A stretch of 64,000 bases of DNA from Chrysophaeum taylorii (lineage: Eukaryota; Sar; Pelagophyceae; Pelagomonadales; Pelagomonadaceae): contig JAQMWT010000577.1 of assembly GCA_029834535.1 (NCBI GenBank), forward strand, positions 43,485 to 107,484, written 5' to 3'. Every line of letters starts with the position of its first letter. Within the stretch, counting starts at the first letter, position 1. The position numbers were made by a program, and so were the translations under genes. Positions 1-64,000 of this stretch are shown here, in pieces. The notes beneath the pieces were generated by a model. The model worked only from the letters and a program-made list of their open reading frames with translations. It was not told the DNA's origin and did not search any database.

Positions 1-1971
1 CTTTTCGTCACAGAACAAATCCGCTTTGTTCGCTGCACGCTCACGGCCTACGCCATTGTCGAGAACGTCCCTCCAAACCCCCGAGCTCATCACGAGTACA
101 ACCAACTCGCCAAATGCTATCAGTGCTTAGGTTACGTCCGACACTCCGGTGTCGACAATGCCTCCGCTTTTGGCGACGTCATAAGCAAGGCCCGCTATCT
201 CGCTGTCTATGCGCGCCACCCGCTCACCGATTACAACCTCGAGAGAACCGCTTCTCCTTGGTTATTATCTCCTCCGAGCATGGTTCCACTTCTGGACCCC
301 AATCACACTATCCCCGACGATCTCTGGATCGCCAACCCCGCCCTTCGTGGCACCGTGCCCCGCTCCACCTTGGCTTATTACCAGCACAAGGCCACCTTTT
401 CCTACGCACCCGCCAACACCTCTAAACTCCTGATTTCCGAAAATGCCCGCATATGTCAAATGCTTGCACGCTTCACCAAGCACTTCACGAATCTAGGTCT
501 AGACGCCGATGGCACTCCCTATTCTACCATGACCAACATCTCCCGCCTCCTGGTTTTCGCATTGCTGCACAATCACTTGTCGCAACATCCAACTCTCTCC
601 GCTTGGAACACTCTCCGCTGTTTTCATGCCTTAGAGTCCCAATGTGCTTACCTTTTGGATGGAGCCATCACCGGCACCGTCGCTACTGCCGTCGCCTGCG
701 GCTACTTCCAGCGGGCCTCTCTCACCCTATATTCCAGGCCCCCTCCGATATTGGACTGTTCCCACCAACCCGCAGTCTTCTCCCCAACGCACGCCTGTTC
801 CCTGGATGTTCCCAAGGGCACCGCCTTTCTGGTCGTCGCCTACACCACCTCCTTGGCCGCCGCTCACAGCTGCTCGCCCCCCTCCACTTGGGTCTACATG
901 AATCGCTCGCATCCTGGCTTTGCCGCGATCGACTCACGAGGGCGAATTACTCTCGATGACCCCAAGGGACTCCTAATGTCCGAAGCACGTCCCGACTGCA
1001 GCGAATGCAAGCGCTGTCAATCGCATGTCACCTTTAGTCACAAGAACACTTCCTGGTCACAGGATGAACTCGCCTATGCTCCTGGCCAACATCTCCATAT
1101 GGTTGTATCATACCCGAGCATTACCAAGTGCTATGGTGGCTTTCGTTACATCATGCATTTTGTGTGTATTATCTCAGCACACAAATGGGTGTACTTCCTA
1201 AGGAAACTAGACGCGCAGGGCGTTCTGGCTGGCAACCTCTACGTGGTCAATGTGATTAAGGTCGAATTCGATGTAAATGTGAAAATCATCTCGTCCGATA
1301 CATTTTCAACCTTCCGCTCCGAAGCATTCCACCCGCTCAAGGTGCAACTCGGTATCCAGTTTCAAATCATTGGTCGCCACCTACACCAGCGGAACTTTGC
1401 CGAAAACATCATTAAGGAAAACACCCGAGGCACTGTAGTTCGCGTCCTCAACCCGCGCAGTGTCCGCATCGAAGGAAAGCCCATTGCCGCCGAGTATTAT
1501 CACCCATTTGCTCTGCTGCATAAGATCCAAGCCGACAATCATCAGCGCTCTCATGGACTGCCATCGCGCACAAGCATGACTTGCACCGTCCCCCGGCGCA
1601 TCATGTCACCCATGGCACCGCTCTTGAAGCTCCTTCCCTTTGGCGAACCTGTCACCTTTGTCTACCCTCAAAGTCACAAGCTGGAACCCTCCAGCGTCTC
1701 CGCCTCCTATCTCAACAGCAACAATTACGTCCCAAACCTCCCCGGCACGGACCGATTTATCCGTGATGTTCATAGCTCTATCCTGCTTGTACATCAGGGG
1801 CGATATGGAAAAATCGTCACCTCTAACGACTTCCACGTTGATGCAGACATGCCAGTCAACCGCAACACGGAGATCGAACGGATCAAAGCACTCACGCAGA
1901 CCCCAACAGAGGCACGACAAGAGGATCCGCTCCCAGCTATTAGCGAACAGCAAATGCCGGAAGCTACATAG
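1..1971 (+). pseudogene. Copia-B polyprotein part: C5-MTase C-terminal half, GAG-pre-integrase, integrase
   Basis: Frame 1 is open from the first base to the stop at 1969-1971. Residues near 18-24 read AIVENVPP (nt 52-75), which is motif VI of C5-cytosine methyltransferases. ISKARYLAVYA (about 181-213) fits motif VIII, STMTNISRLL (about 523-552) fits motif IX, and DGAITGTVATAVA (about 658-696) fits motif X. The catalytic PC motif would lie before the window. Next comes a GAG-pre-integrase region with CSECKRC (about 996-1016), then an integrase core with SSD (about 1290) and FAEN (about 1399). The position of the first catalytic Asp appears to read HMVVSYP without Asp. The MTase therefore precedes integrase, as in Copia-A. 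MTase assignment rests on motif spacing and is moderate; integrase is firmer. Confidence 0.75.
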
Positions 1972-2395
1972 GAATCGGAAAATGAGGGCGAGCCTCAAGA
2001 TGACGACCAGGATGACAAACCGGCGATGACGACGAGCACAAAGAACCGGAACCAACCTCCGCTGCTGATCCAAGTCCCGTCAGCGACGAGACACCTGAAC
2101 AGGATTTTTCGTTCCTCAACCGGCCACCTCCGCCGGATGGTAGCATTCCGATGCCCAAACGAAAGGATCGGCTAGAGGTTGTTCTCGGCGATTCCGGTTT
2201 TACCCCAGTTCTCGGGCATCGCAACCAGAGTGACAAACTCAAGGCAGATCGCAAGGACGAGCGCGGATTCCGCATTCCCAAGGATCAACTCTATATCGTG
2301 AAACGTGTCGACGATGGGAAACTTCCCACCAGGCGCATTATCGCTTCAGAGTACGGTCGCAACTGGAAATACCAGCAGGAGTAATCCACGGCTCG
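1972..2395 (+). pseudogene. Copia-B integrase C-terminal/linker region, frameshifted
   Basis: After the stop at 1971 the acidic linker continues in another frame and joins the ORF 2151-2384, which is basic and charged (KRKDRLEVVL, then a tail ending in YQQE). No catalytic motif is seen; in copia polyproteins this is the variable stretch between integrase and RT. A frameshift must lie between about 1930 and 2150. Assigned by position only. Confidence 0.5.
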
Positions 2396-2567
2396 CGCCA
2401 CAGCCAACATGTCCAGCACATTGATGTTCCTCATCAGTGTCAGCGCTCTGCACCAGGGCCATGCCGTCAGCATCGCATCTGATCTCAACATTAGAAGGGA
2501 TGCTAAGCCGCCAAATGATGTCCCGAAAGGATGTCTCCTAGCAAATACCACACAAGACTAAGGTATC

Positions 2568-3789
2568 ATGTGCGGCACTGCACTGGATCTGCAGAGAGAA
2601 ACCGACGCAGAACTCTTGTACGTCGACTTCCCAAGGAAGCCGTACCACTCATCTGTATTGGTCGACCACCTGGACAACGACAATTCTGTTCTCGAGAACT
2701 ATGTGTACCACGACGAACTGTCACCGGCAGAGTATTATGCGCATCAATGGAACCAAGAATTCTGTTGTATGAGCTCCTCTCTTTCATGGGGCATCTCGGC
2801 GCATCAGCACTACCACTTAGCTTCTCGTCACAGACATGCCTTCATGCACGATTCTGGCGAACTCGGACACCTCTTTCTGAGTCAAAGTGATCCGAATCAA
2901 GATATTCTCCAAGAAGTCATGGACTATGACTTGCAGCACATCGACCATGTCGTATTACAACTCGTGACCGCTGAATATATTGTCTATGAGCCCGAGAAGA
3001 TTAACTCAAAGGACTCAGCGAAGAAGATAAGTTAAAGCATATCGCTTCGATTCGCACAAAATTTGAAGGATTGTGCTCCAATGGTGTCTCTAAGCTTGAA
3101 CATTTACCGCCAGACCGTTCGTCTATCTCGACGAAGCTCGTGCTGAATATCAACTATTTCGCTGACGGCACCCCAGACCGCTATAAAGCTCGTCTAGTTG
3201 CCCGAGGTTTCCTGGCACGTGTAGGCATTGACTTTTATGCCACATCCTCACCAACCGCAATGCTTGCCACCAACCGGTTATTGCTCGCCATCGCTGTGAA
3301 GCATAAGCTCCCGGTCGCGCACGCGGACATTCCCCAGGCATGCATCCAATCGGCACTCGATCGCCCGGTATGTATTGACTTACCTCGAGGAATACCTGTC
3401 TCGCAAAACCTTATCCAGCAGATACAGAAGAACCACCCAGAGTCCAAGTTAGTTCTCCGACCCGCCAAGGCTCCCTATGGTCTCAAACTGTCGGCTTTGT
3501 TGTGGAATATTAAGCTTGACTCGTTTCTTCCACAACATGAGTTCGAACGCTCACAAGTCGACACTTGCCTCTATATCAGTTGGGATTGATCTATCAACAG
3601 ATGGGTTCTACTATCCGTCTCAGTCGATGACCTATTGATCACTGGTACCAACACTGCCAAAATTACATCTCTTCGCACCGCGCAGGAGAAGGAATATGGC
3701 AAAGGTACTTGGCATGATAACATCCGATCCTTCCTTGGTATCGATGTACACTACAATGTCTCCGCTGGTCACCTCACTATGAATGTAGC
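2568..3789 (+). pseudogene. Copia-B reverse transcriptase, N-terminal and palm part
   Basis: ORF 2568-3035 is a poorly conserved lead-in. ORF 3071-3589 is a clear copia RT: STKLVLNI, then the hallmark YKARLVARGF (about 3181-3210), followed by the AHADIPQA block and the APYGLKLSALLWN block. A TGA at 3587-3589 interrupts it. The catalytic box SVSVDDLLITG follows at about 3613-3645 in a shifted frame. Reading then runs through FLGIDVHYN to NVA at 3789, where Copia-A has inserted; it resumes at 16494. Dead by stop, frameshift and insertion. Confidence 0.88.
3785..3789. repeat. Target-site duplication GTAGC of Copia-A, left copy
   Basis: GTAGC directly precedes the left LTR; the same five bases directly follow the right LTR at 16494-16498. 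The duplication sits inside Copia-B RT codons and marks the exact integration site. Confidence 0.9.
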
Positions 3790-4202
3790 TGGAGAGATTT
3801 GACCCTCTTCGGGTACATGGTAGATACTGCGTGCAGTCTTAGGCGTGTACAGACCATTCCGCTTGTCACATGCTACTACACAAGGTAGGTTTTTAGGCCC
3901 TGACTCCCCAAGGACATACGGTCCCATAGAAGCGTTTACACTGACAACGAGGAACGAAGCCTCTTGTTAATTAAACAGAAAACCTCATACCTGACGGTAC
4001 GCACCTGAAGGCCTACTCCTCGTTGGAAGAGAACTTCAGACTAATGCTTCATAGTCATGAACAAATAATTGCGGAAGGGGTAAGGAAGGATGAAGCAGAG
4101 GGAAAGCCGTATTACGCGGAGAGAAAACCCTCAAGTAGAAGGAGTGGAAAAGAGGGAGTAAGGAATGCCAGTGTCGTACACATTATAGTGTAGCGCTATG
4201 GA
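3790..4202 (-). repeat. Copia-A 3' LTR
   Basis: 413-bp direct repeat of 16081-16493. On the plus strand it begins TGGAGAGATTTGACCC and ends GTAGCGCTATGGA. It is bordered inside by a minus-strand G-rich polypurine tract and outside by the GTAGC duplication. It should contain promoter and polyadenylation signals, but I do not identify them. Confidence 0.93.
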
Positions 4203-4212
4203 CCCCCTCAAC
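4203..4212 (-). other. Copia-A polypurine tract
   Basis: On the minus strand GTTGAGGGGG abuts the 3' LTR. This is the expected place and composition of the plus-strand DNA primer of an LTR retroelement, and it supports the LTR boundary chosen. Confidence 0.75.
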
Positions 4213-6036
4213 GTGAGGGAAAGGCTTTATGCGTTCCAGACGTTCTTGAGTGTGAAGCTTGTGTACGATACATGAGAGCATCGAAGAACTTAAACACAAA
4301 ACAACAACATAAATGATAAGGTAACATAACAATTAACATTAGGAGGAAGTTGGAAGTGCTTGTCACATTACGTAATGAATCAGCATCCACAACGTCAGAT
4401 GTGTGGTCCAACTCATCATCACTATTGTCTTCGAGTTTCTTTAATTCTGGAGAGGAAGTGTCATGATCTTCGAACTGGTCGTTAGTTGTAGTGTTGTTTG
4501 TAGTTGTCGCGTCGCAGAGATCGGCAAGTGGTGACATGACGGAAGACAAATAGGACATAGCCGCAGCAGGTGTTAGAGTATGCAGATCTGTTGCAGGAAT
4601 AACATGATCCTGTGCATCAGACATAGCAGTATGTAAGCCAGCAGCTGTATCTTCGATTATGTTTTGCTGTGTCTCCTCAAAAGTATTTGGAGGAGACTGT
4701 TCAACAGAAGTGATTAAGGATTTAGAAATCACATGAGCTAAGACAGCAAGGGTAGACAATGTAGCATCCTGGTGCATCTGGTAGCTGGAAAGCAAATTGT
4801 CCAAGAGTGACACGTGTTTTGTGTTCTCGGTCACTTGCGCGTTGAGAGCATCGTTAGCATTTTGAAGTTGAGTGATGGTTTCCAAAGCATCGGAGAGTCG
4901 TTGATCACGTTCTAAAGATCGCTTATCACTCTTGGCGATGTGCAAAGAAAGTGATTGTATTTCTTATCTTAAAAGTCGCAAAGTTTCATGCACATTGTCA
5001 GGAGGTACATCTGTAGTAGGTCCAACTTGTGCTTGTTTGACATTAGACAATTTAGTGTCCGAAAATGCGTATATTGTGGCAGAAGGATAGCCAACTTGGA
5101 TATGTACATTTTTGAAAGCAGTCTGATGCTCTGGGACTAACTTAATGAAGTAGTCCAACATTGGCGGTAACATCTCGTGAGAAGTATCATTAATCTGGCG
5201 TGAAACATCATTAACAAAACCTTCAATGAGAACAGCAAGCAACTCATCCGGGTTTGTAATAATGCAGACTTTATCTTCAACGGACTATAGTAATGACCAA
5301 GCCGTTACAATGATTTCGATATTAATGGTAGAAATATGAGGTAGCTGTAGCAAAAGGGGTGAGTGATCGTCTGGGTTAATTACTCTAGCAGAAGCGCCAA
5401 GGTTGTGAGTAGCCATGCATTTAATGAGCGCATCTTTGAGCAACTTATTTATTGGAATGGACTTTCCAAAGCGCAAGATGATGGCGCGCATGTGGGCTGC
5501 TGGGTCATTATGACACGGAAGATGAAACGAATGAAGACGATTTCTAGTTAATGCAGTCCCGTGTTGCGATAGATTGCACACAACGCAGGTCAAAAAGAAA
5601 ATTGGACGGGGCACATCGAAGCAGTACGTGGCATGTTGTGCTGATGACAAATGCTCTTCAATGATTTTAGTAATTTCGTCCGTTTTGACTTCGTCTTCAG
5701 TACAAATGGCGAGAGCAAGCGGCGTACCCGGTGCGTCCGTTTGATCGAAGCATTTAGTGCAAAGCACATGTCTTTGACAACTCCCTTAATTGGTGGGTAT
5801 CTATGCAAGCGAGTGCCTTCATTTAGCGGTACATTTGGTGCATTACGTATACGTTTGGTCTTTAAGCACAGGAGGGAGCTCAAGAAATGAAGATTATCAA
5901 CTTTATTGTTCTGTTGTGCGTCGGTGAGCAGCTGTTGGATAGCCTGGGACCAACATTGAAAATCTATAGGTGGTGGGAGGTGGAAGTTCGGTGGTTGAGT
6001 ACATAGCGAAAGAACGTTCCCAGACATCATCGCCAT
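4208..6036 (-). pseudogene. Copia-A third ORF, env-like membrane/coiled-coil protein (broken)
   Basis: About 1.8 kb lies between the RNase H stop and the 3' LTR. ORFs 5767-5285, 5242-4964 and 4945-4208 are in one frame, separated only by two in-frame stop codons, and a further upstream piece (6036-5590) joins by a frameshift. Together they give roughly 600 codons. The segment from about 4945 to 4800 has a heptad-like, Leu/Gln/Asn-rich pattern (ALETITQLQNANDALN) suggesting a coiled coil. Near the C-terminus a hydrophobic stretch (NFLLMLIVMLPYHLCCC, about 4345-4295) could span a membrane. A coiled coil plus membrane segment 3' of pol resembles the env-like ORF of Sirevirus copia elements. I recognise no sequence family; function is inference. 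Confidence 0.5.
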
Positions 6037-6424
6037 AACGTCGAATTTGCTGTGCTTTCACAAATAGTACTCTGCGGTTTTGACAGGAGTGTCAACATCA
6101 TGTCGAGTCGATCTTGACGTGGGGGTCACCGGTGTTTTAGTTCCTTGAGCAACAGAGTGATACGACGGTCGTTTACGGTTATTGGGAGAGCCAGTAGGAG
6201 CAAGTGCCGGATTCATAGCATTAAAGGGTGAGGATAGGGCAGATATTCACCCCGTCCACGATTCAATACTGAGTATCGTCGGCTCGCGGCGTCTTTATTC
6301 TTGGCTGGGTTCATCTTTTGTAAACATATACGGAGATCACATATTATGTTTTCAGCGAGCCGCAATTGCCGTTTCTGTGAGCGCTAGTTTAATGTCATTG
6401 CGGACATAGTAACAAGGGTAATGA
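6037..6424 (-). other. Spacer between Copia-A pol and ORF3
   Basis: About 390 bases with no convincing reading frame on the element's strand. It may hold the leader of ORF3. No repeat or RNA gene is seen. Confidence 0.4.
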
Positions 6425-7600
6425 TTAAATATCTTGTTGGGCTATGGGTTGTTGTAGACCAAGTAACGTGCGAAACCTAGCGAAGAGAGGAGCACCAAAG
6501 GGCTTAGTGAATCCGTCAGCGATATTTTTGGTGCCAGAAACATGGTGCAAGCGAATACGTCCTAGGTGAACATAGTCACGAATACGAAACCAGCGTGTGC
6601 TATTGGCTTTGGCTTTGGTTGCACTATCAGGCTTATTCGATAGGTGGATGGCAGAAGCAGAGTTTCCAAGTATAGGACTGTTGCGCATAAATGACATGTC
6701 TGAAGGGAGAGGGTTGTCATGAGCATCGTAATCTAATAATAAATCATTCCCTGGAGGTTGGCGAAGATAGTATTGCGGGTTTATAGCAAAAGCCATCTCC
6801 GTTAACAGTTTACGTAACCAGAGCACATCATCAGCACACATATTAAGGGCAATAAGCTCACTCTCATGCGTGGAAGTGGCTGTGATAGGTTGTAGTTTGG
6901 ACTTCCAAGTGATAAGGGAACCAAACAAAAAGATAGCATAACCAGTTGTAGATTTGCGGTTTAGTTCATAAGATGGTGCATTATCAGCGTCGACGAACGC
7001 GACCAGTGGATCAAAATTACCTGAATTCACTTGGTCTTTAGTGTGGTCCAACATAGTTGCCATATCGGTACGATTGCCGATGAGAGATCTAAGATGGTCC
7101 ATTAGAGCGGAAGAACCAGAGTAGTACCATAGTCGAAGATTGCGATTTTCTGGTTTGCGCAAATAGCGAAGTACTCCTGTTAATACCTGGACGTGCAGAT
7201 ATTCTGGATTGTGCATTCCTCGGGAACAGCGACTAAGGCTTTGTGATAAACCAGGGCGACAGGCCAACTGTACAAAAGTGAGCTTGCCGAGTAGGGTGGA
7301 GAAGGTGTGTTGGATGAACTTGTTCATATCAGAGGATGACTCTCCAGTTTTATATATAATTGAAGGAGACATAGGGGTTGATGTGGGACGTAACTGCGTT
7401 AAGATGGGATACTCTTCAAACAATGCATCAATCTTAGCTTGGCAATCAAGTGAGATGGAGCCATCAATAGAGCGCGTTATTCGCATACCTATGAGAGTAT
7501 GAACTTCTTCAATGTTTTCAACCGAATATTCTTTCTTTATTTCATGTTGGAATTCACGATGTAGACGTTCCGATATACAGATGATAACAACATCATCCAC
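6425..7600 (-). pseudogene. Copia-A reverse transcriptase C-terminal half and RNase H
   Basis: A 391-codon ORF beginning in the RT catalytic box (SVDDVVII when the preceding bases are read in this frame). It then carries the copia connection region (LIGMRITRS; LLGKLTFVQLACRPGLSQ; VLRYLRK) and RNase H: AFVDADNAPS, the STTGYAIFLFGSLITWKS block, and the HESELIALN block. It ends with the typical copia tail LHHVSGTKNIADGFTK. It overlaps the upstream ORF by about 60 bases in a different frame; a single frameshift at about 7600-7620 separates the two RT halves. No special slippery signal was identified, so decay is the simpler reading. Confidence 0.92.
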
Positions 7601-10116
7601 TGATAGAGTACAAAGTAAAACGTAGTGTCGGATTGGACTTTGGCATAGATGCAGGTATATGTTCGAAAGCGTCGATAGCCTAGCGTGTCGAAGAAACCAT
7701 TTATGGTTTGGTTCCAGAGTGCAGGACGCTGTCGTAATCCATAAAGAGATTCGAGTAGTTTTGGGAGACGTCGTCCTTGGTACTTTGCATCTTCAGGATC
7801 CAGTAGGTGAATACCTTGTGGCAATTTAACGTAGACATGAGATGCTATGGGGGCTTGAACAAACGCATTAGGCACATCTATGTGATAGACGGGAAGTCGG
7901 AGGTGGGCTGCGAGCGCCAGAACACGACGGATACCAGTGAGCTGTGCCATTGGACTAAATGTGTTAAAAAAGTCGGTGCCCAGGGAGGCTAAGAATTCCT
8001 GTAGGACCAATCTCGCTTTATGTTTGATGTATTCGCCGGCAGCGTTGGTCTTTATACGTAATACCAGCCGGGTATCAATAGGCTTGGAATTGGCCATAGG
8101 CAACGATAGCTTGAAACATCCAAATTGGACAATCTCAAAAATCTCCTTGGAAATTGCGGAGATATAAGCCTTGCGATCAGCATCGGAAAGACCTTTTAGG
8201 CAGGTCGACTCATACTCATCAATCTCGATATCATTGGCTTGAATTTTATATTCGTCCGGACCAACAGTGCTGGGATCTTGATCTTGAGTGAGGTGGATGA
8301 TCGTGTAAGAATCAGCAATAGCGTTAGTGTGATCGGGATCGGGAGTTTCGACAAGTTGAAGAACAAGTAGAGGATCATCTCCAAGGTGTGTATCAATGTA
8401 ATGAGATTGCACAGTGATGTAGTCTTCGATGGCGGAGAGGTGGGGTTCTGAAGCGCCATAAGAAGCATCGTTATGATCCAAAAAAGAATGGGGCGTGAGC
8501 AAAGCGCAAGCATATTGAGCAGGAGGAACTTGAAAAGCTTGAACGTGTTCAGAAATGAGATGAACAAGAGCGCGAGGAAGGTGAAGGTCCGAGAGGCTGA
8601 AGTCGTCGAGGAGATGAACGGGAGTGGCATCCGCCGACGGATGGTTAAGGCTACTATGACACATGCCAGAAGAAGACTGGAATAGCGCTTGATGAACATG
8701 ATGATGATGAGTTTGTGTAAATTCCCCCTCTGGAGGCATAGCCATCCAGTGGAAGCCATGAGCAGCATGAAGGGAGTGGAGGGTGGGGTCGCAGAAGGTA
8801 ATGTACTGCTTGGAGAGGTCATACTTGAAATCAGCAAGCGCACCACCAGCTTGTTTATAAGCGGCAACGGTGGGCGAAGCAATTCGAGTGAGGACTGCAT
8901 TGAGATTAGTATTGCGACGAGGCTGAGGGTCATAAGGACCGCGGGTGAGACGAAGGACGTCTTGTGAGTATAGGGGCCGATCGGAAGGTAAAATATGGAA
9001 AGTATTGGATGACTCTTCAAATGCCGGAGGTGTGGCGACAGAAGCAGCGGGAGCACAGGCTGGAACTGGAGTAGGAGCGTGTGCGGAAGGTGAATTATGC
9101 CCCCTCTCGTGTTCAGTGTCGTTGGACATAGCACTCCCCATCTGCAACGCATCACTGGGGGTGCTGTGAACAGAAAAGGGTATTTCAGGCAAAGGTGCGG
9201 GTGGGGAATGTTGTTCGTAATCGGGAGGAGAATGGGAAGTTAGATGAGGGAAGGTAAGTTTAGAGGAGACACGGACTTGGCCGTTTTCAGGGTTGAGGAC
9301 AACATCGGATAAGTGGTTAACATAGGGTTTAACTAGAGGGTTAATAACATTAGCGCCACATAAGTATATGTAGGGACGACATCGAGGTTCATATTTGTGA
9401 AATTCATTAGACTCCAGAGGCAAATAACAAACAGAACCAAAAGGTTTGAGGTAGTCTTGTTGTGGAAAAATACATTGGTCCAACAAGACTTGTTGGGGAC
9501 TTAGCACTTTATTATAAATGCGTTCGAGAGACACATTAGGGAGGAGATTGTACGACTGAATGGCATGTATAACAGCCCATGGATAGTGTGGGGCCGGATT
9601 GGTTAGGGGGTGACTTTTATATGATACATTAAGCATATGCCGGAGTCGTGTAGACGCAGCAGTTGCAATATGACCCACAGCGGCTTCTACTTCGTGATTA
9701 AAAACATGCAAGTAGGGAGGGAAAGCAGACATATTAATGCCATGTTCAACACGGAAGGGAGTGGTAATGTGTTGAGCTAAATAGGGTTTAAAAGAATCAC
9801 AATAAATTTGCTTTAATTGTACATGAACATAGGTGGAGCAAAAATTACGAACAAACTCGAGGTCATTACAAAATTCGCTAGCATTAGTAGTACGACAAAA
9901 GTACACCAACCAAAATTTAGAGATGGGACATTTGAAGACCAAAATGTGTCGAAAAGAGCCCCATTCGGAGAGGACAGATACATAGCCACCATCGCATGCC
10001 CAGGCTTCACCAGGTTGAAAGATTTTTCCGAAGGAAGATTGCGTGGTAAGATGATGTGGATGTGGAAAACTTTTTTTATGTAAGGTACAATCCACACAAA
10101 ATTTACGGTAGGGCAC
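7537..10116 (-). pseudogene. Copia-A integrase and reverse transcriptase N-terminal half
   Basis: An 859-codon ORF. The N-terminus has FCVDCTLHK, the end of the zinc-binding region. The integrase core keeps all three acidic positions: Asp in WACDGG, Asp in IYCDSFKP, and Glu in FNHEVEAAV. A long Pro/Ser/His-rich linker follows, then copia RT: SKPIDTRLVLRIK, the HKARLVLQEF block, the HIDVPNAFVQA block, and SLYGLRQRPALWNQ. The ORF drifts out of frame just before the YVDD box. Integrase residues look intact, so this part decayed recently. It would integrate element cDNA into the genome and, with the next ORF, reverse-transcribe it. Confidence 0.92.
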
Positions 10117-10656
10117 ATCTGAAGGGTGATGACCCGGGCTGGCAATGACCTGAACGCCCTTTATAGGCTGAGAGTCGCCAGAATGGTGCGTGTTGTGGAA
10201 ATTTGTTGCACGTCTTTGGGCATCTCAAAAAGCCAGAGTGCCTCTGGCATGTACTTTTCTATCGAAAGAAGCGTGTTTCTCGTGTAACTGTCTTGGAGTT
10301 ATGAGAGGGGTGTGTTGTGGTTTTGTTTTGGGGATAGATGGTTCATCTAAGGATGAAATGTTAGACATGAATACATGTGCTACTGAATCGAGATGGAACG
10401 AAGGAAGTTCTTGGTTAGATGAGAGTTTGTCACAACATTGGAATACTTTATTATAAATATATAGCATTGTGATAGAACTCAGGTTTAGTATTAAAGATGA
10501 GTCAGTTTGAAATATGTTAGTGAAAAAGGTTGACCTATACTTCTTGGTTATAGAAGTATGATCAGGGTCGAAAGATGGTGATAACGTTAATTTACGTAAA
10601 TCATAGACAAGCTGACACAAGTGTGTATAAATTACATGATAGGTCCCAGCCGGAAT
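10117..10656 (-). pseudogene. Copia-A segment between MTase and integrase (GAG-pre-integrase)
   Basis: ORF 10620-10225 plus a short stretch reaching the integrase ORF after a stop. The start, VIPAGTYHVIY (about 10655-10620), is the continuation of MTase motif X beyond the SINE. The C-terminal part (RQLHEKHASFDRK) fits a GAG-pre-integrase His motif that precedes the FCVDC Cys motif. The rest is not recognised. Confidence 0.55.
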
Positions 10657-11023
10657 AACTAACTAACTAACTTCAGACCTCTCCCGGGCATGGGAGCCAG
10701 GCCGGGCCGACAGGTGCCAGTCCGGAATCACGGGCCTGTAGACGAGGAGCGCCGAAAGGTCGGCCGGCGGAGAGTGACCATCAAGCTTGTCGCCATGCGA
10801 CGAGGAGACCGCGATGTGACTGACAACCAACTCGTCGATAACCTTCCGTCTTCGCCCCCCGGCCATACCCCGTCCCACTGCGAAAGTTCCGGCTGCCAAC
10901 CGGCCCGCCCGGGAGGCGAATAGGTGCCAACCTACGCCGGGAGGGCGGATGCCCTCGCAAGGCTCAGGATTCATGAGGCACCGTCCTCCATCGCAACCGC
11001 AGTCGGCGATCAGGGTAAGGGTA
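10657..11023 (-). mobile_element. SINE-1, inside the Copia-A MTase gene
   Basis: A roughly 365-bp repeat, minus orientation, with its (GTTA)n tail at 10657-10672 followed inward by the shared LINE-like tail (CTCTCCCGGGCATGGGAGCC). Four further copies in this window match it at length. Its 5' end includes the CCCTTACCCTGATCGCC region, so it is among the longest copies. I find no clear flanking duplication, which suggests a small rearrangement on insertion. It splits codons of MTase motif X. No convincing pol III A and B boxes were identified by eye. Confidence 0.85.
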
Positions 11024-12698
11024 TTAGCATTAGCAATCATGTCACAGCAAAGGTCCGGGGACAAAGACAACAGAAAATTAATTTGGTACGCTGTGAAGTT
11101 ATGGGCGCGTGCCAATTCGCGAGTTGAGTAGTGTCGGATGCGATCAAGTCGTGGATCGTAAAGGATCATGCTCGCAAATCCACGAATGGTCGGGGTTGGT
11201 GTATGGATAGAATGAACTTTAGCACCCGTCTTTCTATCGCTAGATGTAATAAAGCCAAGGTACCTGCTTTGAGACAGATGCATGTCACTTAGAGAAAAAT
11301 TTTATCGATGAATTCAACGTGGTTGGAGTCGGAGTAAAAGACAAAAGAATCCTGAAGCACAGGTGAAGCGAAGGAAACAAGGGTTTGCACGAGGCGACGG
11401 GTATCTTGGGTTTCACTATTATGGTGGTAAGCTTGACACAACCAAAGAAAGCCGGCAACAGGATCGAGAGTAGCAGTCTTATCGATCCCTGATTCGTGTG
11501 TTCGAAAGGTGTAAGTCTCACCAAATGAATTAATGTGAGCCTGGTATTTAGAAGAATGATTAGTAACTGCAACGTCTCCACCTGTATGTCTTCCGCCTGT
11601 TATGTCGATAATGGAGGCGCTTGGGGATTTATTTAGAAATAACCTGTGCGATAGTTGGTTAGATTCGACAGTTGTAATGCGAAAAGACACAGGTAAGGTG
11701 GTAGAGTTTGGGAACAAGCGTCCCATAATATTATAGAGGATGACAAAGGCTTCGAGTTCAATAGGCGAAGTCATACACGTGAGGGGCTTTCTTGAATTCG
11801 TTGAGAATCCCAAGCGAAAGTTAGAAGTGCCCTCCATTTCGTCTTGGAATGGGTGTTCGGTCGTTTTATAGGAATGTAACCGGAGGAACAGCATGGTTAG
11901 TGTTTCTAGCTCGGTAAAAGTTAGGCGAACGGGCCCCGTGCGACTGAAGGTGCTGTAAGTTTTAGATATGGAAACAACTGGTACGTCAGAGAAGACTTGA
12001 GTCCATGGTTCCTCGAGTAGTAGCTTTCGACTTATGGTATTAGCGTGATCCGCAATATCCAGGAAGGAAGTGACTCTTTTATTGGGCCAAGAAGGCAAGT
12101 CTAGCGGGCCGGTGTTAAACTTGCAGGCGACGAGGATCCATCTTCGCCGTGCTTGGTAATCTCCACACAAGTAACAAGGAAAGCGATCACAAATGTCCAC
12201 TGTATAATGCATTGCAGTGAAAATCAGGCTAGCAACTCGTATATGATCTTCATATGATGCAGAGTGTGGTGGTGTCATCTCCATAAAAAGAACAAGGGGC
12301 TTTAAAAGCTCGAGTACACTTAGAGCACTTGGGAACAAAGAATCCTCCATATCTCGCTCGGAAGTTGATATAGATCTCCCATTAATTATGTTGCGATTAG
12401 TGCATGGGGAAGTCAATTCCACAATGTCAGAGTAGTATCTTGCACGTTCAGCGTGTGATGCTCGATGCAGATAGGTTAGGAACTTTGGTATGGACGGAAA
12501 CACTTCAATGGAATTGCCAAACCGTCTTCGAAGCATATGCGTAAGATTCTCATCGCTTTCAACAAGAACTTTAACGTTAATGTTGATTCGCAAGTCATTG
12601 GACGCGCAAGCCAATAATGCAGGAGTGGACAACCCCGAACAAAGTAGAGTTACAGTAGGTACTCGTGAACTAGAATTGGTCGTTACAGTATGAAGCAA
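11024..12698 (-). pseudogene. Copia-A C5-cytosine DNA methyltransferase
   Basis: The ORF 12698-11289 carries methyltransferase motifs in canonical order. Motif I-like VTLLCSGLSTPALL (residues 16-29) is followed by VESDEN for motif II (46-51). Motif IV is TSPCTNRN, with the catalytic Cys at about residue 99. Motif VI is LFMEMTPP, Glu about 140. Motif VIII is YQARRRWILVA, a perfect QxRxR at 182-186. A long target-recognition region follows. A 1-nt loss near 11287 (compare the copy ending at the right edge) moves the rest into frame 11283-11040: TPTPTI, motif IX HYSTRELAR, and motif X DMIANA, which SINE-1 splits from its continuation VIPAGTYHVIY. All signature residues are present, so the parent enzyme was probably active. 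It lies between protease and integrase. Confidence 0.85.
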
Positions 12699-12705
12699 GC
12701 TTGGG

Positions 12706-13416
12706 TTAAACTTGCGTCACACATTGGATGAGAAATGCTTGCGAACATAACTGTGAGTGTATGGACTCCAAAATGGTTTTAAGCCGCGGGACGTATATTA
12801 CACGTTCTAGGAGTTTGGAGTATAGTTTTAGCATCTCACGTTGTTCGTTGAAAGCACTTAATTTGAACTGCAAAGAGCGTAGTTCCATCTTTCGAGCTTT
12901 AGCTTGCTGTAGCGAATAGATTGGGAGCGTAGGTAATAAGTTGTTTAACCAAAACAAACTAATCTTGACGTTGTCGTCAATCTTGCTCTGGACAGATGAT
13001 TGTCCTTTAAACTCATCTCCATGGAGATGTATACCAAGCTTATCTTCTCCCCATTGAGTCATGCTGGTGATATGCAAATCAGGATCGTTATGTTGATTTT
13101 GTTTAGGTAGGAAAAGATCGACATATAGCTTGACGTATCCAACGTTAGGATGCATTGGGAGAGCAGGAATAACAGTTCTTATTATCATTGCGTGGGTGAT
13201 ACTTTGAGTGTCTGTAGCAGTCTGGATGGCGGGTGACAATGATTCGGGCAGTTTAACGATATGTAGTGGATCACCATCACGTTTAAAGTTAACCACGTGC
13301 TGAGAAGCACACGTGTCTGCATACCCAGGTGTAGTCATTAATGGTAACTTGTACTCATTGTACAATCCAAGCATTGTTGCATAACACGCATGTGTAGAGC
13401 TTTGACCAAAAAACAT
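12706..13416 (-). CDS. Copia-A aspartic protease region
   Basis: A 236-codon ORF with YADTCASQHVVNF (residues about 36-48), which aligns with the copia protease signature D-S/T-G-A-S-x-H; the Gly is replaced by Cys. The same DTCAS is present in the second family copy at about 61905-61945, so the Cys is a family feature rather than a random lesion. The domain should cleave the polyprotein. The ORF ends just upstream of the MTase ORF in a different frame, so a frameshift or a designed break separates them. A basic, helical C-terminal segment follows the protease fold. Family assignment is by motif and position. Confidence 0.7.
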   Translation of the reverse strand: MFFGQSSTHACYATMLGLYNEYKLPLMTTPGYADTCASQHVVNFKRDGDPLHIVKLPESLSPAIQTATDTQSITHAMIIRTVIPALPMHPNVGYVKLYVDLFLPKQNQHNDPDLHITSMTQWGEDKLGIHLHGDEFKGQSSVQSKIDDNVKISLFWLNNLLPTLPIYSLQQAKARKMELRSLQFKLSAFNEQREMLKLYSKLLERVIYVPRLKTILESIHSQLCSQAFLIQCVTQV

Positions 13417-13477
13417 ACTGAGTCATAAAACTTTGCGTTTGCTCGGAAGGTACAACGACAAGTGTAAAACCATTGTT

Positions 13478-14425
13478 TCATTTCGGAAGCAACCTCGGGG
13501 GGTCTGTACCATCCTCGTTTTCCCCGTCATGTTGATTATTGGGAGGCTCAGAATGAAGAGAGGTTTCCCGTGCTTGACGACGAACGATAGCATTCTGTGC
13601 TTTAGCATTTTTGTGCTGCAATAATGGTTGAGGAATATTATCGATTTCATCATCTTTGATATAAAGAAAAGTGTGAAACATCTTTTCCGTTTCAGCAGTC
13701 CCCCCCTGCTCCGCATCACTGGGGGGTGCTGCAGGAGCAGAAGTTTCAACTTGATCCTTTTCTTCTACGATGTGAGACTCTTTATCTGTCTCTAGAAGGT
13801 TCGAGATGGTGTTGGACATTGTATCAACGCGTGATAGGTATAGGTGAACTTGGGTGGCTTCCTCAGGATCAAGAGTCTGTGTAGAGGCTTGAGAAGCAGT
13901 GGTCCAGAGGGTACTTAGTAGACTTTCCATTTCTTCTTGTACTATTTTAGAGTCGGTAGAGGGATTGGGATTCGCTTCCTGTAATTTACCAAACAGATGG
14001 CGAAGACGGTCAACTTGATAAGTAGCCCGATCCATTAATGACATGTTGGAGCGTGAGTTGCGGTTAGTGGATTGTGAATAGACAGGACGGTCAAAACTGG
14101 TGCCTTTAACATTATAATTTGAAGGTGGACGATAGTAAGACGTGTCTCGAGGTGAGATGATAGACGCTTTGTCTTTAGCGTTACGAAGTTGATGAGCGTT
14201 GTAACCAGACTGTCCAGCGACAGTAGCTAACAGTGAGTAGGCATTGTTTAGCGAGTCGTGGAACTGATGAATGGTGTCCATCAATAATACTTTAGGTGGT
14301 TTAGTGGCGGTAGTACCAGGGATATGCGGGATCCACGATGCGGGTTTATGCAAGCGTCGGCTAGTTGAGAGCTTCGTCTCGTTATTTATCTTTAACCAGA
14401 ACTCCAGTTCATTCAGCGAGGGCAT
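13478..14425 (-). CDS. Copia-A gag, C-terminal part
   Basis: A 315-codon ORF; its first codons come from the SINE-2 junction, and true gag sequence begins at about LEFWLKIN (14405). It includes TYQVDRLRHLFGKLQ, a helical stretch, and an acidic, Glu/Thr-rich middle; no CCHC zinc knuckle is visible. The same protein is encoded at 60830-61790 by the second family copy. It probably forms the particle shell. Frame changes before the protease ORF. Confidence 0.65.
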   Translation of the reverse strand: MPSLNELEFWLKINNETKLSTSRRLHKPASWIPHIPGTTATKPPKVLLMDTIHQFHDSLNNAYSLLATVAGQSGYNAHQLRNAKDKASIISPRDTSYYRPPSNYNVKGTSFDRPVYSQSTNRNSRSNMSLMDRATYQVDRLRHLFGKLQEANPNPSTDSKIVQEEMESLLSTLWTTASQASTQTLDPEEATQVHLYLSRVDTMSNTISNLLETDKESHIVEEKDQVETSAPAAPPSDAEQGGTAETEKMFHTFLYIKDDEIDNIPQPLLQHKNAKAQNAIVRRQARETSLHSEPPNNQHDGENEDGTDPPRLLPK

Positions 14426-14723
14426 CCGCCCTCCCGGCGTAGGTTGGCACCTATTCGCCTCCCGGGCGGGCCGGTTGGCAGCCGGAACATTCGCAGTGGG
14501 ACGGGGTATGGCTGGGGGGCGAAGACGGAAGGTTATCGACGAGTTGGTTGTCAGTCACATCGCGGTCTCCTCGTCGCATGGCGACAAGCTTGATGGTCAC
14601 TCTCCGCCGGCCGACCTTTCGGCGCTCCTCGTCTACAGGCCCGTGTTTCCGGACTGGCCCCTGTCGGTCCGGCCTGGCTCCCATGCTCGGGAGAGGTCTG
14701 AAGTTAGTTAGTTCGTTAGTTCA
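14409..14723 (+). mobile_element. SINE-2, inside Copia-A gag
   Basis: A 5'-truncated copy beginning at about GCGAGGGCATCCGCC (14416) and ending in a GTTA-type tail (14702-14722). An 11-bp duplication AGAACTCCAGT flanks it at 14398-14408 and 14724-14734. The duplicated bases encode part of gag (LEF-W), so the insertion disrupts gag. Confidence 0.9.
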
Positions 14724-15003
14724 AGAACTCCAGTAACGGGCGAACGTCACTAGGATCCACTAGCCTTAAAACATCAGGATCGCGAGTCGAGTTCTTCCCC
14801 GAGCGTGTTTCGTAAAGTTTACACCATTCTAATAACGATTGTGCATAGCGCTCGTGGTCAGAGGGGTTGGCATATATACGACAAATCTCCTCGTGAGCCT
14901 CGAGTGCGATTATAGAATCGTTAAACTGAATTGATGCTTCGATTTGCCCCGGTTTGAAAAGCAAGAAGTTGTTCGACAAATACATGAGCGTACCAATTAA
15001 CAT
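14716..15003 (-). pseudogene. Copia-A gag, middle part
   Basis: A 95-codon ORF with EASIQFND and RPLLEF, matched by the second family copy at 60575-60823. It leads into SINE-2, whose removal would join it to the ORF 14425-13478. Upstream it connects to ORF 15830-15135 through about 130 bases with a frame break. No enzymatic motif. Confidence 0.6.
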
Positions 15004-15134
15004 TTAGAGACATTCGATTAAATTGTGATTTAAGTTCAGTGACATCCGTACAAGATACATTTCGTAGTAGTGATAGGATAATAACATCATGGCTCTGGTT
15101 TTATTGGGATGCGCAGTTTGCGAATAGATTTCCT

Positions 15135-15830
15135 TCAGTTGAGTCCCATGGCGAGGGCAGGGCGATCTTGAGATTCTAGATTGAAAAACGTGTACAAGAA
15201 CCCCGCGTAGGTCTCGCAGTGTTTAATCCAGTCGGCATTAGAAAGACCTGAGAAGGATATATTGGTTAGTGACGAATCATACACAATTGATTTAGGGAAT
15301 TGGGTGTTTAAATGGGTAAGTACAAGTTCAACATCCTCGTTTAATTCGGGACGAACAAGATTAAATGACTCTTGAAAGAAAAGTCGCTCAAGATCATTGC
15401 GCGCATCGGCGGATAGTTGATGAGTGTGGTTTACATGCCAAGTCCTTAAATGTTCGGGCAGGGCATCTTCATTAGGCAGATGTAGTTCGTTGATTTTCTC
15501 AGACTTCCATCGAGGGAAAATGATATTAACTTCGTGTTCGAGAAGTTGGTTGTACTCCGGGGCATTCCGCGTGTAAGCTTCATGTGAATCGAAGCGAAAC
15601 AACGCATCCGCATATGGGCTTGTCGTGTGGCTACGAAGCATTTCGAGCTGCAGACTGACCTTAGTTGAATTGTCTTTGAAACGAAGTCCTTCACTAAGCT
15701 TATCAACGGGAATTTGTTCCTGCTTATAGATATCTGTCGTCGATAATGATTTGGGTTTTGACATTGTTAAGAATGGATTAATTCTCGAGCAGTCAGTCTC
15801 TTGTTGGGGGAATGGGAGGAAAAAACCCAC
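15135..15830 (-). CDS. Copia-A gag, N-terminal part
   Basis: A 231-codon ORF, the first after the 5' LTR and primer-binding site, as expected for gag. The likely internal start is MSKPKSLSTT (about 15764), just after a shorter lead-in from 15830. It is rich in charged helical segments and has no zinc finger. The 5' gag of the Copia-B-like element at 57760 is unrelated, which supports two distinct copia families. Confidence 0.6.
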   Translation of the reverse strand: MGFFLPFPQQETDCSRINPFLTMSKPKSLSTTDIYKQEQIPVDKLSEGLRFKDNSTKVSLQLEMLRSHTTSPYADALFRFDSHEAYTRNAPEYNQLLEHEVNIIFPRWKSEKINELHLPNEDALPEHLRTWHVNHTHQLSADARNDLERLFFQESFNLVRPELNEDVELVLTHLNTQFPKSIVYDSSLTNISFSGLSNADWIKHCETYAGFLYTFFNLESQDRPALAMGLN

Positions 15831-16066
15831 GCAAGTTCCCGCGGCTTGTGTAGGGAAAATTTAATTTTATTAGTTATGTGAGTGCACATGGCCGGTGGCC
15901 GACCCAACTCGGTCACAAACCAACTTAACTGGTGGGCACGCACCGTCACACAACAGATATGTACAGTAGACCACCACCAATACATTGTCGCGTTGTACTC
16001 GTGATCAGGCGTAAACTGATCACTCCATTATACGCACAACACAGTTGGGCGGACTCACCTACGCAT
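15831..16066 (-). other. Copia-A untranslated leader
   Basis: About 235 bases between primer-binding site and gag. It should contain the packaging signal, but nothing specific is recognised. Confidence 0.5.
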
Positions 16067-16080
16067 CTGGGCCCATAACC
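16067..16080 (-). other. Copia-A primer-binding site, half initiator tRNA-Met type
   Basis: Minus strand reads GGTTATGGGCCCAG immediately after the 5' LTR. It is complementary to the anticodon arm (CUGGGCCCAUAACC) of eukaryotic initiator tRNA-Met. Priming from the anticodon region, using a half tRNA, is known for the Drosophila copia element. The same 14 bases are at 57448-57461. Confidence 0.85.
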
Positions 16081-16493
16081 TGGAGAGATTTGACCCTCTT
16101 CGGGTACATGGTAGAGACGGCGTGCAGTCTTAGGCGTGTACAGACCATTCCGCTTGTCACATGCTACTACACAAGGTAGGGATTTAGGCCCTAACTCCTC
16201 AAGGACATTAGGTCCCATAGAAGCGTTTACACTGACAACGAGGAACGAAGCCTCTTGTTAATTAAACAGAAAACCCCATACCTGACGGTACGCACCTGGA
16301 GGCCTACTCCTTGTTGGAAGAGAACTTCAGACTAATGCTTCATAGTCATGAATAAATAATTGCGGAAGGGGTAAGGAAGGAGGAAGCAGAGGGAAAGCCG
16401 TATTACGCGGAGAGAAAACCCTCAAGTATAAGGAGTGGAAAAGAGGGAGTAAGGAATGTCAGTGTCGTACACATTATAGTGTAGCGCTCTGGA
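16081..16493 (-). repeat. Copia-A 5' LTR
   Basis: 413 bp, direct repeat of 3790-4202 with only scattered substitutions. It is followed on the plus strand by the second copy of GTAGC (16494-16498). Confidence 0.93.
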
Positions 16494-17520
16494 GTAGCAG
16501 CGAAGATAAACAAGATGCACGCCGAGCATAAGCTCAACCTCCATACTATGGACGTCCCCTACTCGGACATTCTCATTCAAAAGCCCTCTGCTAAGCTTCT
16601 CTCTGACTTGGCTCCTACTTCGGAAATATTACGCGAACATTTTCCTCACTACTGTGGTACTAGTATTTACTTGTCTGTCACATGTCGCCCAGATATTACT
16701 ACTTTGTGCAACAAGTGCTGCAAGGGTATGCACAACCCTGAGCAGACCCACCTTTTCTCTTGTATGTTTTACTTCGCTATTTGAAGGGTACTCCGAATGA
16801 TTCTCTCGACTATTCATCCGACAGCCCCTATATTACGCCCTTTATTCTGCATCTGATCAGCACCTATTCTGAACTGCATCATCTTCGTTCGCCCATTATT
16901 TGTTTTACTGATGCCAGTTTCGCTGACCGTTCTGACCCTCGCTTAAGATCTCATTCTGGTTCATGTATTTTCGTCTTTGGCAATCTCGTATTCTGGTCTA
17001 GCAAACGCCAAACTCTTGCTGCCAAAAGCACCATGGAAGCTGAACTCATCGCCGGCAGCGCAGCCGCTGATGAATGTCAGTGGTTCTACAAAATCTTCTC
17101 CTCTCACCCTTATTTATTTTCACGTGATCAGCCTCACGCTATTCCCCTGCTTATTGATAACGCTAGCGCACTACATGTAGCTAATCACCCTAAAGTCAGT
17201 GCCCCCTCTCGTCATATCAACATACGAGAATTTCGCATTCGTGACTACCAAGCCAACTCGGTCATTCGCCCTCTCTTGTGTCCTACTCACTACGTATCGC
17301 TGATCACTTTCCAAGCTTCTTCCACGCAATTTATTCCACAAGTTCAAAAACGCCTACGGTGTTCACTCTACATCCTCTTCACCCCCATCCCATCAAGTTG
17401 CTCTTTCTGCTACTCTTCCACCGTACGACTCTGTCCAGTGCACTCTCTATGTTCTTGTCGATGGCAAGACGCTTTCTGCTTAGTTTGATCCACATTTCGC
17501 TCACCGAGTTCAATCTGTGA
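16494..17520 (+). pseudogene. Copia-B RT C-terminal end and RNase H
   Basis: Continuation of the RT interrupted at 3789. ORF 16515-16784 has the copia connection block (TCRPDITTLCNK, KGMHNPEQTH). A frameshift near 16765 leads to ORF 16760-17488 with LRYLKGTP and RNase H blocks CFTDASFADRSDP, SGSCIFVFGNLVFWSSKR and MEAELIAGS, then ASALHVANHP and IRDYQ. The tail is frameshifted again after about 17250. Decayed. Confidence 0.88.
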
Positions 17521-17525
17521 GGGCG

Positions 17526-17722
17526 TAGAGACAGAAAATTTGAATTAGGGTTAGTACCCCCCTATTCAAGGGTTAGTTCCCTTAACTTTAGCACCTTTTG
17601 ATTTAAGAAAACGCTGTGTTATTCACACCGGCGGTCCTCGTCCAAGGAGACAGATTCGAGGGCAGACTACCACTGCCCATCGCTCTGCTGAAGGGTAACA
17701 CAGTTGAAATTACTGTTCTCTA
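17526..17722 (+). repeat. Copia-B 3' LTR
   Basis: About 197 bp, starting TAGAGACAG and ending GTTCTCTA, so the ends form a short inverted repeat TAGAGA/TCTCTA. The related LTR at 57266-57447 has the same ends and is followed there by the primer-binding site, which fixes the boundary. The two LTRs are clearly diverged. Confidence 0.75.
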
Positions 17723-18021
17723 AGACCAAGGAACAGGAGATGGAGAGCGCCCCGGCCCCGGCTCCGGCCCCGGCGCACCCTCCGGCGTCGGCGTGGGGCC
17801 AAGACGATGAGCGTGATGTTCGCGAACGCGAATAAGAAGGCTCCGAAGAAGCCACCAGTCCGCAAGCCACCCAAGGGCAGGTTGTGGGACGCGGAAAAGG
17901 GGCAATGGATCCCCGACCCGAACGCGGAGGAGACCCCGGCTCTCTACAAGAAACCACCTCATCGGCCGAGAGAGAACACGGAGTGGGACGACACGAAGGG
18001 CCACGTCTACAAGAGCGGGCC
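17723..18021 (+). other. Unassigned 300 bp between Copia-B and Gypsy-A
   Basis: Contains a GC-rich stretch encoding alternating Ala-Pro, then an open frame from 17807 with KPPKGRLWDAEKGQWIPDPN, Lys/Pro-rich and hydrophilic, which runs into the Gypsy-A LTR. It may be the edge of an older gene or element that received both insertions. Not recognised. Confidence 0.4.
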
Positions 18022-18324
18022 TATGGCGGCACAGAAAAACACTCCCGACCCCCTGGTGACAAAGGGGGTACTCACCGACTTGCCCCAGACCTCACTGAAC
18101 GAGGCCAACACGGACTAGGGGTCGGTTATGCTCGCCACACACCTTGCTCACGCTCACCAAGCCTCTCAACTTGAGGATGGTAAGTTGGTTTATGATAGCA
18201 AGATACGCTTCTCTCGAGGGAGAGGTATGACGTCACTAGGAATGTAAGAGAAGGCGTCCCGTTGATCTGGTATCAAGCCTTGAGAAGGGGGGGTAAGCCT
18301 TTGCGGTCAGGAGTTGCCGCCACA
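18022..18324 (-). repeat. Gypsy-A 3' LTR
   Basis: About 303 bp; on the plus strand it starts TATGGCGGCACAG and ends GTTGCCGCCACA, giving an inverted-repeat pair around TGGCGGCA/TGCCGCCA. It is related to LTRs at 39551-39990, 46997-47312 and 56709-57030. Confidence 0.88.
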
Positions 18325-18353
18325 GGACTCCCTGGTGAGAATACGAGCTGCCC

Positions 18354-18716
18354 TCAGCGAGCTCGACGAGAATTACGAGCCTTGGCTGAATGAGCATCTC
18401 GGGAACGAATCTTCTTGTAGACGCGCTCGACGACAGGTTCGGGGACGCGTCCACTACGCAAAGTGAACTTAGGAATCAACACATCGATCTCATGCGGAGC
18501 GAAGTCGGTGACACAAGGAGTGGTACTGTTGTTGACCTTGGACTTTTCGGTGAAACTGCGACCGTCCACGTCCCTGTATTCCGGCTTGAGCTCGCGAGTA
18601 TAGAGATGCGAAGTAGGCTTGTAATAAGAAACCTTGTCATGGGGACCGAGATCGGCGTAAAAATGCAGAGCGACTCGATCATTCACAAAATCACAGGGCT
18701 CATGAACTTCAGCCAC
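18354..18716 (-). pseudogene. Gypsy-A polyprotein C-terminal domain
   Basis: A 120-codon end of the polyprotein, following the integrase after a frame break near 18720-18735. It contains RVALHFYADLGPHDK and then TPCVTDFAPHEIDVLIPKF, ending in a basic tail. The same arrangement ends Gypsy-B and Gypsy-D. It takes the place where many gypsy integrases carry a chromodomain, but it is not recognisably one. Confidence 0.7.
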
Positions 18717-18731
18717 GTAAGTCTTCTTTCG

Positions 18732-19688
18732 CTATTCGGACCGTTTGCTATCGGGGATCCGAAAGACAACGAACTTACCGTGCTTGAAATCATCCTGGAG
18801 GGTCTCCTTGGGTTTGGGCACGACTCGATCGACCATTGGAGAAACCATCACTGGGGTGATCTGACTGACATGAACACAACGGCGTTCAGGAGGATAATCA
18901 AGGGAGACAATCCTGTAAGTGACCGGAGACAGGCGTTCCAGAATAACGAACGGACCGCGCCATTCCGGTCGAAGCTTGTTCTGAAGAAAAGGGATGTAGA
19001 GCAGAACATGTGATCCTTCTTCATACTCCACATCGACATGGTCCGCATTGTAAGCGTGACGTTGTTTACGAAGGGCCTTCTCGCGAGCTTCATTCACCGT
19101 AGCAGCGTGGAATTTCAACCTCTCGCGAGTCTCTGCCACAACATCGGAGCGAGTTTTCGACAGGCGGCGGACATCAAGATCCATGATCGTAAAATCTGTC
19201 GGCAATAGAGGCTGCCGGTTGAGACGAAGCATGAAGGGTGAGATTCGAGTTCCCGGAGTGAACTTGCGATTGTAGCAAAAAGCAATATAATCCGCGAACT
19301 CGGGCCAGTCCGTGATCTTGCGGTCTTGAAGACATGCACGGAGGAAAGCCTTGATAAAGCGGTTGACCCTTACTGCAGGATTAGCCTGAGCATGATACGG
19401 AATCGTGGTACTATACCGGACATTGGAGAGATGACAAAACTCATCCATCAATTTGTTGACGAACTCTTTCCCGTTGTCGGTACGAATCCTCTGAGGTAGA
19501 TAACCTTTGAGTAATATATTCGCTACAAAAGACTCGAGGATTGACTCAGCAGTCTTATGGTGCAGTACGCCAAGAATCAAGAAATGAGAAAATGGATAAA
19601 AAAAGATGATGAGATGCGTCTCGGGACCGGCACTGGGCAAAGGTCCGAACAAATCCACACACAGGACGGCGCAATCACCATAACACAC
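18732..19688 (-). pseudogene. Gypsy-A integrase core (catalytic Glu altered)
   Basis: A 318-codon ORF. The rve core shows Asp in CVDLFGPL and Asp in IRTDNGKEF. The third acidic position, normally Glu as in Gypsy-D (HTERVNRF), reads PAVRVNRF here, so the catalytic Glu is Val. FCYNRKFTPGTRISPF and the KLRPEWRGPFVIL block follow, then the start of the C-terminal domain (FKHGKFVVFR). The enzyme should be inactive. It joins ORF 20469-19720 by a frameshift. Confidence 0.88.
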
Positions 19689-19719
19689 AGGTTGCTGAAG
19701 AAGACCTGCTCTCTTTGGT

Positions 19720-20469
19720 TCAGGCGTGCGAGCTTTCTTGCACTATACAACCAGCAATATAAGCACCCACTTCATTAGACATGTGGGGCCACCAAAAAAG
19801 TTCAAGTATCGACTGCACTGTACATTGACGACCCATGTGACCACCATTGAGAGGTGTGTCATGGTACAATCGGAAGATGCGCGTCCGTAAAGTCCGGGGT
19901 GCGACTATCATCGGGTGCAAATCAGGTGCGGCATAGAGGACTCCTTTCACCACTTGATAGCGACAATTGGCTCCGTATCCGTACCGACGAAGAGAATGGC
20001 CTTGAGCCATGCGATAACGAATGTCCTCGCAAGTACCATCAGTGATCTGCTCTTTGGCTATCTCTCCCAAAGTCAAATTATCCGGTATCTTGTCGATGTA
20101 CACTTGGCAATCATCGGCATCACGGACAATACTAGGTTGGGTCTGCAGACGTTGCTTATGACGCTGTCTCGTAGCGTGAGACGTGACCAATTGCATCGGA
20201 ACGTCGCGATCATCTTCGTCTTCCTCCACGGGCAACTCAGTCGTAACAAACGACAGAATGACATGGGACCCAGGTAAAGGTACTGCTTCATCATCGACAG
20301 GGCTAGGAAGTTCTTGGCACACTAGATACGCGTGGTTCAAGGGTTCACCAAACTCGTCCGTCTCGATGACATGATCTATAGGATTGCGAGAGAAACAGTC
20401 AGGGATACTCATTCCCGGCGACTTCCCTGGTTTGTAGCCCAATTCAGGATCGAAATTGGCGAGCCGCAT
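19720..20469 (-). pseudogene. Gypsy-A RNase H end, spacer and integrase zinc-binding region
   Basis: Starts in MRLANFDPELGYKPGKSPGM, the end of RNase H, followed by PDCFSRNPID. A spacer of charged residues precedes the H2C2-type region (LYHDTPLNGGHMGRQ, FWWPHM, YIAGC). A frameshift after IAGCIVQ breaks the last Cys and the join to the integrase core. Confidence 0.85.
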
Positions 20470-20519
20470 CGCTCATCGAGCCAACTGCCCAGACGAGTGC
20501 TTCGCCTTTCGTAAAAGCG

Positions 20520-21466
20520 TCAAATTGCGATGATCCGTCTAAGGATCGTCCTGTGACTTTCAATATAAGAGCGAAAATGCTCAAGAGAAAGAACAACTGC
20601 CAGTAGCTCTAGCCGGCGGGGCTCATAGTTCCGCATCTCTTTCGGCACAGCTCGGCTCCAATACTCAATCACTCGTTCAGCTCGTGTCGCCTTGCCGGTT
20701 TCGTCCTTGACTTCCACGAGCCGAAAAGGATACGCGCCCAGACCATCCTTGGAAGCATCCGAGCGGATCTGAAAAGGAAGATCGTAGTCAGGAAGATAAA
20801 CTCCGCGAGAGTCCATCAAAGCTTCGATGATCGTGTCCCATGCCTTTTGGCACTCAGGCGTCCACTCAAACCTAACGCCTTCAAGACACAGTCGCCTCAG
20901 CGGCTCCACAATCTTCGAATAACTCTTCACATATCGGCGGCAGTAGTTGCTCGTGCCGATGAAGGATCGAATCTGGGTCTTCGGGGCCGTGTTCGGCAGC
21001 GTACCGGGAATCGGCATCTGTTGCAACGCTTCTAACGTCTTGGGATTCGGCTTCGAGCCTTCCGGAGTCGAAATGTGTCCCAGAAACTCGATTTCATATT
21101 TGAGGAGGTGGAACTTGGAACTTCGTCCACTATATCCTCGCTGCGCTAAATGGCACAGCACTTCAATCGAGACTTGTAAATGACGGTGGAGTTCATCCGA
21201 TCCCATCATAATATCGTCGACAAACGCGACCAAGTCCTTATACATCCATGTGGGACAAATCGCTAGCAATCTGTTTACAGAAGAGAGCTCCGGCCGCTTT
21301 CACTACCAGAGGCAATCGCAAGAAACTATGGGCTCCAAGTAGACTAACCATCGTGTCGGCGTCCTGAGCGGCGGCGTCCAAACGCAGGTTATGGTAACCC
21401 CATCGAATATCAATGCACGTCCGCCAACGGCGCATGGCAAGAAAGCCAAAGCATCATCCTGACGAA
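20520..21466 (-). pseudogene. Gypsy-A reverse transcriptase palm and RNase H
   Basis: Two overlapping ORFs (21435-21238 and 21269-20520). RT: TCIDIRWGYHNLRLDA, then HSFLRLPLVV and the catalytic box VAFVDDIMMG (about 21228-21200). Connection: EFLGHISTPEG, RSFIGTSNYCRRYVKSY. RNase H: QIRSDASKDGLGAY, EYWSRAVPKEMRNYEPRR. The FVDD box is intact. The frame break near 21250 and SINE-3 upstream disrupt it. Confidence 0.9.
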
Positions 21467-21479
21467 TATTCGGCCAACT

Positions 21480-21836
21480 CCCTGATCGCCGACTGCGGTT
21501 GCGATGGAGGACGGTGCCTCATGAATCCTGAGCCTTGCGAGGGCATCCGCCCTCCCGACGTAGGTTGGCACCTATTCGCCTCCCGGGCGGGCCGGTTTTG
21601 GCAGCCGGAACGTTCGCACTGGGACGGGGTATGGCCGGGGGGCGAAGACGGCATGTTATCGACGAGTTGGTTGTCAGTCACATCGCGGTCTCCTCGTCGC
21701 ATGGCGACAAGCTTGATGGTCACTCTCCGCCGACCGGCCTTTCGCCGCTCCTCGTCTACAGGCCCGTGATTCCACTGGCTCCTGTCGGTCCGGCCTGGCT
21801 CCCATGCTCGGGAGAGGTCTGAAGTTAGTTAGTAGT
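21480..21836 (+). mobile_element. SINE-3, inside Gypsy-A RT
   Basis: A near full-length copy starting CCCTGATCGCCGACTGCGG and ending in a short GTTA-type tail. It is flanked by the 13-bp duplication TATTCGGCCAACT at 21467-21479 and 21837-21849. The duplicated bases are RT codons (after DSWPN), and Gypsy-B shows the uninterrupted site at about 43280. Confidence 0.95.
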
Positions 21837-21849
21837 TATTCGGCCAACT

Positions 21850-22614
21850 GTCATTGACCAGCTGATCATTGAGCTGACGCAAGTCAACTGCAGCACGAAA
21901 AGCATTCGACGTCCCGGCCTCTGCTCCCTTCTTAGGCAGCATCAGTACAGGGAATCCCCACGAATAGTTCACCGGTCGGATGAATCCATCGCGACACCAC
22001 TCGGTGATCTGCCTTATGAGACACTCGAGCTTTGCTGGCGTCAACATAGAAGGCGTCATCTTAATCGGTCGTGGGTTTGCGTCTTTAAATCGCAGAGAAA
22101 CCGGCGGCGACTCAACGGGTCTCATAATCGGATCAAAAAAGGCGCACGCGGATTGCACACAGTGGCTCAACATCATCTTCGCATCCTCATCCAGATGCGG
22201 GTTGTTGGGAATTCCCAGTTCTCGAACAACCTTATCGACTTCTTCTTTCGTCGGAGTTTCAACTTTCATGGCATCGTTGTCCTTAACGTGCTCCGGAGTC
22301 TGCGGTAACGGTGCACCGTCCGCGTCGCGCGGCGCATCCTTCCATGGCACATCGAACTTTTCTTCGTATTTGAACCTCACCTCAGGGTGGCTCTTATTGA
22401 TCTTTTCAGCTTTGACGCACACATTCGGCTCGCTCCTTATTTTCGGCTCCTGTTCAGGTTCTGGATCCGGCGGAACGTCTACTTTTGATTGTTGGGGGGG
22501 GGGGCAGCAGAAGAAGCATGAGCTGTCCCCGGCGCATCTGTAGGAAGCGGAAGCATAGGTACTTCTGGCGGTTCCCATTTGGTGGGATCCTGGAGATCCT
22601 CTTCTGACACCCAC
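21850..22614 (-). pseudogene. Gypsy-A reverse transcriptase N-terminal part
   Basis: ORF 22614-21829, cut by SINE-3. Contains PPVSLRFKDANPRPIK, MLTPAKLECLIRQITEW, FPVLMLPKKGAEAGTSN and FRAAVDLRQLNDQL, the fingers domain of a gypsy RT. The upstream part is a Glu/Pro-rich linker from the MTase. Confidence 0.88.
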
Positions 22615-23640
22615 TTAACGACACGAGTACGCGTATTCAACAGCGGAATCTGCACGTGACGAAGGGTGGTGTCGGCAATTTGCAAATACTGCTCAGAGGA
22701 TCGATCTGTCGGGCTCAACGCGGTCGGCAGGACTTCGCCACTTTGGCGGAAACCTCTGGTCACGGCGCAGTGCAGATCGACTGCTAAAATCGCAAAAGTA
22801 TCTGGAGGGACGACAGACGCTAAGTGCTTGAACGAATCTGTCTTAGACACGTCAGCCCAATCATGGTCTAGCGGCATCGTGAGCAACTCTGCCGTCATCT
22901 TGAGAGTCAAAGGCGGAGTGTCCGAGCGGTGCGGTCCCGAGCGAAGAGGAACTCGCGGTGAAAGCCGTATCTGTTGCGTCTCGGGACGAACCTAGATTAT
23001 TCAGCTGGAGTAGGTGTCGTTCATCTGCGTAACCTAATGCTGCAGCAAATTTCTGTTGCATTTTCGCACATGTCTTCGGAGCCTCTTGCAGGTGCGGTGG
23101 GCGACTGGAGACCAACAACCGCACGCGAGAGCTCAATAAAGTGGGCGTGATATCATGAAAATTGACGACGTACACATAAGGGTGTAGGCGCGCTATATAA
23201 GAAAGAATGGACGCCACCTGTTCAATCAGCCATATCATGAAGCCAACCATTTTGCACAGCTTCGTCGTCCAATTAGTGGCCGTAACTCCCCTGCCAATAT
23301 CTCTGGACGTCAAGTTGCAGAGTGCTGAATGAACGCAGGGTGGAGACGCGATACACATCGACGATGACAACTCCGCTTCAGGCAAATAAGCCTTGATCAA
23401 TCGGAGGGTCGTGTCATATCGTCCGCAGAGCGTGTGCTGAACCACAGGTATATTCGGAAAATTCTTCTGATGGAACTTGTTGGCAGCTGTTGAAGAGCCA
23501 AGAGCAAGGATGACTCGAAACGACGTCCCGCACAACTCATTCGCTCGTTGCAGCCCTAAAGTACTGCCACCGGCGCCGCTAAATAGCATCACAACCTTGC
23601 GATACGTAATCGGCAGCCATGGGACCTTTTCAAATCTTCG
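22479..23640 (-). pseudogene. Gypsy-A C5-cytosine DNA methyltransferase
   Basis: ORF 23592-22861 begins at motif I, LFSGAGGSTLG, and the in-frame upstream part (VPWLPITYRKVV) extends to about 23640. Motif IV is IASPPCVHS, catalytic Cys at about nt 23337. Motif VI is WLIEQVASIL, Glu about 23223. Motif VIII is SSRVRLLVSS, an RxR with Ser in place of the usual Gln. A frameshift near 22925 moves into ORF 22910-22479, with motif IX PLTLKMTAELLTM spanning the join and motif X SVVPPDTFAILAV (about 22820-22780). Order and spacing match C5-MTases, with a short target-recognition region of roughly 60 residues. It lies between protease and RT. It is homologous to the Gypsy-D enzyme but clearly diverged. 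Confidence 0.85.
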
Positions 23641-23918
23641 GCGAATCTCGCCTTATGTAACTTTTCGGCAGTTTTCCTCCTCGTCGGATCGTCGGTCGAA
23701 AGCGTCGTTACCAAGCGATTCTTGACGAGAATTCCTATCGTTATCAGCAGAAGGAGACGCCTCCTGCACCGAGCCCAAAAGCATCGGTTCGGGAGCCGCA
23801 TCGCCTTGAGTCATATGGCTTGCGACCGAGACAGTGAACGATAGGCTGGCCTTGTCATATTCGGCTTCACAGTCCTTCGTTAACTCGTCGACCGTCTCAA
23901 CATTCAGCTCGTCATCAA

Positions 23919-23947
23919 CTAACTAACTAACTTCAGACCTCTCCCGA
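23919..23947 (-). mobile_element. SINE-6, 29-bp stub
   Basis: Only the (GTTA)n tail and the last few bases of the SINE/LINE 3' end (plus strand CTTCAGACCTCTCCCGA) are present. A 14-bp duplication CAGCTCGTCATCAA flanks it at 23905-23918 and 23948-23961, so this is a genuine, extremely 5'-truncated insertion, not a remnant of decay. Confidence 0.88.
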
Positions 23948-24090
23948 CAGCTCGTCATCAAAACAAACAATATCTCCCAAAGCGAGAACTTCACCTCGAG
24001 TAATAACGGTCGGCACATCCTGGGTAGAGGAGATCGCTACTCGAGCGGCGAACTTGTAGTGATCCTCGCGAGAAGAACACATTCCATCGA

Positions 24091-26634
24091 CTACCCCAAG
24101 TTGCTCGTATCCAGAAGACGTAGCAATGAAAACTTGCCCGGTTCCATGGGCTCTGAAAGAGTGACTGGCACGCAGTAAGTGCGCCCAGGCTCGACCTTCA
24201 TCGTGCGCGCAGCATAGGCTACCACTTCATGGGCATCGCTGTTCGAGCTTTGAGAAGGCGTAACTGTCGGGACTCCCCAAGTCGTCGAAGCTGCCGCTCG
24301 TTTCGGCGGTGGACGCTGGAGGTCTTCAATCTTGCACAAGCGAGCGTAAACGCGGTCCTCAACTGTGCTCATTTTTTTTTGCATCGCATGGTGCTGTTGC
24401 CCATAGACCTGAACTACCACGGGGTTGCGCTCATCATAAGTTGATCTGAACGTCAAAATCGGAGAATCGACTCGTCGATCCTGCACCTTTAACTTCTTGC
24501 GCCCATAAGCGACTTGTGTGCGAAGAAACGCAATGCGATTTCGCGGGTAGTCCACTATGGCTCCCAGCACCCGAATATCGCGCGCTCCCAGCAGAAATAG
24601 GTGATTAGTATCGGCCACGATGGTAACCACTGGGACTGCCACGTCGTCCGCGAGCGCAATTCGCAATGCGACCCAGTTGTGGATAGTCGTCTTATCCAAT
24701 CCCGACCCGTACAGGGTGCGCTCGACTGGGAGATCGCCTCGGTCGAGGATTATATTATCCTTCGCCAATTTGTCGACCATCCCACGACAAATATAGGAGA
24801 CATCAGCCATCCCATCGACGCCTAATGTCGTTGCGAATTTCGGCCCGTCTCGTCGTCTGTAAATATGTCCAACTATGAACGTAAGTTTGCCAGGGTCCAG
24901 ACAAACGATGGTGATGAGGTCTTGCTCGACCTTTTCCCCATTGCGCGGCGAAAGTGCAGTATGATGGCATCGCCCTTCCGGCTTCGCATCGCCCGGCATC
25001 TGCATCGTCACCGCTGCCATATCTCGCGTCCCGCGTCTCACCTCTGAACCTATATTGGCGTTCGCCGCGGTCTCTTTGTCTGGTGGCTCTCTCTCTTTTT
25101 CCATCGCAACCTCGGGTGGGCTCGGCGCCTCGGCTGCTTCCTCATTCCCAAGTTTCGCTGGCAACAAATTCTGACACTTCTCAATCGGAGGCACATATAC
25201 TTCCTCCTTTGTCTCCTCTGACGATTTTCGCAATTTCTCGTCAATTAAATCGAACATTCCCGTCCACTTCTCCTCCATCGGCGGTCGCTCTGCTGCGACG
25301 AAAACTGTATCGGCTAAAACCGTTTCGGGGGGGGGCGTATGAAAAGAAGACGTCGTCCCCGACGTCAACTCAAAGGGTCTAACGTCGTCGTCGTGAACTT
25401 CCCTGCAAGACATGCACATTGACGAATGGGGGGACACTGGAACCTGCGGCGCGGGTTCGTCGGTCTCCGAGTCTGAGTCTTCCCAGTAGCGCGGAGAATC
25501 CAAAGCTTCATCTGATATTGCTTCCACATACGATGTAGAAGGCCACCGAACGATCCGAGCGTCGGTGGTAGTTTGCTCCTGTTGCAAGCGATGGCTGCCC
25601 GTCGCAGCGGCATCGGCAACATCATCGGAGACTCGGGCGGGGCGCGCCGCCGGGTAAAAGACAACACCCGACGATGTCTGCGCTTCGCATAGAGATTGGA
25701 ACGCGAAGGTTGCGCTCGAATGTCCCGAACTGTCCTGGTATCGGCCTCCGTCATATTCGTCATCGCGCGGCCTATGACGTTTGTGCCGGCGCGAATTGCG
25801 ACTAGAACTCCGGCTATTACGGCGACGGCGGGGGCTCGGACTGGGTGTAGGACTATTGGCCTTGTGATCAGGGCTCTTACTTCGGCGTCGGCGCGACGAT
25901 CGTCTAGAAGGTGACCGTCCGTCTCGCTGTCGTGTAGAAGACGACTTGCTATCTTTGATGCTTCTGACCTCGCTCACCATGGTCGCCATTGTGGTTCCAA
26001 GCTCGGTGAGGGCCGTTTGAATCTCGGTAGGAGGTTCCGATCCGCGCGTAGCGTGCGCATTAGATGCATCGTCACGCTTCTCCCAATCGGAACGCGATAT
26101 GGGTAGCTTTTTGTGTTTCCGAATGCGCTCCCACATCGCACAGTGATAACGGTCCGGATCACGGTTGCAAACCACGCGATTTCCGCGTTCATCTTCATCA
26201 TGAGTGGACCAGAAGTATCCGCACTCCTTGCAGGTCTTCTTACACCACCAAAACGGATCTCGTAAGATCAGCGGAACCGTATTTCCAGACGGTTTATCCG
26301 CATCTTGTTTAGCTTGTTGATCGGAGGCCATGGCTCGACCTCCCCGCCCTCGCGGCGGTTTATTCGGTTTCGGATTGGAGGGTCCCTGGTCCTTTTCTTC
26401 CTCCATCAACTTCCGAAAGTCGTTCTCAAGTCTCGTAATGAGCGCCACCGTCGACGAAAAAGCCACATAGCTAGCCGGGTGACCGTTCCTCATAGTCCGC
26501 ACACAGGTCCGTAAGTCCTTGGACGCCAAACCGCCAATATGGTGGTCGATGATATCAACGTCATCCATAGTGCGGCTGGATTCGGCACAAAAGGCTAGCG
26601 CCTCGTTCTGGAACTTGGTGCAATAAGTTTGCAC
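24091..26634 (-). pseudogene. Gypsy-A gag C-terminal region and protease
   Basis: An 847-codon ORF. N-terminal: gag helices (QTYCTKFQNEALAFC; NDFRKLMEEEKDQ). Around residues 130-170 is a Cys/His cluster (TCKECGYFW, then VVCNRDPDRYHC), a likely zinc finger. A very long Arg/Ser-rich section (SPSRRSSRRRRS) follows. The C-terminal retropepsin has VDGMADVSYI (about 24822-24793) in place of DTGA and the closing block LLGARDIRVLGAIVDYP. Gypsy-D has the same DGMAD. The ORF start is internal: the frame continues upstream past a stop at about 26742. Confidence 0.8.
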
Positions 26635-26742
26635 ATGTCTCTCACCACTCTTTTTCGGAACCGAAGTCTGAGTGACCTTCCGCAGCTTATCGAGCAGCTC
26701 CTGCTGCGTGCTTGGAGGTCGGCAAGTCGATCTAAAATAATC

Positions 26743-27737
26743 CTAAACTCGATCACAGTAAGTTTTGTTAAGACGACGGAGGCGCCGAATCGCGGCTCCA
26801 TGCTCTTCGTCGTCAGCATCCAATTCCAAATAAAATGACGGACCGTGCGGCAGCTCATCGCATAACCCCTCGTGCTTCCGCAAATGCTCCTCGAAAATTG
26901 GTGCAACGGTATCGCGCAAATGCACCGGTAGTAAATAACGTAATTTCTCGACCGAGTAATGGTCGTCTGCCAAAGTATGCATCACCGCCGCCGAATCTAT
27001 ATATCAAACTGCCGTTGATCTCGGCCTTCGATGACGAGTTTGAATGTGTCCGCTTTAAAACTGGAAGTGGGGCGACGAGATCGGCCCAAGTTGGCCTTCT
27101 CGAAGGCGTCCGCAAACGTCTGCGATAATCCCCGTAATAATCTCGCACCTTCATCTTCAGTTTCCGCCCTACCCTCGGTCTCCGTATCGACTCGGGGGGG
27201 AGGTTCATCCCCCGTTTCAGTGCTCCTTTCCGGTTCGGGCCGCCTCGCGGGTGTTTCCGGTTCGGGTCGACTCACGGGTCGTTCACGGCTGCTCTCACGA
27301 CGCATACGCTCGGCTGCTAATTCGTCTCGCTCACGACGAAATCGTTCAACCTCCTCACGTAAGGTCCTCGTTGTCTCGAGCTCTTGCCGCAACGCTTCAT
27401 TCAGCACATTAGGCTCTTGTCGAGCCGCTTATTCCTTCGCTTCAGCCATTTCACCGGCAAATTGCTCAGCTAGTCGTTCGTTTTCGCGTCGTCTCAGCTC
27501 GATGTCTTCACGAAGTCGACCTCGAGTCACGGATCCGCGCTCAATCGTAGTGCGCTCGCCACGGTCCGGGGTTGTTGGACTCAACGGCTAAAAAATTGCT
27601 GTTTCTGGAGGCGCTTCAGGGGTCAAGTAGCGTCGACTGCCTCGGCCTCTCGTAATTCACCTTCCGCGCGGCCGGTCTCAGTTGGCGGGAAGCACTGGAG
27701 GAGATCCTTTCTCACGCACGTCTGCGTCGTCTTCCAT
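26743..27737 (-). pseudogene. Gypsy-A gag N-terminal region
   Basis: ORFs 27407-26997 and 26985-26743 plus upstream remnants back to a possible start at 27737. They encode a coiled-coil-like, Glu/Arg-rich segment (LREEVERFRRERDELAAER), a Pro/Glu-rich part, and VEKLRYLLPVHLRDTVAPIF, all matched in Gypsy-B. A stop in AKE-stop-AARQEP and another after NKTYCDRV show decay relative to Gypsy-B. Confidence 0.8.
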
Positions 27738-27842
27738 ACTATAACAAAATGTCGATGAGAAATCTCGAACCAAGTCCGGATCCGATCACCGGTAATATCC
27801 GGAAATTACCAAGGACCTCCACAGGGCCGGTAGAAGTGTACC
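27738..27842. other. Gypsy-A leader end and breakpoint
   Basis: Similarity to the Gypsy-B leader (TCCGGATCCGATCA) stops at about 27786. The following bases (CCGGTAATATCCGGAAATTACC) belong to the older sequence that also flanks the TRIM, with a similar inverted piece at about 48295-48330. GTACC at 27838-27842 is the left target duplication of the TRIM. Confidence 0.6.
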
Positions 27843-27938
27843 TGTGAGAACTGGAATGGGGCGTTACACTAGCGATAAGGGAGTGACGTAGGGATACTAG
27901 ATGCGTGGTGCAGGGGTAAGTGTCATAGCTTCCTCACA
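27843..27938. repeat. TRIM terminal direct repeat, left
   Basis: About 96 bp, TGTGAGAACTGG...CTTCCTCACA; matches 28288-28384 with a handful of differences. Confidence 0.85.
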
Positions 27939-28287
27939 CAGGTGCTGGAAAATAAAGAAAAGGAAAAAGGGGTAAGTGAGGTCCTCACTCAGGTGCTGGG
28001 AAAGAAAGAAAAGGAAAAAAGGGGTAAGTGAGGTCCTCACAGAGGAGAAGCGCGAAGGTGGAAAAACGTCATGAGAGGCATTGTGGCATAATAAGACAGG
28101 AGATGCCATGCGAAGTCACGAGGCGAGGTAACGAGCACGAAGCCGAAGGAACGTAGATGCTGAGATGAGAGTCCTCACTTTTTGAGCGCCGGAATTGACA
28201 TCCCTTTGCGGGTGCCATCGCTCTCGAGCGCCTCCTGAATGATGCTGATGTAGCTCGGGTTCCGCGACATGAGTTATTGATGATTCC

Positions 28288-28384
28288 TGTGACATCTGGA
28301 ATGGGGCGTTGCACTAGCGACAAGGGAATGAATGTAGGGATACTAGATACGTGGTGCAGGGGTAAGTGTCATAGCTTCCTCACA
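28288..28384. repeat. TRIM terminal direct repeat, right
   Basis: About 97 bp, TGTGACATCTGG...CTTCCTCACA, followed by GTACC. Confidence 0.85.
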
Positions 28385-28932
28385 GTACCTCTAGCTTTGT
28401 AGAAAACAGTCACCTTAAAACTAGACCCTACCTCTCTCTTTCCTCGGTTCCACGTCAGACGAAAAATCCTGCCCTTCAGAGACTTGTATACAACGAAACC
28501 GCCCAACATTTTGTAAACATGTACAAGCTGCGCTTTGGGTGCTTCATTTGGCAACATCGTCATCAAAGCCGAACGCTCGTGCTCCGGGAGTCTCGATGCG
28601 AAGTCGGCGAGGAGGTCGTGTCGCCGATGTCGACATCGCGGAAGCTCTTCGCGCGCAGCCATAAGTGGTTGGAGAAGCTCTAATCGACGTTGGGGTGTCA
28701 GTTCCGCCGCATCGTCATCTTCTTCTTCAGCACCGGTGCTTTGGTACGCAAGTCGAACAGCATCAAGTTCGGCCTGTACGCGACGGATTTCCTCTTGCTG
28801 GGCAGTGGTCTTGTCCTCTTTCTCGTCCAGCTCGCAATACTGGCGGTTGACTGTCATGCGTCGCGTCTTCACCAGAGCTTCATAATCACGGAGCAGCTTT
28901 TGCAGCTCCTCCGAACTCAACTCCGCGTCCAT
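28385..28932 (-). pseudogene. Unrecognised helical protein, C-terminal part, cut by TRIM
   Basis: ORF 28932-28369, the last codons supplied by the TRIM. The N-terminal half is strongly charged and probably coiled coil (DEKEDKTTAQQEEIRRVQAE). The C-terminal half is mixed, ending VTVFYKARGT at the TRIM. An inverted 19-bp match to this end (TTTTCTACAAAGCTAGAGG) is present on the plus strand near 47400. I do not recognise a family; it could be the product of an older element. Confidence 0.45.
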
Positions 28933-28957
28933 CTCGTTGCCGTCGCGGTATTCGCCG

Positions 28958-29539
28958 TCATTTTCCTGACCACTCGTTCGACCCTTCTGGCGAGGTGGTG
29001 TGGCGTGGCGTGGCTTCGGCCGTGTTGGACACGTCGCTTGCTCCCGGCCGACGGCGTCGGCGACGGGCTTCGAGCCCGGCCGGTGTCGGTGCTCTGCACG
29101 ACCGGGGCTGCCGGGGCGGGCGCCGGAGCCGGCAGAATCGCAAGCGCTGGCTCACGCGAAGGGCTGCGGGCTCGTTTTCGCCTGTCGGTGGGGCCCAAAA
29201 TGTCTCGTTCGTAGCCTCCGGAAACGGAATTCGGTCGGTCGGCCACGGTAAACTCTCGTGCGGTTGCAAGACGACGTAGGCACAGCGCCAGGTACCGTCT
29301 TTTTTATAGTTGCGCCGGTAAATCCAATTAGCACTGTCGGAATATTCGCCTGATGCACGTCGTGGCCCGAGCGCAAAATTCAGCGAGTCGAGGGCCGTGC
29401 CTCGGAGATTCTTCCACCGGTCGCGCGCAACGACAGCGTTCAGTAGTTGCCAGTCGGACCAGACCTGTCGGCAGGTGCCGGTGGCCAGGACAGCCTTGAC
29501 AAGTGGCGCGTTGACGTTGAGCTCGAACGTTCGCGGCAT
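28958..29539 (-). CDS. Unrecognised protein
   Basis: A 193-codon ORF starting MPRTFELNVNAPLVKAVL. The first 110 residues look globular (VWSDWQLLNAVV, SANWIYRRNYKKDGTWRCAY); then it becomes Pro/Arg-rich and reaches the start of ORF 28932-28369 with a frame change. The upstream sequence continues across the Gypsy-D insertion (39363-39550). No known domain is identified. Gypsy-D sits just upstream, so any promoter has been separated from it. Confidence 0.45.
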   Translation of the reverse strand: MPRTFELNVNAPLVKAVLATGTCRQVWSDWQLLNAVVARDRWKNLRGTALDSLNFALGPRRASGEYSDSANWIYRRNYKKDGTWRCAYVVLQPHESLPWPTDRIPFPEATNETFWAPPTGENEPAALRVSQRLRFCRLRRPPRQPRSCRAPTPAGLEARRRRRRPGASDVSNTAEATPRHTTSPEGSNEWSGK

Positions 29540-29674
29540 GCGTCTCGCGTGTTCGACCGAGTGTAGCGGGTCGCGATGGACAGCCTTTAGTTACCCAAGC
29601 TGACTCCAGGTCCGGAACAAGGTCTTGAGGGCGTGGCTCCGCGGAGTAACAAAGGCCCTCGGCGTTCGGGCAGG
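29540..29674. other. Older flank left of Gypsy-D
   Basis: 135 bases continuous, after removal of Gypsy-D, with 39363-39550. The last four bases (CAGG, 29671-29674) are the left target-site duplication. No gene recognised. Confidence 0.5.
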
Positions 29675-30010
29675 TGTGGCAGTAACGCCCATCCCCCCCA
29701 CTTGCCTGCCTGCCACCTGACTTACCCTGATTGTTGCTCTGGTACTGACCTTGCAATTATGGGGGGGGTGTCATCTTGACATCCTCACCTGTACTTCCAC
29801 TGAACCCAATGTACCAGGCATTTGTATTGCTTTCTTGCTGTCTTCTTGCTCTTACCCTCATTTGATTGTCCGATTTCGAGATGGCGTGAGGTATTACGCT
29901 GAGATCGGGCGTGTGGCGGTTTCACCCGTGGTTCGGGTTGGGAGAAAAAGGGTTGTTGAGGCCCCTGGTCCGGCCAAAAGGGGCGGGTATCTGAGAGAAA
30001 AACCACTACA
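29675..30010 (+). repeat. Gypsy-D 5' LTR
   Basis: 336 bp, TGTGGCAGTAACGCCC to AAAAACCACTACA. Contains homopolymer G and C runs. Direct repeat of 39023-39358. Confidence 0.93.
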
Positions 30011-30030
30011 GTGGTCTCAGAAACGGGAGT
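30011..30030 (+). other. Gypsy-D putative primer-binding site
   Basis: TGGTCTCAGAAACGGGAG starts one base after the 5' LTR. A TGG start is expected for a site complementary to a tRNA 3' CCA end; the tRNA is not identified. Confidence 0.5.
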
Positions 30031-30403
30031 CGATAGTCCAACTCCCGGACTATCGATCTCCTGTTTTTCGGCGGCGAGTCGGTTCGTAACGGTCGAGCGA
30101 GTGCGAAGCCGACGCAGTTGTGGGTGAAGATCCAGGGGATCACGGGTACTACTGCAGGGTTCATTTTGCGTGATTCGGATCGAACGGGGAGTGGAGTCAC
30201 TACGACTCATTGCATTTTGGCAACATAGCGTAAGGCCTGAGTGGCAGCGTTGTAAGCCTTAACCTAGCTCGCGCGAGACAGACCACCTCCCTGACGGCGA
30301 GCGACAGCACCGGGAAGACCGTCCATAGTCTTCACGCGCAAGGCAATTCCTTCCGTAAGTCCAGCGCACCGGTACCAGCGCGCAGTCAGACGGCTGCCGG
30401 CAA

Positions 30404-31417
30404 TTGTCGTCTGACGAAAAAGAATACAACAAGCGAGTTGTGAGCGTTCGGATTAAGCCTATTATCTGGGCAAAGCGCGGTCATGGCAGAGAGGCCAATG
30501 ACAGAACGACCGCCGTGGTTTCGGGACGCACAGGAGCGTCTGCAACGATTCAGTGCAGCGACTCCGTTTTCGTCTATTGGAAGAACACCGTTGAGTACGC
30601 CCTTTCCACAGCCGGAAGCCGAGGAAGCGGCATCAGAAGAGAGGCAAGGTCATCGGACAGCCTCGACAACCCCCAAAGCGTGATCATCCTTCCGGATCCA
30701 CGCGCTGGCGAAGGGGGAGCTACGGTTGCGCCAGACGCAACTTCAAGACCGGGTGAGCCGACGTTCCCGTACGCACGACCCTACGAACGTGCGATGAATA
30801 CTACGGAGCCATCTCGAGCGGAACCCGGACCGTTTACGGCGATGCGTGGACCAGAGGAGAGTGCACCTCCTAGGCCACCATCCGCGAATACGAGAGCGAC
30901 AGATTTTCGCGTGGATACCGACCCCGAGATTCTGCAGACCATTAATGAACGATTCGAGATGTACCAGTCGCAGATCGAGCAAGTCACACGTTAACTTGAG
31001 CGCACCCGCCGCGACGCGCAATAACAACGCTCAGAAGTGGAGCGGCAGCGGATCGACAACGATCGACTTCGACGAATGGTGGAGGAATCCACGCGGGCGC
31101 ATGCTCGAGAGGCACGGCCAGCCTCTCCGGATGCTGCGCGTGTTACGCCCGAAGAAGATGACGCTGTATCGGCACTGACCGACGATCAGCCACCGCGAAG
31201 TCGACCGGAGCCTACCCCGCCGCATCATACTGATCCCGGTTCAGCACGTCCTCGTAACGAAGAAGAGATACTTCACATCAGGAAAGGAGCTGCCGGTATG
31301 ACTCGTATCACGCTTTCGCCTCTCAATGGGCAAATTACTAAGGACCGTGATGAGGTGGACGCGTGGTGGATGCAAATGCGGCGTATGATGGAAGGCAGAA
31401 TTGACAACCCTCAATAG
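30404..31417 (+). pseudogene. Gypsy-D gag N-terminal region
   Basis: Overlapping ORFs 30404-30994, 30483-30683 and 31037-31417. A reasonable start is MAERPMTERPPWF (30483), but a frame break near 30680 moves the reading to the frame of ORF 30404-30994. Charged helical segments (QTINERFEMYQSQIEQVTR, then QRIDNDRLRRMVEEST) are separated by two stops near 30992 and 31023. Similar in style to the coiled-coil gag N-terminus of Gypsy-A. The stops suggest decay. Confidence 0.65.
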
Positions 31418-31419
31418 CG

Positions 31420-32823
31420 ATGAGCGTGATCGGAGGCGAGTATCAACCCGCCCCTATGGAGGCTTTTCGCAAATGGGAAGCCGAACGGCCGCAGATGTGG
31501 AAACAATACAAGGAAGGAACTATCACATTAAAAGAGTTGCGCCAGCATGATGAGGACTCTCTGGATGCTATGCAAGAGAAGACGAAGCTTCCTTGCCCCC
31601 CTCGGGCTACAGTTGATGAGCTTGAACGTGAGTGGTTCAATTTACGGCAAGGGACTTTGTCATTGAATAAGTATATTGCGCGATGGGCGCAGAAATTCGG
31701 CCAGTGGCGAGCAATGTCAGGTCGCGATACTGATCCTGGTGCGTTCCGTTCGCACTTCATTGCTGGGCTCAATTCTGAGCGCTTGCGGACGAGCGTCGAA
31801 CTTACTCAGGCCTCACCCCATATGAAAGCATCTACTCTCACGCTCGATGATGTCATTCAATCGACCATCCAGATATCCAAGATTTTGGAAGCCAACCCTA
31901 CTGCCAACATCGAAGAGGCGAGTAAGAAGGAGAAGGGAAAGGAGCGCGCACCACGGATGAGGAGAGAGCAGCAGCAGCAGATGCAGCAGTTGCAGCCAGT
32001 ACGACGGGTTGGTTATGTTGCTGACTCGGGATTTGGAACCTGGCTACCACAAGGGATAGATACAAATGCGCGTCAAGCAATTACGACCTGCCTTAGTTGC
32101 GGCCGGCATGGTGGTTTTTACCACGACAACGGTGTGTGTCCTGCGCCAGACAATCCCTCGAGGAACATACGTGCTGCTCAGACGTTAACGAATGCGGGTT
32201 TTCCAGCAACGCCAGAGGGACAGGAGCAATACCGACGGGCGCTTTTAGCTGCAGCAGGACAGGCTTCAGTGACTCAGCTAGCGCCGCGCGTTGTGCAACA
32301 GCCGCAGGTGGTATACACAGCAGCACAGGTTCCAGGTGCAGGTCAACAGCAGTTGGTTGCAGGCACTCAACAGCAGGTGGTCCGCAGGGAGCCCGCAGTG
32401 CAGCGGACCGCTCAGACCTCGGTGCGCCTGGAGGATTTGACTACGGCTCTCAACACGATGAACCTGCTTCGTCAAGCACAGCAGACGGCTCCAACGGTTA
32501 GAGGGCAACAGCCTCAGGGAGCAAACCCTAGCCAGCGCAATGATGGTGTCGCCGCTCAGTGGCTTGAAGTGCTTGGCGAAGATCAGGATGACGCTAAGCG
32601 AGCGGGCTACTGCACTGTGCGGTATTCTGAGTTCATGGAGGGCAACGTGTATGACGGTGACGATGACGATGTTGGAGGCGATGATGATAGCTTCTCTGCA
32701 GAAGGCGATTCCCCTGGTGACCCCGTGGAACCTCCTTCCCTTTTGGTCATCACTGAAGATGCGTGGGTGGAGGAGCAGGGGCAAAGTACCGAAGTGACCG
32801 GAGTTGCATCTAGAGTTCCCTAG
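31420..32823 (+). CDS. Gypsy-D gag, capsid and zinc-finger region
   Basis: A 467-codon ORF. Residues about 65-140 match the retrotransposon gag (capsid) pattern: ELEREWFNLRQGTLSLNKYI, ARWAQKFGQW, then FRSHFIAGLNSERLR. At about residues 225-243 is a Cys/His cluster CLSCGRHGGFYHDNGVC, a likely nucleic-acid-binding knuckle. A Gln-rich section and a strongly acidic Asp run (DGDDDDVGGDDD) follow. It ends with TAG; the protease frame follows directly. Confidence 0.8.
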   Translation: MSVIGGEYQPAPMEAFRKWEAERPQMWKQYKEGTITLKELRQHDEDSLDAMQEKTKLPCPPRATVDELEREWFNLRQGTLSLNKYIARWAQKFGQWRAMSGRDTDPGAFRSHFIAGLNSERLRTSVELTQASPHMKASTLTLDDVIQSTIQISKILEANPTANIEEASKKEKGKERAPRMRREQQQQMQQLQPVRRVGYVADSGFGTWLPQGIDTNARQAITTCLSCGRHGGFYHDNGVCPAPDNPSRNIRAAQTLTNAGFPATPEGQEQYRRALLAAAGQASVTQLAPRVVQQPQVVYTAAQVPGAGQQQLVAGTQQQVVRREPAVQRTAQTSVRLEDLTTALNTMNLLRQAQQTAPTVRGQQPQGANPSQRNDGVAAQWLEVLGEDQDDAKRAGYCTVRYSEFMEGNVYDGDDDDVGGDDDSFSAEGDSPGDPVEPPSLLVITEDAWVEEQGQSTEVTGVASRVP

Positions 32824-32847
32824 GAAGACGAAGATAATCGTGACGGA

Positions 32848-33440
32848 TTGGGATATACGATTGTTCGTGTGGGACAAGATACCTTCGTTGCTATGGATAT
32901 AGTGCCGCCGAGGGACGACTGCGCCGAGCGTTATGCCGGTCACCCATCCATCTCGTCGGATTTCGAGAGTTTCTGCCCTCAGACTGCGTTGAATACCACT
33001 CAGGATCCCGACCATCGTGAAAATAAAGCCGTGAGGTACGATGGTACGAGATCCGCCTCTTTGACGTATGTGCCTGTGGCTGTCTCTTCGCTATATGGTT
33101 CGAAATATTCCATCGTCGCTGCCGGTTTGGATGGCATGGCTGATTCCCCCTACATCGATCACCGCTTGTATCGCAAACTTGATCGTGACGGCAAAATCAT
33201 CTATCATCAGCCACTCCCCACGATTCGCACTCTGAATGGGTCAGGAGGTTCGGAGCTGCTATTCGATAATGGGTTATTCTCCGGATCTCCTTGGTGCCAA
33301 CGACATCCATGCTGCTCATGTTCTTTGTTTGTCAAACTAATGGACAGTTACTATTAGGAGCACGAGAATTACGACTCTTGGGTGCGATTTTGGATTATGC
33401 AACAGAGAGAGCTATTTTCCGGCGTTCTGAAGTGACCATC
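32848..33440 (+). pseudogene. Gypsy-D retropepsin-like protease
   Basis: ORF 32848-33357 holds the active-site block AAGLDGMADSPYIDHRLY (about 33118-33171), where typical retropepsins have DTGA. A frame break near 33300 moves into the next ORF, which starts with the closing protease block LLGARELRLLGAILDYA (about 33351-33401). The DGMAD motif matches VDGMAD in Gypsy-A. Confidence 0.75.
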
Positions 33441-35441
33441 GGAGTTCTCAAGAACCGGACTTCCGCCTCGCCACAAGACCAGCATGGAATTGTCCTTTAC
33501 AATGACGCATTCGATGCGACTCCGCAGGTAGTGCAGATGTTCCCGACAGCTAAGCTTGCTGTGCAATACGGGAATATCCAAACTTGGACGCCAGTTGGTA
33601 AACCGTGGAGTTATGACAGTCTGCTGCGCTCTATTCGTATCAGAGCGAGTCACCATCACGTTCATCCCGGTGATCAGACTGCTGAAAAAGCGGAAGACCA
33701 ACTTAATTGCACTGCAGACGAGGGAGATATCATCCCTCATTTCGAATACGTGACGAGTACTCGATATCCTATTCCAAGCCAACCGTACTTCTGGGAGATG
33801 GAGTGCGATGTGCCGCTGGAAAAGGGTCAAGTATTCCGACCTCATCGGTCACTCCCCCCAGATCTCCGCCTCGTACCTGGTTCCTATTCATCGTATTGCT
33901 CCGACGAGCTCAGCGAAGCTCATGTGGCTGTGGAGCACATTGGTGACGAACCCATTGGTATCGACCCCGAAGTCTCGGTGGTCGAAGGCGAGATCATGCC
34001 GCATGAAGGATGTGCCAACATGCAGCTAGAAGCCACGGAGGACGTGTGTCATGCAACTCTCATGGCTGCTGTTGACGAGGATGAAGTCGTGGAGGATGTC
34101 TTGAGTGACAGACCCCCTCCTGAGCCACCTCCAGATGAAGAAGTGAAAAAAACACCAGAAATGGAGATGGAGGCGACCGCTAAGGAGCTGCTATCTAAGC
34201 ACGCCTCCTTGGTTTGGATACCCATCACCTACACCTTTGTCGTCGTCTACTTTGCTGGCGCTGGAGGATCAACGTTGGGTATCCGGCGATGCAGTGAGCT
34301 ATATGGCAGTTCATTTCGCATTGTCTTGGCTTTGGATGCTTGTCCTCAAGCCCGAGCCACCTTTGAGCTCAATTTTCCGAAGATTCCCTATGTTTTGTAT
34401 GAGTTAGGGAAATCTCATCGTCGTACATACGACTTGGTGTTGTCGTATTTACATTCAGATTTTTGGAAGCATTATTATTTTCACGCAAGTCCGCCGTGTA
34501 TCTATGGGTCGACTGGCAATTTGCGCTACAGGGACGCACGCAAGGGCGCTACTATTACTTCTCGGGTCCTGCGTCATTTCCGCAACGCATCTTATGTAAT
34601 TGGACGATGGACGCTCGAGCAGGAACCATCAGCGACCCCTTTTGTGCATCACCAATTTTATGTGCCGCGCATTGTCGATATCTATAGTATTACACCCGAA
34701 TTGCTGTGCTCGCGCACGCGTCGCCTTCTTGCTTGCAATGTTCGCTTGGAACTGCCGCTATTATCGCGTGCACCACCGAATTTACGGGACCGTTTTGGGC
34801 CAGCGTTGGGATTTACAGGTGGTCACCCGCTCATTATAGTGAACAGTTTCTCATCTACGCGCCCGGCTATCGCCCCTGCCTTCACAGTGACGCGCAATAA
34901 GCTCCACCTAGGACCTCATTTCTCGAACACCCGTCCACTCACGTTGCAGATGCACCAGGAAATTATGACAGTCCCTGCTACGTGGCAATGGGATGAGAAA
35001 GTTTCAGAGACAGCAGGTACGAAGATGCTTGGCAGTATGGTGCCACCCGCGACTATGACGCGGATCGCGTTAGCAGTGCACAGTTCGTTTGGCCCTTCAC
35101 TTCGAAATTTGGGTAAGTTGCGGAATATTGCGACGACCACGATAGCCCAACCCGATCACCATATTCTACGGTTTTCACATTTTGCTGTAGAGTCGCGCAT
35201 TCCAACGCTCGACCCTGCCACTCGAAGTGTGTCATGGATTTCGCCCGATGAACTCTATTCTCCTGCGAGTCCTGCACCATCGGCTGCTGCCCCCACCACC
35301 CCGCCACCACCTTCGGTCACATCGCCTGGGACGGCTCCATCTTTTGCAGGGGGCACCGTCGCCACTGCTGTTATGCGGAGCAACCAAGCCGGCAACCAGC
35401 CCTCCGCAACTGCTGAAGAAGAAGGCACCGCGAAGGAGTGA
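33291..35441 (+). CDS. Gypsy-D polyprotein section with C5-cytosine DNA methyltransferase
   Basis: A 716-codon ORF: protease end, an acidic linker, the MTase (about 34230-35100), and a Pro/Ala-rich linker to RT. Motif I is YFAGAGGSTLGIRR (about 34248). Motif II is VLALDACPQA. Motif IV is HASPPCIYGS, with catalytic Cys near 34497. Motif VI is WTLEQEPS (about 34606). Motif VIII is LCSRTRRLLAC (about 34707), keeping RxR. Motif IX is RPLTLQMHQE (about 34932). Motif X is GSMVPPATMTRIALA (about 35031). All motifs sit in one uninterrupted frame, which makes this the most intact MTase in the window. The target-recognition region is short. It probably methylates cytosine in DNA; whether the target is element or host DNA is unknown. 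Confidence 0.87.
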   Translation: MVPTTSMLLMFFVCQTNGQLLLGARELRLLGAILDYATERAIFRRSEVTIGVLKNRTSASPQDQHGIVLYNDAFDATPQVVQMFPTAKLAVQYGNIQTWTPVGKPWSYDSLLRSIRIRASHHHVHPGDQTAEKAEDQLNCTADEGDIIPHFEYVTSTRYPIPSQPYFWEMECDVPLEKGQVFRPHRSLPPDLRLVPGSYSSYCSDELSEAHVAVEHIGDEPIGIDPEVSVVEGEIMPHEGCANMQLEATEDVCHATLMAAVDEDEVVEDVLSDRPPPEPPPDEEVKKTPEMEMEATAKELLSKHASLVWIPITYTFVVVYFAGAGGSTLGIRRCSELYGSSFRIVLALDACPQARATFELNFPKIPYVLYELGKSHRRTYDLVLSYLHSDFWKHYYFHASPPCIYGSTGNLRYRDARKGATITSRVLRHFRNASYVIGRWTLEQEPSATPFVHHQFYVPRIVDIYSITPELLCSRTRRLLACNVRLELPLLSRAPPNLRDRFGPALGFTGGHPLIIVNSFSSTRPAIAPAFTVTRNKLHLGPHFSNTRPLTLQMHQEIMTVPATWQWDEKVSETAGTKMLGSMVPPATMTRIALAVHSSFGPSLRNLGKLRNIATTTIAQPDHHILRFSHFAVESRIPTLDPATRSVSWISPDELYSPASPAPSAAAPTTPPPPSVTSPGTAPSFAGGTVATAVMRSNQAGNQPSATAEEEGTAKE

Positions 35442-35585
35442 CCTGCGTATTTCAATAAGTACGACGCTCCGTGGGCGGACGCGCCTCACGAAGAACATGG
35501 TCAACCTTTACCGGTGATGCCTCCTCATTTAGCGGATCAAGAGAGCATGCAGGTCATCCCTCCGACCGTCGCGTAGGTCGAAGAG

Positions 35586-36461
35586 GTGATGACTGAATTG
35601 GGTATTACAGAGCATCCTGCTTTAGATGATGACGAGAAGCTGATGATGAAGCATATAATCTCGTATTCGTGGGCATTTCCCGATGATGTGATGAGACCTG
35701 TTGATTCACCTGAAGTAACGATCCGGTTCAAAGAAGAGAACCCGACTCCCGTCAAACTCTCGCCATATCGGTTGTCGAAAGAAAAGATTGAATGTTTGCG
35801 TATGCAGATTGAAGCATGGACCCGAGACGGAGTTATTCGTCCTGCGAATTCTCCATGGGGTTTCCCTATTTTGATGTTGCCTAAGACAGGTGCTGAGCCT
35901 GGCACTTCCAATGCTTACAGAGCAGCTGTCGACCTACGGCGCCTCAATGCATTGCTCAAGGATGATAGCTGGCCGAGTGTGAGCATGGCTGGCGCGTTGA
36001 TGTTTCTCATCGACAAGTTCTGTCGTTCGAGTTTGGATATTCGTTGGGCCTATCACAATTTACGATTGTCGCTAGATGCACAAGATGTGGTCACCTTCAC
36101 TAGTCCTCTGGGAGCGTACAGCTACATGCGTCTACCTTTGGGAGTCAAACCAGCCGGAATTTTGTTTTGCAAGCAGTTGAACACTGGCTTGTCGAGATGG
36201 CTATATCGTGATCTCGTGGCATATATCGACGATATTCTCGCCGATCACGCAGATACAAAGAATCACTTGCAGTGCCTTGTGCAAGTTATTCCCCATCTCG
36301 CCTTGAAAGGGTACAGCGCCAAGATCAAGAAGATTCATTTTATGCAAGAAGTCATTGAGTTTTTTGGGTCATTTATCCACCCCGAGCGGACTTCTTCCAT
36401 CACCAAGGTCTTTAGAAGCCACCAGACACATGCCAATTCCTGGCACTTTGTCGGATGCTGA
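35586..36461 (+). pseudogene. Gypsy-D reverse transcriptase
   Basis: ORF begins near a TAG that ends the previous frame (35573-35575). Blocks: SPEVTIRFKEENPTPVK, RLSKEKIECLRMQIEAW, the FPILMLPKTGAEPGTSN block, RAAVDLRRLNALL, LDIRWAYHNLRLSLDAQD, YMRLPLGVKPAGILFCK, and catalytic YIDDILADH (about 36223). A frame break near 36365 moves into ORF 36355-36816. Confidence 0.92.
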
Positions 36462-37280
36462 CCCTAAGAAGCAAGTGCGATCTTTCCTTGGAATGGGGAG
36501 TTTTTGCCGGCGTTATGTAAGGAATTTTGCGAAAGTTGCAGAGCCATTAAGACAACAACTGACGTTGCCGGACGTGAAATTCAAGTGGACGAAAGAGTGT
36601 CAGGAAGCTTGGGATGCCACCATCGAGGCTATTGTCAATTCGATGGTGTCTACCATCCTGATTACTCGTTGCATTTTTACATTCGAACTGATGCTTCCGC
36701 ACATGGGTTGGGTGCTTACCTATTTCAAAAGGTACCAGTCGTCGACGACGATGGAAGAGAAAGAACCGAAGAGAGAGCTATTGAGTACTGGAGCCGAACC
36801 GTGCCTAAGTCGATGAGGAAGTATGATCATTGGCGCTTGGAACTCCTCGCAGTACTCTCCGCTCTTGGAAATTCCCGATTTTATATCGAAGGTCATCAGA
36901 CGAAATTAGAGACAGATCATCGTAATTTAACGTTTCTTCGGCATTCGAATCATACATCTGGACAGTTAGCGCGATGGGCTATGCGGCTTGCTGCGTTCGA
37001 CCGGGAGCTCGGATACAAGCCTGGAAATTCCCCTGGCATGCGCATCCCGGATTGTCTGTCGCGCAACCCTATCGACAAATTGATAGAGAAAGACGAAGAT
37101 GGGGAACCGATCAATGAGGCTTTTTTTATTTCCCAAGAAATCCCCAGCGATGTACCTGGCACAGCTTGTTTCACCTTCTCTTTGGTGACGATGCCTATAC
37201 CGACGGACAGCGGACCCACCACAGCTATGGCAGCAGTTAGTACGCGACAGAACGTACAACCGCCGTCTTCCTTTTGCTGA
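36355..37280 (+). pseudogene. Gypsy-D RT connection region and RNase H
   Basis: ORF 36355-36816 has SFLGHLSTPSG, RSFLGMGSFCRRYVRNF and KFKWTKECQEAWDATIEA. The frame shifts near 36640 into ORF 36504-37280, with RNase H blocks YIRTDASAHGLGAYLF, EYWSRTVPKSMRKYDHWR, LELLAVLSALG, LETDHRNLTFL and HTSGQLARWAMRLA, then PDCLSRNPID. Catalytic acidic residues appear present. Confidence 0.9.
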
Positions 37281-37425
37281 TCAAGCGGAGGATGAGAGCA
37301 CTCTCGATGAGATAGCGAAAAAACAAGCTGAAGATGACACATGTAAGTGCATCAGACGAAATCTCGATTCTGAACAGAAAGATCAAGACGAGCAGTCATC
37401 CGTACCGTATGAAGTTGATAGCGAT

Positions 37426-37887
37426 GTGTTGTATAAGGTCGATGATTCGGATTCTCAACGTCTGATTGTGGTCCCTCAGTCTATGCGAAAGCGTGTAATC
37501 GCCATGCATCACCGAGGATTGTTCGGAGGCCATGTGGGACGAGACTCCACAGCGAATCAAATCTTAGAACGGTATTGGTGGCCAAGCGTCTCATCGTCAG
37601 TTAATGAGTTCGTCAATGCCTGCATTATTTGCCAGAAGATTCGATCCACCATGCCCAGGCGTCATGGCTTGCTCTGTCAACCGAATCGCGTCGGAGATTG
37701 CTATGTCCTAGGTATGGATTTGACTGGACCTCTGCGAGGCGCTGACCTGTACACGTACATACTCGCAATGTACGATGCAGCGTCGCATTTCTCGAAATTA
37801 GCTCTGATCAACACAAATCATGACTATTCGATTTTGAACGCGTTTGTGGACAAGATTTACTTGAGGGATGTCTCCCACGGTGCATAG
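37426..37887 (+). pseudogene. Gypsy-D integrase zinc-binding region and first part of core
   Basis: The H2C2 zinc motif is complete: MHHRGLFGGH and CIICQK. YWWPSV lies between. The core starts with the first Asp in LGMDLTGPL. The ORF breaks by a frameshift at about 37884, just before the second Asp. The upstream stretch 37281-37425 is a charged spacer. Confidence 0.88.
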
Positions 37888-38216
37888 TCACGGATAATGG
37901 AAATGAGTTCGCGAACAGGTTATTTCGCACGGTTGTTCGTCAATTCAACGTACGTTATCGTACTACCCTTCCGTATCACCCTCAGAGTGATCATACTGAA
38001 CGTGTCAACCGCTTTATCAAAGCCTTCTTGCGAGCTGCGATCGACGAACAGCGTCAGCCAGATTGGTCAAATTTCCTCCCATATGTGGCATTCATGTACA
38101 ATAGGATTTACATTCCGGGAACGAAGATCTCACCTTTCATGATGCGTACTGGCAAGCAACCCCTGTTACCACCCGATTACAATCTTTTGAGTGAACAGCG
38201 TGATCTACCGCAATAA
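37885..38216 (+). pseudogene. Gypsy-D integrase core, second part
   Basis: Continues in a shifted frame with the second Asp in VTDNGNEF and the Glu in HTERVNRFIKAF, then WSNFLPYVAFMYNRIYIPG and KISPFMMRTGKQPLLP. All three DDE positions exist in Gypsy-D, unlike Gypsy-A. A TAA at 38214-38216 ends the frame. Confidence 0.88.
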
Positions 38217-38228
38217 CGTCATCAGATT

Positions 38229-38987
38229 TTGGTGGACTGTAAGAACAAGTTTGAATTTTATAGTCGACTCGTTACACGAGATCACCAGAAAGCACAGGAG
38301 AGCCAAAAACTCAACTATGATGCCCACCAAATTGACATCCAGTTTTCCCCAGGTGATTATGTTCTGCGTTTCGTGCCTAAGGCGTGCCACAAGCTACGGC
38401 CCATTTGGCGCGGACCTTACATAGTTACCAAAAAGATCTCTCCCGTCGTTTGCGAAATTCAGGACGTCAACGACGATGATGCTGAATCGGTTGTAGTATC
38501 TGTACAACAGATGGTGCCTTTGAAAGCGCCAACCATCGACACTTCTTCAGCCCCTCTGCATTTACCATCAGACCGCGGCCGTTTCAAACATGGTAAGTTC
38601 GTGATTTTCAGGGCTAAAGGACGATCCAACGCGTGGAAGAAGCGTATCTATGTTGCCGAAGTCTACGAAGAATATGACCACGACAATGATACAGTTGCGC
38701 TTCACTACTATACCGATTTGGGACCGCGCGATGATCCTCGTGTTTTTGATCTTACTAAGCCTCTGGCTGAGCGACGTTCAAGACCAGAATACAAAGACCC
38801 GGACGGAGCTAGCTTCACACGCTTACGACCAAACATGGAAGGCTGTGAACCCTGTGTGACTGATTTTAGCCCGGATGAAATCGATGTCCTCGTCAGTAAC
38901 TTCGGCCTCCACAGCAACAAAGTTCCGGCTGATGTAGCTGACCGAGCTTATCGTACCAGTCGTGAGCGTGACCTTCGTCACCCTTGA
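38229..38987 (+). CDS. Gypsy-D integrase tail and novel C-terminal domain
   Basis: A 252-codon ORF. First the integrase tail with a GPY-type block: KLRPIWRGPYIVTKKISPV. Then a C-terminal domain of about 130 residues: FKHGKFVIFRAKG, RIYVAEVYEEYDHDNDTVAL, HYYTDLGPRDD, then CVTDFSPDEIDVLVSNF. Gypsy-A and Gypsy-B end with the same domain. It resembles small beta-barrel reader folds in its alternating hydrophobic pattern, but I cannot assign it; it may steer integration. Confidence 0.75.
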   Translation: MVDCKNKFEFYSRLVTRDHQKAQESQKLNYDAHQIDIQFSPGDYVLRFVPKACHKLRPIWRGPYIVTKKISPVVCEIQDVNDDDAESVVVSVQQMVPLKAPTIDTSSAPLHLPSDRGRFKHGKFVIFRAKGRSNAWKKRIYVAEVYEEYDHDNDTVALHYYTDLGPRDDPRVFDLTKPLAERRSRPEYKDPDGASFTRLRPNMEGCEPCVTDFSPDEIDVLVSNFGLHSNKVPADVADRAYRTSRERDLRHP

Positions 38988-39010
38988 AGTCGAGGAAGAC
39001 TTCATCTCAA

Positions 39011-39022
39011 GTAGGGGGCTCC
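39011..39022 (+). other. Gypsy-D polypurine tract
   Basis: GTAGGGGGCTCC abuts the 3' LTR; the G run fits a plus-strand primer tract. Confidence 0.5.
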
Positions 39023-39358
39023 TGTGGCAGTAACGCCCATTCCCCCCACTTGCCTGCCTGCCACCTGACTTACCCCGATTGTTGCTCTGGTACTGACCTT
39101 GCAATTATGGGGGGGGGGTGTCATCTTGACATCCTCACCTGTACTTCCACCGAACCCAATGTACCAGGCATTTGCATTGCTTTCTTGCTGTCTTCTTGCT
39201 ATTACCCTCATTTGACTGTCCGATTTCGAGATGTCGTGAGGTATTACGCTGAGATCGGGCGTGTGGTGGTTTCACCCGCGGTTCGGGTTGGGAGAAAGGG
39301 CTGTTGAGGCCCCTGGTCCGGCCAAGAGGGGCGGGTATCTGAGAGAAAAACCACTACA
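39023..39358 (+). repeat. Gypsy-D 3' LTR
   Basis: 336 bp, same length and ends as 29675-30010; followed by CAGG (39359-39362). Confidence 0.93.
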
Positions 39359-39362
39359 CAGG

Positions 39363-39550
39363 GCGGCCTCAAACGTGCCGACCTAGGGTTTGGACGGATT
39401 TTCGCGACGGCTTTCAAACGAGTGCCGCTGGTCTCGATGTGCCCCGGCGCGCTTCGTAGCCCAAGGCAAGAGGTTCGGCGACGTGTTCCCGCCACGCACG
39501 ACCGCGCTCGGCGCAGCAGCCCTCCGGAGAAGCAGGGAATAGGACCAGAG
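39363..39550. other. Older sequence between Gypsy-D and Gypsy-B
   Basis: 188 bases of the pre-insertion locus, GC-rich. On the minus strand an open frame continues toward the ORFs at 29675-28385 once Gypsy-D is removed. The last five bases, CAGAG, are the Gypsy-B target duplication. No gene recognised. Confidence 0.5.
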
Positions 39551-39990
39551 TATGGCGGCACAGAAAAAACTCCCCGACCCCCGGGTGACAAAGGGGGTAC
39601 TCACCGACTCGTCCGAGACCTCACTGAACGAGGAAAACACGGACGCGGGGTCGGATAAGCTCGCCACACACCTTGCTCACGCTCACCAAGCCTCTCAACA
39701 AGATGGAGATGTGGCGGTTACTACAGCTTTATGTAGCGAAAAGTGTATGGTCCAAATAGGCTAATCTGGAGAAGCCGCCCATACACACTTTTATAGCCCA
39801 TACACACTTTTATACCGCGATAGGAGAGATGGAATATGATAGCAAGGAAGCTACAAGAATACAGCAAGAATGCTTCTCACAAAAGAGAGGTATGATGTCA
39901 CTAAAAAGATCGGGAAAGGTGTCCCGTTGAATGGGTATCAAGCCTCGAGAGAGGGAGGGTAAGCCTTAGCGGTCAGGAGTTGCCGCCACA
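39551..39990 (-). repeat. Gypsy-B 3' LTR with a 0.1-kb insertion
   Basis: 440 bp; matches the 316-bp 5' LTR except for about 105 extra bases at about 39710-39815. Starts TATGGCGGCACAG and ends TTGCCGCCACA. Confidence 0.9.
39708..39815. repeat. Small insertion in the Gypsy-B LTR with inverted repeats
   Basis: About 105 bases absent from the other LTR, placed between GATGGAGA and GATGGAAT. It contains AAAAGTGTATGG and, inverted, CCATACACACTTTT twice, and may be a tiny MITE-like element. GATGGA/GGAGA at the edges could be a short duplication. Confidence 0.55.
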
Positions 39991-40075
39991 GGACTCCCCT
40001 GGTGAGAACACGAGCTGCCCTCAGCGAGTCCGGCGAGAAGCACGAGCCTTAGCTGAATGAGCATCTCGAGAACGA
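39943..40075. repeat. 133-bp direct repeat, left copy
   Basis: From CCTCGAGAGAGGGAGG in the LTR to GAGAACGA in the end of pol; repeated at 40686-40818. Between the copies lie two LINE fragments. The repeat covers the LTR end, polypurine region and the last pol codons. Confidence 0.88.
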
Positions 40076-40330
40076 TGGGCCCGCTCCAAGCGCCCACCGG
40101 GGGCTCCGCAGATGACGCACGGGAGGACGCTCGCCAAGGCACTCCGGAAATGCGACATCCCCTTCAACTCGTGGCACGACCTCGCACAAGACCGCGCGCA
40201 GTGGCGGTCCGCCATCAACGCCTTTTCATCCCTCGCCTCTACCCCAACTGTGTGATTTTGCTCTGTGATCCTGGACCGGCTACTGCCGGCCCAGCCTGGC
40301 TCCCATGCCCGGGAGAGGTCCGAAGTTAGG
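40076..40330 (+). mobile_element. LINE 3' fragment, copy 1
   Basis: Bases 40076-40255 encode the C-terminal end of a LINE ORF2-type protein, about 59 codons ending at TGA. CDIPFNSWHDLAQDRAQWR is the W-x-x-x-A-x-D-R-x-x-W signature seen at the end of many LINE polymerases. A 75-bp 3' UTR follows, ending CATGCCCGGGAGAGGTCCGA and AGTTAGG. The last 60 bases match the SINE 3' ends. Fused to gypsy sequence on both sides. Confidence 0.8.
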
Positions 40331-40429
40331 GAGTTGCCGCCACAGGACTCCCCTGGTGAGAACACGAGCTGCCCTCAGCGAGTCCGGCGAGAAGCACGAG
40401 CCTAGGCTGAATGAGCATCTCGAGAACGA

Positions 40430-40685
40430 TGGGTCCGCTCCAAGCGCCCACCGGGGGCTCCGCAGATGACGTACGGGAGGACGCTCACCAAGGCACTCCG
40501 GAAATGCGACATCCCCTTCAACTCGTGGCACAAGACCGCGCGCAGTGGCGGTCCGCCATCAACGCCTTTTCATCCCTCGCCTCTACCCCAACTGTGTGAT
40601 TTTGCTCTGTGATCCTGGACCGGCTACTGCCGGCCCAGCCTGGCTCCCATGCCCGGGTGAGGTCCGAAGTTAGTTAGTTAGTTAG
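40430..40685 (+). mobile_element. LINE 3' fragment, copy 2
   Basis: Near-identical to 40076-40330, but 12 bases are missing in the SWHDLAQDR block, and the tail is longer (GTTA repeats to 40685). It is preceded by about 98 bp of gypsy sequence (40332-40429) repeated from before copy 1, so the pair arose by tandem duplication of a roughly 355-bp unit. Confidence 0.82.
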
Positions 40686-40818
40686 CCTCGAGAGAGGGAG
40701 GGTAAGCCTTAGCGGTCAGGAGTTGCCGCCACCGGACTCCCCTGGTGAGAATACGAGCTGCCCTCAGCGAGTCCGGCGAGAAGCACGAGCCTTGGCTGAA
40801 TGAGCATCTCGAGAACGA
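40686..40818. repeat. 133-bp direct repeat, right copy
   Basis: Matches 39943-40075 and leads into intact pol sequence. See the left copy. Confidence 0.88.
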
Positions 40819-41803
40819 ATCTTCTTGTAGGCACGTTCAACGACAGGCTCAGGAACGCGTCCACCACGTAACGTGAACTGAGGAATCAACACATCGATCT
40901 CATGCGGGGCGAAGTCGGTGACACAAGGAGTGGTACTGTTGTTGACCTTGGTCTTGTCGGTGAAACTGCTACCGTCCACGTCCTTGTATTCCGGCTTAAG
41001 CTGGCGAGTAGAGAGATGTGAAGTAGGCTGGTAATAAGAAACCTTGTCATGGGGACCGAGATCAGCATAGAAATGCAGAGCGACTCGATCATTCACAAAA
41101 TCATAGGGTTCATAAACTTCAGCGACATAAATCTTCTTTCGCCAATCGGACTGTTTATTAACCGGAATCCGAAAAATAACGAACTTACCATGCTTGTAAT
41201 CATCCCGAAAGGTCTCCTTGGGCTTGGGCACAGCTCGATCGACCACTGGAGAAACCATCACAGGGGTGATCTGACTAACACGAACACAACGGCGTTCGGG
41301 AGGATAATCAAGAGACTCAATCCTGTAAGTGACCGGGGACAAGCGTTCCAAAATAACGAATGGACCGCGCCATTCCGGTCGAAGCTTGTTCCGTAAAGTT
41401 CGGGGTGCGACTTTCATCGGGTGCAAGTCGGGTCCGACACGGTAGAGAACTCCTTTCACAACTTGATAGCGATAATTGGCTCCGTAACGACGAAGAGAAT
41501 GGCCCTGAGCCATGCGATAACGAATGTCATCGCAAGTAGCATCAGTGATCTGCTCTTTGGCTATCTCTTCCAAAGTCAAATTATCTGGTATCTGGTCGAT
41601 GTACTCTTGGTAATCATCGGCATCACGGAAAATACTAGGCTGGGTCTGAAGTCGTTGCTTCTGACGTTGTTTCGTAGCACGAGACGTGACCAATTGCATC
41701 GGATCATCGAGGTCTTCCTCCTCTTCCTCCACAGGCAACTCAGTCGCAACAAACGACAGAATGACATGGCACCCAGGTAAAGGTACTCCTTTATCATCAA
41801 CAG
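40764..41803 (-). pseudogene. Gypsy-B spacer fused to integrase tail and C-terminal domain
   Basis: Reads from VDDKGVPLPG through the spacer (DQIPDNLTLEEIAKEQ) to VAPRTLR, then jumps straight to NKLRPEWRGPFVIL (junction about 41393). In Gypsy-A about 0.9 kb between these points encodes the zinc region and all DDE residues. The C-terminal domain (FKHGKFVIFRI; YVAEVYEPYDF; LHFYADLGP) is intact to the stop. The reading frame is preserved across the deletion. Confidence 0.88.
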
Positions 41804-42109
41804 CGAGGGCATCCGCCCTCCCGGCGTAGGTTGGCACCTATTCGCCTCCCGGGCGGGCCGGTTGGCAGCCGGAACGTTCGCAGTGGGACGGGGTATGGCC
41901 GGGGGGCGCAGACGGAAGGTTATCGACGAGTTGGTTGTCAGTCACATCGCGGTCTCCTCGTCGCATGGCGACAAGCTTGATGATCACTCTCCGCCGACCC
42001 ACCTTTCGGCGCCCCTCGTCTACAGGCCCGTGATTCCGGACTGGCTCCCGTCGGTCCGGCCTGGCTCCCATGCTCGGGAGAGGTCTGAAGTTAGTTAGTT
42101 AGTTAGTTC
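41804..42109 (+). mobile_element. SINE-4, inside Gypsy-B
   Basis: 5'-truncated copy from CGAGGGCATCCGCC to a GTTA tail (four repeats). ATCATCAACAG flanks it at 41793-41803 and 42110-42120. The target lies in the RNase H-integrase spacer. Confidence 0.93.
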
Positions 42110-42775
42110 ATCATCAACAGAACGAGGGAGTTCTTGGCACACTAGATACGCGTGGTTCAAGGGTTCACCAAACTCGTCCGTCTCGATGACATGATCTATA
42201 GGATTGCGAGAGAGACAGTCAGGGATGCTCATTCCCGGCGACTTCCCTGGCCTGTAACCCAATTCAGGATCAAAATTGGCGAGCCGCATCGCCCATCGAG
42301 CCAACTGCCCAGACGAGTGCTTCGCCTTTCGTAAAAGCGTCAAGTTGCGATGATCTGTTTCAAGGATCGTCTTGTGACCTTCAATATAAGAGCGGAAATG
42401 CTCAAGAGAAAGAATAACTGCCAGGAGCTCTAGCCGACGAGGCTCATAGTTCCGCATCTCTTTCGGCACAGCTCGGCTCCAATACTCAATTACTCGTTCC
42501 TCTCGTGCCACCTTGCCAGTTTCGTCCTTGATTTCCACGAGCTGAAAAAGATACGCACCCAGACCATCCTTGGAAGCATCCGAGCGGATCTGAAAAGGAA
42601 TATCGTAGTCAGGATGATAAACTCCACGAGAATCCACCAAAGATTCGATGATCGCGTCCCATGCCTTTTGGCACTCAGGCGTCCACTCAAACTTAACGCC
42701 TTCAAGACACAATCGCCTAAGCGGCTCCACAATCTTCGAATAATTCTTCACATATCGGCGGCAATAGTTGCTCAT
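42110..42775 (-). pseudogene. Gypsy-B RT connection region and RNase H
   Basis: ORF 42775-42095 with SNYCRRYVKNYSKIVEPLRR, QIRSDASKDGLGAYLFQL, EYWSRAVPKEMRNYEPRR, LETDHRNLTLLRKAKHSSGQ and PDCLSRNPIDHV. RNase H acidic residues appear present. Cut downstream by SINE-4. Confidence 0.9.
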
Positions 42776-43825
42776 ACCAATGAAAGATCGATCTGGGTCT
42801 TCGGGGACGTATTGGGCAACGTACCGGGAATCGGTATCTGCTGCAACGCTTCTAACGTCTTGGGATTCGGCTTCAAGCCTTCCGGAGTCGAAATATGTCC
42901 CAAAAACTCGATTTCATCCTCGAGGAGGTGGAACTTCGAAGTTCGTCCACTATATCATCGCTGTGCTAAATGGCACAACACTTCAATCAAAACTTGTAAA
43001 TGTCGATGGAGTTCATCCGATCCCATCATAATATCGTCGACAAACGCGACCAAGTCCTTATACATCCATGTGGACAAATCGCTACCCATCTGCTTACAAA
43101 AGAGAGCTCCTGCTGTTTTTACTCCTAGAGGCAAGCGCAAGAAACTATGGGCTCCAAGTGGACTAACCATCGTAACAGCGTCCTGAGCAGCGGCGTCCAA
43201 ATAAGTTATAACCCCATCGAATATCAATGCACGTCCGCCAACGGCGCATGGCAAGAAAAGCCAAAGCATCATCTTGCCGAATATTCGGCCAACTGTCATT
43301 GACCAGCTGATCATTGAGCTGACGCAAGTCAACGACAGCACGAAAAGCATTCGACGTCCCGGCCTCGGCTCCCTTCTTAGGCAGCATCAGTACAGGAAAT
43401 CCCCACGGAGAGTTCGCCGGTCGGATGACTCCATCGCGACACCACTCAGTGATATGCTTTCTGAGACACTCGAGCTTTGCTGGCGTCAACCTATAAGGCG
43501 TCATCTTGATCGGTCGTGGGTTTGCGTCTTTAAAGCGCAAAGAAACCGGTGGCGAGTCCACGGGTCTCATAATCGGATCAAAGAAAGCCCACGCGTATTG
43601 CACGCAATGGCTCAACATCATCTTCGCATCATCATCCAGATGCGGGTTGTCGGGAATTCCTAGATCTCGAACAACCTTCTCAACTTCTTCCTTCGTCGGA
43701 ATTACGACTTTCATCGCATCATTGTCCTCGACGTGCTCGGGAATCTGCGGTAACGGTACACCGTCCGCATCGCGCGGTGCATCCTTCCATGGCACATCGA
43801 ACTTTTCTTCGTATCTGAACCTCAC
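42776..43825 (-). pseudogene. Gypsy-B reverse transcriptase
   Basis: ORFs 43825-43163 and 43350-42955. Blocks PPVSLRFKDANPRPIKMTPY, GVIRPANSPWGFPVLMLPK, FRAVVDLRQLNDQLVNDSW, TCIDIRWGY, then HSFLRLPLGVKTAGALFCKQ and the catalytic VAFVDDIMMG (about 43055-43025). A short deletion near 43195 after RWGYN breaks the frame. The intact SINE-3 target site is visible at about 43280-43292. Confidence 0.9.
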
Positions 43826-45900
43826 CTCACCTCAGGGTGGCTCTTATTGATCTTTTCACCTTTGACGCGCACATTCGGCTCGCTCCTTACTTTCGGCTCC
43901 TGTTCAGGTTCAGAATCCGGCGGAACGTCCACTTTTGATTGTCGGGGGGGCCCAGCAGAAAAAACATGAGCCGTCCCCGGCGCATCAGTTGGAAGCGGAA
44001 GCATAGGAACTTCTGGTAATCGTCGTTTCTCGTCCATCAAATCGGACATTCCCGTCAACTTCTCCTCCATCGGCGCCGCTGTGGTCTGCTCTGCTGCGAC
44101 CAAAACTGTATCGGCTAAAACATCGGCTAAAACGGCCAAAACGGTCTCGGGGGACCCCGTACGAAAAGAAGACGTCGTCCCCGACGTCAACTCAAAAGGT
44201 CTAACATCATCATCGTGAACTGCCCTGCAAGACATGCACATTGACGAATGGGGGGACACTGGAACCTGCGGCATGGGTTCGTCGGTCTCCAAATCTGAGT
44301 CTTCCCAATAGTGCGGAGAATCCCAAGTAGCATCTGAGATTGCTTCCACATACGATGTAGAAGGCCACCGAACGATCCGAGCGTTGGTGGTATGTTGCTC
44401 CTGTTGCAAACGATGGCTGCTCGTCACAGCGACATCGGCAACATCATCGGAGACTCGGGCAGGGCGCGCCGTCGGGTAAAAGACAACCCCCGACATTGGC
44501 GGCGCGTCGCATAAAGATTGGAACGCGAAAGATGCGCTCGAATGTCCCGAACTATCCTGATATCTGCCTCCGTCATACTCGTCATCGTAATGTCGATGAC
44601 GTCGGCGCCGGCGCGAATTGCGACTAGAGTTCCGGTGACGGCAAGGACTCGGGCTGTCTTGAGCAGTATGGGCTTTTCGATTAGGGCTCTGGCTTCGATG
44701 TCGGCGTGACGATCGTCTAGAAGGTGATCGTCCGTCTCGCTGTCGTGTAGAAAACGACGTAGTATCCTTGATGCTTATGACCTCGCTCACCATGGTCGCC
44801 ATTGTGGTTCCAAGATCGGTGAGGGCCGTTTGAATTTCATTATAAGGCTCCGATCCGTGCGCGGCGTTCGCGTGAGATGCATCATCACGCTTCGCCCAAT
44901 CGGACCGCGATGTGGGCTGCTTCTTCTGCTTACGAATTCGCTTCCACATCGCACAGTAGTAACGATCCGGATCGCGGTGGCAAACTACGCGACTTCCGTG
45001 TTCATCTTCATCATGGGTGGTCCAGAAGAACCCACAGTGCGGGCACGTTCTCTTGCCCCACAAAAAAGGATCTCGTAAAATCAGCGGATCCGTATTCCCA
45101 GACGGTTTATCCGCATCTTGCTTGGCTTGTTGATCGGAGGCCATAGCTCGAACTCCCCGCCCTCGCGGCGGTTTATTCGATTTCGGATTAGGTGGGCCTT
45201 GGTCCTTCTCCTCCTCCATCAACTTTCGTAAGTCGTTCTCGAGCAGCGTAATAAGCGCTACCATCGACTTAAAAGTCACGTAACTATCAGGATGTCCGCT
45301 CCTCATAGTCCGCACACGGGTCCTCAACTCCTTGTACGTCAATCCACTGATAAGCTGGTCGAGGATATCGACATCATCCATCGTGCGGCTGGACACGGAA
45401 CAAAACTCCAAGGATTCAGATTGGAATCGGGTACAGTACGTTTGGACGTGCCGCTCCCCAGACTTCTTCGGAACTGAAACCTGGGCGACCTTCCGCAGCT
45501 TGTCAAGCAGCTCCTGCTGCGTGCGTGGAGGTCGGCAAGTCGATATAAAATAATCCAAAATCTTGTCGCAATACGTCTTGTCAAGACGACGGATACGACG
45601 AACCGAGACTCCATGCTCTTCATCGTCAATATCTAATTTCAAGTAAAACGACGGACCGTGTGGTAGCTCATCGCAGAGCTCCTCGTATTTCTGCAAGTGT
45701 TCCTCAAAAATTGGTGCAACGGTGTCCCGTAGATGCACAGGTAGTAAATAACGTAATTTCTCGACCGAGTAATGGTCATCTGCTAAAGTATGCATCATCG
45801 CCGCCGAATCCAAATTGAATTGCCGTTGGTCTCGGCCGTCGATGACGAGTTTGAAGGTATCAGGCTTCAAACTGGAAGTGGGTCGATGGGATCGGCTCAA
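43822..45900 (-). CDS. Gypsy-B gag fused to RT linker (protease and MTase deleted)
   Basis: A 692-codon ORF. Gag helical region (VEKLRYLLPVHLRDTVAPIF; LLDKLRKVAQ; QTYCTRFQSESLEFC), zinc-like cluster (TCPHCGFFW; VVCHRDPDRYYC), an Arg/Ser-rich tract, and then DEKRRLPEVPMLPLP. At this last point Gypsy-A would continue into protease and MTase for about 2.7 kb; here the frame passes directly into the Glu/Pro linker before RT (HPEVR). The fusion keeps the frame open, unlike the decayed Gypsy-A gag. Confidence 0.88.
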   Translation of the reverse strand: MSRSHRPTSSLKPDTFKLVIDGRDQRQFNLDSAAMMHTLADDHYSVEKLRYLLPVHLRDTVAPIFEEHLQKYEELCDELPHGPSFYLKLDIDDEEHGVSVRRIRRLDKTYCDKILDYFISTCRPPRTQQELLDKLRKVAQVSVPKKSGERHVQTYCTRFQSESLEFCSVSSRTMDDVDILDQLISGLTYKELRTRVRTMRSGHPDSYVTFKSMVALITLLENDLRKLMEEEKDQGPPNPKSNKPPRGRGVRAMASDQQAKQDADKPSGNTDPLILRDPFLWGKRTCPHCGFFWTTHDEDEHGSRVVCHRDPDRYYCAMWKRIRKQKKQPTSRSDWAKRDDASHANAAHGSEPYNEIQTALTDLGTTMATMVSEVISIKDTTSFSTRQRDGRSPSRRSSRRHRSQSPNRKAHTAQDSPSPCRHRNSSRNSRRRRRHRHYDDEYDGGRYQDSSGHSSASFAFQSLCDAPPMSGVVFYPTARPARVSDDVADVAVTSSHRLQQEQHTTNARIVRWPSTSYVEAISDATWDSPHYWEDSDLETDEPMPQVPVSPHSSMCMSCRAVHDDDVRPFELTSGTTSSFRTGSPETVLAVLADVLADTVLVAAEQTTAAPMEEKLTGMSDLMDEKRRLPEVPMLPLPTDAPGTAHVFSAGPPRQSKVDVPPDSEPEQEPKVRSEPNVRVKGEKINKSHPEVR

Positions 45901-46014
45901 GTTGCCCTTTTCGAAGGCGGTGGCAACCGTCTGCGATATTCCCCGCGATAATTCCCGTAAAATTTTCGTACTTTCATTCTCAATGTCCGCCCTACCCTCA
46001 TTCTCCGTATCGAC

Positions 46015-46565
46015 TCAGGGCGGAGGTTCATTCCCCGTTTCAGTGTTCCTTTCCGGTTCAGGCGGTCTCACGGGCGTTTCCGGTTCGGGTCGACTCACGG
46101 GTCGTTCGCGGCTACTCTCCCGACGCGTACGTTCGGCTAACAATTCATCTCGTTCACGACGAAATCGTTCAACCTCTTCGCGTAGGGTCTTCGAGGTCTC
46201 GATCTCTTGCTGTAATGCATCATTGAGCATATCAACTTCTCGTCGAGCCGCTTCCTCTTTCGCTTCAGCCGTTTCACGAGCAAAAAGCTCAGCTAATCGT
46301 TCATTTTCGCGACGTCTCTGCCCGAGGTCTTCACGAAGTCGACTTCGGGCTCCAGATCCGCGCTCAACAGTAACACGCTCGCCACGATCCGGAGTCGTTG
46401 GACTCAACGGCGAAAAATGGCAGCATCCGGAGGCACATCAGGAGGCACGTCAGCAACGTCGACTGCCTTGGCCTCTCTTAATTCACCTTCCTCGCGGCCT
46501 ATCTCAGGGGCGGCGGGAAGAACTGGAGGAGATTCTTCCTCACGCACGTCTGCGTTTATCTCCAT
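46015..46565 (-). pseudogene. Gypsy-B gag N-terminal region
   Basis: Likely start at 46565 (MEINADVREEESPPVLP), a frame break near 46405, then ORF 46407-46015 with RRRENERLAELFARE and LREEVERFRRERDELLAE, a coiled-coil-like segment, stopping at TGA (46015-46017) before ORF 45900. Gypsy-A has the matching region. Confidence 0.75.
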
Positions 46566-46996
46566 ACTGTATCAAATATCGATCAAGAATCTCGAAACAC
46601 GTCCGGATCCGATCACTCGAAGTAATTCACGTTGATTCCAACAAAGCTATCTGTCGCTGTAAAAACAGCACTCACGGAATTCCAATCCGCTGGCAATTCA
46701 AAAATGCCCGTGGGTAGCGATCCCACTCGCCAAACAGCTTCCACCGTTCAGCTATACCAAAATCAATTCCCGGGAGAATGCGCTGCGATTTCAAACTCGC
46801 ACGCGCGTTCGTCGTCACTCGGATCGTACGAACACAAACAACGTTCGCACATATTCTCAACGCAAACCGGTCCAATGGAACTCCGTGTGCTTGATCAGGG
46901 CGCACGTACAAATCCGGACCTCGTAATACAACACGTACGGCAGCACTCGCTCGTCGGCGACCGATGTAGTCGCACGATCTCATATACTCCACCACG
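46566..46996 (-). other. Gypsy-B leader with putative primer-binding site
   Basis: About 430 bases between gag start and 5' LTR. Next to the LTR the minus strand reads CG then TGGTGGAGTATATGAG (about 46979-46994), a TGG-starting candidate primer-binding site; the tRNA is not identified. Confidence 0.5.
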
Positions 46997-47312
46997 TATG
47001 GCGGCACAGAAAAACCTTTCCGGCCCCACGAAGGGGGTACTCACCGACTCGTCCGAGACCTCACTGAACGAGGAAAACACGGACGCGGGGTCGGATACGC
47101 TCGCCACACACCTTGCTCACGCTCACCAAGCCTCTCAACAAGATGGAGAGATGGAATATGATAGCAAGGAAACTACAAGAATACAGCCAGAATGCTTCTC
47201 ACAAAAGAGAGGTATGATGTCACTAAAAAGATCGGGAAAGGTGTCCCGTTGAACGGGTATCAAGCCTCGAGAGAGGGAGGGTAAGCCTTAGCGCTCAGGA
47301 GTTGCCGCCACA
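46997..47312 (-). repeat. Gypsy-B 5' LTR
   Basis: 316 bp, TATGGCGGCACAG to TTGCCGCCACA on the plus strand; followed by CAGAG (47313-47317), the second target-duplication copy. Confidence 0.9.
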
Positions 47313-47317
47313 CAGAG

Positions 47318-48350
47318 GGTGCTGATCCAGATTTCGAAATATGCGACTGCAACGTCAGAATCTCTCTCTCTCCAAGGCTGATGACGTTATGCTGACTAAG
47401 TTTTTCTACAAAGCTAGAGGAAAAGTGTCAGTGATGATGAAAGTGAAGATTTTCATACCTTGAGCGAAGAATGGGTGATGAGCGCGAGTGGGACGGCCGG
47501 AACGTGCCCCCGGCGGTCTTGTGTTCAAAGCGTTGAGCGCGCCACTGCGCGGCCAGAAACTCGGGGTGAAAGCACGGAAAGTCTTGGCTTTTTCGGTGAG
47601 GAGGCTGTGCTTGACGTCCCTGAAGTCATCTCGCGGACTACGCCGTCGAAGTTGTTGGTCAAATCGAACGTCAAGACGAAACTCACGCTCAAGGCCGACG
47701 GAAGTGTTCCCGCCTCTACACAGCGTTGGCGATCAACCCGATCCTGTGCTGCTGTGCTACGAAGATACCTCCGTGAGCTTCAGGAGCCAGCTTTGGTGGT
47801 TCGGCAAAATTCATGAGTACAAGCCAAGAGCGCGAGTTTACAATTACGACGTTCTATGGGACAACACCGCCCTCGGCAACAGTGACTCAAACTCGACGGC
47901 TACGTCGACGACCCTCAATGCCCGATGGTCGCGGCCGGATGCTGGTGTTATCTGAAGAGAAGCGTCACTCCTCCACAGCGAGGCCGCCCTTCTACTGACA
48001 ACGAGAACGACCGCCCTCTTTCTCAACGCCGCATCGACGATGACCTCGACGACGTCGATGGCATCTTGGTTCGACCTTACGAAGTGCATTGTTGTCAATC
48101 CCAACCCCCGCACAACACCGGCTCCAACACCGACACCAGGTGTATGGACGTAAATACCGACACCAACGGAGCCTCGTTGTGTGGGCCGCACCCGCGGACC
48201 CTTACGACATCATTTCGAACACTTTTGACCGCACCCGCCATGCATCTCGAAAATCTCCTCCCTCGTTGCCGGTAATTACTAAGGTAATGGAAACTACCGG
48301 CAATTTCCGGTATTTACCACCCTCTCTGTCTGCATTACCGGCAATGTAGG
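47318..48350. other. Decayed unrecognised sequence right of Gypsy-B
   Basis: Continuation of the pre-insertion locus. Plus strand near 47393-47425 has AAGTTTTTCTACAAAGCTAG, an inverted match to 28386-28404. Three short plus-strand frames overlap at 47460-47960; one contains LWWFGKIHEYKPRARVYNYD, which looks like a folded beta-rich segment. An AT-rich palindromic patch (ACCGGCAATTTCCGGTATTT) is at about 48296. No family recognised; probably an old mobile gene. Confidence 0.4.
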
Positions 48351-48844
48351 AGTCCCAATGGTCGCCAGGACGGCTCGAGCCGCGCGCTGCTCGCGCGCGA
48401 GAGCACCCGCCTCTCGAGTGAGCGCCAATCTTCGCTTTAGCGGCAGCGATAGCTCGGCCGCACTTGTCGCCCACCCGCATAATGCCCACGGATTTGACGC
48501 TCTTGTTGCGCCGGCACATCATCGACTTCCACTTGCCGCGACTTGTGATGCATCCTCAGCGCTCCGAGCGAACAATAGACTCGCGTTTTCCTCACGAGAC
48601 AATTCGCATCCTTGACCATGACGGCCGCGCGCTCGGAGGGAGAGCATAGGTCGCGTACAGGCACGTCGCCACTCTCAACCGCCGTTCGATAGAGCTTGTA
48701 ACACGAGAACTTCGAAGGGACAACGCAATCGAACGCAGACTGGCTAAAAGATAAGACTGGCTCGACTATAATGTAGCGTTGATAATCAACTAAATTATGG
48801 CCAGCCCAGTGCAAGGGGCGTAGGCTAATCCCAGCGCATTAGTG
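48351..48844. other. Unassigned intergenic stretch
   Basis: About 500 bases with overlapping open frames on both strands but no convincing protein. A minus-strand segment with RGKWKSMMCRRNKSVKSVG (about 48545-48490) faintly recalls a transposase-type zinc ribbon; too weak to name. Confidence 0.35.
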
Positions 48845-49150
48845 TCACTGGGTCTGTAGACGAGGGGCGCCGAAAGGTGAGTCGGCGGAGAGTGATAATC
48901 AGGCTTGTCGCCATGCGACGCGGAGACCGCGATGTGACTGACAACAAACTCGTCGATGACGTTCCGTCTGCGCCCCCCGGCCATACCCCGTCCCACTGCG
49001 AACGTTCCGGCTACCAACTGGCCCGCCCTGGAGGCGAACACGTGCCAACCTACGCCGGGAGGGCAGACGCCCTCCCAAGGGGCAGGATTCATAAAGCATC
49101 GTCATCCACCATTGGCACCAACCTTGCGGTCGGCTATGAGGGTAAGGGAA
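48845..49150 (-). mobile_element. SINE-5, older copy upstream of the ATG11-like gene
   Basis: Clear similarity to SINE-1 in the body (CGACGAGTTTGTTGTCAGTC on the minus strand), but with many substitutions. The shared LINE-like 3' end and GTTA tail are missing or unrecognisable. The 5' end includes the CCCTTACCCTCAT form. It ends about 55 bases before the first in-frame ATG of the host gene, so it probably lies in or next to its promoter or 5' UTR. Confidence 0.75.
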
Positions 49151-49203
49151 TATAGCCCCGTTTTATGGTCGATAACGGCCTCTTAAATTGTAAGACCTGA
49201 CTC

Positions 49204-51953
49204 ATGGTGGGGTGTGCGAAGTTCTCACTGGAGAATTCGGATTCTGAAATCCGAGCCATCCCATCCTTCTGCTCTCTTAAGAACTCTCCGCGTGTTACAA
49301 TGGAAGTAGGTTGCGCGCACACAGGCATGTGCTACACTGTAGAACTAACTCTTGACGAATTTTTCACGAACGGTCTCGATAACATGAAAAAAACGCTCGC
49401 AGAGATGACGAAATCCGACAGAGATCAGCAAGTTGTATTGGTTGGCCCTCCTTGGCGCCAACTTGATACCGACCATCTTCTTCACACCTGCATCCGGGAT
49501 GGCAATCGATGTTTCCTGTATGATAGAGCTGTTATAAGAGTTGCGGAGAGGCGCATGAACTCTCAGCTTCTATCTTCAATTTCGAATTCGTCCGCAAGTT
49601 CAATGGCGGTGGCGATAACTGGAGACATTGAATCATCGATTGTTGACGAGCCTGCATGTGTCCCCAGTACACTTGGAGAAGCTCATGCGATGGGTCTACT
49701 TCCAGATTCATGTGCTGAGGCCAATGCGGTTGGTTTGACATGTGTCACGGGTCCTCTGCAGCGTGCCCTTCTCGATTTCATCACGCATTTCCGACTCAGG
49801 CTTGCACAAGGGAGAGCGTTAGCTTCGATCGCAGAGGCTCGTGCTGCTTTCTGTTCATCTGCTGCCGATCGCCAGGTGACAAGATCACTAGCTATCGAGG
49901 CCGCTGTAGCAAATCTGGTGGATCATGTTCAAGCACTGGTGACTGTGCACGCAACTGTTGCCGCGAAGGCCGAGCGCCATGGGAGACAGCAGCATCTAGC
50001 CTTAGAAAGATTCGAAGAAGACCTAGATCGCCTCGCACACATCCCGCTTCATGATTCACTTGTGTGTGCAGTTACCACTCTTTGGGAAGAATCGAGCAAT
50101 ACTTTCAGCGCTGATATCGTTTCGCATAGCAGGCAGCAATGCCATACTCTTGCAGATTGTGTCAATGCCGAGCGTGTTCGGCGCTGGGCGGAGAACTGCG
50201 CGCGATCTCTCGCCGCCTTTGAATCGCATGCAGAGCGCATCCAAGACCTCATTGGTGACGTCGTGGCCAGTGTTAGTTCTCTACAAGCATCTGTGCTCTG
50301 CGAGTTCCCAGGGTCGACTGATGCGACGGTGTGTGTTGATGGACTCCAGGCCGATGCTGTAGCCTGTAAGGCACTTGCTTCCCGACAGCAAGCCGCAGTT
50401 CTAAGCCTCGAAGAAGATATGAACCTTGCAGTACACCGTGTAGAGGAATGTTGGATAACTTCTAACTGCGGTCGGAACGACGGTGTAAGTCGAGGTTTGC
50501 TCTTTGGTGGAAGCAGTCAATATGAAGCAAATACGCTCATCTGCGACCTCAAACGTGCTGCTCGAACGGACACGTCGAGTATACATCGGACTAAGTCGTC
50601 ATCTCGAGCTTTGGAAGTGTGCCGGGAGTTGCAGCAACGCTGGGATGCGAGCGAACACTGTATCCCCACAATGCAATCAGAAGATGCTTCTTTGATGTGT
50701 GGTGTGCGGCGATGTAAAACAGCAATGCACACTTTGGCACTAAAAGGATTGTCCACGCTTCGTACTGTAGCTGAAGTTCAAACGACAATACATCGCATCC
50801 GCGCTCGGCATTTAGAAGCACATACAGAGAGTCTGAAAGAGAAGGCAGCAGCATTTGCGCAGCTTGATGCAGTGCGGCAGCTACCTGCAGCCCATGTAGC
50901 TCTTTGCATTGAGATTGCTAGGCGCCATGCCTATGCGAAGCTTGCGAAAGAGCGCGTCCAAGCGGCTGTAGATGAATTGGCCCAACTGCGCGACATTGAA
51001 GTTTCGCGTCGCGACCACTTTGCGAAGCTACATGGTGCAAGGCTCCCACGATCCCTTTTGCGTGCACTGCCCTCACTTGCTGAGCACCCCCGCGCCTTTA
51101 CAACTACGTTTGACCCTGAGCGCCATGAGATCCTGCCACCAGTTGACCTGCGTCATTTCAGTTTGGTACCAGTGTCCAAGTCATCCGCTTCAGTGTGCAG
51201 CCTAATTGGTACTCAATCAAACGCTGTCCAGCACGATGCGCCGTTGATTGTGTTAGCGGATGATGACAAAGTTTGTGAGGATGATGAAAATGCGCAACTC
51301 TCCCAACCATATGGGGCAAAGGAAATCGAGATCAACGACAGACTGGAGGCAGCTAAGCTCCGCCGAGCTTGGGCTGATGTCGAAACAACACTTGGTATCA
51401 CCTGTCATGATGAGGGCGTAGGTCATAATCTGGGCGATAGAAGATCGCTCGTGGAGTGCATTGGATATCGAGCCAAACTTGTTGAAGCACGATTGCATGA
51501 GCTGCTCACGAACAAACAATCGCAGGAAGCCTGTACGAGGAGTTCTATGTTGCTTGGTAAGGATCATTTGGCTGTTAGTCAGCCTTTGGCTATCGTGAAA
51601 ACAGCAATACAGCACCCAAAAATTAGTATTAGCCATTTCGACATCGGTGACACTGTGCTTTTTATGCGCACAACCGAAGCGGTGACAGAAGAATTGGTCT
51701 ACTTCGCTTTTCATCGTGAATGCCCGCATCGATATTTATCTTCTGAGTCTTTGCTTGCCATTAAAAATGAGCATAGCTACATGCCCGATTACATTATTGG
51801 TCGTGTTGTAGACTTGACCAGGTATGTGTTGATTGTTTCATCCTTATCTCAATTCACCACGATTCGTGCAGGTACACTGCCACTCAGGATACTAATCCTT
51901 ATCATCTTAATTTAGGCACTGTGTTTTACAGTCTGACTGTAAATTCGCTGTAG
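49204..51953 (+). CDS. ATG11: ATG11/RB1CC1(FIP200)-like autophagy scaffold protein
   Basis: The only recognisable host gene. Two exons: 49204-51821 and 51872-51953, about 900 residues. The N-terminus (VGCAHTGMCYTVELTLDEFF to QVVLVGPPW) looks like the ubiquitin-like domain of ATG11/FIP200. The middle is long, Ala/Gln/Arg-rich and helical, fitting the coiled-coil scaffold. The C-terminus is the claw domain: DIGDTVLFMR, YFAFHRECPHRYLSSESLLA, IIGRVVDLTR and, after the intron, TNPYHLNLGTVFYSLTV. ATG11/FIP200 organises the Atg1/ULK1 kinase complex and binds selective-autophagy receptors. The start may be 49204 or the in-frame ATG at 49300, just before the conserved region. Sequence is free of stops, in contrast to all neighbours. 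Confidence 0.85.
51822..51871 (+). other. 50-nt GT-AG intron in the ATG11-like gene
   Basis: GTATGTGTTGATTG...ATTCGTGCAG. Reading through it gives a hydrophobic nonconserved tail ending at 51915. Removing it restores the conserved claw ending (R-YTATQDTNPYHLNLG) and a stop at 51951-51953. Confidence 0.85.
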
Positions 51954-53102
51954 TTGTTTGTGCATATGGTGATGAATGACTGTAGCTTGTAGCTTGAGGT
52001 TTTGATGATTCTCTTGGTCAGAGTCAGAGATGGAAGTATGTATGCCAGGAAACAATGAATGATGCAGCATTTTTGCCCTTATGGGTTATGAGCACGAAGC
52101 TGCTATGGTATTCTGATCACAAGTGCGCTACATCGGGTACGTGTCTATTTTTTGTGTGCATGTTCCATTTTTTTTGGGCGCGTGTGTCAATATTGTTGCA
52201 AACCATGCGCAGCCTTTTTTTCTGGTGGGTGGGTAAGATGTGGAGTGCTGTTTGTCATCTCGAACAGGAATGTGGAGAGTACGTGATGCCATAATTGCTA
52301 CAGCTACAGCTTTGAGACGAGTGATGGTGCCAGGAGCGTTCTTGCAGTCAGTTCTCCTCTATGAGCAAGTCTCATCGATGAGCTGGTTGGCATACACACA
52401 CATGGTCACTTTCGGCTGCCACTAAGCGAGTTTTTGGGCGTTCAGTTTCTCATCGAGTGAGTCACACTTGCTCGATGGGCTCACTGCTATCTGCAGTCTC
52501 TGGCATATTTTTATGTTCTCCAGACTGTTAGCATGCCAAGCTCTGCCGCACATCTCCGGATTTGATCAACCTTGGCGGGACCGTGACATGTTTTGTGTGC
52601 AGAGTGGTGTTGTGCATTTGTTCTACACTGATTCTTGAAGTAAAGAGGTCGCCTGCATGGGTGCGTGGCCATGCGTGTAGCAACAACTACCCGTCTTTCT
52701 TGACCTGGGGCATACAGGAGACAGCATAAACGAGACTGAGTGTCACCAAATTGCACAATTCAGACTGAGGCAGGTGCGCTGTGGGACCGGTGGTTCTTGG
52801 GGCGCTGAAGCGGTCTTGCTTGAGAGAGTCAAGGTTTTTTTATGGCTCCCCAGATGGAGCAGACCGCAGCACCTTCGCCAGCAGCACCACCATGCTACAC
52901 GCCGCAAAAGCAGAAGAAACCAATTGCCGGTAGCATTTTATGTGCCCGGGCTCTACACGAATGCAGTGGGCTCAGTTTTTGGTGGACGAGCTCTAGGATT
53001 TCTACAAGGACAAATAGCTGTGCTACTATGCGCTGACAGGTAGTACACTACACAAAACACAACGAAAATAGCCTGAGAAGAGCGCAGTAGGTTGTCTTGG
53101 TG
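51954..53102. other. Downstream intergenic region
   Basis: About 1.1 kb with T-rich patches and no convincing gene. A 64-codon plus ORF at 52842-53036 (MAPQMEQTAAPSPAAPP) is too short and unsupported to call. The ATG11-like 3' UTR must lie at the left end. Confidence 0.4.
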
Positions 53103-53861
53103 CTAAAAGCTCTTCATGTGGCTATCAGCTTCCTGTTCTGCTGAAAAGAGTTGGCTTTTAGGAATAGTACCAAGCAAAGCCGGCATGCCAGGCGTAGTAG
53201 AACGAGTCGAACCTATGCACTTAGCGCAAATGAGCCGTGCCTTAGGGGTCGAAATGGTGGAAGGGAAGGTACGGGCATAAATGCCGTTCGACGAAGAAAC
53301 TTCCTGTATCCACGGCAGCTGAACACAGAACAAGCACAAGAGGTGCAGGTACTTTGTTTCCAGCCTTGAATATGCGAGCTCGAATACCTCGTGCAGGTGC
53401 AATATCGGCAACGTGGACTAGCTCTTGTTCGGCAGGAAATGGAATGTAATGCGCTCAATGCTACGGAAGACAGGTAGATGCAGCAAGGAGAGGTCGAATG
53501 AAAATAGTGTTTGTAAGACAACTCTGTCTTCCTAAGGGATAGGCGAAGAAGGTGTTGATGGAGTGAGCACTTGGCGTAGCTGAACAACAGAAGAGGCATC
53601 AGCAGCAGGTGACGGAGCAGGAGCAGGACTTGCTGGCCAAATTGTAGATGATGCTGGGCTCGTTGAGTTGAGTAGGCTCTCACGACGCGCTTGAGAAAGC
53701 ATAATAGACGTGCAGTCGGAGATTTTGGTTTTAATACTTAACCTTGGCCGCGGTGGTACGAGTACCGACTGTGAGCAGTCCGCACGTCCTTTTGTGGGTT
53801 CATAATAGCAAACACGAAATAATACGTGAGTGACAACCAGGACTGTGCAAAGGCCGCACAT
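53103..53861 (-). pseudogene. Unrecognised minus-strand reading frame with two stops
   Basis: ORFs 53861-53532 and 53411-53103 are in one frame, separated by two stops. The first has a Pro/Ala-rich end (WPASPAPAPSPAADASS); the second has STPGMPALLGTIPKSQ-type globular sequence (TRSTTPGMPALLGTIPKSQL). It lies just 3' of the copia RNase H remnant at 53945-54067, so it may be that element's 3' region, or a host gene with introns I cannot place. Confidence 0.35.
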
Positions 53862-53944
53862 AGTGATTCACTTTTAGTGAAGTACGCAGCTCCGAGGGGT
53901 AGTTTAGCGTCGTTGCGGACTCGGTGGCAGGGTGAGTGTTAAGC

Positions 53945-54067
53945 ATCTTCCTGCGATATGGGCTGGTGTAGACCAAGTAGAGTCCCAAATGAAGAAAATA
54001 GAGGAGGACCAAACCGTCGACAATTTTAGTGTTGCTAGAGATATGATGTAGACGGACACGCTTTTGT
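53945..54067 (-). pseudogene. Copia RNase H 3' end remnant
   Basis: Minus strand reads KRVRLHHISSNTKIVDGL, matching the Copia-A ending RIRLHHVSGTKNIADGFTK. Its upstream half is at 56580-56708, displaced by the DNA transposon. Heavily decayed. Confidence 0.75.
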
Positions 54068-54086
54068 GGCGCTGATTTTATTGCCC
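54068..54086. repeat. Left terminal inverted repeat of the DNA transposon
   Basis: GGCGCTGATTTTATTGCCC; pairs with 56562-56579 with a one-base length difference. Confidence 0.8.
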
Positions 54087-54485
54087 AGGTTCTAGAAAAT
54101 TTTATTAAACGCCTCCGAAGGCGGCGCTTTTAGGCCGTTTTCCGCATCACCGGAGGTGGCGGGCCTCTCAGCGCGCCTTCCCCATCAGCCCGCCATCGTG
54201 CCAGCCCCCCTGGCCTGTGCGTTTCCTACGTTTTTACTACTGGATGCGTATATAGTGATAAAGCACACAACAAAGAACAATGATGATTATAGTGGAGTCG
54301 AGCTATTCGGTGCATTCATAGCCTGCCAAGGGGAAACCTGGCTTCCTGTCGCTTTCATCGACGCGGCAGAAGGCACGGGAGCTTTTCTTTACCCGGCTCC
54401 CGTGCTTTCCAATAGCAACAGGGTCGCTTTTCTTGCAGCCGCCACAACGGCAACATACGGGGTTCGTATGAGTGTTAGCCAGATT

Positions 54486-55360
54486 CTAGCCGGGCCGCCG
54501 GGGCACGGACAGACTATGTGTGGGAGCAGCGGGAGCAGCAGGCGGAGTAGGCTCAGGTTCATGTCGCAGCTTACTGCGGGCGACCTGAATGTCTGGCACG
54601 GTAATGGGACAGTAAGTTGGTAGCTTCGGAGGCACCACGGCGGCTTCAGTGGCAGTGGATGTGTCGGCATGCTCCTCGATAAACGGCGAATCCATGTGAT
54701 TCCTTGGCACCTCCGATCCGCCACGGGCCAATGGCAGTCGGGGTGCGGGATCTTGAAAGGCGGCGCTCCCTTCACGTGAGGGATCACGCAGCTCGGCTTG
54801 GAGCCGGACACTCTCGTCACGCACAGTGGACGTCGGCTTGTTCGGCGCAGGACCAGCGATTGTGCATGCAATATTCAAAACCCGCTGCCGTTCCTTGCCA
54901 TATTTGCGCAAGAGGCACGCATTCTTCCGGGAAATCCCGCTCGAAAAGTCTCGGCGAGATTCGAGAGCCTTGACTTGATTCTCCCACCAGTCAGCAAACT
55001 CGGAGTAATTGATAGCATCGTGCACATTGGCACTTGAGGTATTGTTCATGAAACGCCAGTAGTTTGATTTGAACAGGTCTTTCTCCGCCGTTGTTGAAAT
55101 CTGCGTAACCGGGATGACGTATCTCTCGGCTGTGCCCCACCAGCGCAATGCCTCAGGCAGCGTCCATCGCCACAAGACAACATCATCAGACTCGCAAATA
55201 TCATCATCGTCATCACCGACGTCGACCTTCGCCTCGTCCTCATTCGCATCGTCGCGAGAGTTGACGACATAGAACTGCTCGTTTGTGGAAGCAAAATCCC
55301 GAGTTGAAACAAAGAATGGACGCGCCGGCCTGTCATATCACGAAGCTGTCGTCTCTTCAA
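54486..55360 (-). pseudogene. DNA transposon protein, C-terminal part
   Basis: ORF 55175-54486, with in-frame sequence extending upstream through an acidic stretch (DDANEDEAKVDVGDDDDD). Blocks ALRWWGTAERYVIPV, DLFKSNYWRFMNNTSS, YSEFADWWENQVKALE and KNACLLRKYGKERQRVLN look like the end of a large transposase-like protein; the tail is Pro-rich. A stop near 55376 and a frame change separate it from ORF 55919-55374. Family not identified. Confidence 0.5.
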
Positions 55361-55373
55361 TTTCCTCGATCAA

Positions 55374-55919
55374 TCAATGACTGTAGAAGCCGCGGTACAT
55401 CGGCGGCAGCTCACCGTTGTCTACAGCCATGTCGTTGTTCCAACGGTAGTTGAATCCGCGAACGAGGTTGATGCAGAGACGTGGCGAGTGCGACGCGAGT
55501 GCCACCAGATTTCGCAAGTGAAAATGGTATCCTACCAGCTGTGAAGTTCCACGAATAGTGCAGTAAACAGGATGCCCATCGCAAGTAATCTTGCAGACAA
55601 AATAGTAATTGAGCTCTGGGTGGTCTGATAGACACCCACGTCGAACGTGTCCAATGATGGCGCGATATTCGCGCCACGTCTGATTGGTGGAGAGCTGCTT
55701 ACCAGTTGCAGCGTCGACGCAGTTCGCGAAAAGTTCGACGACCTTTGCCAGCTCGGCGTCCAGTACAGCCGGCGGTGGGACCGTGCGCCGCACCCTATGC
55801 GCAAAGTAGGAATAGTGTTCGAGATGTCGACTCTCGACGTACTCCTCCTCAGGACGCTCCAGTTCAGCGTCGGACAAAATCGTTGACTTACGCCGCCGTC
55901 GAATGTAGCGGCCTTTCAA
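55374..55919 (-). pseudogene. DNA transposon protein, central part
   Basis: A 181-codon ORF: TWREYRAIIGHVRRGCLSDH, NYYFVCKITCDGHPVYC, then IRGTSQLVGYHFHLRNLV and INLVRGFNYRWNNDMAV. The RGTS-x-L-x-G-x-H pattern with a later RWN-x-D recalls the C-terminal half of some large eukaryotic transposases, but this is an impression, not a firm match. It lies in the middle of the inverted-repeat element. Confidence 0.5.
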
Positions 55920-55925
55920 GATGCT

Positions 55926-56279
55926 TCAGAGATTTTGAACATCTTCGTCGTTGACAACGAAGAACGCATCTCGAAGCCTGCTAAGGAAATGGTCGTGTGC
56001 ACCGTGTGACTTTCGAAGCGTCCGCTGCAATCGCACCATAGCATGAAGGCAGTCGAGCTTTATGCGTTCGTGGTTTCTTATCCTTTGCCGTTCCCATGGC
56101 GTCGTCGCCGATTCCGCCGCCCCCCCCCTTGACTCAAATCGATCGAACGCGTTCCGCACGGCACGAGCGGTCGCACGTGTCTCGGCGGTGTGCGGCTCCT
56201 GCGGTCCTCCTCCCACGACGTCTGCCGCACACAAACCAACACACAAACAATACAGTCCAGTACACAAAGAGATACACAT
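55926..56279 (-). pseudogene. DNA transposon protein, N-terminal remnant
   Basis: ORF ending just before 55919 in another frame: RNAFDRFESRGGAAESAT and LDCLHAMVRLQRTLRKSHG, charged and helical. Probably the upstream part of the same protein. Not recognised. Confidence 0.4.
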
Positions 56280-56561
56280 AAGAATGCACTTGGCTGACAG
56301 ACAGTCAGCTATCTCGACCGATCATTGGCTGTGCGCCACGAGCAGTCAGCTAACTCGTGCTCTCAGCCGCTCGTTGCTGCACGGAGATACATCTATGCGC
56401 GACAACAACGGGGACATACTGCTTTCAATACAGTGGAGAGAGGCATGGCTGCTGACGTAGAGTCAGCTAACTCGCGCTCTCAGCCACTCGTTTAATTGAA
56501 GCGCCGCGTATAGTCAGCAAACGTGTGGCTGAGAACGCGAGTTAGTTGACTATAGAGCCCG
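56280..56561. repeat. Subterminal repeats and palindrome of the DNA transposon
   Basis: GTCAGCTAACTCGTGCTCTC (about 56344) and GTCAGCTAACTCGCGCTCTC (about 56463) are direct repeats followed by AGCC(G/A)CTCGT; GGCTGAGAACGCGAGTTAGT (about 56527) is the inverted form. The last two could fold into a stem of roughly 30 bp. Such motifs often bind transposase. Confidence 0.75.
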
Positions 56562-56579
56562 GGGCACAAAATCAGCGCC
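56562..56579. repeat. Right terminal inverted repeat of the DNA transposon
   Basis: GGGCACAAAATCAGCGCC, reverse complement of the left repeat apart from a small gap. Confidence 0.8.
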
Positions 56580-56708
56580 AATTTATTCCTTAATCTATAA
56601 CCAGCGATTGCTGATGGCTTTCGCCTTAGTAGCACGATCGGGAATGTTAGACAGGTGAATTGCAGAAGCAGAGTCGCCAAGTATAAGACTGTTCCGCATA
56701 AAGAGCAC
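56580..56708 (-). pseudogene. Copia RNase H remnant, upstream half
   Basis: Minus strand: FMRNSLILGDSASAIHLSN, then ATKAKAISNRW, matching the Copia-A block FMRNSPILGNSASAIHLSN; decay stops appear after RWL. Continues at 54067 after removal of the DNA transposon. Confidence 0.82.
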
Positions 56709-57030
56709 TGTGGCTGTTCTAAAAACGTTACCGACCCTCTGGACACTGGGGGTACTCACCAACACGCCGGAGACCTCTACACTCAAGGTAGGCTCGGACT
56801 TGGGGTCGGCTACGCGTCGCCACAATACTTGTTCACGCTTGCCAGGCCTCTCAACTTGAGGCTGGCTAGTTGCTTTATCATAACAAGATACTCTTTACAG
56901 AGAAAACAGTGTGACGTCAACAGAATGACATCACTTGACATCACAAGGAAAATAGGAAAAGGCGTCCCGTTGGACGGGCGCGAGCCTTGAGAAGCGGGGT
57001 GAGCCTTTGGGAGCAGGAGTTGCCGCCACA
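56709..57030 (-). repeat. Gypsy-E LTR
   Basis: About 322 bp, TGTGGCTGTTCTAAAAACG to GTTGCCGCCACA; diverged from the Gypsy-A LTR but alignable over its length (for example GGGGGTACTCACC and GTGAGCC(T)TTGG regions). Confidence 0.82.
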
Positions 57031-57265
57031 AATAGGCCAAGGAAGTTCTTGGCACACCAAATAAGCGTGATTTAAGGGTTCACCAAACTCATCCGTCTCG
57101 ATGACGTGGTCGATAGGATTGCGAGAGAGGCAGTCAGGGATACTCATTCCTGGTGACTTCCCTGGTTTGTAGCCCAGTTCAGGATCAAAGTTGGCAAGTC
57201 GCAACGCCCATCGAGCCAGTTGCCCAGATGAGTGCGCCGCCTTCTGCAAGAACGGCAGATTGCGG
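57031..57265 (-). pseudogene. Gypsy-E RNase H fragment
   Basis: Minus strand: LPFLQKAAHSSGQLARWALR, FDPELGYKPGKSPGMSIPD, CLSRNPIDHVIETDEFGEPL and YLVCQELPW, nearly identical to Gypsy-A/B. It ends abruptly at the LTR. Confidence 0.88.
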
Positions 57266-57447
57266 TAGAGATGAAAAACTCCATTTAGGGTTAGTCCCCC
57301 CTTAGTCTCACACTCACACCTAAACACCCACAAATCGCTGTGTCGAACACCGTGCTGCTCTTTGTGTCGTAAGAGGACAGGACGAAAGGCAGCACTACCA
57401 CTGCCACCATTCTCTACCAGAGGCACAGTGATTTTTGCTGTTCTCTA
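57266..57447 (+). repeat. Copia-C 5' LTR
   Basis: About 182 bp, TAGAGATGAAAAACTCC to GCTGTTCTCTA; related to 17526-17722. Confidence 0.78.
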
Positions 57448-57461
57448 GGTTATGGGCCCAG
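57448..57461 (+). other. Copia-C primer-binding site, half initiator tRNA-Met type
   Basis: GGTTATGGGCCCAG directly after the LTR; identical to the Copia-A site at 16067-16080 (minus) although the LTRs are unrelated. Confidence 0.85.
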
Positions 57462-57759
57462 TAAGGTACTGGTAGAGAAACGTCCTCCGAAAGACATCGA
57501 TCTCGATCGACGTCTCGGACAAAGACCCAGGATTTCCAGGCAAGAGCAATCTCCGGAAGTTCCTGGAAGTTTTAAGACCGTAGTCAAGTCTCATCACTCG
57601 CTACTGGCGAACAAGTGTGAAAAGTGTGAAAGCAACCAACACAAGCGCGAAAAACGCAACCCCGACAACATGGCGACTCACGACCCACAAGTCCCGAGTC
57701 TGGAAGTAGCAGCGAAATTCGCTACACAACAAGCTCTCTGACGAATCCTCAACGCTGAT
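57462..57759 (+). other. Copia-C leader
   Basis: About 300 bases before the first long gag frame. A possible upstream start ATGGCGACTCACGACCCACA (57670) opens a frame that meets TGA at about 57739, suggesting gag originally began here and now has a stop. Confidence 0.5.
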
Positions 57760-58707
57760 TTGCAACAGCTCACAGCTGCTAACGCTCATCTCAGAGCCAA
57801 AAGCGCAGCCTACAATGCTGCGCTCGCCACAAAAATCGCTGCCACCGCAAGCATCGCAGCTCAAGAAGAGCAACTCGATCAAGACGAGCAACTTGAACAG
57901 GCTCCTCAACCAGCTGTTCTTACGGCACCCCCCCTCAAGCAAAAGGAAACTTCTCACGAAGTCGCAACCCAAGACCCGATCATCTCAATGGTCACACCCC
58001 CTCCTGCTGTTCAAAATGTTCTCGAACACGAACAGAACCCACCTCCTGCCGACAACCCCACCGGATGTCAAACACCCCATGGCAAAGTCTCAGACCCCAC
58101 TGCCTTCCCTCCGGACCCAGGCATCGCCAAGTTTACTCCACAACCTGGCACACCCCACATTCACGAGGACACTCCACCTTGTTCGAATATCGCACCAGCA
58201 ATGTTGAACACTCCACCACCACCACCACTAAACATTACTCCCTTCACTCCACCAACCCCACCGGAGCCTCCACCTCCTTCACTGGAGCCTAACTCCCCAC
58301 CATCGGCGACTCCCACTTCAACATCTACTCAAGTTCCCCAACATCCTCGTCAACCCCCTCGCCGCACCACTCATTTCCTTTCTGATGATCACGCCACCTA
58401 CGGCCATGACGGCCCCGGTACCGTCATCCCTGACCAAGCCCCGACCGCGGCTCAAGCTCCTGCCGCCCCACCGTCGGACTCTCCTGTCCGATATCCATCA
58501 TCTTCCGCAAGTCACTCTCCACAAGACTTTCATCTCCACCCACAAGACCATGCCACCTACGGCCACGACGGCCCCGGCACTTCCATTCCTACCCCAGCTC
58601 CTTCCGCGGCTCAAGCTACAGCCGCCCAACCATCGGACCCTCCTGACAGACCCTCATCACCTTTCGAAAGTCGCTGGTCCCCCGATTTTCATCTCCACCA
58701 CGCGTGA
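57760..58707 (+). pseudogene. Copia-C gag, proline-rich first part with tandem repeats
   Basis: A 315-codon ORF beginning with Ala/Gln-rich helix (LTAANAHLRAKSAAYNAALA), then long Pro/Thr/Ser-rich disorder. Around 58385-58740 a unit of roughly 170 bp containing DHATYGHDGPGT is repeated, with a third diverged form (DYALHGYDHSP) across the stop at 58707. This low-complexity composition is typical of fast-evolving gag. No zinc finger seen. The next ORF continues in another frame. Confidence 0.6.
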
Positions 58708-59894
58708 CTACGCACTCCACGGCTACGACCATTCCCCCGTCTCCACCCAAGCAACACTCCACCTCCTTTTCTCAAAGTTCCAATGCACCTCCGTCTACGC
58801 TCCAACGCGAGTTGGCCACCACTCAGGCTGCATTCCAATCCCAAACCGCCGACTTGGCCGCAACCAAGGCCATGCTCATTCGCAAGGACGACGCTTTGTC
58901 CTCCACAGGCGCGAAACTCACCATAACCGACGCCGCCCTAGCTTTCGCCACTGCCCAGCTCGCCATCCAAGCCGACGAACTGGTCTCCACCCACGCGGAA
59001 CTCCATCTCACCCACACCCAGTTCAAGGCACTCGAAACTGCCCACGCTGACATCCGCAACTCCAACTTTGAAACCAACGCCGTCCTCAACACCATTCTTA
59101 CCTCTTTGGATGCCACCCACCCCACCCAAGATGCTGCATCGCATCTTTTACCTCCTTTCCCCATCCACAACCTACCTTCATCCCCTTCCGAACCAACCTC
59201 CAATACCTCTCTCCCGATTCTCCCCGAGTATCATCACCACCTCCACGGATGCCCTGGACCCGGTTCTCCTGGTTCACCACCCACTCCGTCTCTCAACCCC
59301 CCGCTATCTCTGGCCCCTCCTCCTCTGTCAAATCACTCTTCGCCTCTCTGGCACCCCCGGAACCCCTTTGCACCCGCTCGCCTTCTCCGCCACCTGGTTC
59401 ATCCCAACTCGACCACATCCCCGCGTCCGAGTTGCGAGGGCGTACATCCAACACCGGTGACCGTACCCCTACCACCAGCGACGATCACCACGTGCAAAGT
59501 CCCACCAAGAAACAAGACCACCAACATCAAGAGTCGACAAATTCCGAACTATCAAAAGACAGCTCTTTGCCTGATGGTCATGCTCACCATCATGCTGCCA
59601 ATTCATGCACAGGGGCTTCTTCTCTCTTCGGGCACAACGGCCCAGGAAGCAGTCTTGTCGAAGGAACACCAAGCCACCTCGATCCCACTTTCGACAAGTC
59701 AAAGAACAAGACACCTCGAGATGTTCCCGAGTATTATGCCTACATCGACTATGGCAACCACACTCGAGGGCCCATGGCTCCGCCGTATTAATTTATGCCC
59801 CAGGCACAAGAGCCGCAGGCCACTGACAACATCCCCTCGGATTCAGCCCCCTGGTATGATGCATGCAGCGAAGAAGCAAGACCCACTTCACTAG
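58704..59894 (+). pseudogene. Copia-C gag, helical and second proline-rich part
   Basis: ORF with ELATTQAAFQSQTADLAATK and the KLTITDAALAFATAQLAIQA segment, a probable coiled coil of about 90 residues, then Pro/Ser/His-rich sequence with several overlapping open frames. From about 59400 the more likely continuation is ORF 59249-59791, then 59795-60277. Assigned to gag by position after LTR and primer-binding site. Confidence 0.5.
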
Positions 59895-60585
59895 CCTCGA
59901 AGATGGTCTCCTCGACCATTCCAGATCAGCCACCTGATCCAAGCATCATGACCAATGCCCCCGCAATGCCGTATCCACAAGGACAAGACACGCTGTCAAC
60001 GGTCCCACGGTCAACATACTCGCAGGCACTCACCGCACCCGCAGGTATCAGCTCAGATTTACCAGGCACTCCCGCCTTGTTTGATATCTCTCGATCAGCA
60101 GCCCCCGATCACTTCGAAGCTGGTTCCGCCTCGCCGCCTTCTCTCCCCGAAGACAGGCGCGCTCGGCCGGATGCACTGGATGACACTGCTCAGCAGGTTG
60201 CATGGACCCATCTGCGATCACCATGTCACGATTTGTTCGATGGATATCATCGCGCGAGCAACAGTCGCAGCACATGATCACCCGCTCCCCAACTTTCAGT
60301 CAGAGGACGCAATCCTTTCGACTGCCGATCCTTATGTCTCACCGCGACCAAGCTTCTGGAAAGCCTTCACCATGGCCGCAGTGTTCGAGAGTTCTGAACG
60401 GCCCGATCAGCCGCAAACTATGCACGATTCTATTGCGACCACTTCGGTCCTTTATGTCCCCTTGCATAGCTCCCTTATGGACGCCACACGCTTGCGCTGC
60501 CTCCGGAAAATCGATGTTGCGCTCTCAGGAGACATTCTCCGTGCACAATGCACAGACTCGCTCCACCTGAACCGCTTCTGTAATT
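59795..60585 (+). pseudogene. Copia-C gag, last part before the breakpoint
   Basis: ORFs 59795-60277 and 59955-60635 overlap. After about 60240 the second is the better frame (SSLMDATRLRCLRKIDVALS, then AQCTDSLHLNRF), running into EASIQFND, which is Copia-A family gag. The fusion of two families within one open frame marks the breakpoint. Confidence 0.5.
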
Positions 60586-61173
60586 ATGACGAAGCATCAA
60601 TCCAATTTAATGATAATAATAATAATGGTCCATAATCACACTCAAAGCTCACGAGGAGATCTATCGTCTATATGCTAATCCCTCTGATCACGAGCGCTAT
60701 TCTCAGTCTTCATTGGAATGGTGCAAACTCTACGAGACACGCACTGGGAATAACTCGACGCACGATCCTGAAGTTTTAAAGCTAGTTGATCCTAACGATG
60801 TTCGTCCGTTATTGGAGTTCTAGTTAAAGATATATAATGAGACAAAATTTTCATCTAACCGACGCTTGGATAAACCCGCATCATGGATTCCATATACCCC
60901 TGGTACTACCGCTACCAAGCCACCTAAGGTATTATTGATGGATACTATTCATCAATCCCACGACTCTCTAAACAATGCTTACTCATTGTTAGCTACTGTG
61001 GCTGGACAGTCTGGTTTTAACGCTCGTATGCTTCGTAATGCAAAAGACAAAGCATCGACAATTTCACCTCGTGACACGTCTTACTATCGTCCACCTTCAA
61101 ATTATAACGTCAAGCCACTAGTTTTGACCGTCCTATCTATTCACACTCCTCTAACCGCAACTCACACTCCAAT
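60586..61173 (+). pseudogene. Copia-A2 gag, middle part
   Basis: The frame with AHEEIYRLYANPSDHERYSQ and RPLLEF ends in TAG at 60821-60823, where Copia-A has Trp. The reading resumes as DKPASWIPYTPGTTATKP (ORF 60866-61291), followed by a frame break near 61110. The (AAT)n expansion near 60610 breaks the upstream frame. Confidence 0.75.
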
Positions 61174-62517
61174 ATGTCCCTTATGGACCGGGCTACTTAT
61201 CAAGTTGATCGTCTTCGCCACCTGTTTGGTAAATTACAGGAAGCGAATCCCAATCCTTCTACCGATTCTAAAATGGTACAGGAGGAAATGAAGAGCTTAC
61301 TGAGTACCCTTTGGACAGCCGCTTCCCAAGCTTCGACACAGTCTCTAGATCCTGACGAAGCTACTCAAGTTCATCTATACTTATCTCGAGTTGATACCAT
61401 GTCCAACACCATATCGAACCTCCTTGAAGCCGATAAAGAATCTCATGTTATAGAAGAAAAGTATCAAGCTGAAACTTCTGCTCCTGCAGCGTCCCCCAGT
61501 GATGCGGAGCAGAGGGGGACTGCTGAAACAGAAAAAATGTTAGAAAAAATGTTTCATACTTTTCTATCTATCAAAGATGATGAAATCGATAACATTCCTC
61601 AGCCGCTACTGCAGCACATAAACGCTAAAGCCCAGAATGCTATCGTTCGTCGTCAAGCTCGGGAAACTTCTTCGCACTCCGAGCTCCCCAACAATCAACC
61701 CAACGAAGACAACGAGGATGGTACAGATCCCCCTGTGTTGCTACCGAAATTAAACAATGGTTTTACACTCGTCGTTGTGCCGTCCGAACAAACGCAAAGT
61801 TTCATGACACAGTACGTGTTTGGTCAAAGCTCGACACATGCCTGTTATGCAACAATGCTTAAATTGTACAATGAGTACAATTTGCCGTTAATGACTACGC
61901 CAGGATATGCTGACACGTGTGCCTCTCAACATGTAATTAATTTTGAACGTTACGCTGATCCAATACATATCGTCAAACTACCCGAGTCCTTATCACCCGC
62001 TAGCCAGACTGCTACTGATACTCAAAGCATCACTCATGCCATGATAATAAGAACCGTCATCCCCGCTCTCCCAAAGCATCCTAACGTGGGATATGTAAAG
62101 CTAGATGTTGCGCTTTTCCTACCCAAGAAAAACGACCATAACGATCCCGATCTGCACATCATCAGCATGACTCGATGGGGAGAAGATAAACTTGGCATAC
62201 ATCTTTATGGGGTTGAATTTAAAGGACAATCATCTACCAAGAGTAAAATTGACGATAACGTCAAGATTACTTTGTTTAGATTAAACAACTTGTTGCCTAC
62301 TCTCCCAATTTATTCACTACAACAAGCGAAAGCTCGGAAAATGGAACTTCGCTCATTACAGTTCAAACTAAGTGCTTTTAACGAACAACGCGAAATGCTG
62401 AAGCTATATTCCAACCTTCTGGAACGTGTAATTTACGTCCCATGGCTCAAAACCATCTTGGGGTCAATGCATTCGCAGTTGCCTTACATACGCAAGCACT
62501 TCTCACCTCCTTTATGA
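61174..62517 (+). CDS. Copia-A2 gag C-terminal part and aspartic protease
   Basis: A 447-codon ORF: TYQVDRLRHLFGKLQEANPN, an acidic middle, then GYADTCASQHVINF (about 61906-61947) and the protease body (HIVKLPESLSPASQTATD; HAMIIRTVIPALPKHP). Here gag and protease are in one continuous frame, whereas Copia-A has a frame break between them, so the intact family protein reads gag-protease through. Ends before the MTase frame. Confidence 0.75.
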   Translation: MSLMDRATYQVDRLRHLFGKLQEANPNPSTDSKMVQEEMKSLLSTLWTAASQASTQSLDPDEATQVHLYLSRVDTMSNTISNLLEADKESHVIEEKYQAETSAPAASPSDAEQRGTAETEKMLEKMFHTFLSIKDDEIDNIPQPLLQHINAKAQNAIVRRQARETSSHSELPNNQPNEDNEDGTDPPVLLPKLNNGFTLVVVPSEQTQSFMTQYVFGQSSTHACYATMLKLYNEYNLPLMTTPGYADTCASQHVINFERYADPIHIVKLPESLSPASQTATDTQSITHAMIIRTVIPALPKHPNVGYVKLDVALFLPKKNDHNDPDLHIISMTRWGEDKLGIHLYGVEFKGQSSTKSKIDDNVKITLFRLNNLLPTLPIYSLQQAKARKMELRSLQFKLSAFNEQREMLKLYSNLLERVIYVPWLKTILGSMHSQLPYIRKHFSPPL

Positions 62518-62544
62518 CGCAAGGTTACCACGCGCTTACTCCAT

Positions 62545-64000
62545 ACAGTATCTACGTCTCCAAGTTCACGAACTCCCACTGTAACTCTACTCTGTTCCGG
62601 GATGTCCACTCCTGCCTTCTTGGCTTGCGCTTCCAATGACTTGCAAATCAACATCAACGTTAAAGTTCTTGTTGAGAGCGACGAAAATCTCACGCACATG
62701 CTACGAAAACGTTTTGGTAATTCCATCGAAGTTTTCCCATCACTACCCAAGTTTCTTACATATCTACATCGAGCATCGGACACTGAACGTGCAAGATATT
62801 ACCTGATATAGTGGAATTGACATCACCATGCACCAACCGCAACAAAATCAATGGGAGATCCATTTCAACTTTCGAGCGTGATATGGACGACTCCTTGTTT
62901 CCAAGTGCTCTAAGTGTACTTGAGCTTTTAAAGCCCCTTGTTCTTTTCATGGAAATGACGCCACCACACTCCGTATCGTATGAAGATCATATACGAGTTG
63001 CTAATCTCATCTTCTCTACGATGCACTATACGGGGGATATATGTGACCGCTTTCCATGCTATCTGTGTGGAGATTATCAAGCCAGAGAAAGATGGATCCT
63101 CGTTGCGCGCAAATATAATACCGGCCATCTAGATTTACTTTCCTGGCCTAACAAACGAGTCACTTCATTCCTGGACATTGCAGATCACGCTAACTCCATC
63201 AGTCGCAACTTAATAGTCCACGAACCTTGGACGCAGGTCTTCCCTGACATGCCATTCGTGTCTACTCCCAAAACTTACGGGAACTTCAGTCGCACAGGAT
63301 CCGTTCGCTTAACAGTTACTGAGCTCGAAACTTTAACCATGCTGTTTCTTCGTCTGCACTCAAACAAAACAGTCGAACATCCAAGTCAAGATGAAATGGA
63401 GGGCATTTCTAACTTCCGCTTAGGATTCTTGACTAATTCAAGGAAGCCCCTTGCTTGTATGAGATCTCCTATTGAACTCAAAGCTATTGTGTTCCTCTAT
63501 AACATAATGGGACGCTTATTCCCAAAATCCACCACATTACCTGTGTCCTTTCGTGTTACAACTATCGAATCTAACCAACCATCTCACAGGTTATTCTCAA
63601 ATAAATCTTCTACTTCCTCCATCATTTACATCACTGGTGGAAGACACACAGGTGGAGACATTATAGATTCCAACTCCTCTTCTAAATACCAGGTACACAT
63701 AAATGCATTTGGCGAAACCTACATCTTCCAAACCCATGATACCGGAATCGACAAGACTACTTCTCTTACTCCTGTTACCGGTTTTCTTTGGTTATGTCAA
63801 GCCTACACTCATAATAATGAAAATCAAGACACGCGTCGTCTAGTACAAACACTGGTTTCTTATACTTCACATGTGCTTCACGATTCTTTCATTTTCTACC
63901 CTCAGGAAAATCGTCTGGAATTTGTCGATAAAATTTTTGCTTTAAGTGACAAAAACACTAACTTGGTCAAAATCATTTCTATATGATTCATCCCATCTTC
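62545..64000 (+). pseudogene. Copia-A2 C5-cytosine DNA methyltransferase (partial)
   Basis: Motif I TLLCSGMSTPAFLACAS (about 62580-62630), VESDENLTHML, then a 1-nt frameshift near 62805. ORF 62811-63986 continues with motif IV ELTSPCTNRN (Cys about 62834), motif VI LFMEMTPP (about 62943), motif VIII DYQARERWILVA (about 63074), where Glu replaces Arg before ERW, so QxRxR becomes QARER and still fits. The long target-recognition region runs to the window end, with a TGA at 63984-63986 where Copia-A has Gly. Motifs IX and X lie beyond the window. Confidence 0.85.

Follow-up and report, generated by a model that had tools for sequence, protein, structure and literature searches.

Retrotransposon-borne DNA methyltransferases (DNMTs) have been published for dinoflagellates and charophytes (de Mendoza 2018; PMC5890265), the precedent named in a preliminary description of the DNA studied here. 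The Ty3/gypsy element KnitGypsy-Dnmt3 of Klebsormidium nitens carries a DNMT domain in its Pol ORF, with key residues conserved and purifying selection reported, and SymbioDIRS-Dnmt3 and SymbioLINE-Dnmt, the latter from an orphan DNMT lineage, account for hundreds of retrotransposon DNMTs in one algal genome. When expressed in yeast, two of the SymbioDIRS enzymes carry out de novo CG methylation; the KnitGypsy and LINE enzymes gave no activity in yeast, a result termed inconclusive there, and Symbiodinium Copia elements were without any DNMT domain (PMC5890265). A 2025 paper additionally names, in one sentence, DNMT3 in LTR Copia (PMC12344493); it credits the case to de Mendoza 2018, where the element described is Gypsy. 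DIRS elements with a Dam-like enzyme, as cited in PMC5890265, also bear a DNA methyltransferase, but an adenine-specific and structurally unrelated one.

In the window, that is, the whole 64-kb stretch of DNA analysed, a C5-cytosine methyltransferase (MTase) domain was found in five of the six LTR elements (Copia-B, Copia-A, Copia-A2, Gypsy-A, and Gypsy-D). This confirmed the presence of the domain in LTR elements of the window and, as the preliminary description had claimed, in both Ty1/copia and Ty3/gypsy elements. As in the published cases, the DNMT-type domain lies inside the retroelement coding region, within long open frames (3067 aa in Gypsy-A, 1815 aa in Gypsy-D, 1464 aa in Copia-A, and 1952 aa in Copia-B). 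The gypsy arrangement resembles that of KnitGypsy; the latter is a charophyte element of DNMT3 type, whereas neither the gypsy nor the Copia-B MTase matched DNMT3 chains in the PDB at E ≤ 1, which is a weak test. Matches numbered at least 79–145 per family across the 70.8 Mb genome, a multiplicity that excludes chance occurrence and recalls SymbioDIRS and SymbioLINE, but in LTR copia and gypsy elements instead of the DIRS and LINE classes. The Copia case of 2025 likewise combines Copia with a DNMT, its class being stated as DNMT3 and no detail given. What is new here is the presence of copia and gypsy MTase carriers together in one genome. C5 methylation is a classic weapon against transposons, and both major LTR superfamilies of this genome carry the enzyme. 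The finding appears to extend the dinoflagellate and charophyte cases by another host, and adds divergent copia-borne enzymes.

The domains belong to three divergent families (Copia-A, Copia-B, and Gypsy), in all of which the MTase is placed after the protease; the domain order is GAG-PR-MTase-INT-RT-RH in copia and GAG-PR-MTase-RT-RH-INT in gypsy (Table 1). Assignment to Ty1/copia came from the RVT_2 match in Copia-A together with the order of PR, INT, and RH read by eye, and assignment to Ty3/gypsy from the RT-RH-INT order of Pfam matches. The window start cuts the Copia-B domain, whose motifs I–IV lie just to the left, in L071, within an open 935-aa frame; the pol of this element is split by the inserted Copia-A, and its 3′ terminal repeat (17528–17721) is 92.8% identical to L071:355–548. 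Copia-A is bounded by LTRs at 3789–4202 and 16080–16493 (96.1%) with a 5-bp TSD (GTAGC), and the core motifs I, II, IV, VI, and VIII of its MTase lie at about 12042–12659. In Gypsy-A, a 3′ LTR was located at about 18022–18324 and no 5′ LTR was found; its MTase is frameshifted ahead of motifs IX/X, which sit at 22482–22991 in another frame. Gypsy-D has LTRs at 29675–30010 and 39023–39358 (95.6%), TG...CA ends, and a 4-bp TSD (CAGG). The sixth element, Gypsy-A2, has no counterpart of positions 22569–25233 of Gypsy-A.

Table 1. Retroelement features in the 64-kb window
Feature	Position	Strand	Basis or remark
Copia-B MTase, C-terminal part	1..660 (end approximate)	+	motif VI IVENVPP, motif VIII-like FGDVISKARY, then downstream region
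Copia-B pol: MTase, then integrase-like and RT regions	1..3788	+	ORFs by eye
Copia-A element	3790..16493	-	nested in Copia-B
Copia-A integrase/RT	7540..10224	-	RVT_2 E 1.3e-29
Copia-A MTase ORF, 475 aa	11292..12716	-	motifs, hhalign
Copia-A protease region	12709..13422	-	DTCAS motif by eye
Copia-B RNase H and 3′ terminal repeat	16742..17721	+	RNase H by eye; downstream of nested Copia-A
Gypsy-A element: gag, PR-like, MTase, RT, RH, INT	18022..27789	-	
Gypsy-A MTase, N-terminal part	22864..23652	-	motifs I, IV SPPC, VI EQV, VIII
Gypsy-D element	29675..39358	+	
Gypsy-D MTase domain	34167..35189	+	between PR-like region and RT; PF00145 36.1 bits
Gypsy-D RT, RNase H, integrase	35577..38984	+	
Gypsy-A2 copy without PR and MTase	39550..47318	-	single in-frame internal deletion
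Copia-A2 MTase ORF	62787..63983	+	motif I outside this frame; element cut by contig end

The PF00145 check proposed in the preliminary description gave a mixed outcome at the cutoff of 22 bits. Gypsy-D (36.1 bits) and L004, a relative of Copia-B (38.6 bits), scored above it, whereas the Gypsy-A of the window gave a weak match below it (17.3 bits, E 0.0033), and the Copia-B piece in the window, Copia-A, and Copia-A2 had no match to this profile even at E ≤ 10. Comparison by hhalign of the family profiles with 10 reference C5-MTases yielded 93.3% for Copia-A (E 2.8e-7), 95.7% for Copia-B (E 9.2e-9), and 94.3% for Gypsy (E 1e-7), vs. 0.3, 2.0, and 0.1%, respectively, for the reversed profiles used as control, and the motifs were in register in the alignments. 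From these sequence comparisons the identity of the domains as C5-MTases is near certain, in agreement with the original claim. The lack of a Pfam match in Copia-A was considered as a refutation of this identity and rejected, since its motifs, its hhalign profile, and a protein from the MMETSP transcriptomes (39% identity across 76% of the Copia-A MTase) point to a C5-MTase. Against the PDB, the gypsy and Copia-B profiles found weak matches (E 0.021 and 0.017, respectively), the Copia-A profile found no C5-MTase (best E 0.49, to an unrelated protein), and P0002, an outside relative, found nothing at E ≤ 10. AlphaFold models of the Copia-A and Gypsy-D MTases had mean pLDDT values of 33.1 and 32.4, respectively, and were discarded.

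In the Copia-A/Copia-A2 pair of the window, dN/dS was 0.120 for the MTase, 0.089 for PR, and 0.106 for gag, and a frame-shifted null gave 1.53. This shows that the MTase of the pair is under purifying selection; selection thus retains the domain in the family that could be tested without bias. Median MTase values over 30 copies were 0.096 and 0.241, the sampling biasing both of them low; the estimates cover the pair and these 30-copy sets.

The MTases of Copia-A and Copia-B are homologous, with P0001 and P0002, two outside relatives, as the link. P0002 scored 44.7–50.1 bits against four Copia-B copies, whereas 200 shuffled versions of it reached at most 25.4 against L004; a single capture therefore appears to underlie the copia MTases. 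No similarity was detected between copia and gypsy MTases, which fits separate captures and suggests that the gypsy MTase (Gypsy-A and Gypsy-D) derives from a second one, even if both may go back to a very deep common descent. The idea that one capture had supplied every family was dropped, on the same ground, where copia is set against gypsy. The separate captures that the preliminary description put forward for copia and gypsy are thus supported, with the correction that Copia-A and Copia-B are homologous to each other. With the complete Gypsy-D ORF as query, none of the 8000 candidates scored was a hit at E ≤ 0.001, a repeat search with a wider Copia-A profile returned the same two proteins and no others, and viral contigs searched with Copia-A, Copia-B, and Gypsy-D queries yielded no relative.

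We favour, with moderate confidence, a reading in which two LTR lineages each acquired a C5-MTase domain that became fixed in Pol directly behind the protease and that would methylate the element's own new DNA. The protease would free the MTase into the virus-like particle alongside RT, and the enzyme would methylate cytosines of the newly made DNA or of the integrated copy, so that a methylated copy would enter a host with a DNMT5 able to preserve it; the benefit might be a cDNA disguised as host DNA, or a tempered insertion. The preliminary description had suggested that the enzyme might mark cDNA, mimic host methylation, or shape host epigenetics. In favour of self-marking we counted the profile and motif matches, the conserved catalytic residues, the long open frames, the purifying selection, the MMETSP protein, the host DNMT5 gene, and the CG methylation by SymbioDIRS enzymes in yeast. 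Against self-marking we counted the persistence in the window of the MTase-less gypsy copy, the changes in motifs VI and VIII, the weak or absent PDB matches, the unusable AlphaFold models, the yeast outcome for the KnitGypsy and LINE enzymes, and the lack of CpG depletion (observed/expected 0.94–1.20 in the elements and 0.96 in the ATG11 gene). CpG deamination, looked for among Gypsy-D and Copia-A copies, left no clear CpG-specific signal. Third-position C/T differences in Gypsy-D were 0.111 before G and 0.106 before T, in contrast with 0.047 and 0.050 before A and C, respectively, and thus were raised about two-fold before both G and T; in Copia-A they were 0.385 before G vs. 0.274–0.327 otherwise.

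Undepleted CpG would also suit an enzyme that methylates RNA, either the genomic RNA of the element or its tRNA primer, and so aids packaging, priming, or RNA stability; we regard this as unlikely. DNMT2 methylates tRNA, and in a core tree the gypsy MTase grouped with the host DNMT2, with a value of only 0.854 and on very long branches. RNA methylation was also raised for the LINE enzyme by de Mendoza et al. (PMC5890265). The copia MTases, however, lay apart from DNMT2, the tree, which contained no DNMT3 sequences, is too deep to place substrates, and neither an RNA-binding motif nor one specific to DNMT2 is in evidence.

Each family keeps the catalytic Cys, the catalytic Glu, and an Arg of motif VIII, with motif IV in the forms TSPC, LPCQ, and SPPC. 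Every family also departs from the canonical residues at motif VI and/or VIII: the Asn of motif VI is present only in Copia-B (ENV) and substituted in Copia-A and gypsy, and the QxRxR of motif VIII, complete in Copia-A (QARER), is reduced to RxR in gypsy, where the Gln is missing, and altered to a K-x-R form in Copia-B. These departures, along with the absence of a confident AlphaFold fold, would fit a catalytically idle domain retained in Pol for a structural or nucleic-acid-binding role. We consider this doubtful, and less likely than an RNA substrate, given that the Cys was found in 30 of 30 copies of both Copia-A and Gypsy-D, and the Glu in 28/30 copies of Copia-A (EMT) and 29/30 of gypsy (EQ). 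The Cys was likewise present in all seven Copia-B rows covering motif IV, and the MTases of Gypsy-A and Gypsy-D, only about 36% identical, have both SPPC and E in common.

An exon-by-exon search of the genome with PF00145, in which 123 of 474 candidates were scored, gave at least 57 places, among which two host genes were recognised, DNMT2 and DNMT5, the latter being the only DNA-type methyltransferase gene so recognised; 33 places were Copia-B (29 by overlap with Copia-B matches, and L003, L005, L008, and L010 by direct reading), and the other 22 were recognised as neither. For DNMT1, PF12047 had no match in the genome, but the control also matched nowhere, so that absence is not proven. According to PMC9246332, the DNMT5 of Cryptococcus performs maintenance and does not start methylation. 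Action in trans on host DNA, with the MTase silencing competing elements or host genes or supplying the de novo mark for DNMT5, would agree with this pattern of places and with a DNMT5 of the Cryptococcus kind but is improbable, as the 22 places in neither class and the share of candidates scored are such that a host DNMT3 or DNMT6 could escape. It would be equally surprising if the Pol-linked enzymes of copia and gypsy were the de novo methyltransferases, writing 5mC that the host DNMT5 copies; if true, the algal methylome would be seeded by its parasites. The presence of copia and gypsy MTases beside a host DNMT5 makes the source of new methylation in organisms that appear to be maintenance-only testable. 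As to the host itself, an rRNA pattern searched for was absent, and the top PDB matches of an LHC gene had names such as iFCPI-3 and VCPI, which we take to be antenna proteins of red-lineage type.

The window (G000:C577:43485-107484) has the contig end as its right edge, in a genome of 70.8 Mb and 697 contigs, and holds six LTR elements together with one gypsy fragment. Copia-A is inserted inside Copia-B, between the RT and RNase H of the latter. Pfam backs the RT assignment in Copia-A and, in the gypsies, those of RT, RNase H and integrase; protease calls and the integrase, RT and RNase H of Copia-B were made by motif and by eye.

Features of the window and their positions
Feature	Position	Details
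Copia-B	left of window start (repeat at L071:355, the locus holding its left part) to 17721	
Copia-A	3790-16493	LTRs 96.1% identical; 5-bp duplication GTAGC
Gypsy-A	18022-27789	
Gypsy-D	29675-39358	LTRs 95.6% identical; 4-bp duplication CAGG
Gypsy copy with deletion	39550-47318	
Gypsy 3' fragment	56721-57264	LTR-like plus adjoining pol sequence; left of Copia-A2
Copia-A2	reaches contig end	
Short repeat (five copies)	10653-11015, 14414-14723, 21480-21841, 41801-42110, 48845-49156	
Host-type gene	49201-51912	ATG17-like and ATG11 domains in a single 904-aa open frame; CpG observed/expected 0.96

The deleted gypsy copy has lost about 2.7 kb (protease and MTase) and a 730-aa open frame still spans the junction; it is possibly an MTase-less, non-autonomous derivative. 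Four of the five short repeats (around 300-365 bp) lie within LTR elements, two of them in Copia-A in opposite orientation, and some show apparent short flanking duplications. This repeat is perhaps a non-autonomous element that frequently lands in LTR elements.

The preliminary description had placed C5-cytosine methyltransferase (MTase) domains in Copia-A, Copia-A2, Copia-B, Gypsy-A and Gypsy-D. On profile PF00145 (cutoff 22 bits) Gypsy-D reached 36.1 bits and L004, a Copia-B relative, 38.6 bits; Gypsy-A stayed below the cutoff at 17.3 bits, and Copia-A and Copia-A2 obtained no score. The Copia-A/Copia-A2 alignment nevertheless contains TVTLLCSG, an acidic motif II, DIxExTxPC, EMTPP and GDYQARER, a succession that corresponds to motifs I, II, IV, VI and VIII. 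Its outside homologs P0001 (an MMETSP protein; E 1.4e-78) and P0002 (from a 9.6 kb ENA contig; E 8.6e-49) present PPC and APCQ at motif IV. With hhalign, against a reference set made up of Dcm, the host DNMT2 and eight C5-MTases from phages or archaeal viruses, Copia-A reached 93.3%, Copia-B 95.7% and Gypsy 94.3% (reversed profiles, 0.1-2%; RT control, 0.1-0.3%). In PDB searches by sequence C5-MTases were the top, albeit weak, matches of gypsy (E 0.021) and Copia-B (E 0.017), and none was found with the Copia-A profile or P0002.

By eye, the MTase lies directly after the protease in the families, preceding the integrase in copia and the RT in gypsy. Four Copia-B copies were matched by P0002 (44.7-50.1 bits) and by P0001 (34.7-38.1 bits), while 200 shuffled versions of P0002 scored at most 25.4 bits against L004; BLASTP with the window's own Copia-A gave no such match (best E 0.28), and the profile comparison of Copia-A with Copia-B was weak (19.8%, E 0.0012). 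The core tree, which is deep and from which donors cannot be named, joined Copia-A and Copia-B with support of 0.988. Similarity between copia and gypsy MTases was not found by profile comparison or BLASTP. Because Copia-A and Copia-B appear related and no copia-gypsy similarity was found, we read these sequences as one probable capture in copia and one in gypsy; the separate captures suggested earlier are thus retained between the two classes, with Copia-A and Copia-B joined. A literature search for copia-borne or retrotransposon DNMTs (no bioRxiv, few subscription papers), by which absence from print is not shown, yielded PMC5890265 and one sentence naming LTR Copia with DNMT3 (PMC12344493, section 5).

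The genome contains at least 95 matches to Copia-A (90 of 1280 candidates scored), 126 to Gypsy-D (118 of 903), 79 to Copia-B (68 of 830) and 145 to Gypsy-A (145 of 1000), the number of copies being somewhat lower, since certain copies were matched in more than one piece. The longest frames enclosing the MTase domain attained 3067 aa (Gypsy-A search). dN/dS analysis covered Copia-A and Gypsy-D. In the Copia-A/Copia-A2 pair, chosen without regard to score, MTase dN/dS was 0.120 (385 codons), as compared to 0.089 in the protease, 0.106 in gag and 1.53 in the wrong-frame control. Median values among the 30 best copies, biased low because copies were picked by protein score, were 0.096 over 434 of the 435 possible pairs in Copia-A and 0.241 over 414 of 435 in Gypsy-D, pairs with dS ≤0.02 or ≤150 codons being excluded. 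The catalytic Cys was present in all 30 copies of both families, and the Glu in 28 and 29 of them, respectively.

The reading we favour, drawn by analogy from DIRS enzymes assayed in yeast, is self-methylation, in which the Pol-linked MTase would methylate the element's own new DNA. Methylation was not obtained in that assay with the gypsy and LINE enzymes, a result termed inconclusive there (PMC5890265, section 10). CpG depletion was looked for and not found (observed/expected 0.94-1.20), there was no clear CpG-specific C/T excess, and motifs VI and VIII are altered, all of which is against or neutral for self-methylation.

The genome displays 84 LHC matches, gene pieces included, and is therefore that of a photosynthetic alga; the best PDB matches of one LHC gene were red-lineage-type antenna chains. 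At least 57 PF00145 places occur (123 of 474 candidates scored): two host genes, 33 Copia-B (29 by overlap with Copia-B matches and four, L003, L005, L008 and L010, read directly) and 22 left over. One host gene is a DNMT2 (E 3.9e-39 to a PDB DNMT2 chain). The other, DNMT5-like (L002, G000:C621), is a single 2086-aa open frame that also has an SNF2 match and matches PDB 7r76 at 3e-143; this chain carries the name Rad8 in its entry and is presumably Cryptococcus Dnmt5. The SNF2 part of DNMT5 is said to be lost in dinoflagellates (PMC12344493, section 5); its match here and the antenna matches of the LHC gene are both weak arguments against a charophyte or dinoflagellate host. Cryptococcus DNMT5 is described as maintaining methylation, not starting it (PMC9246332, PMC10538959).
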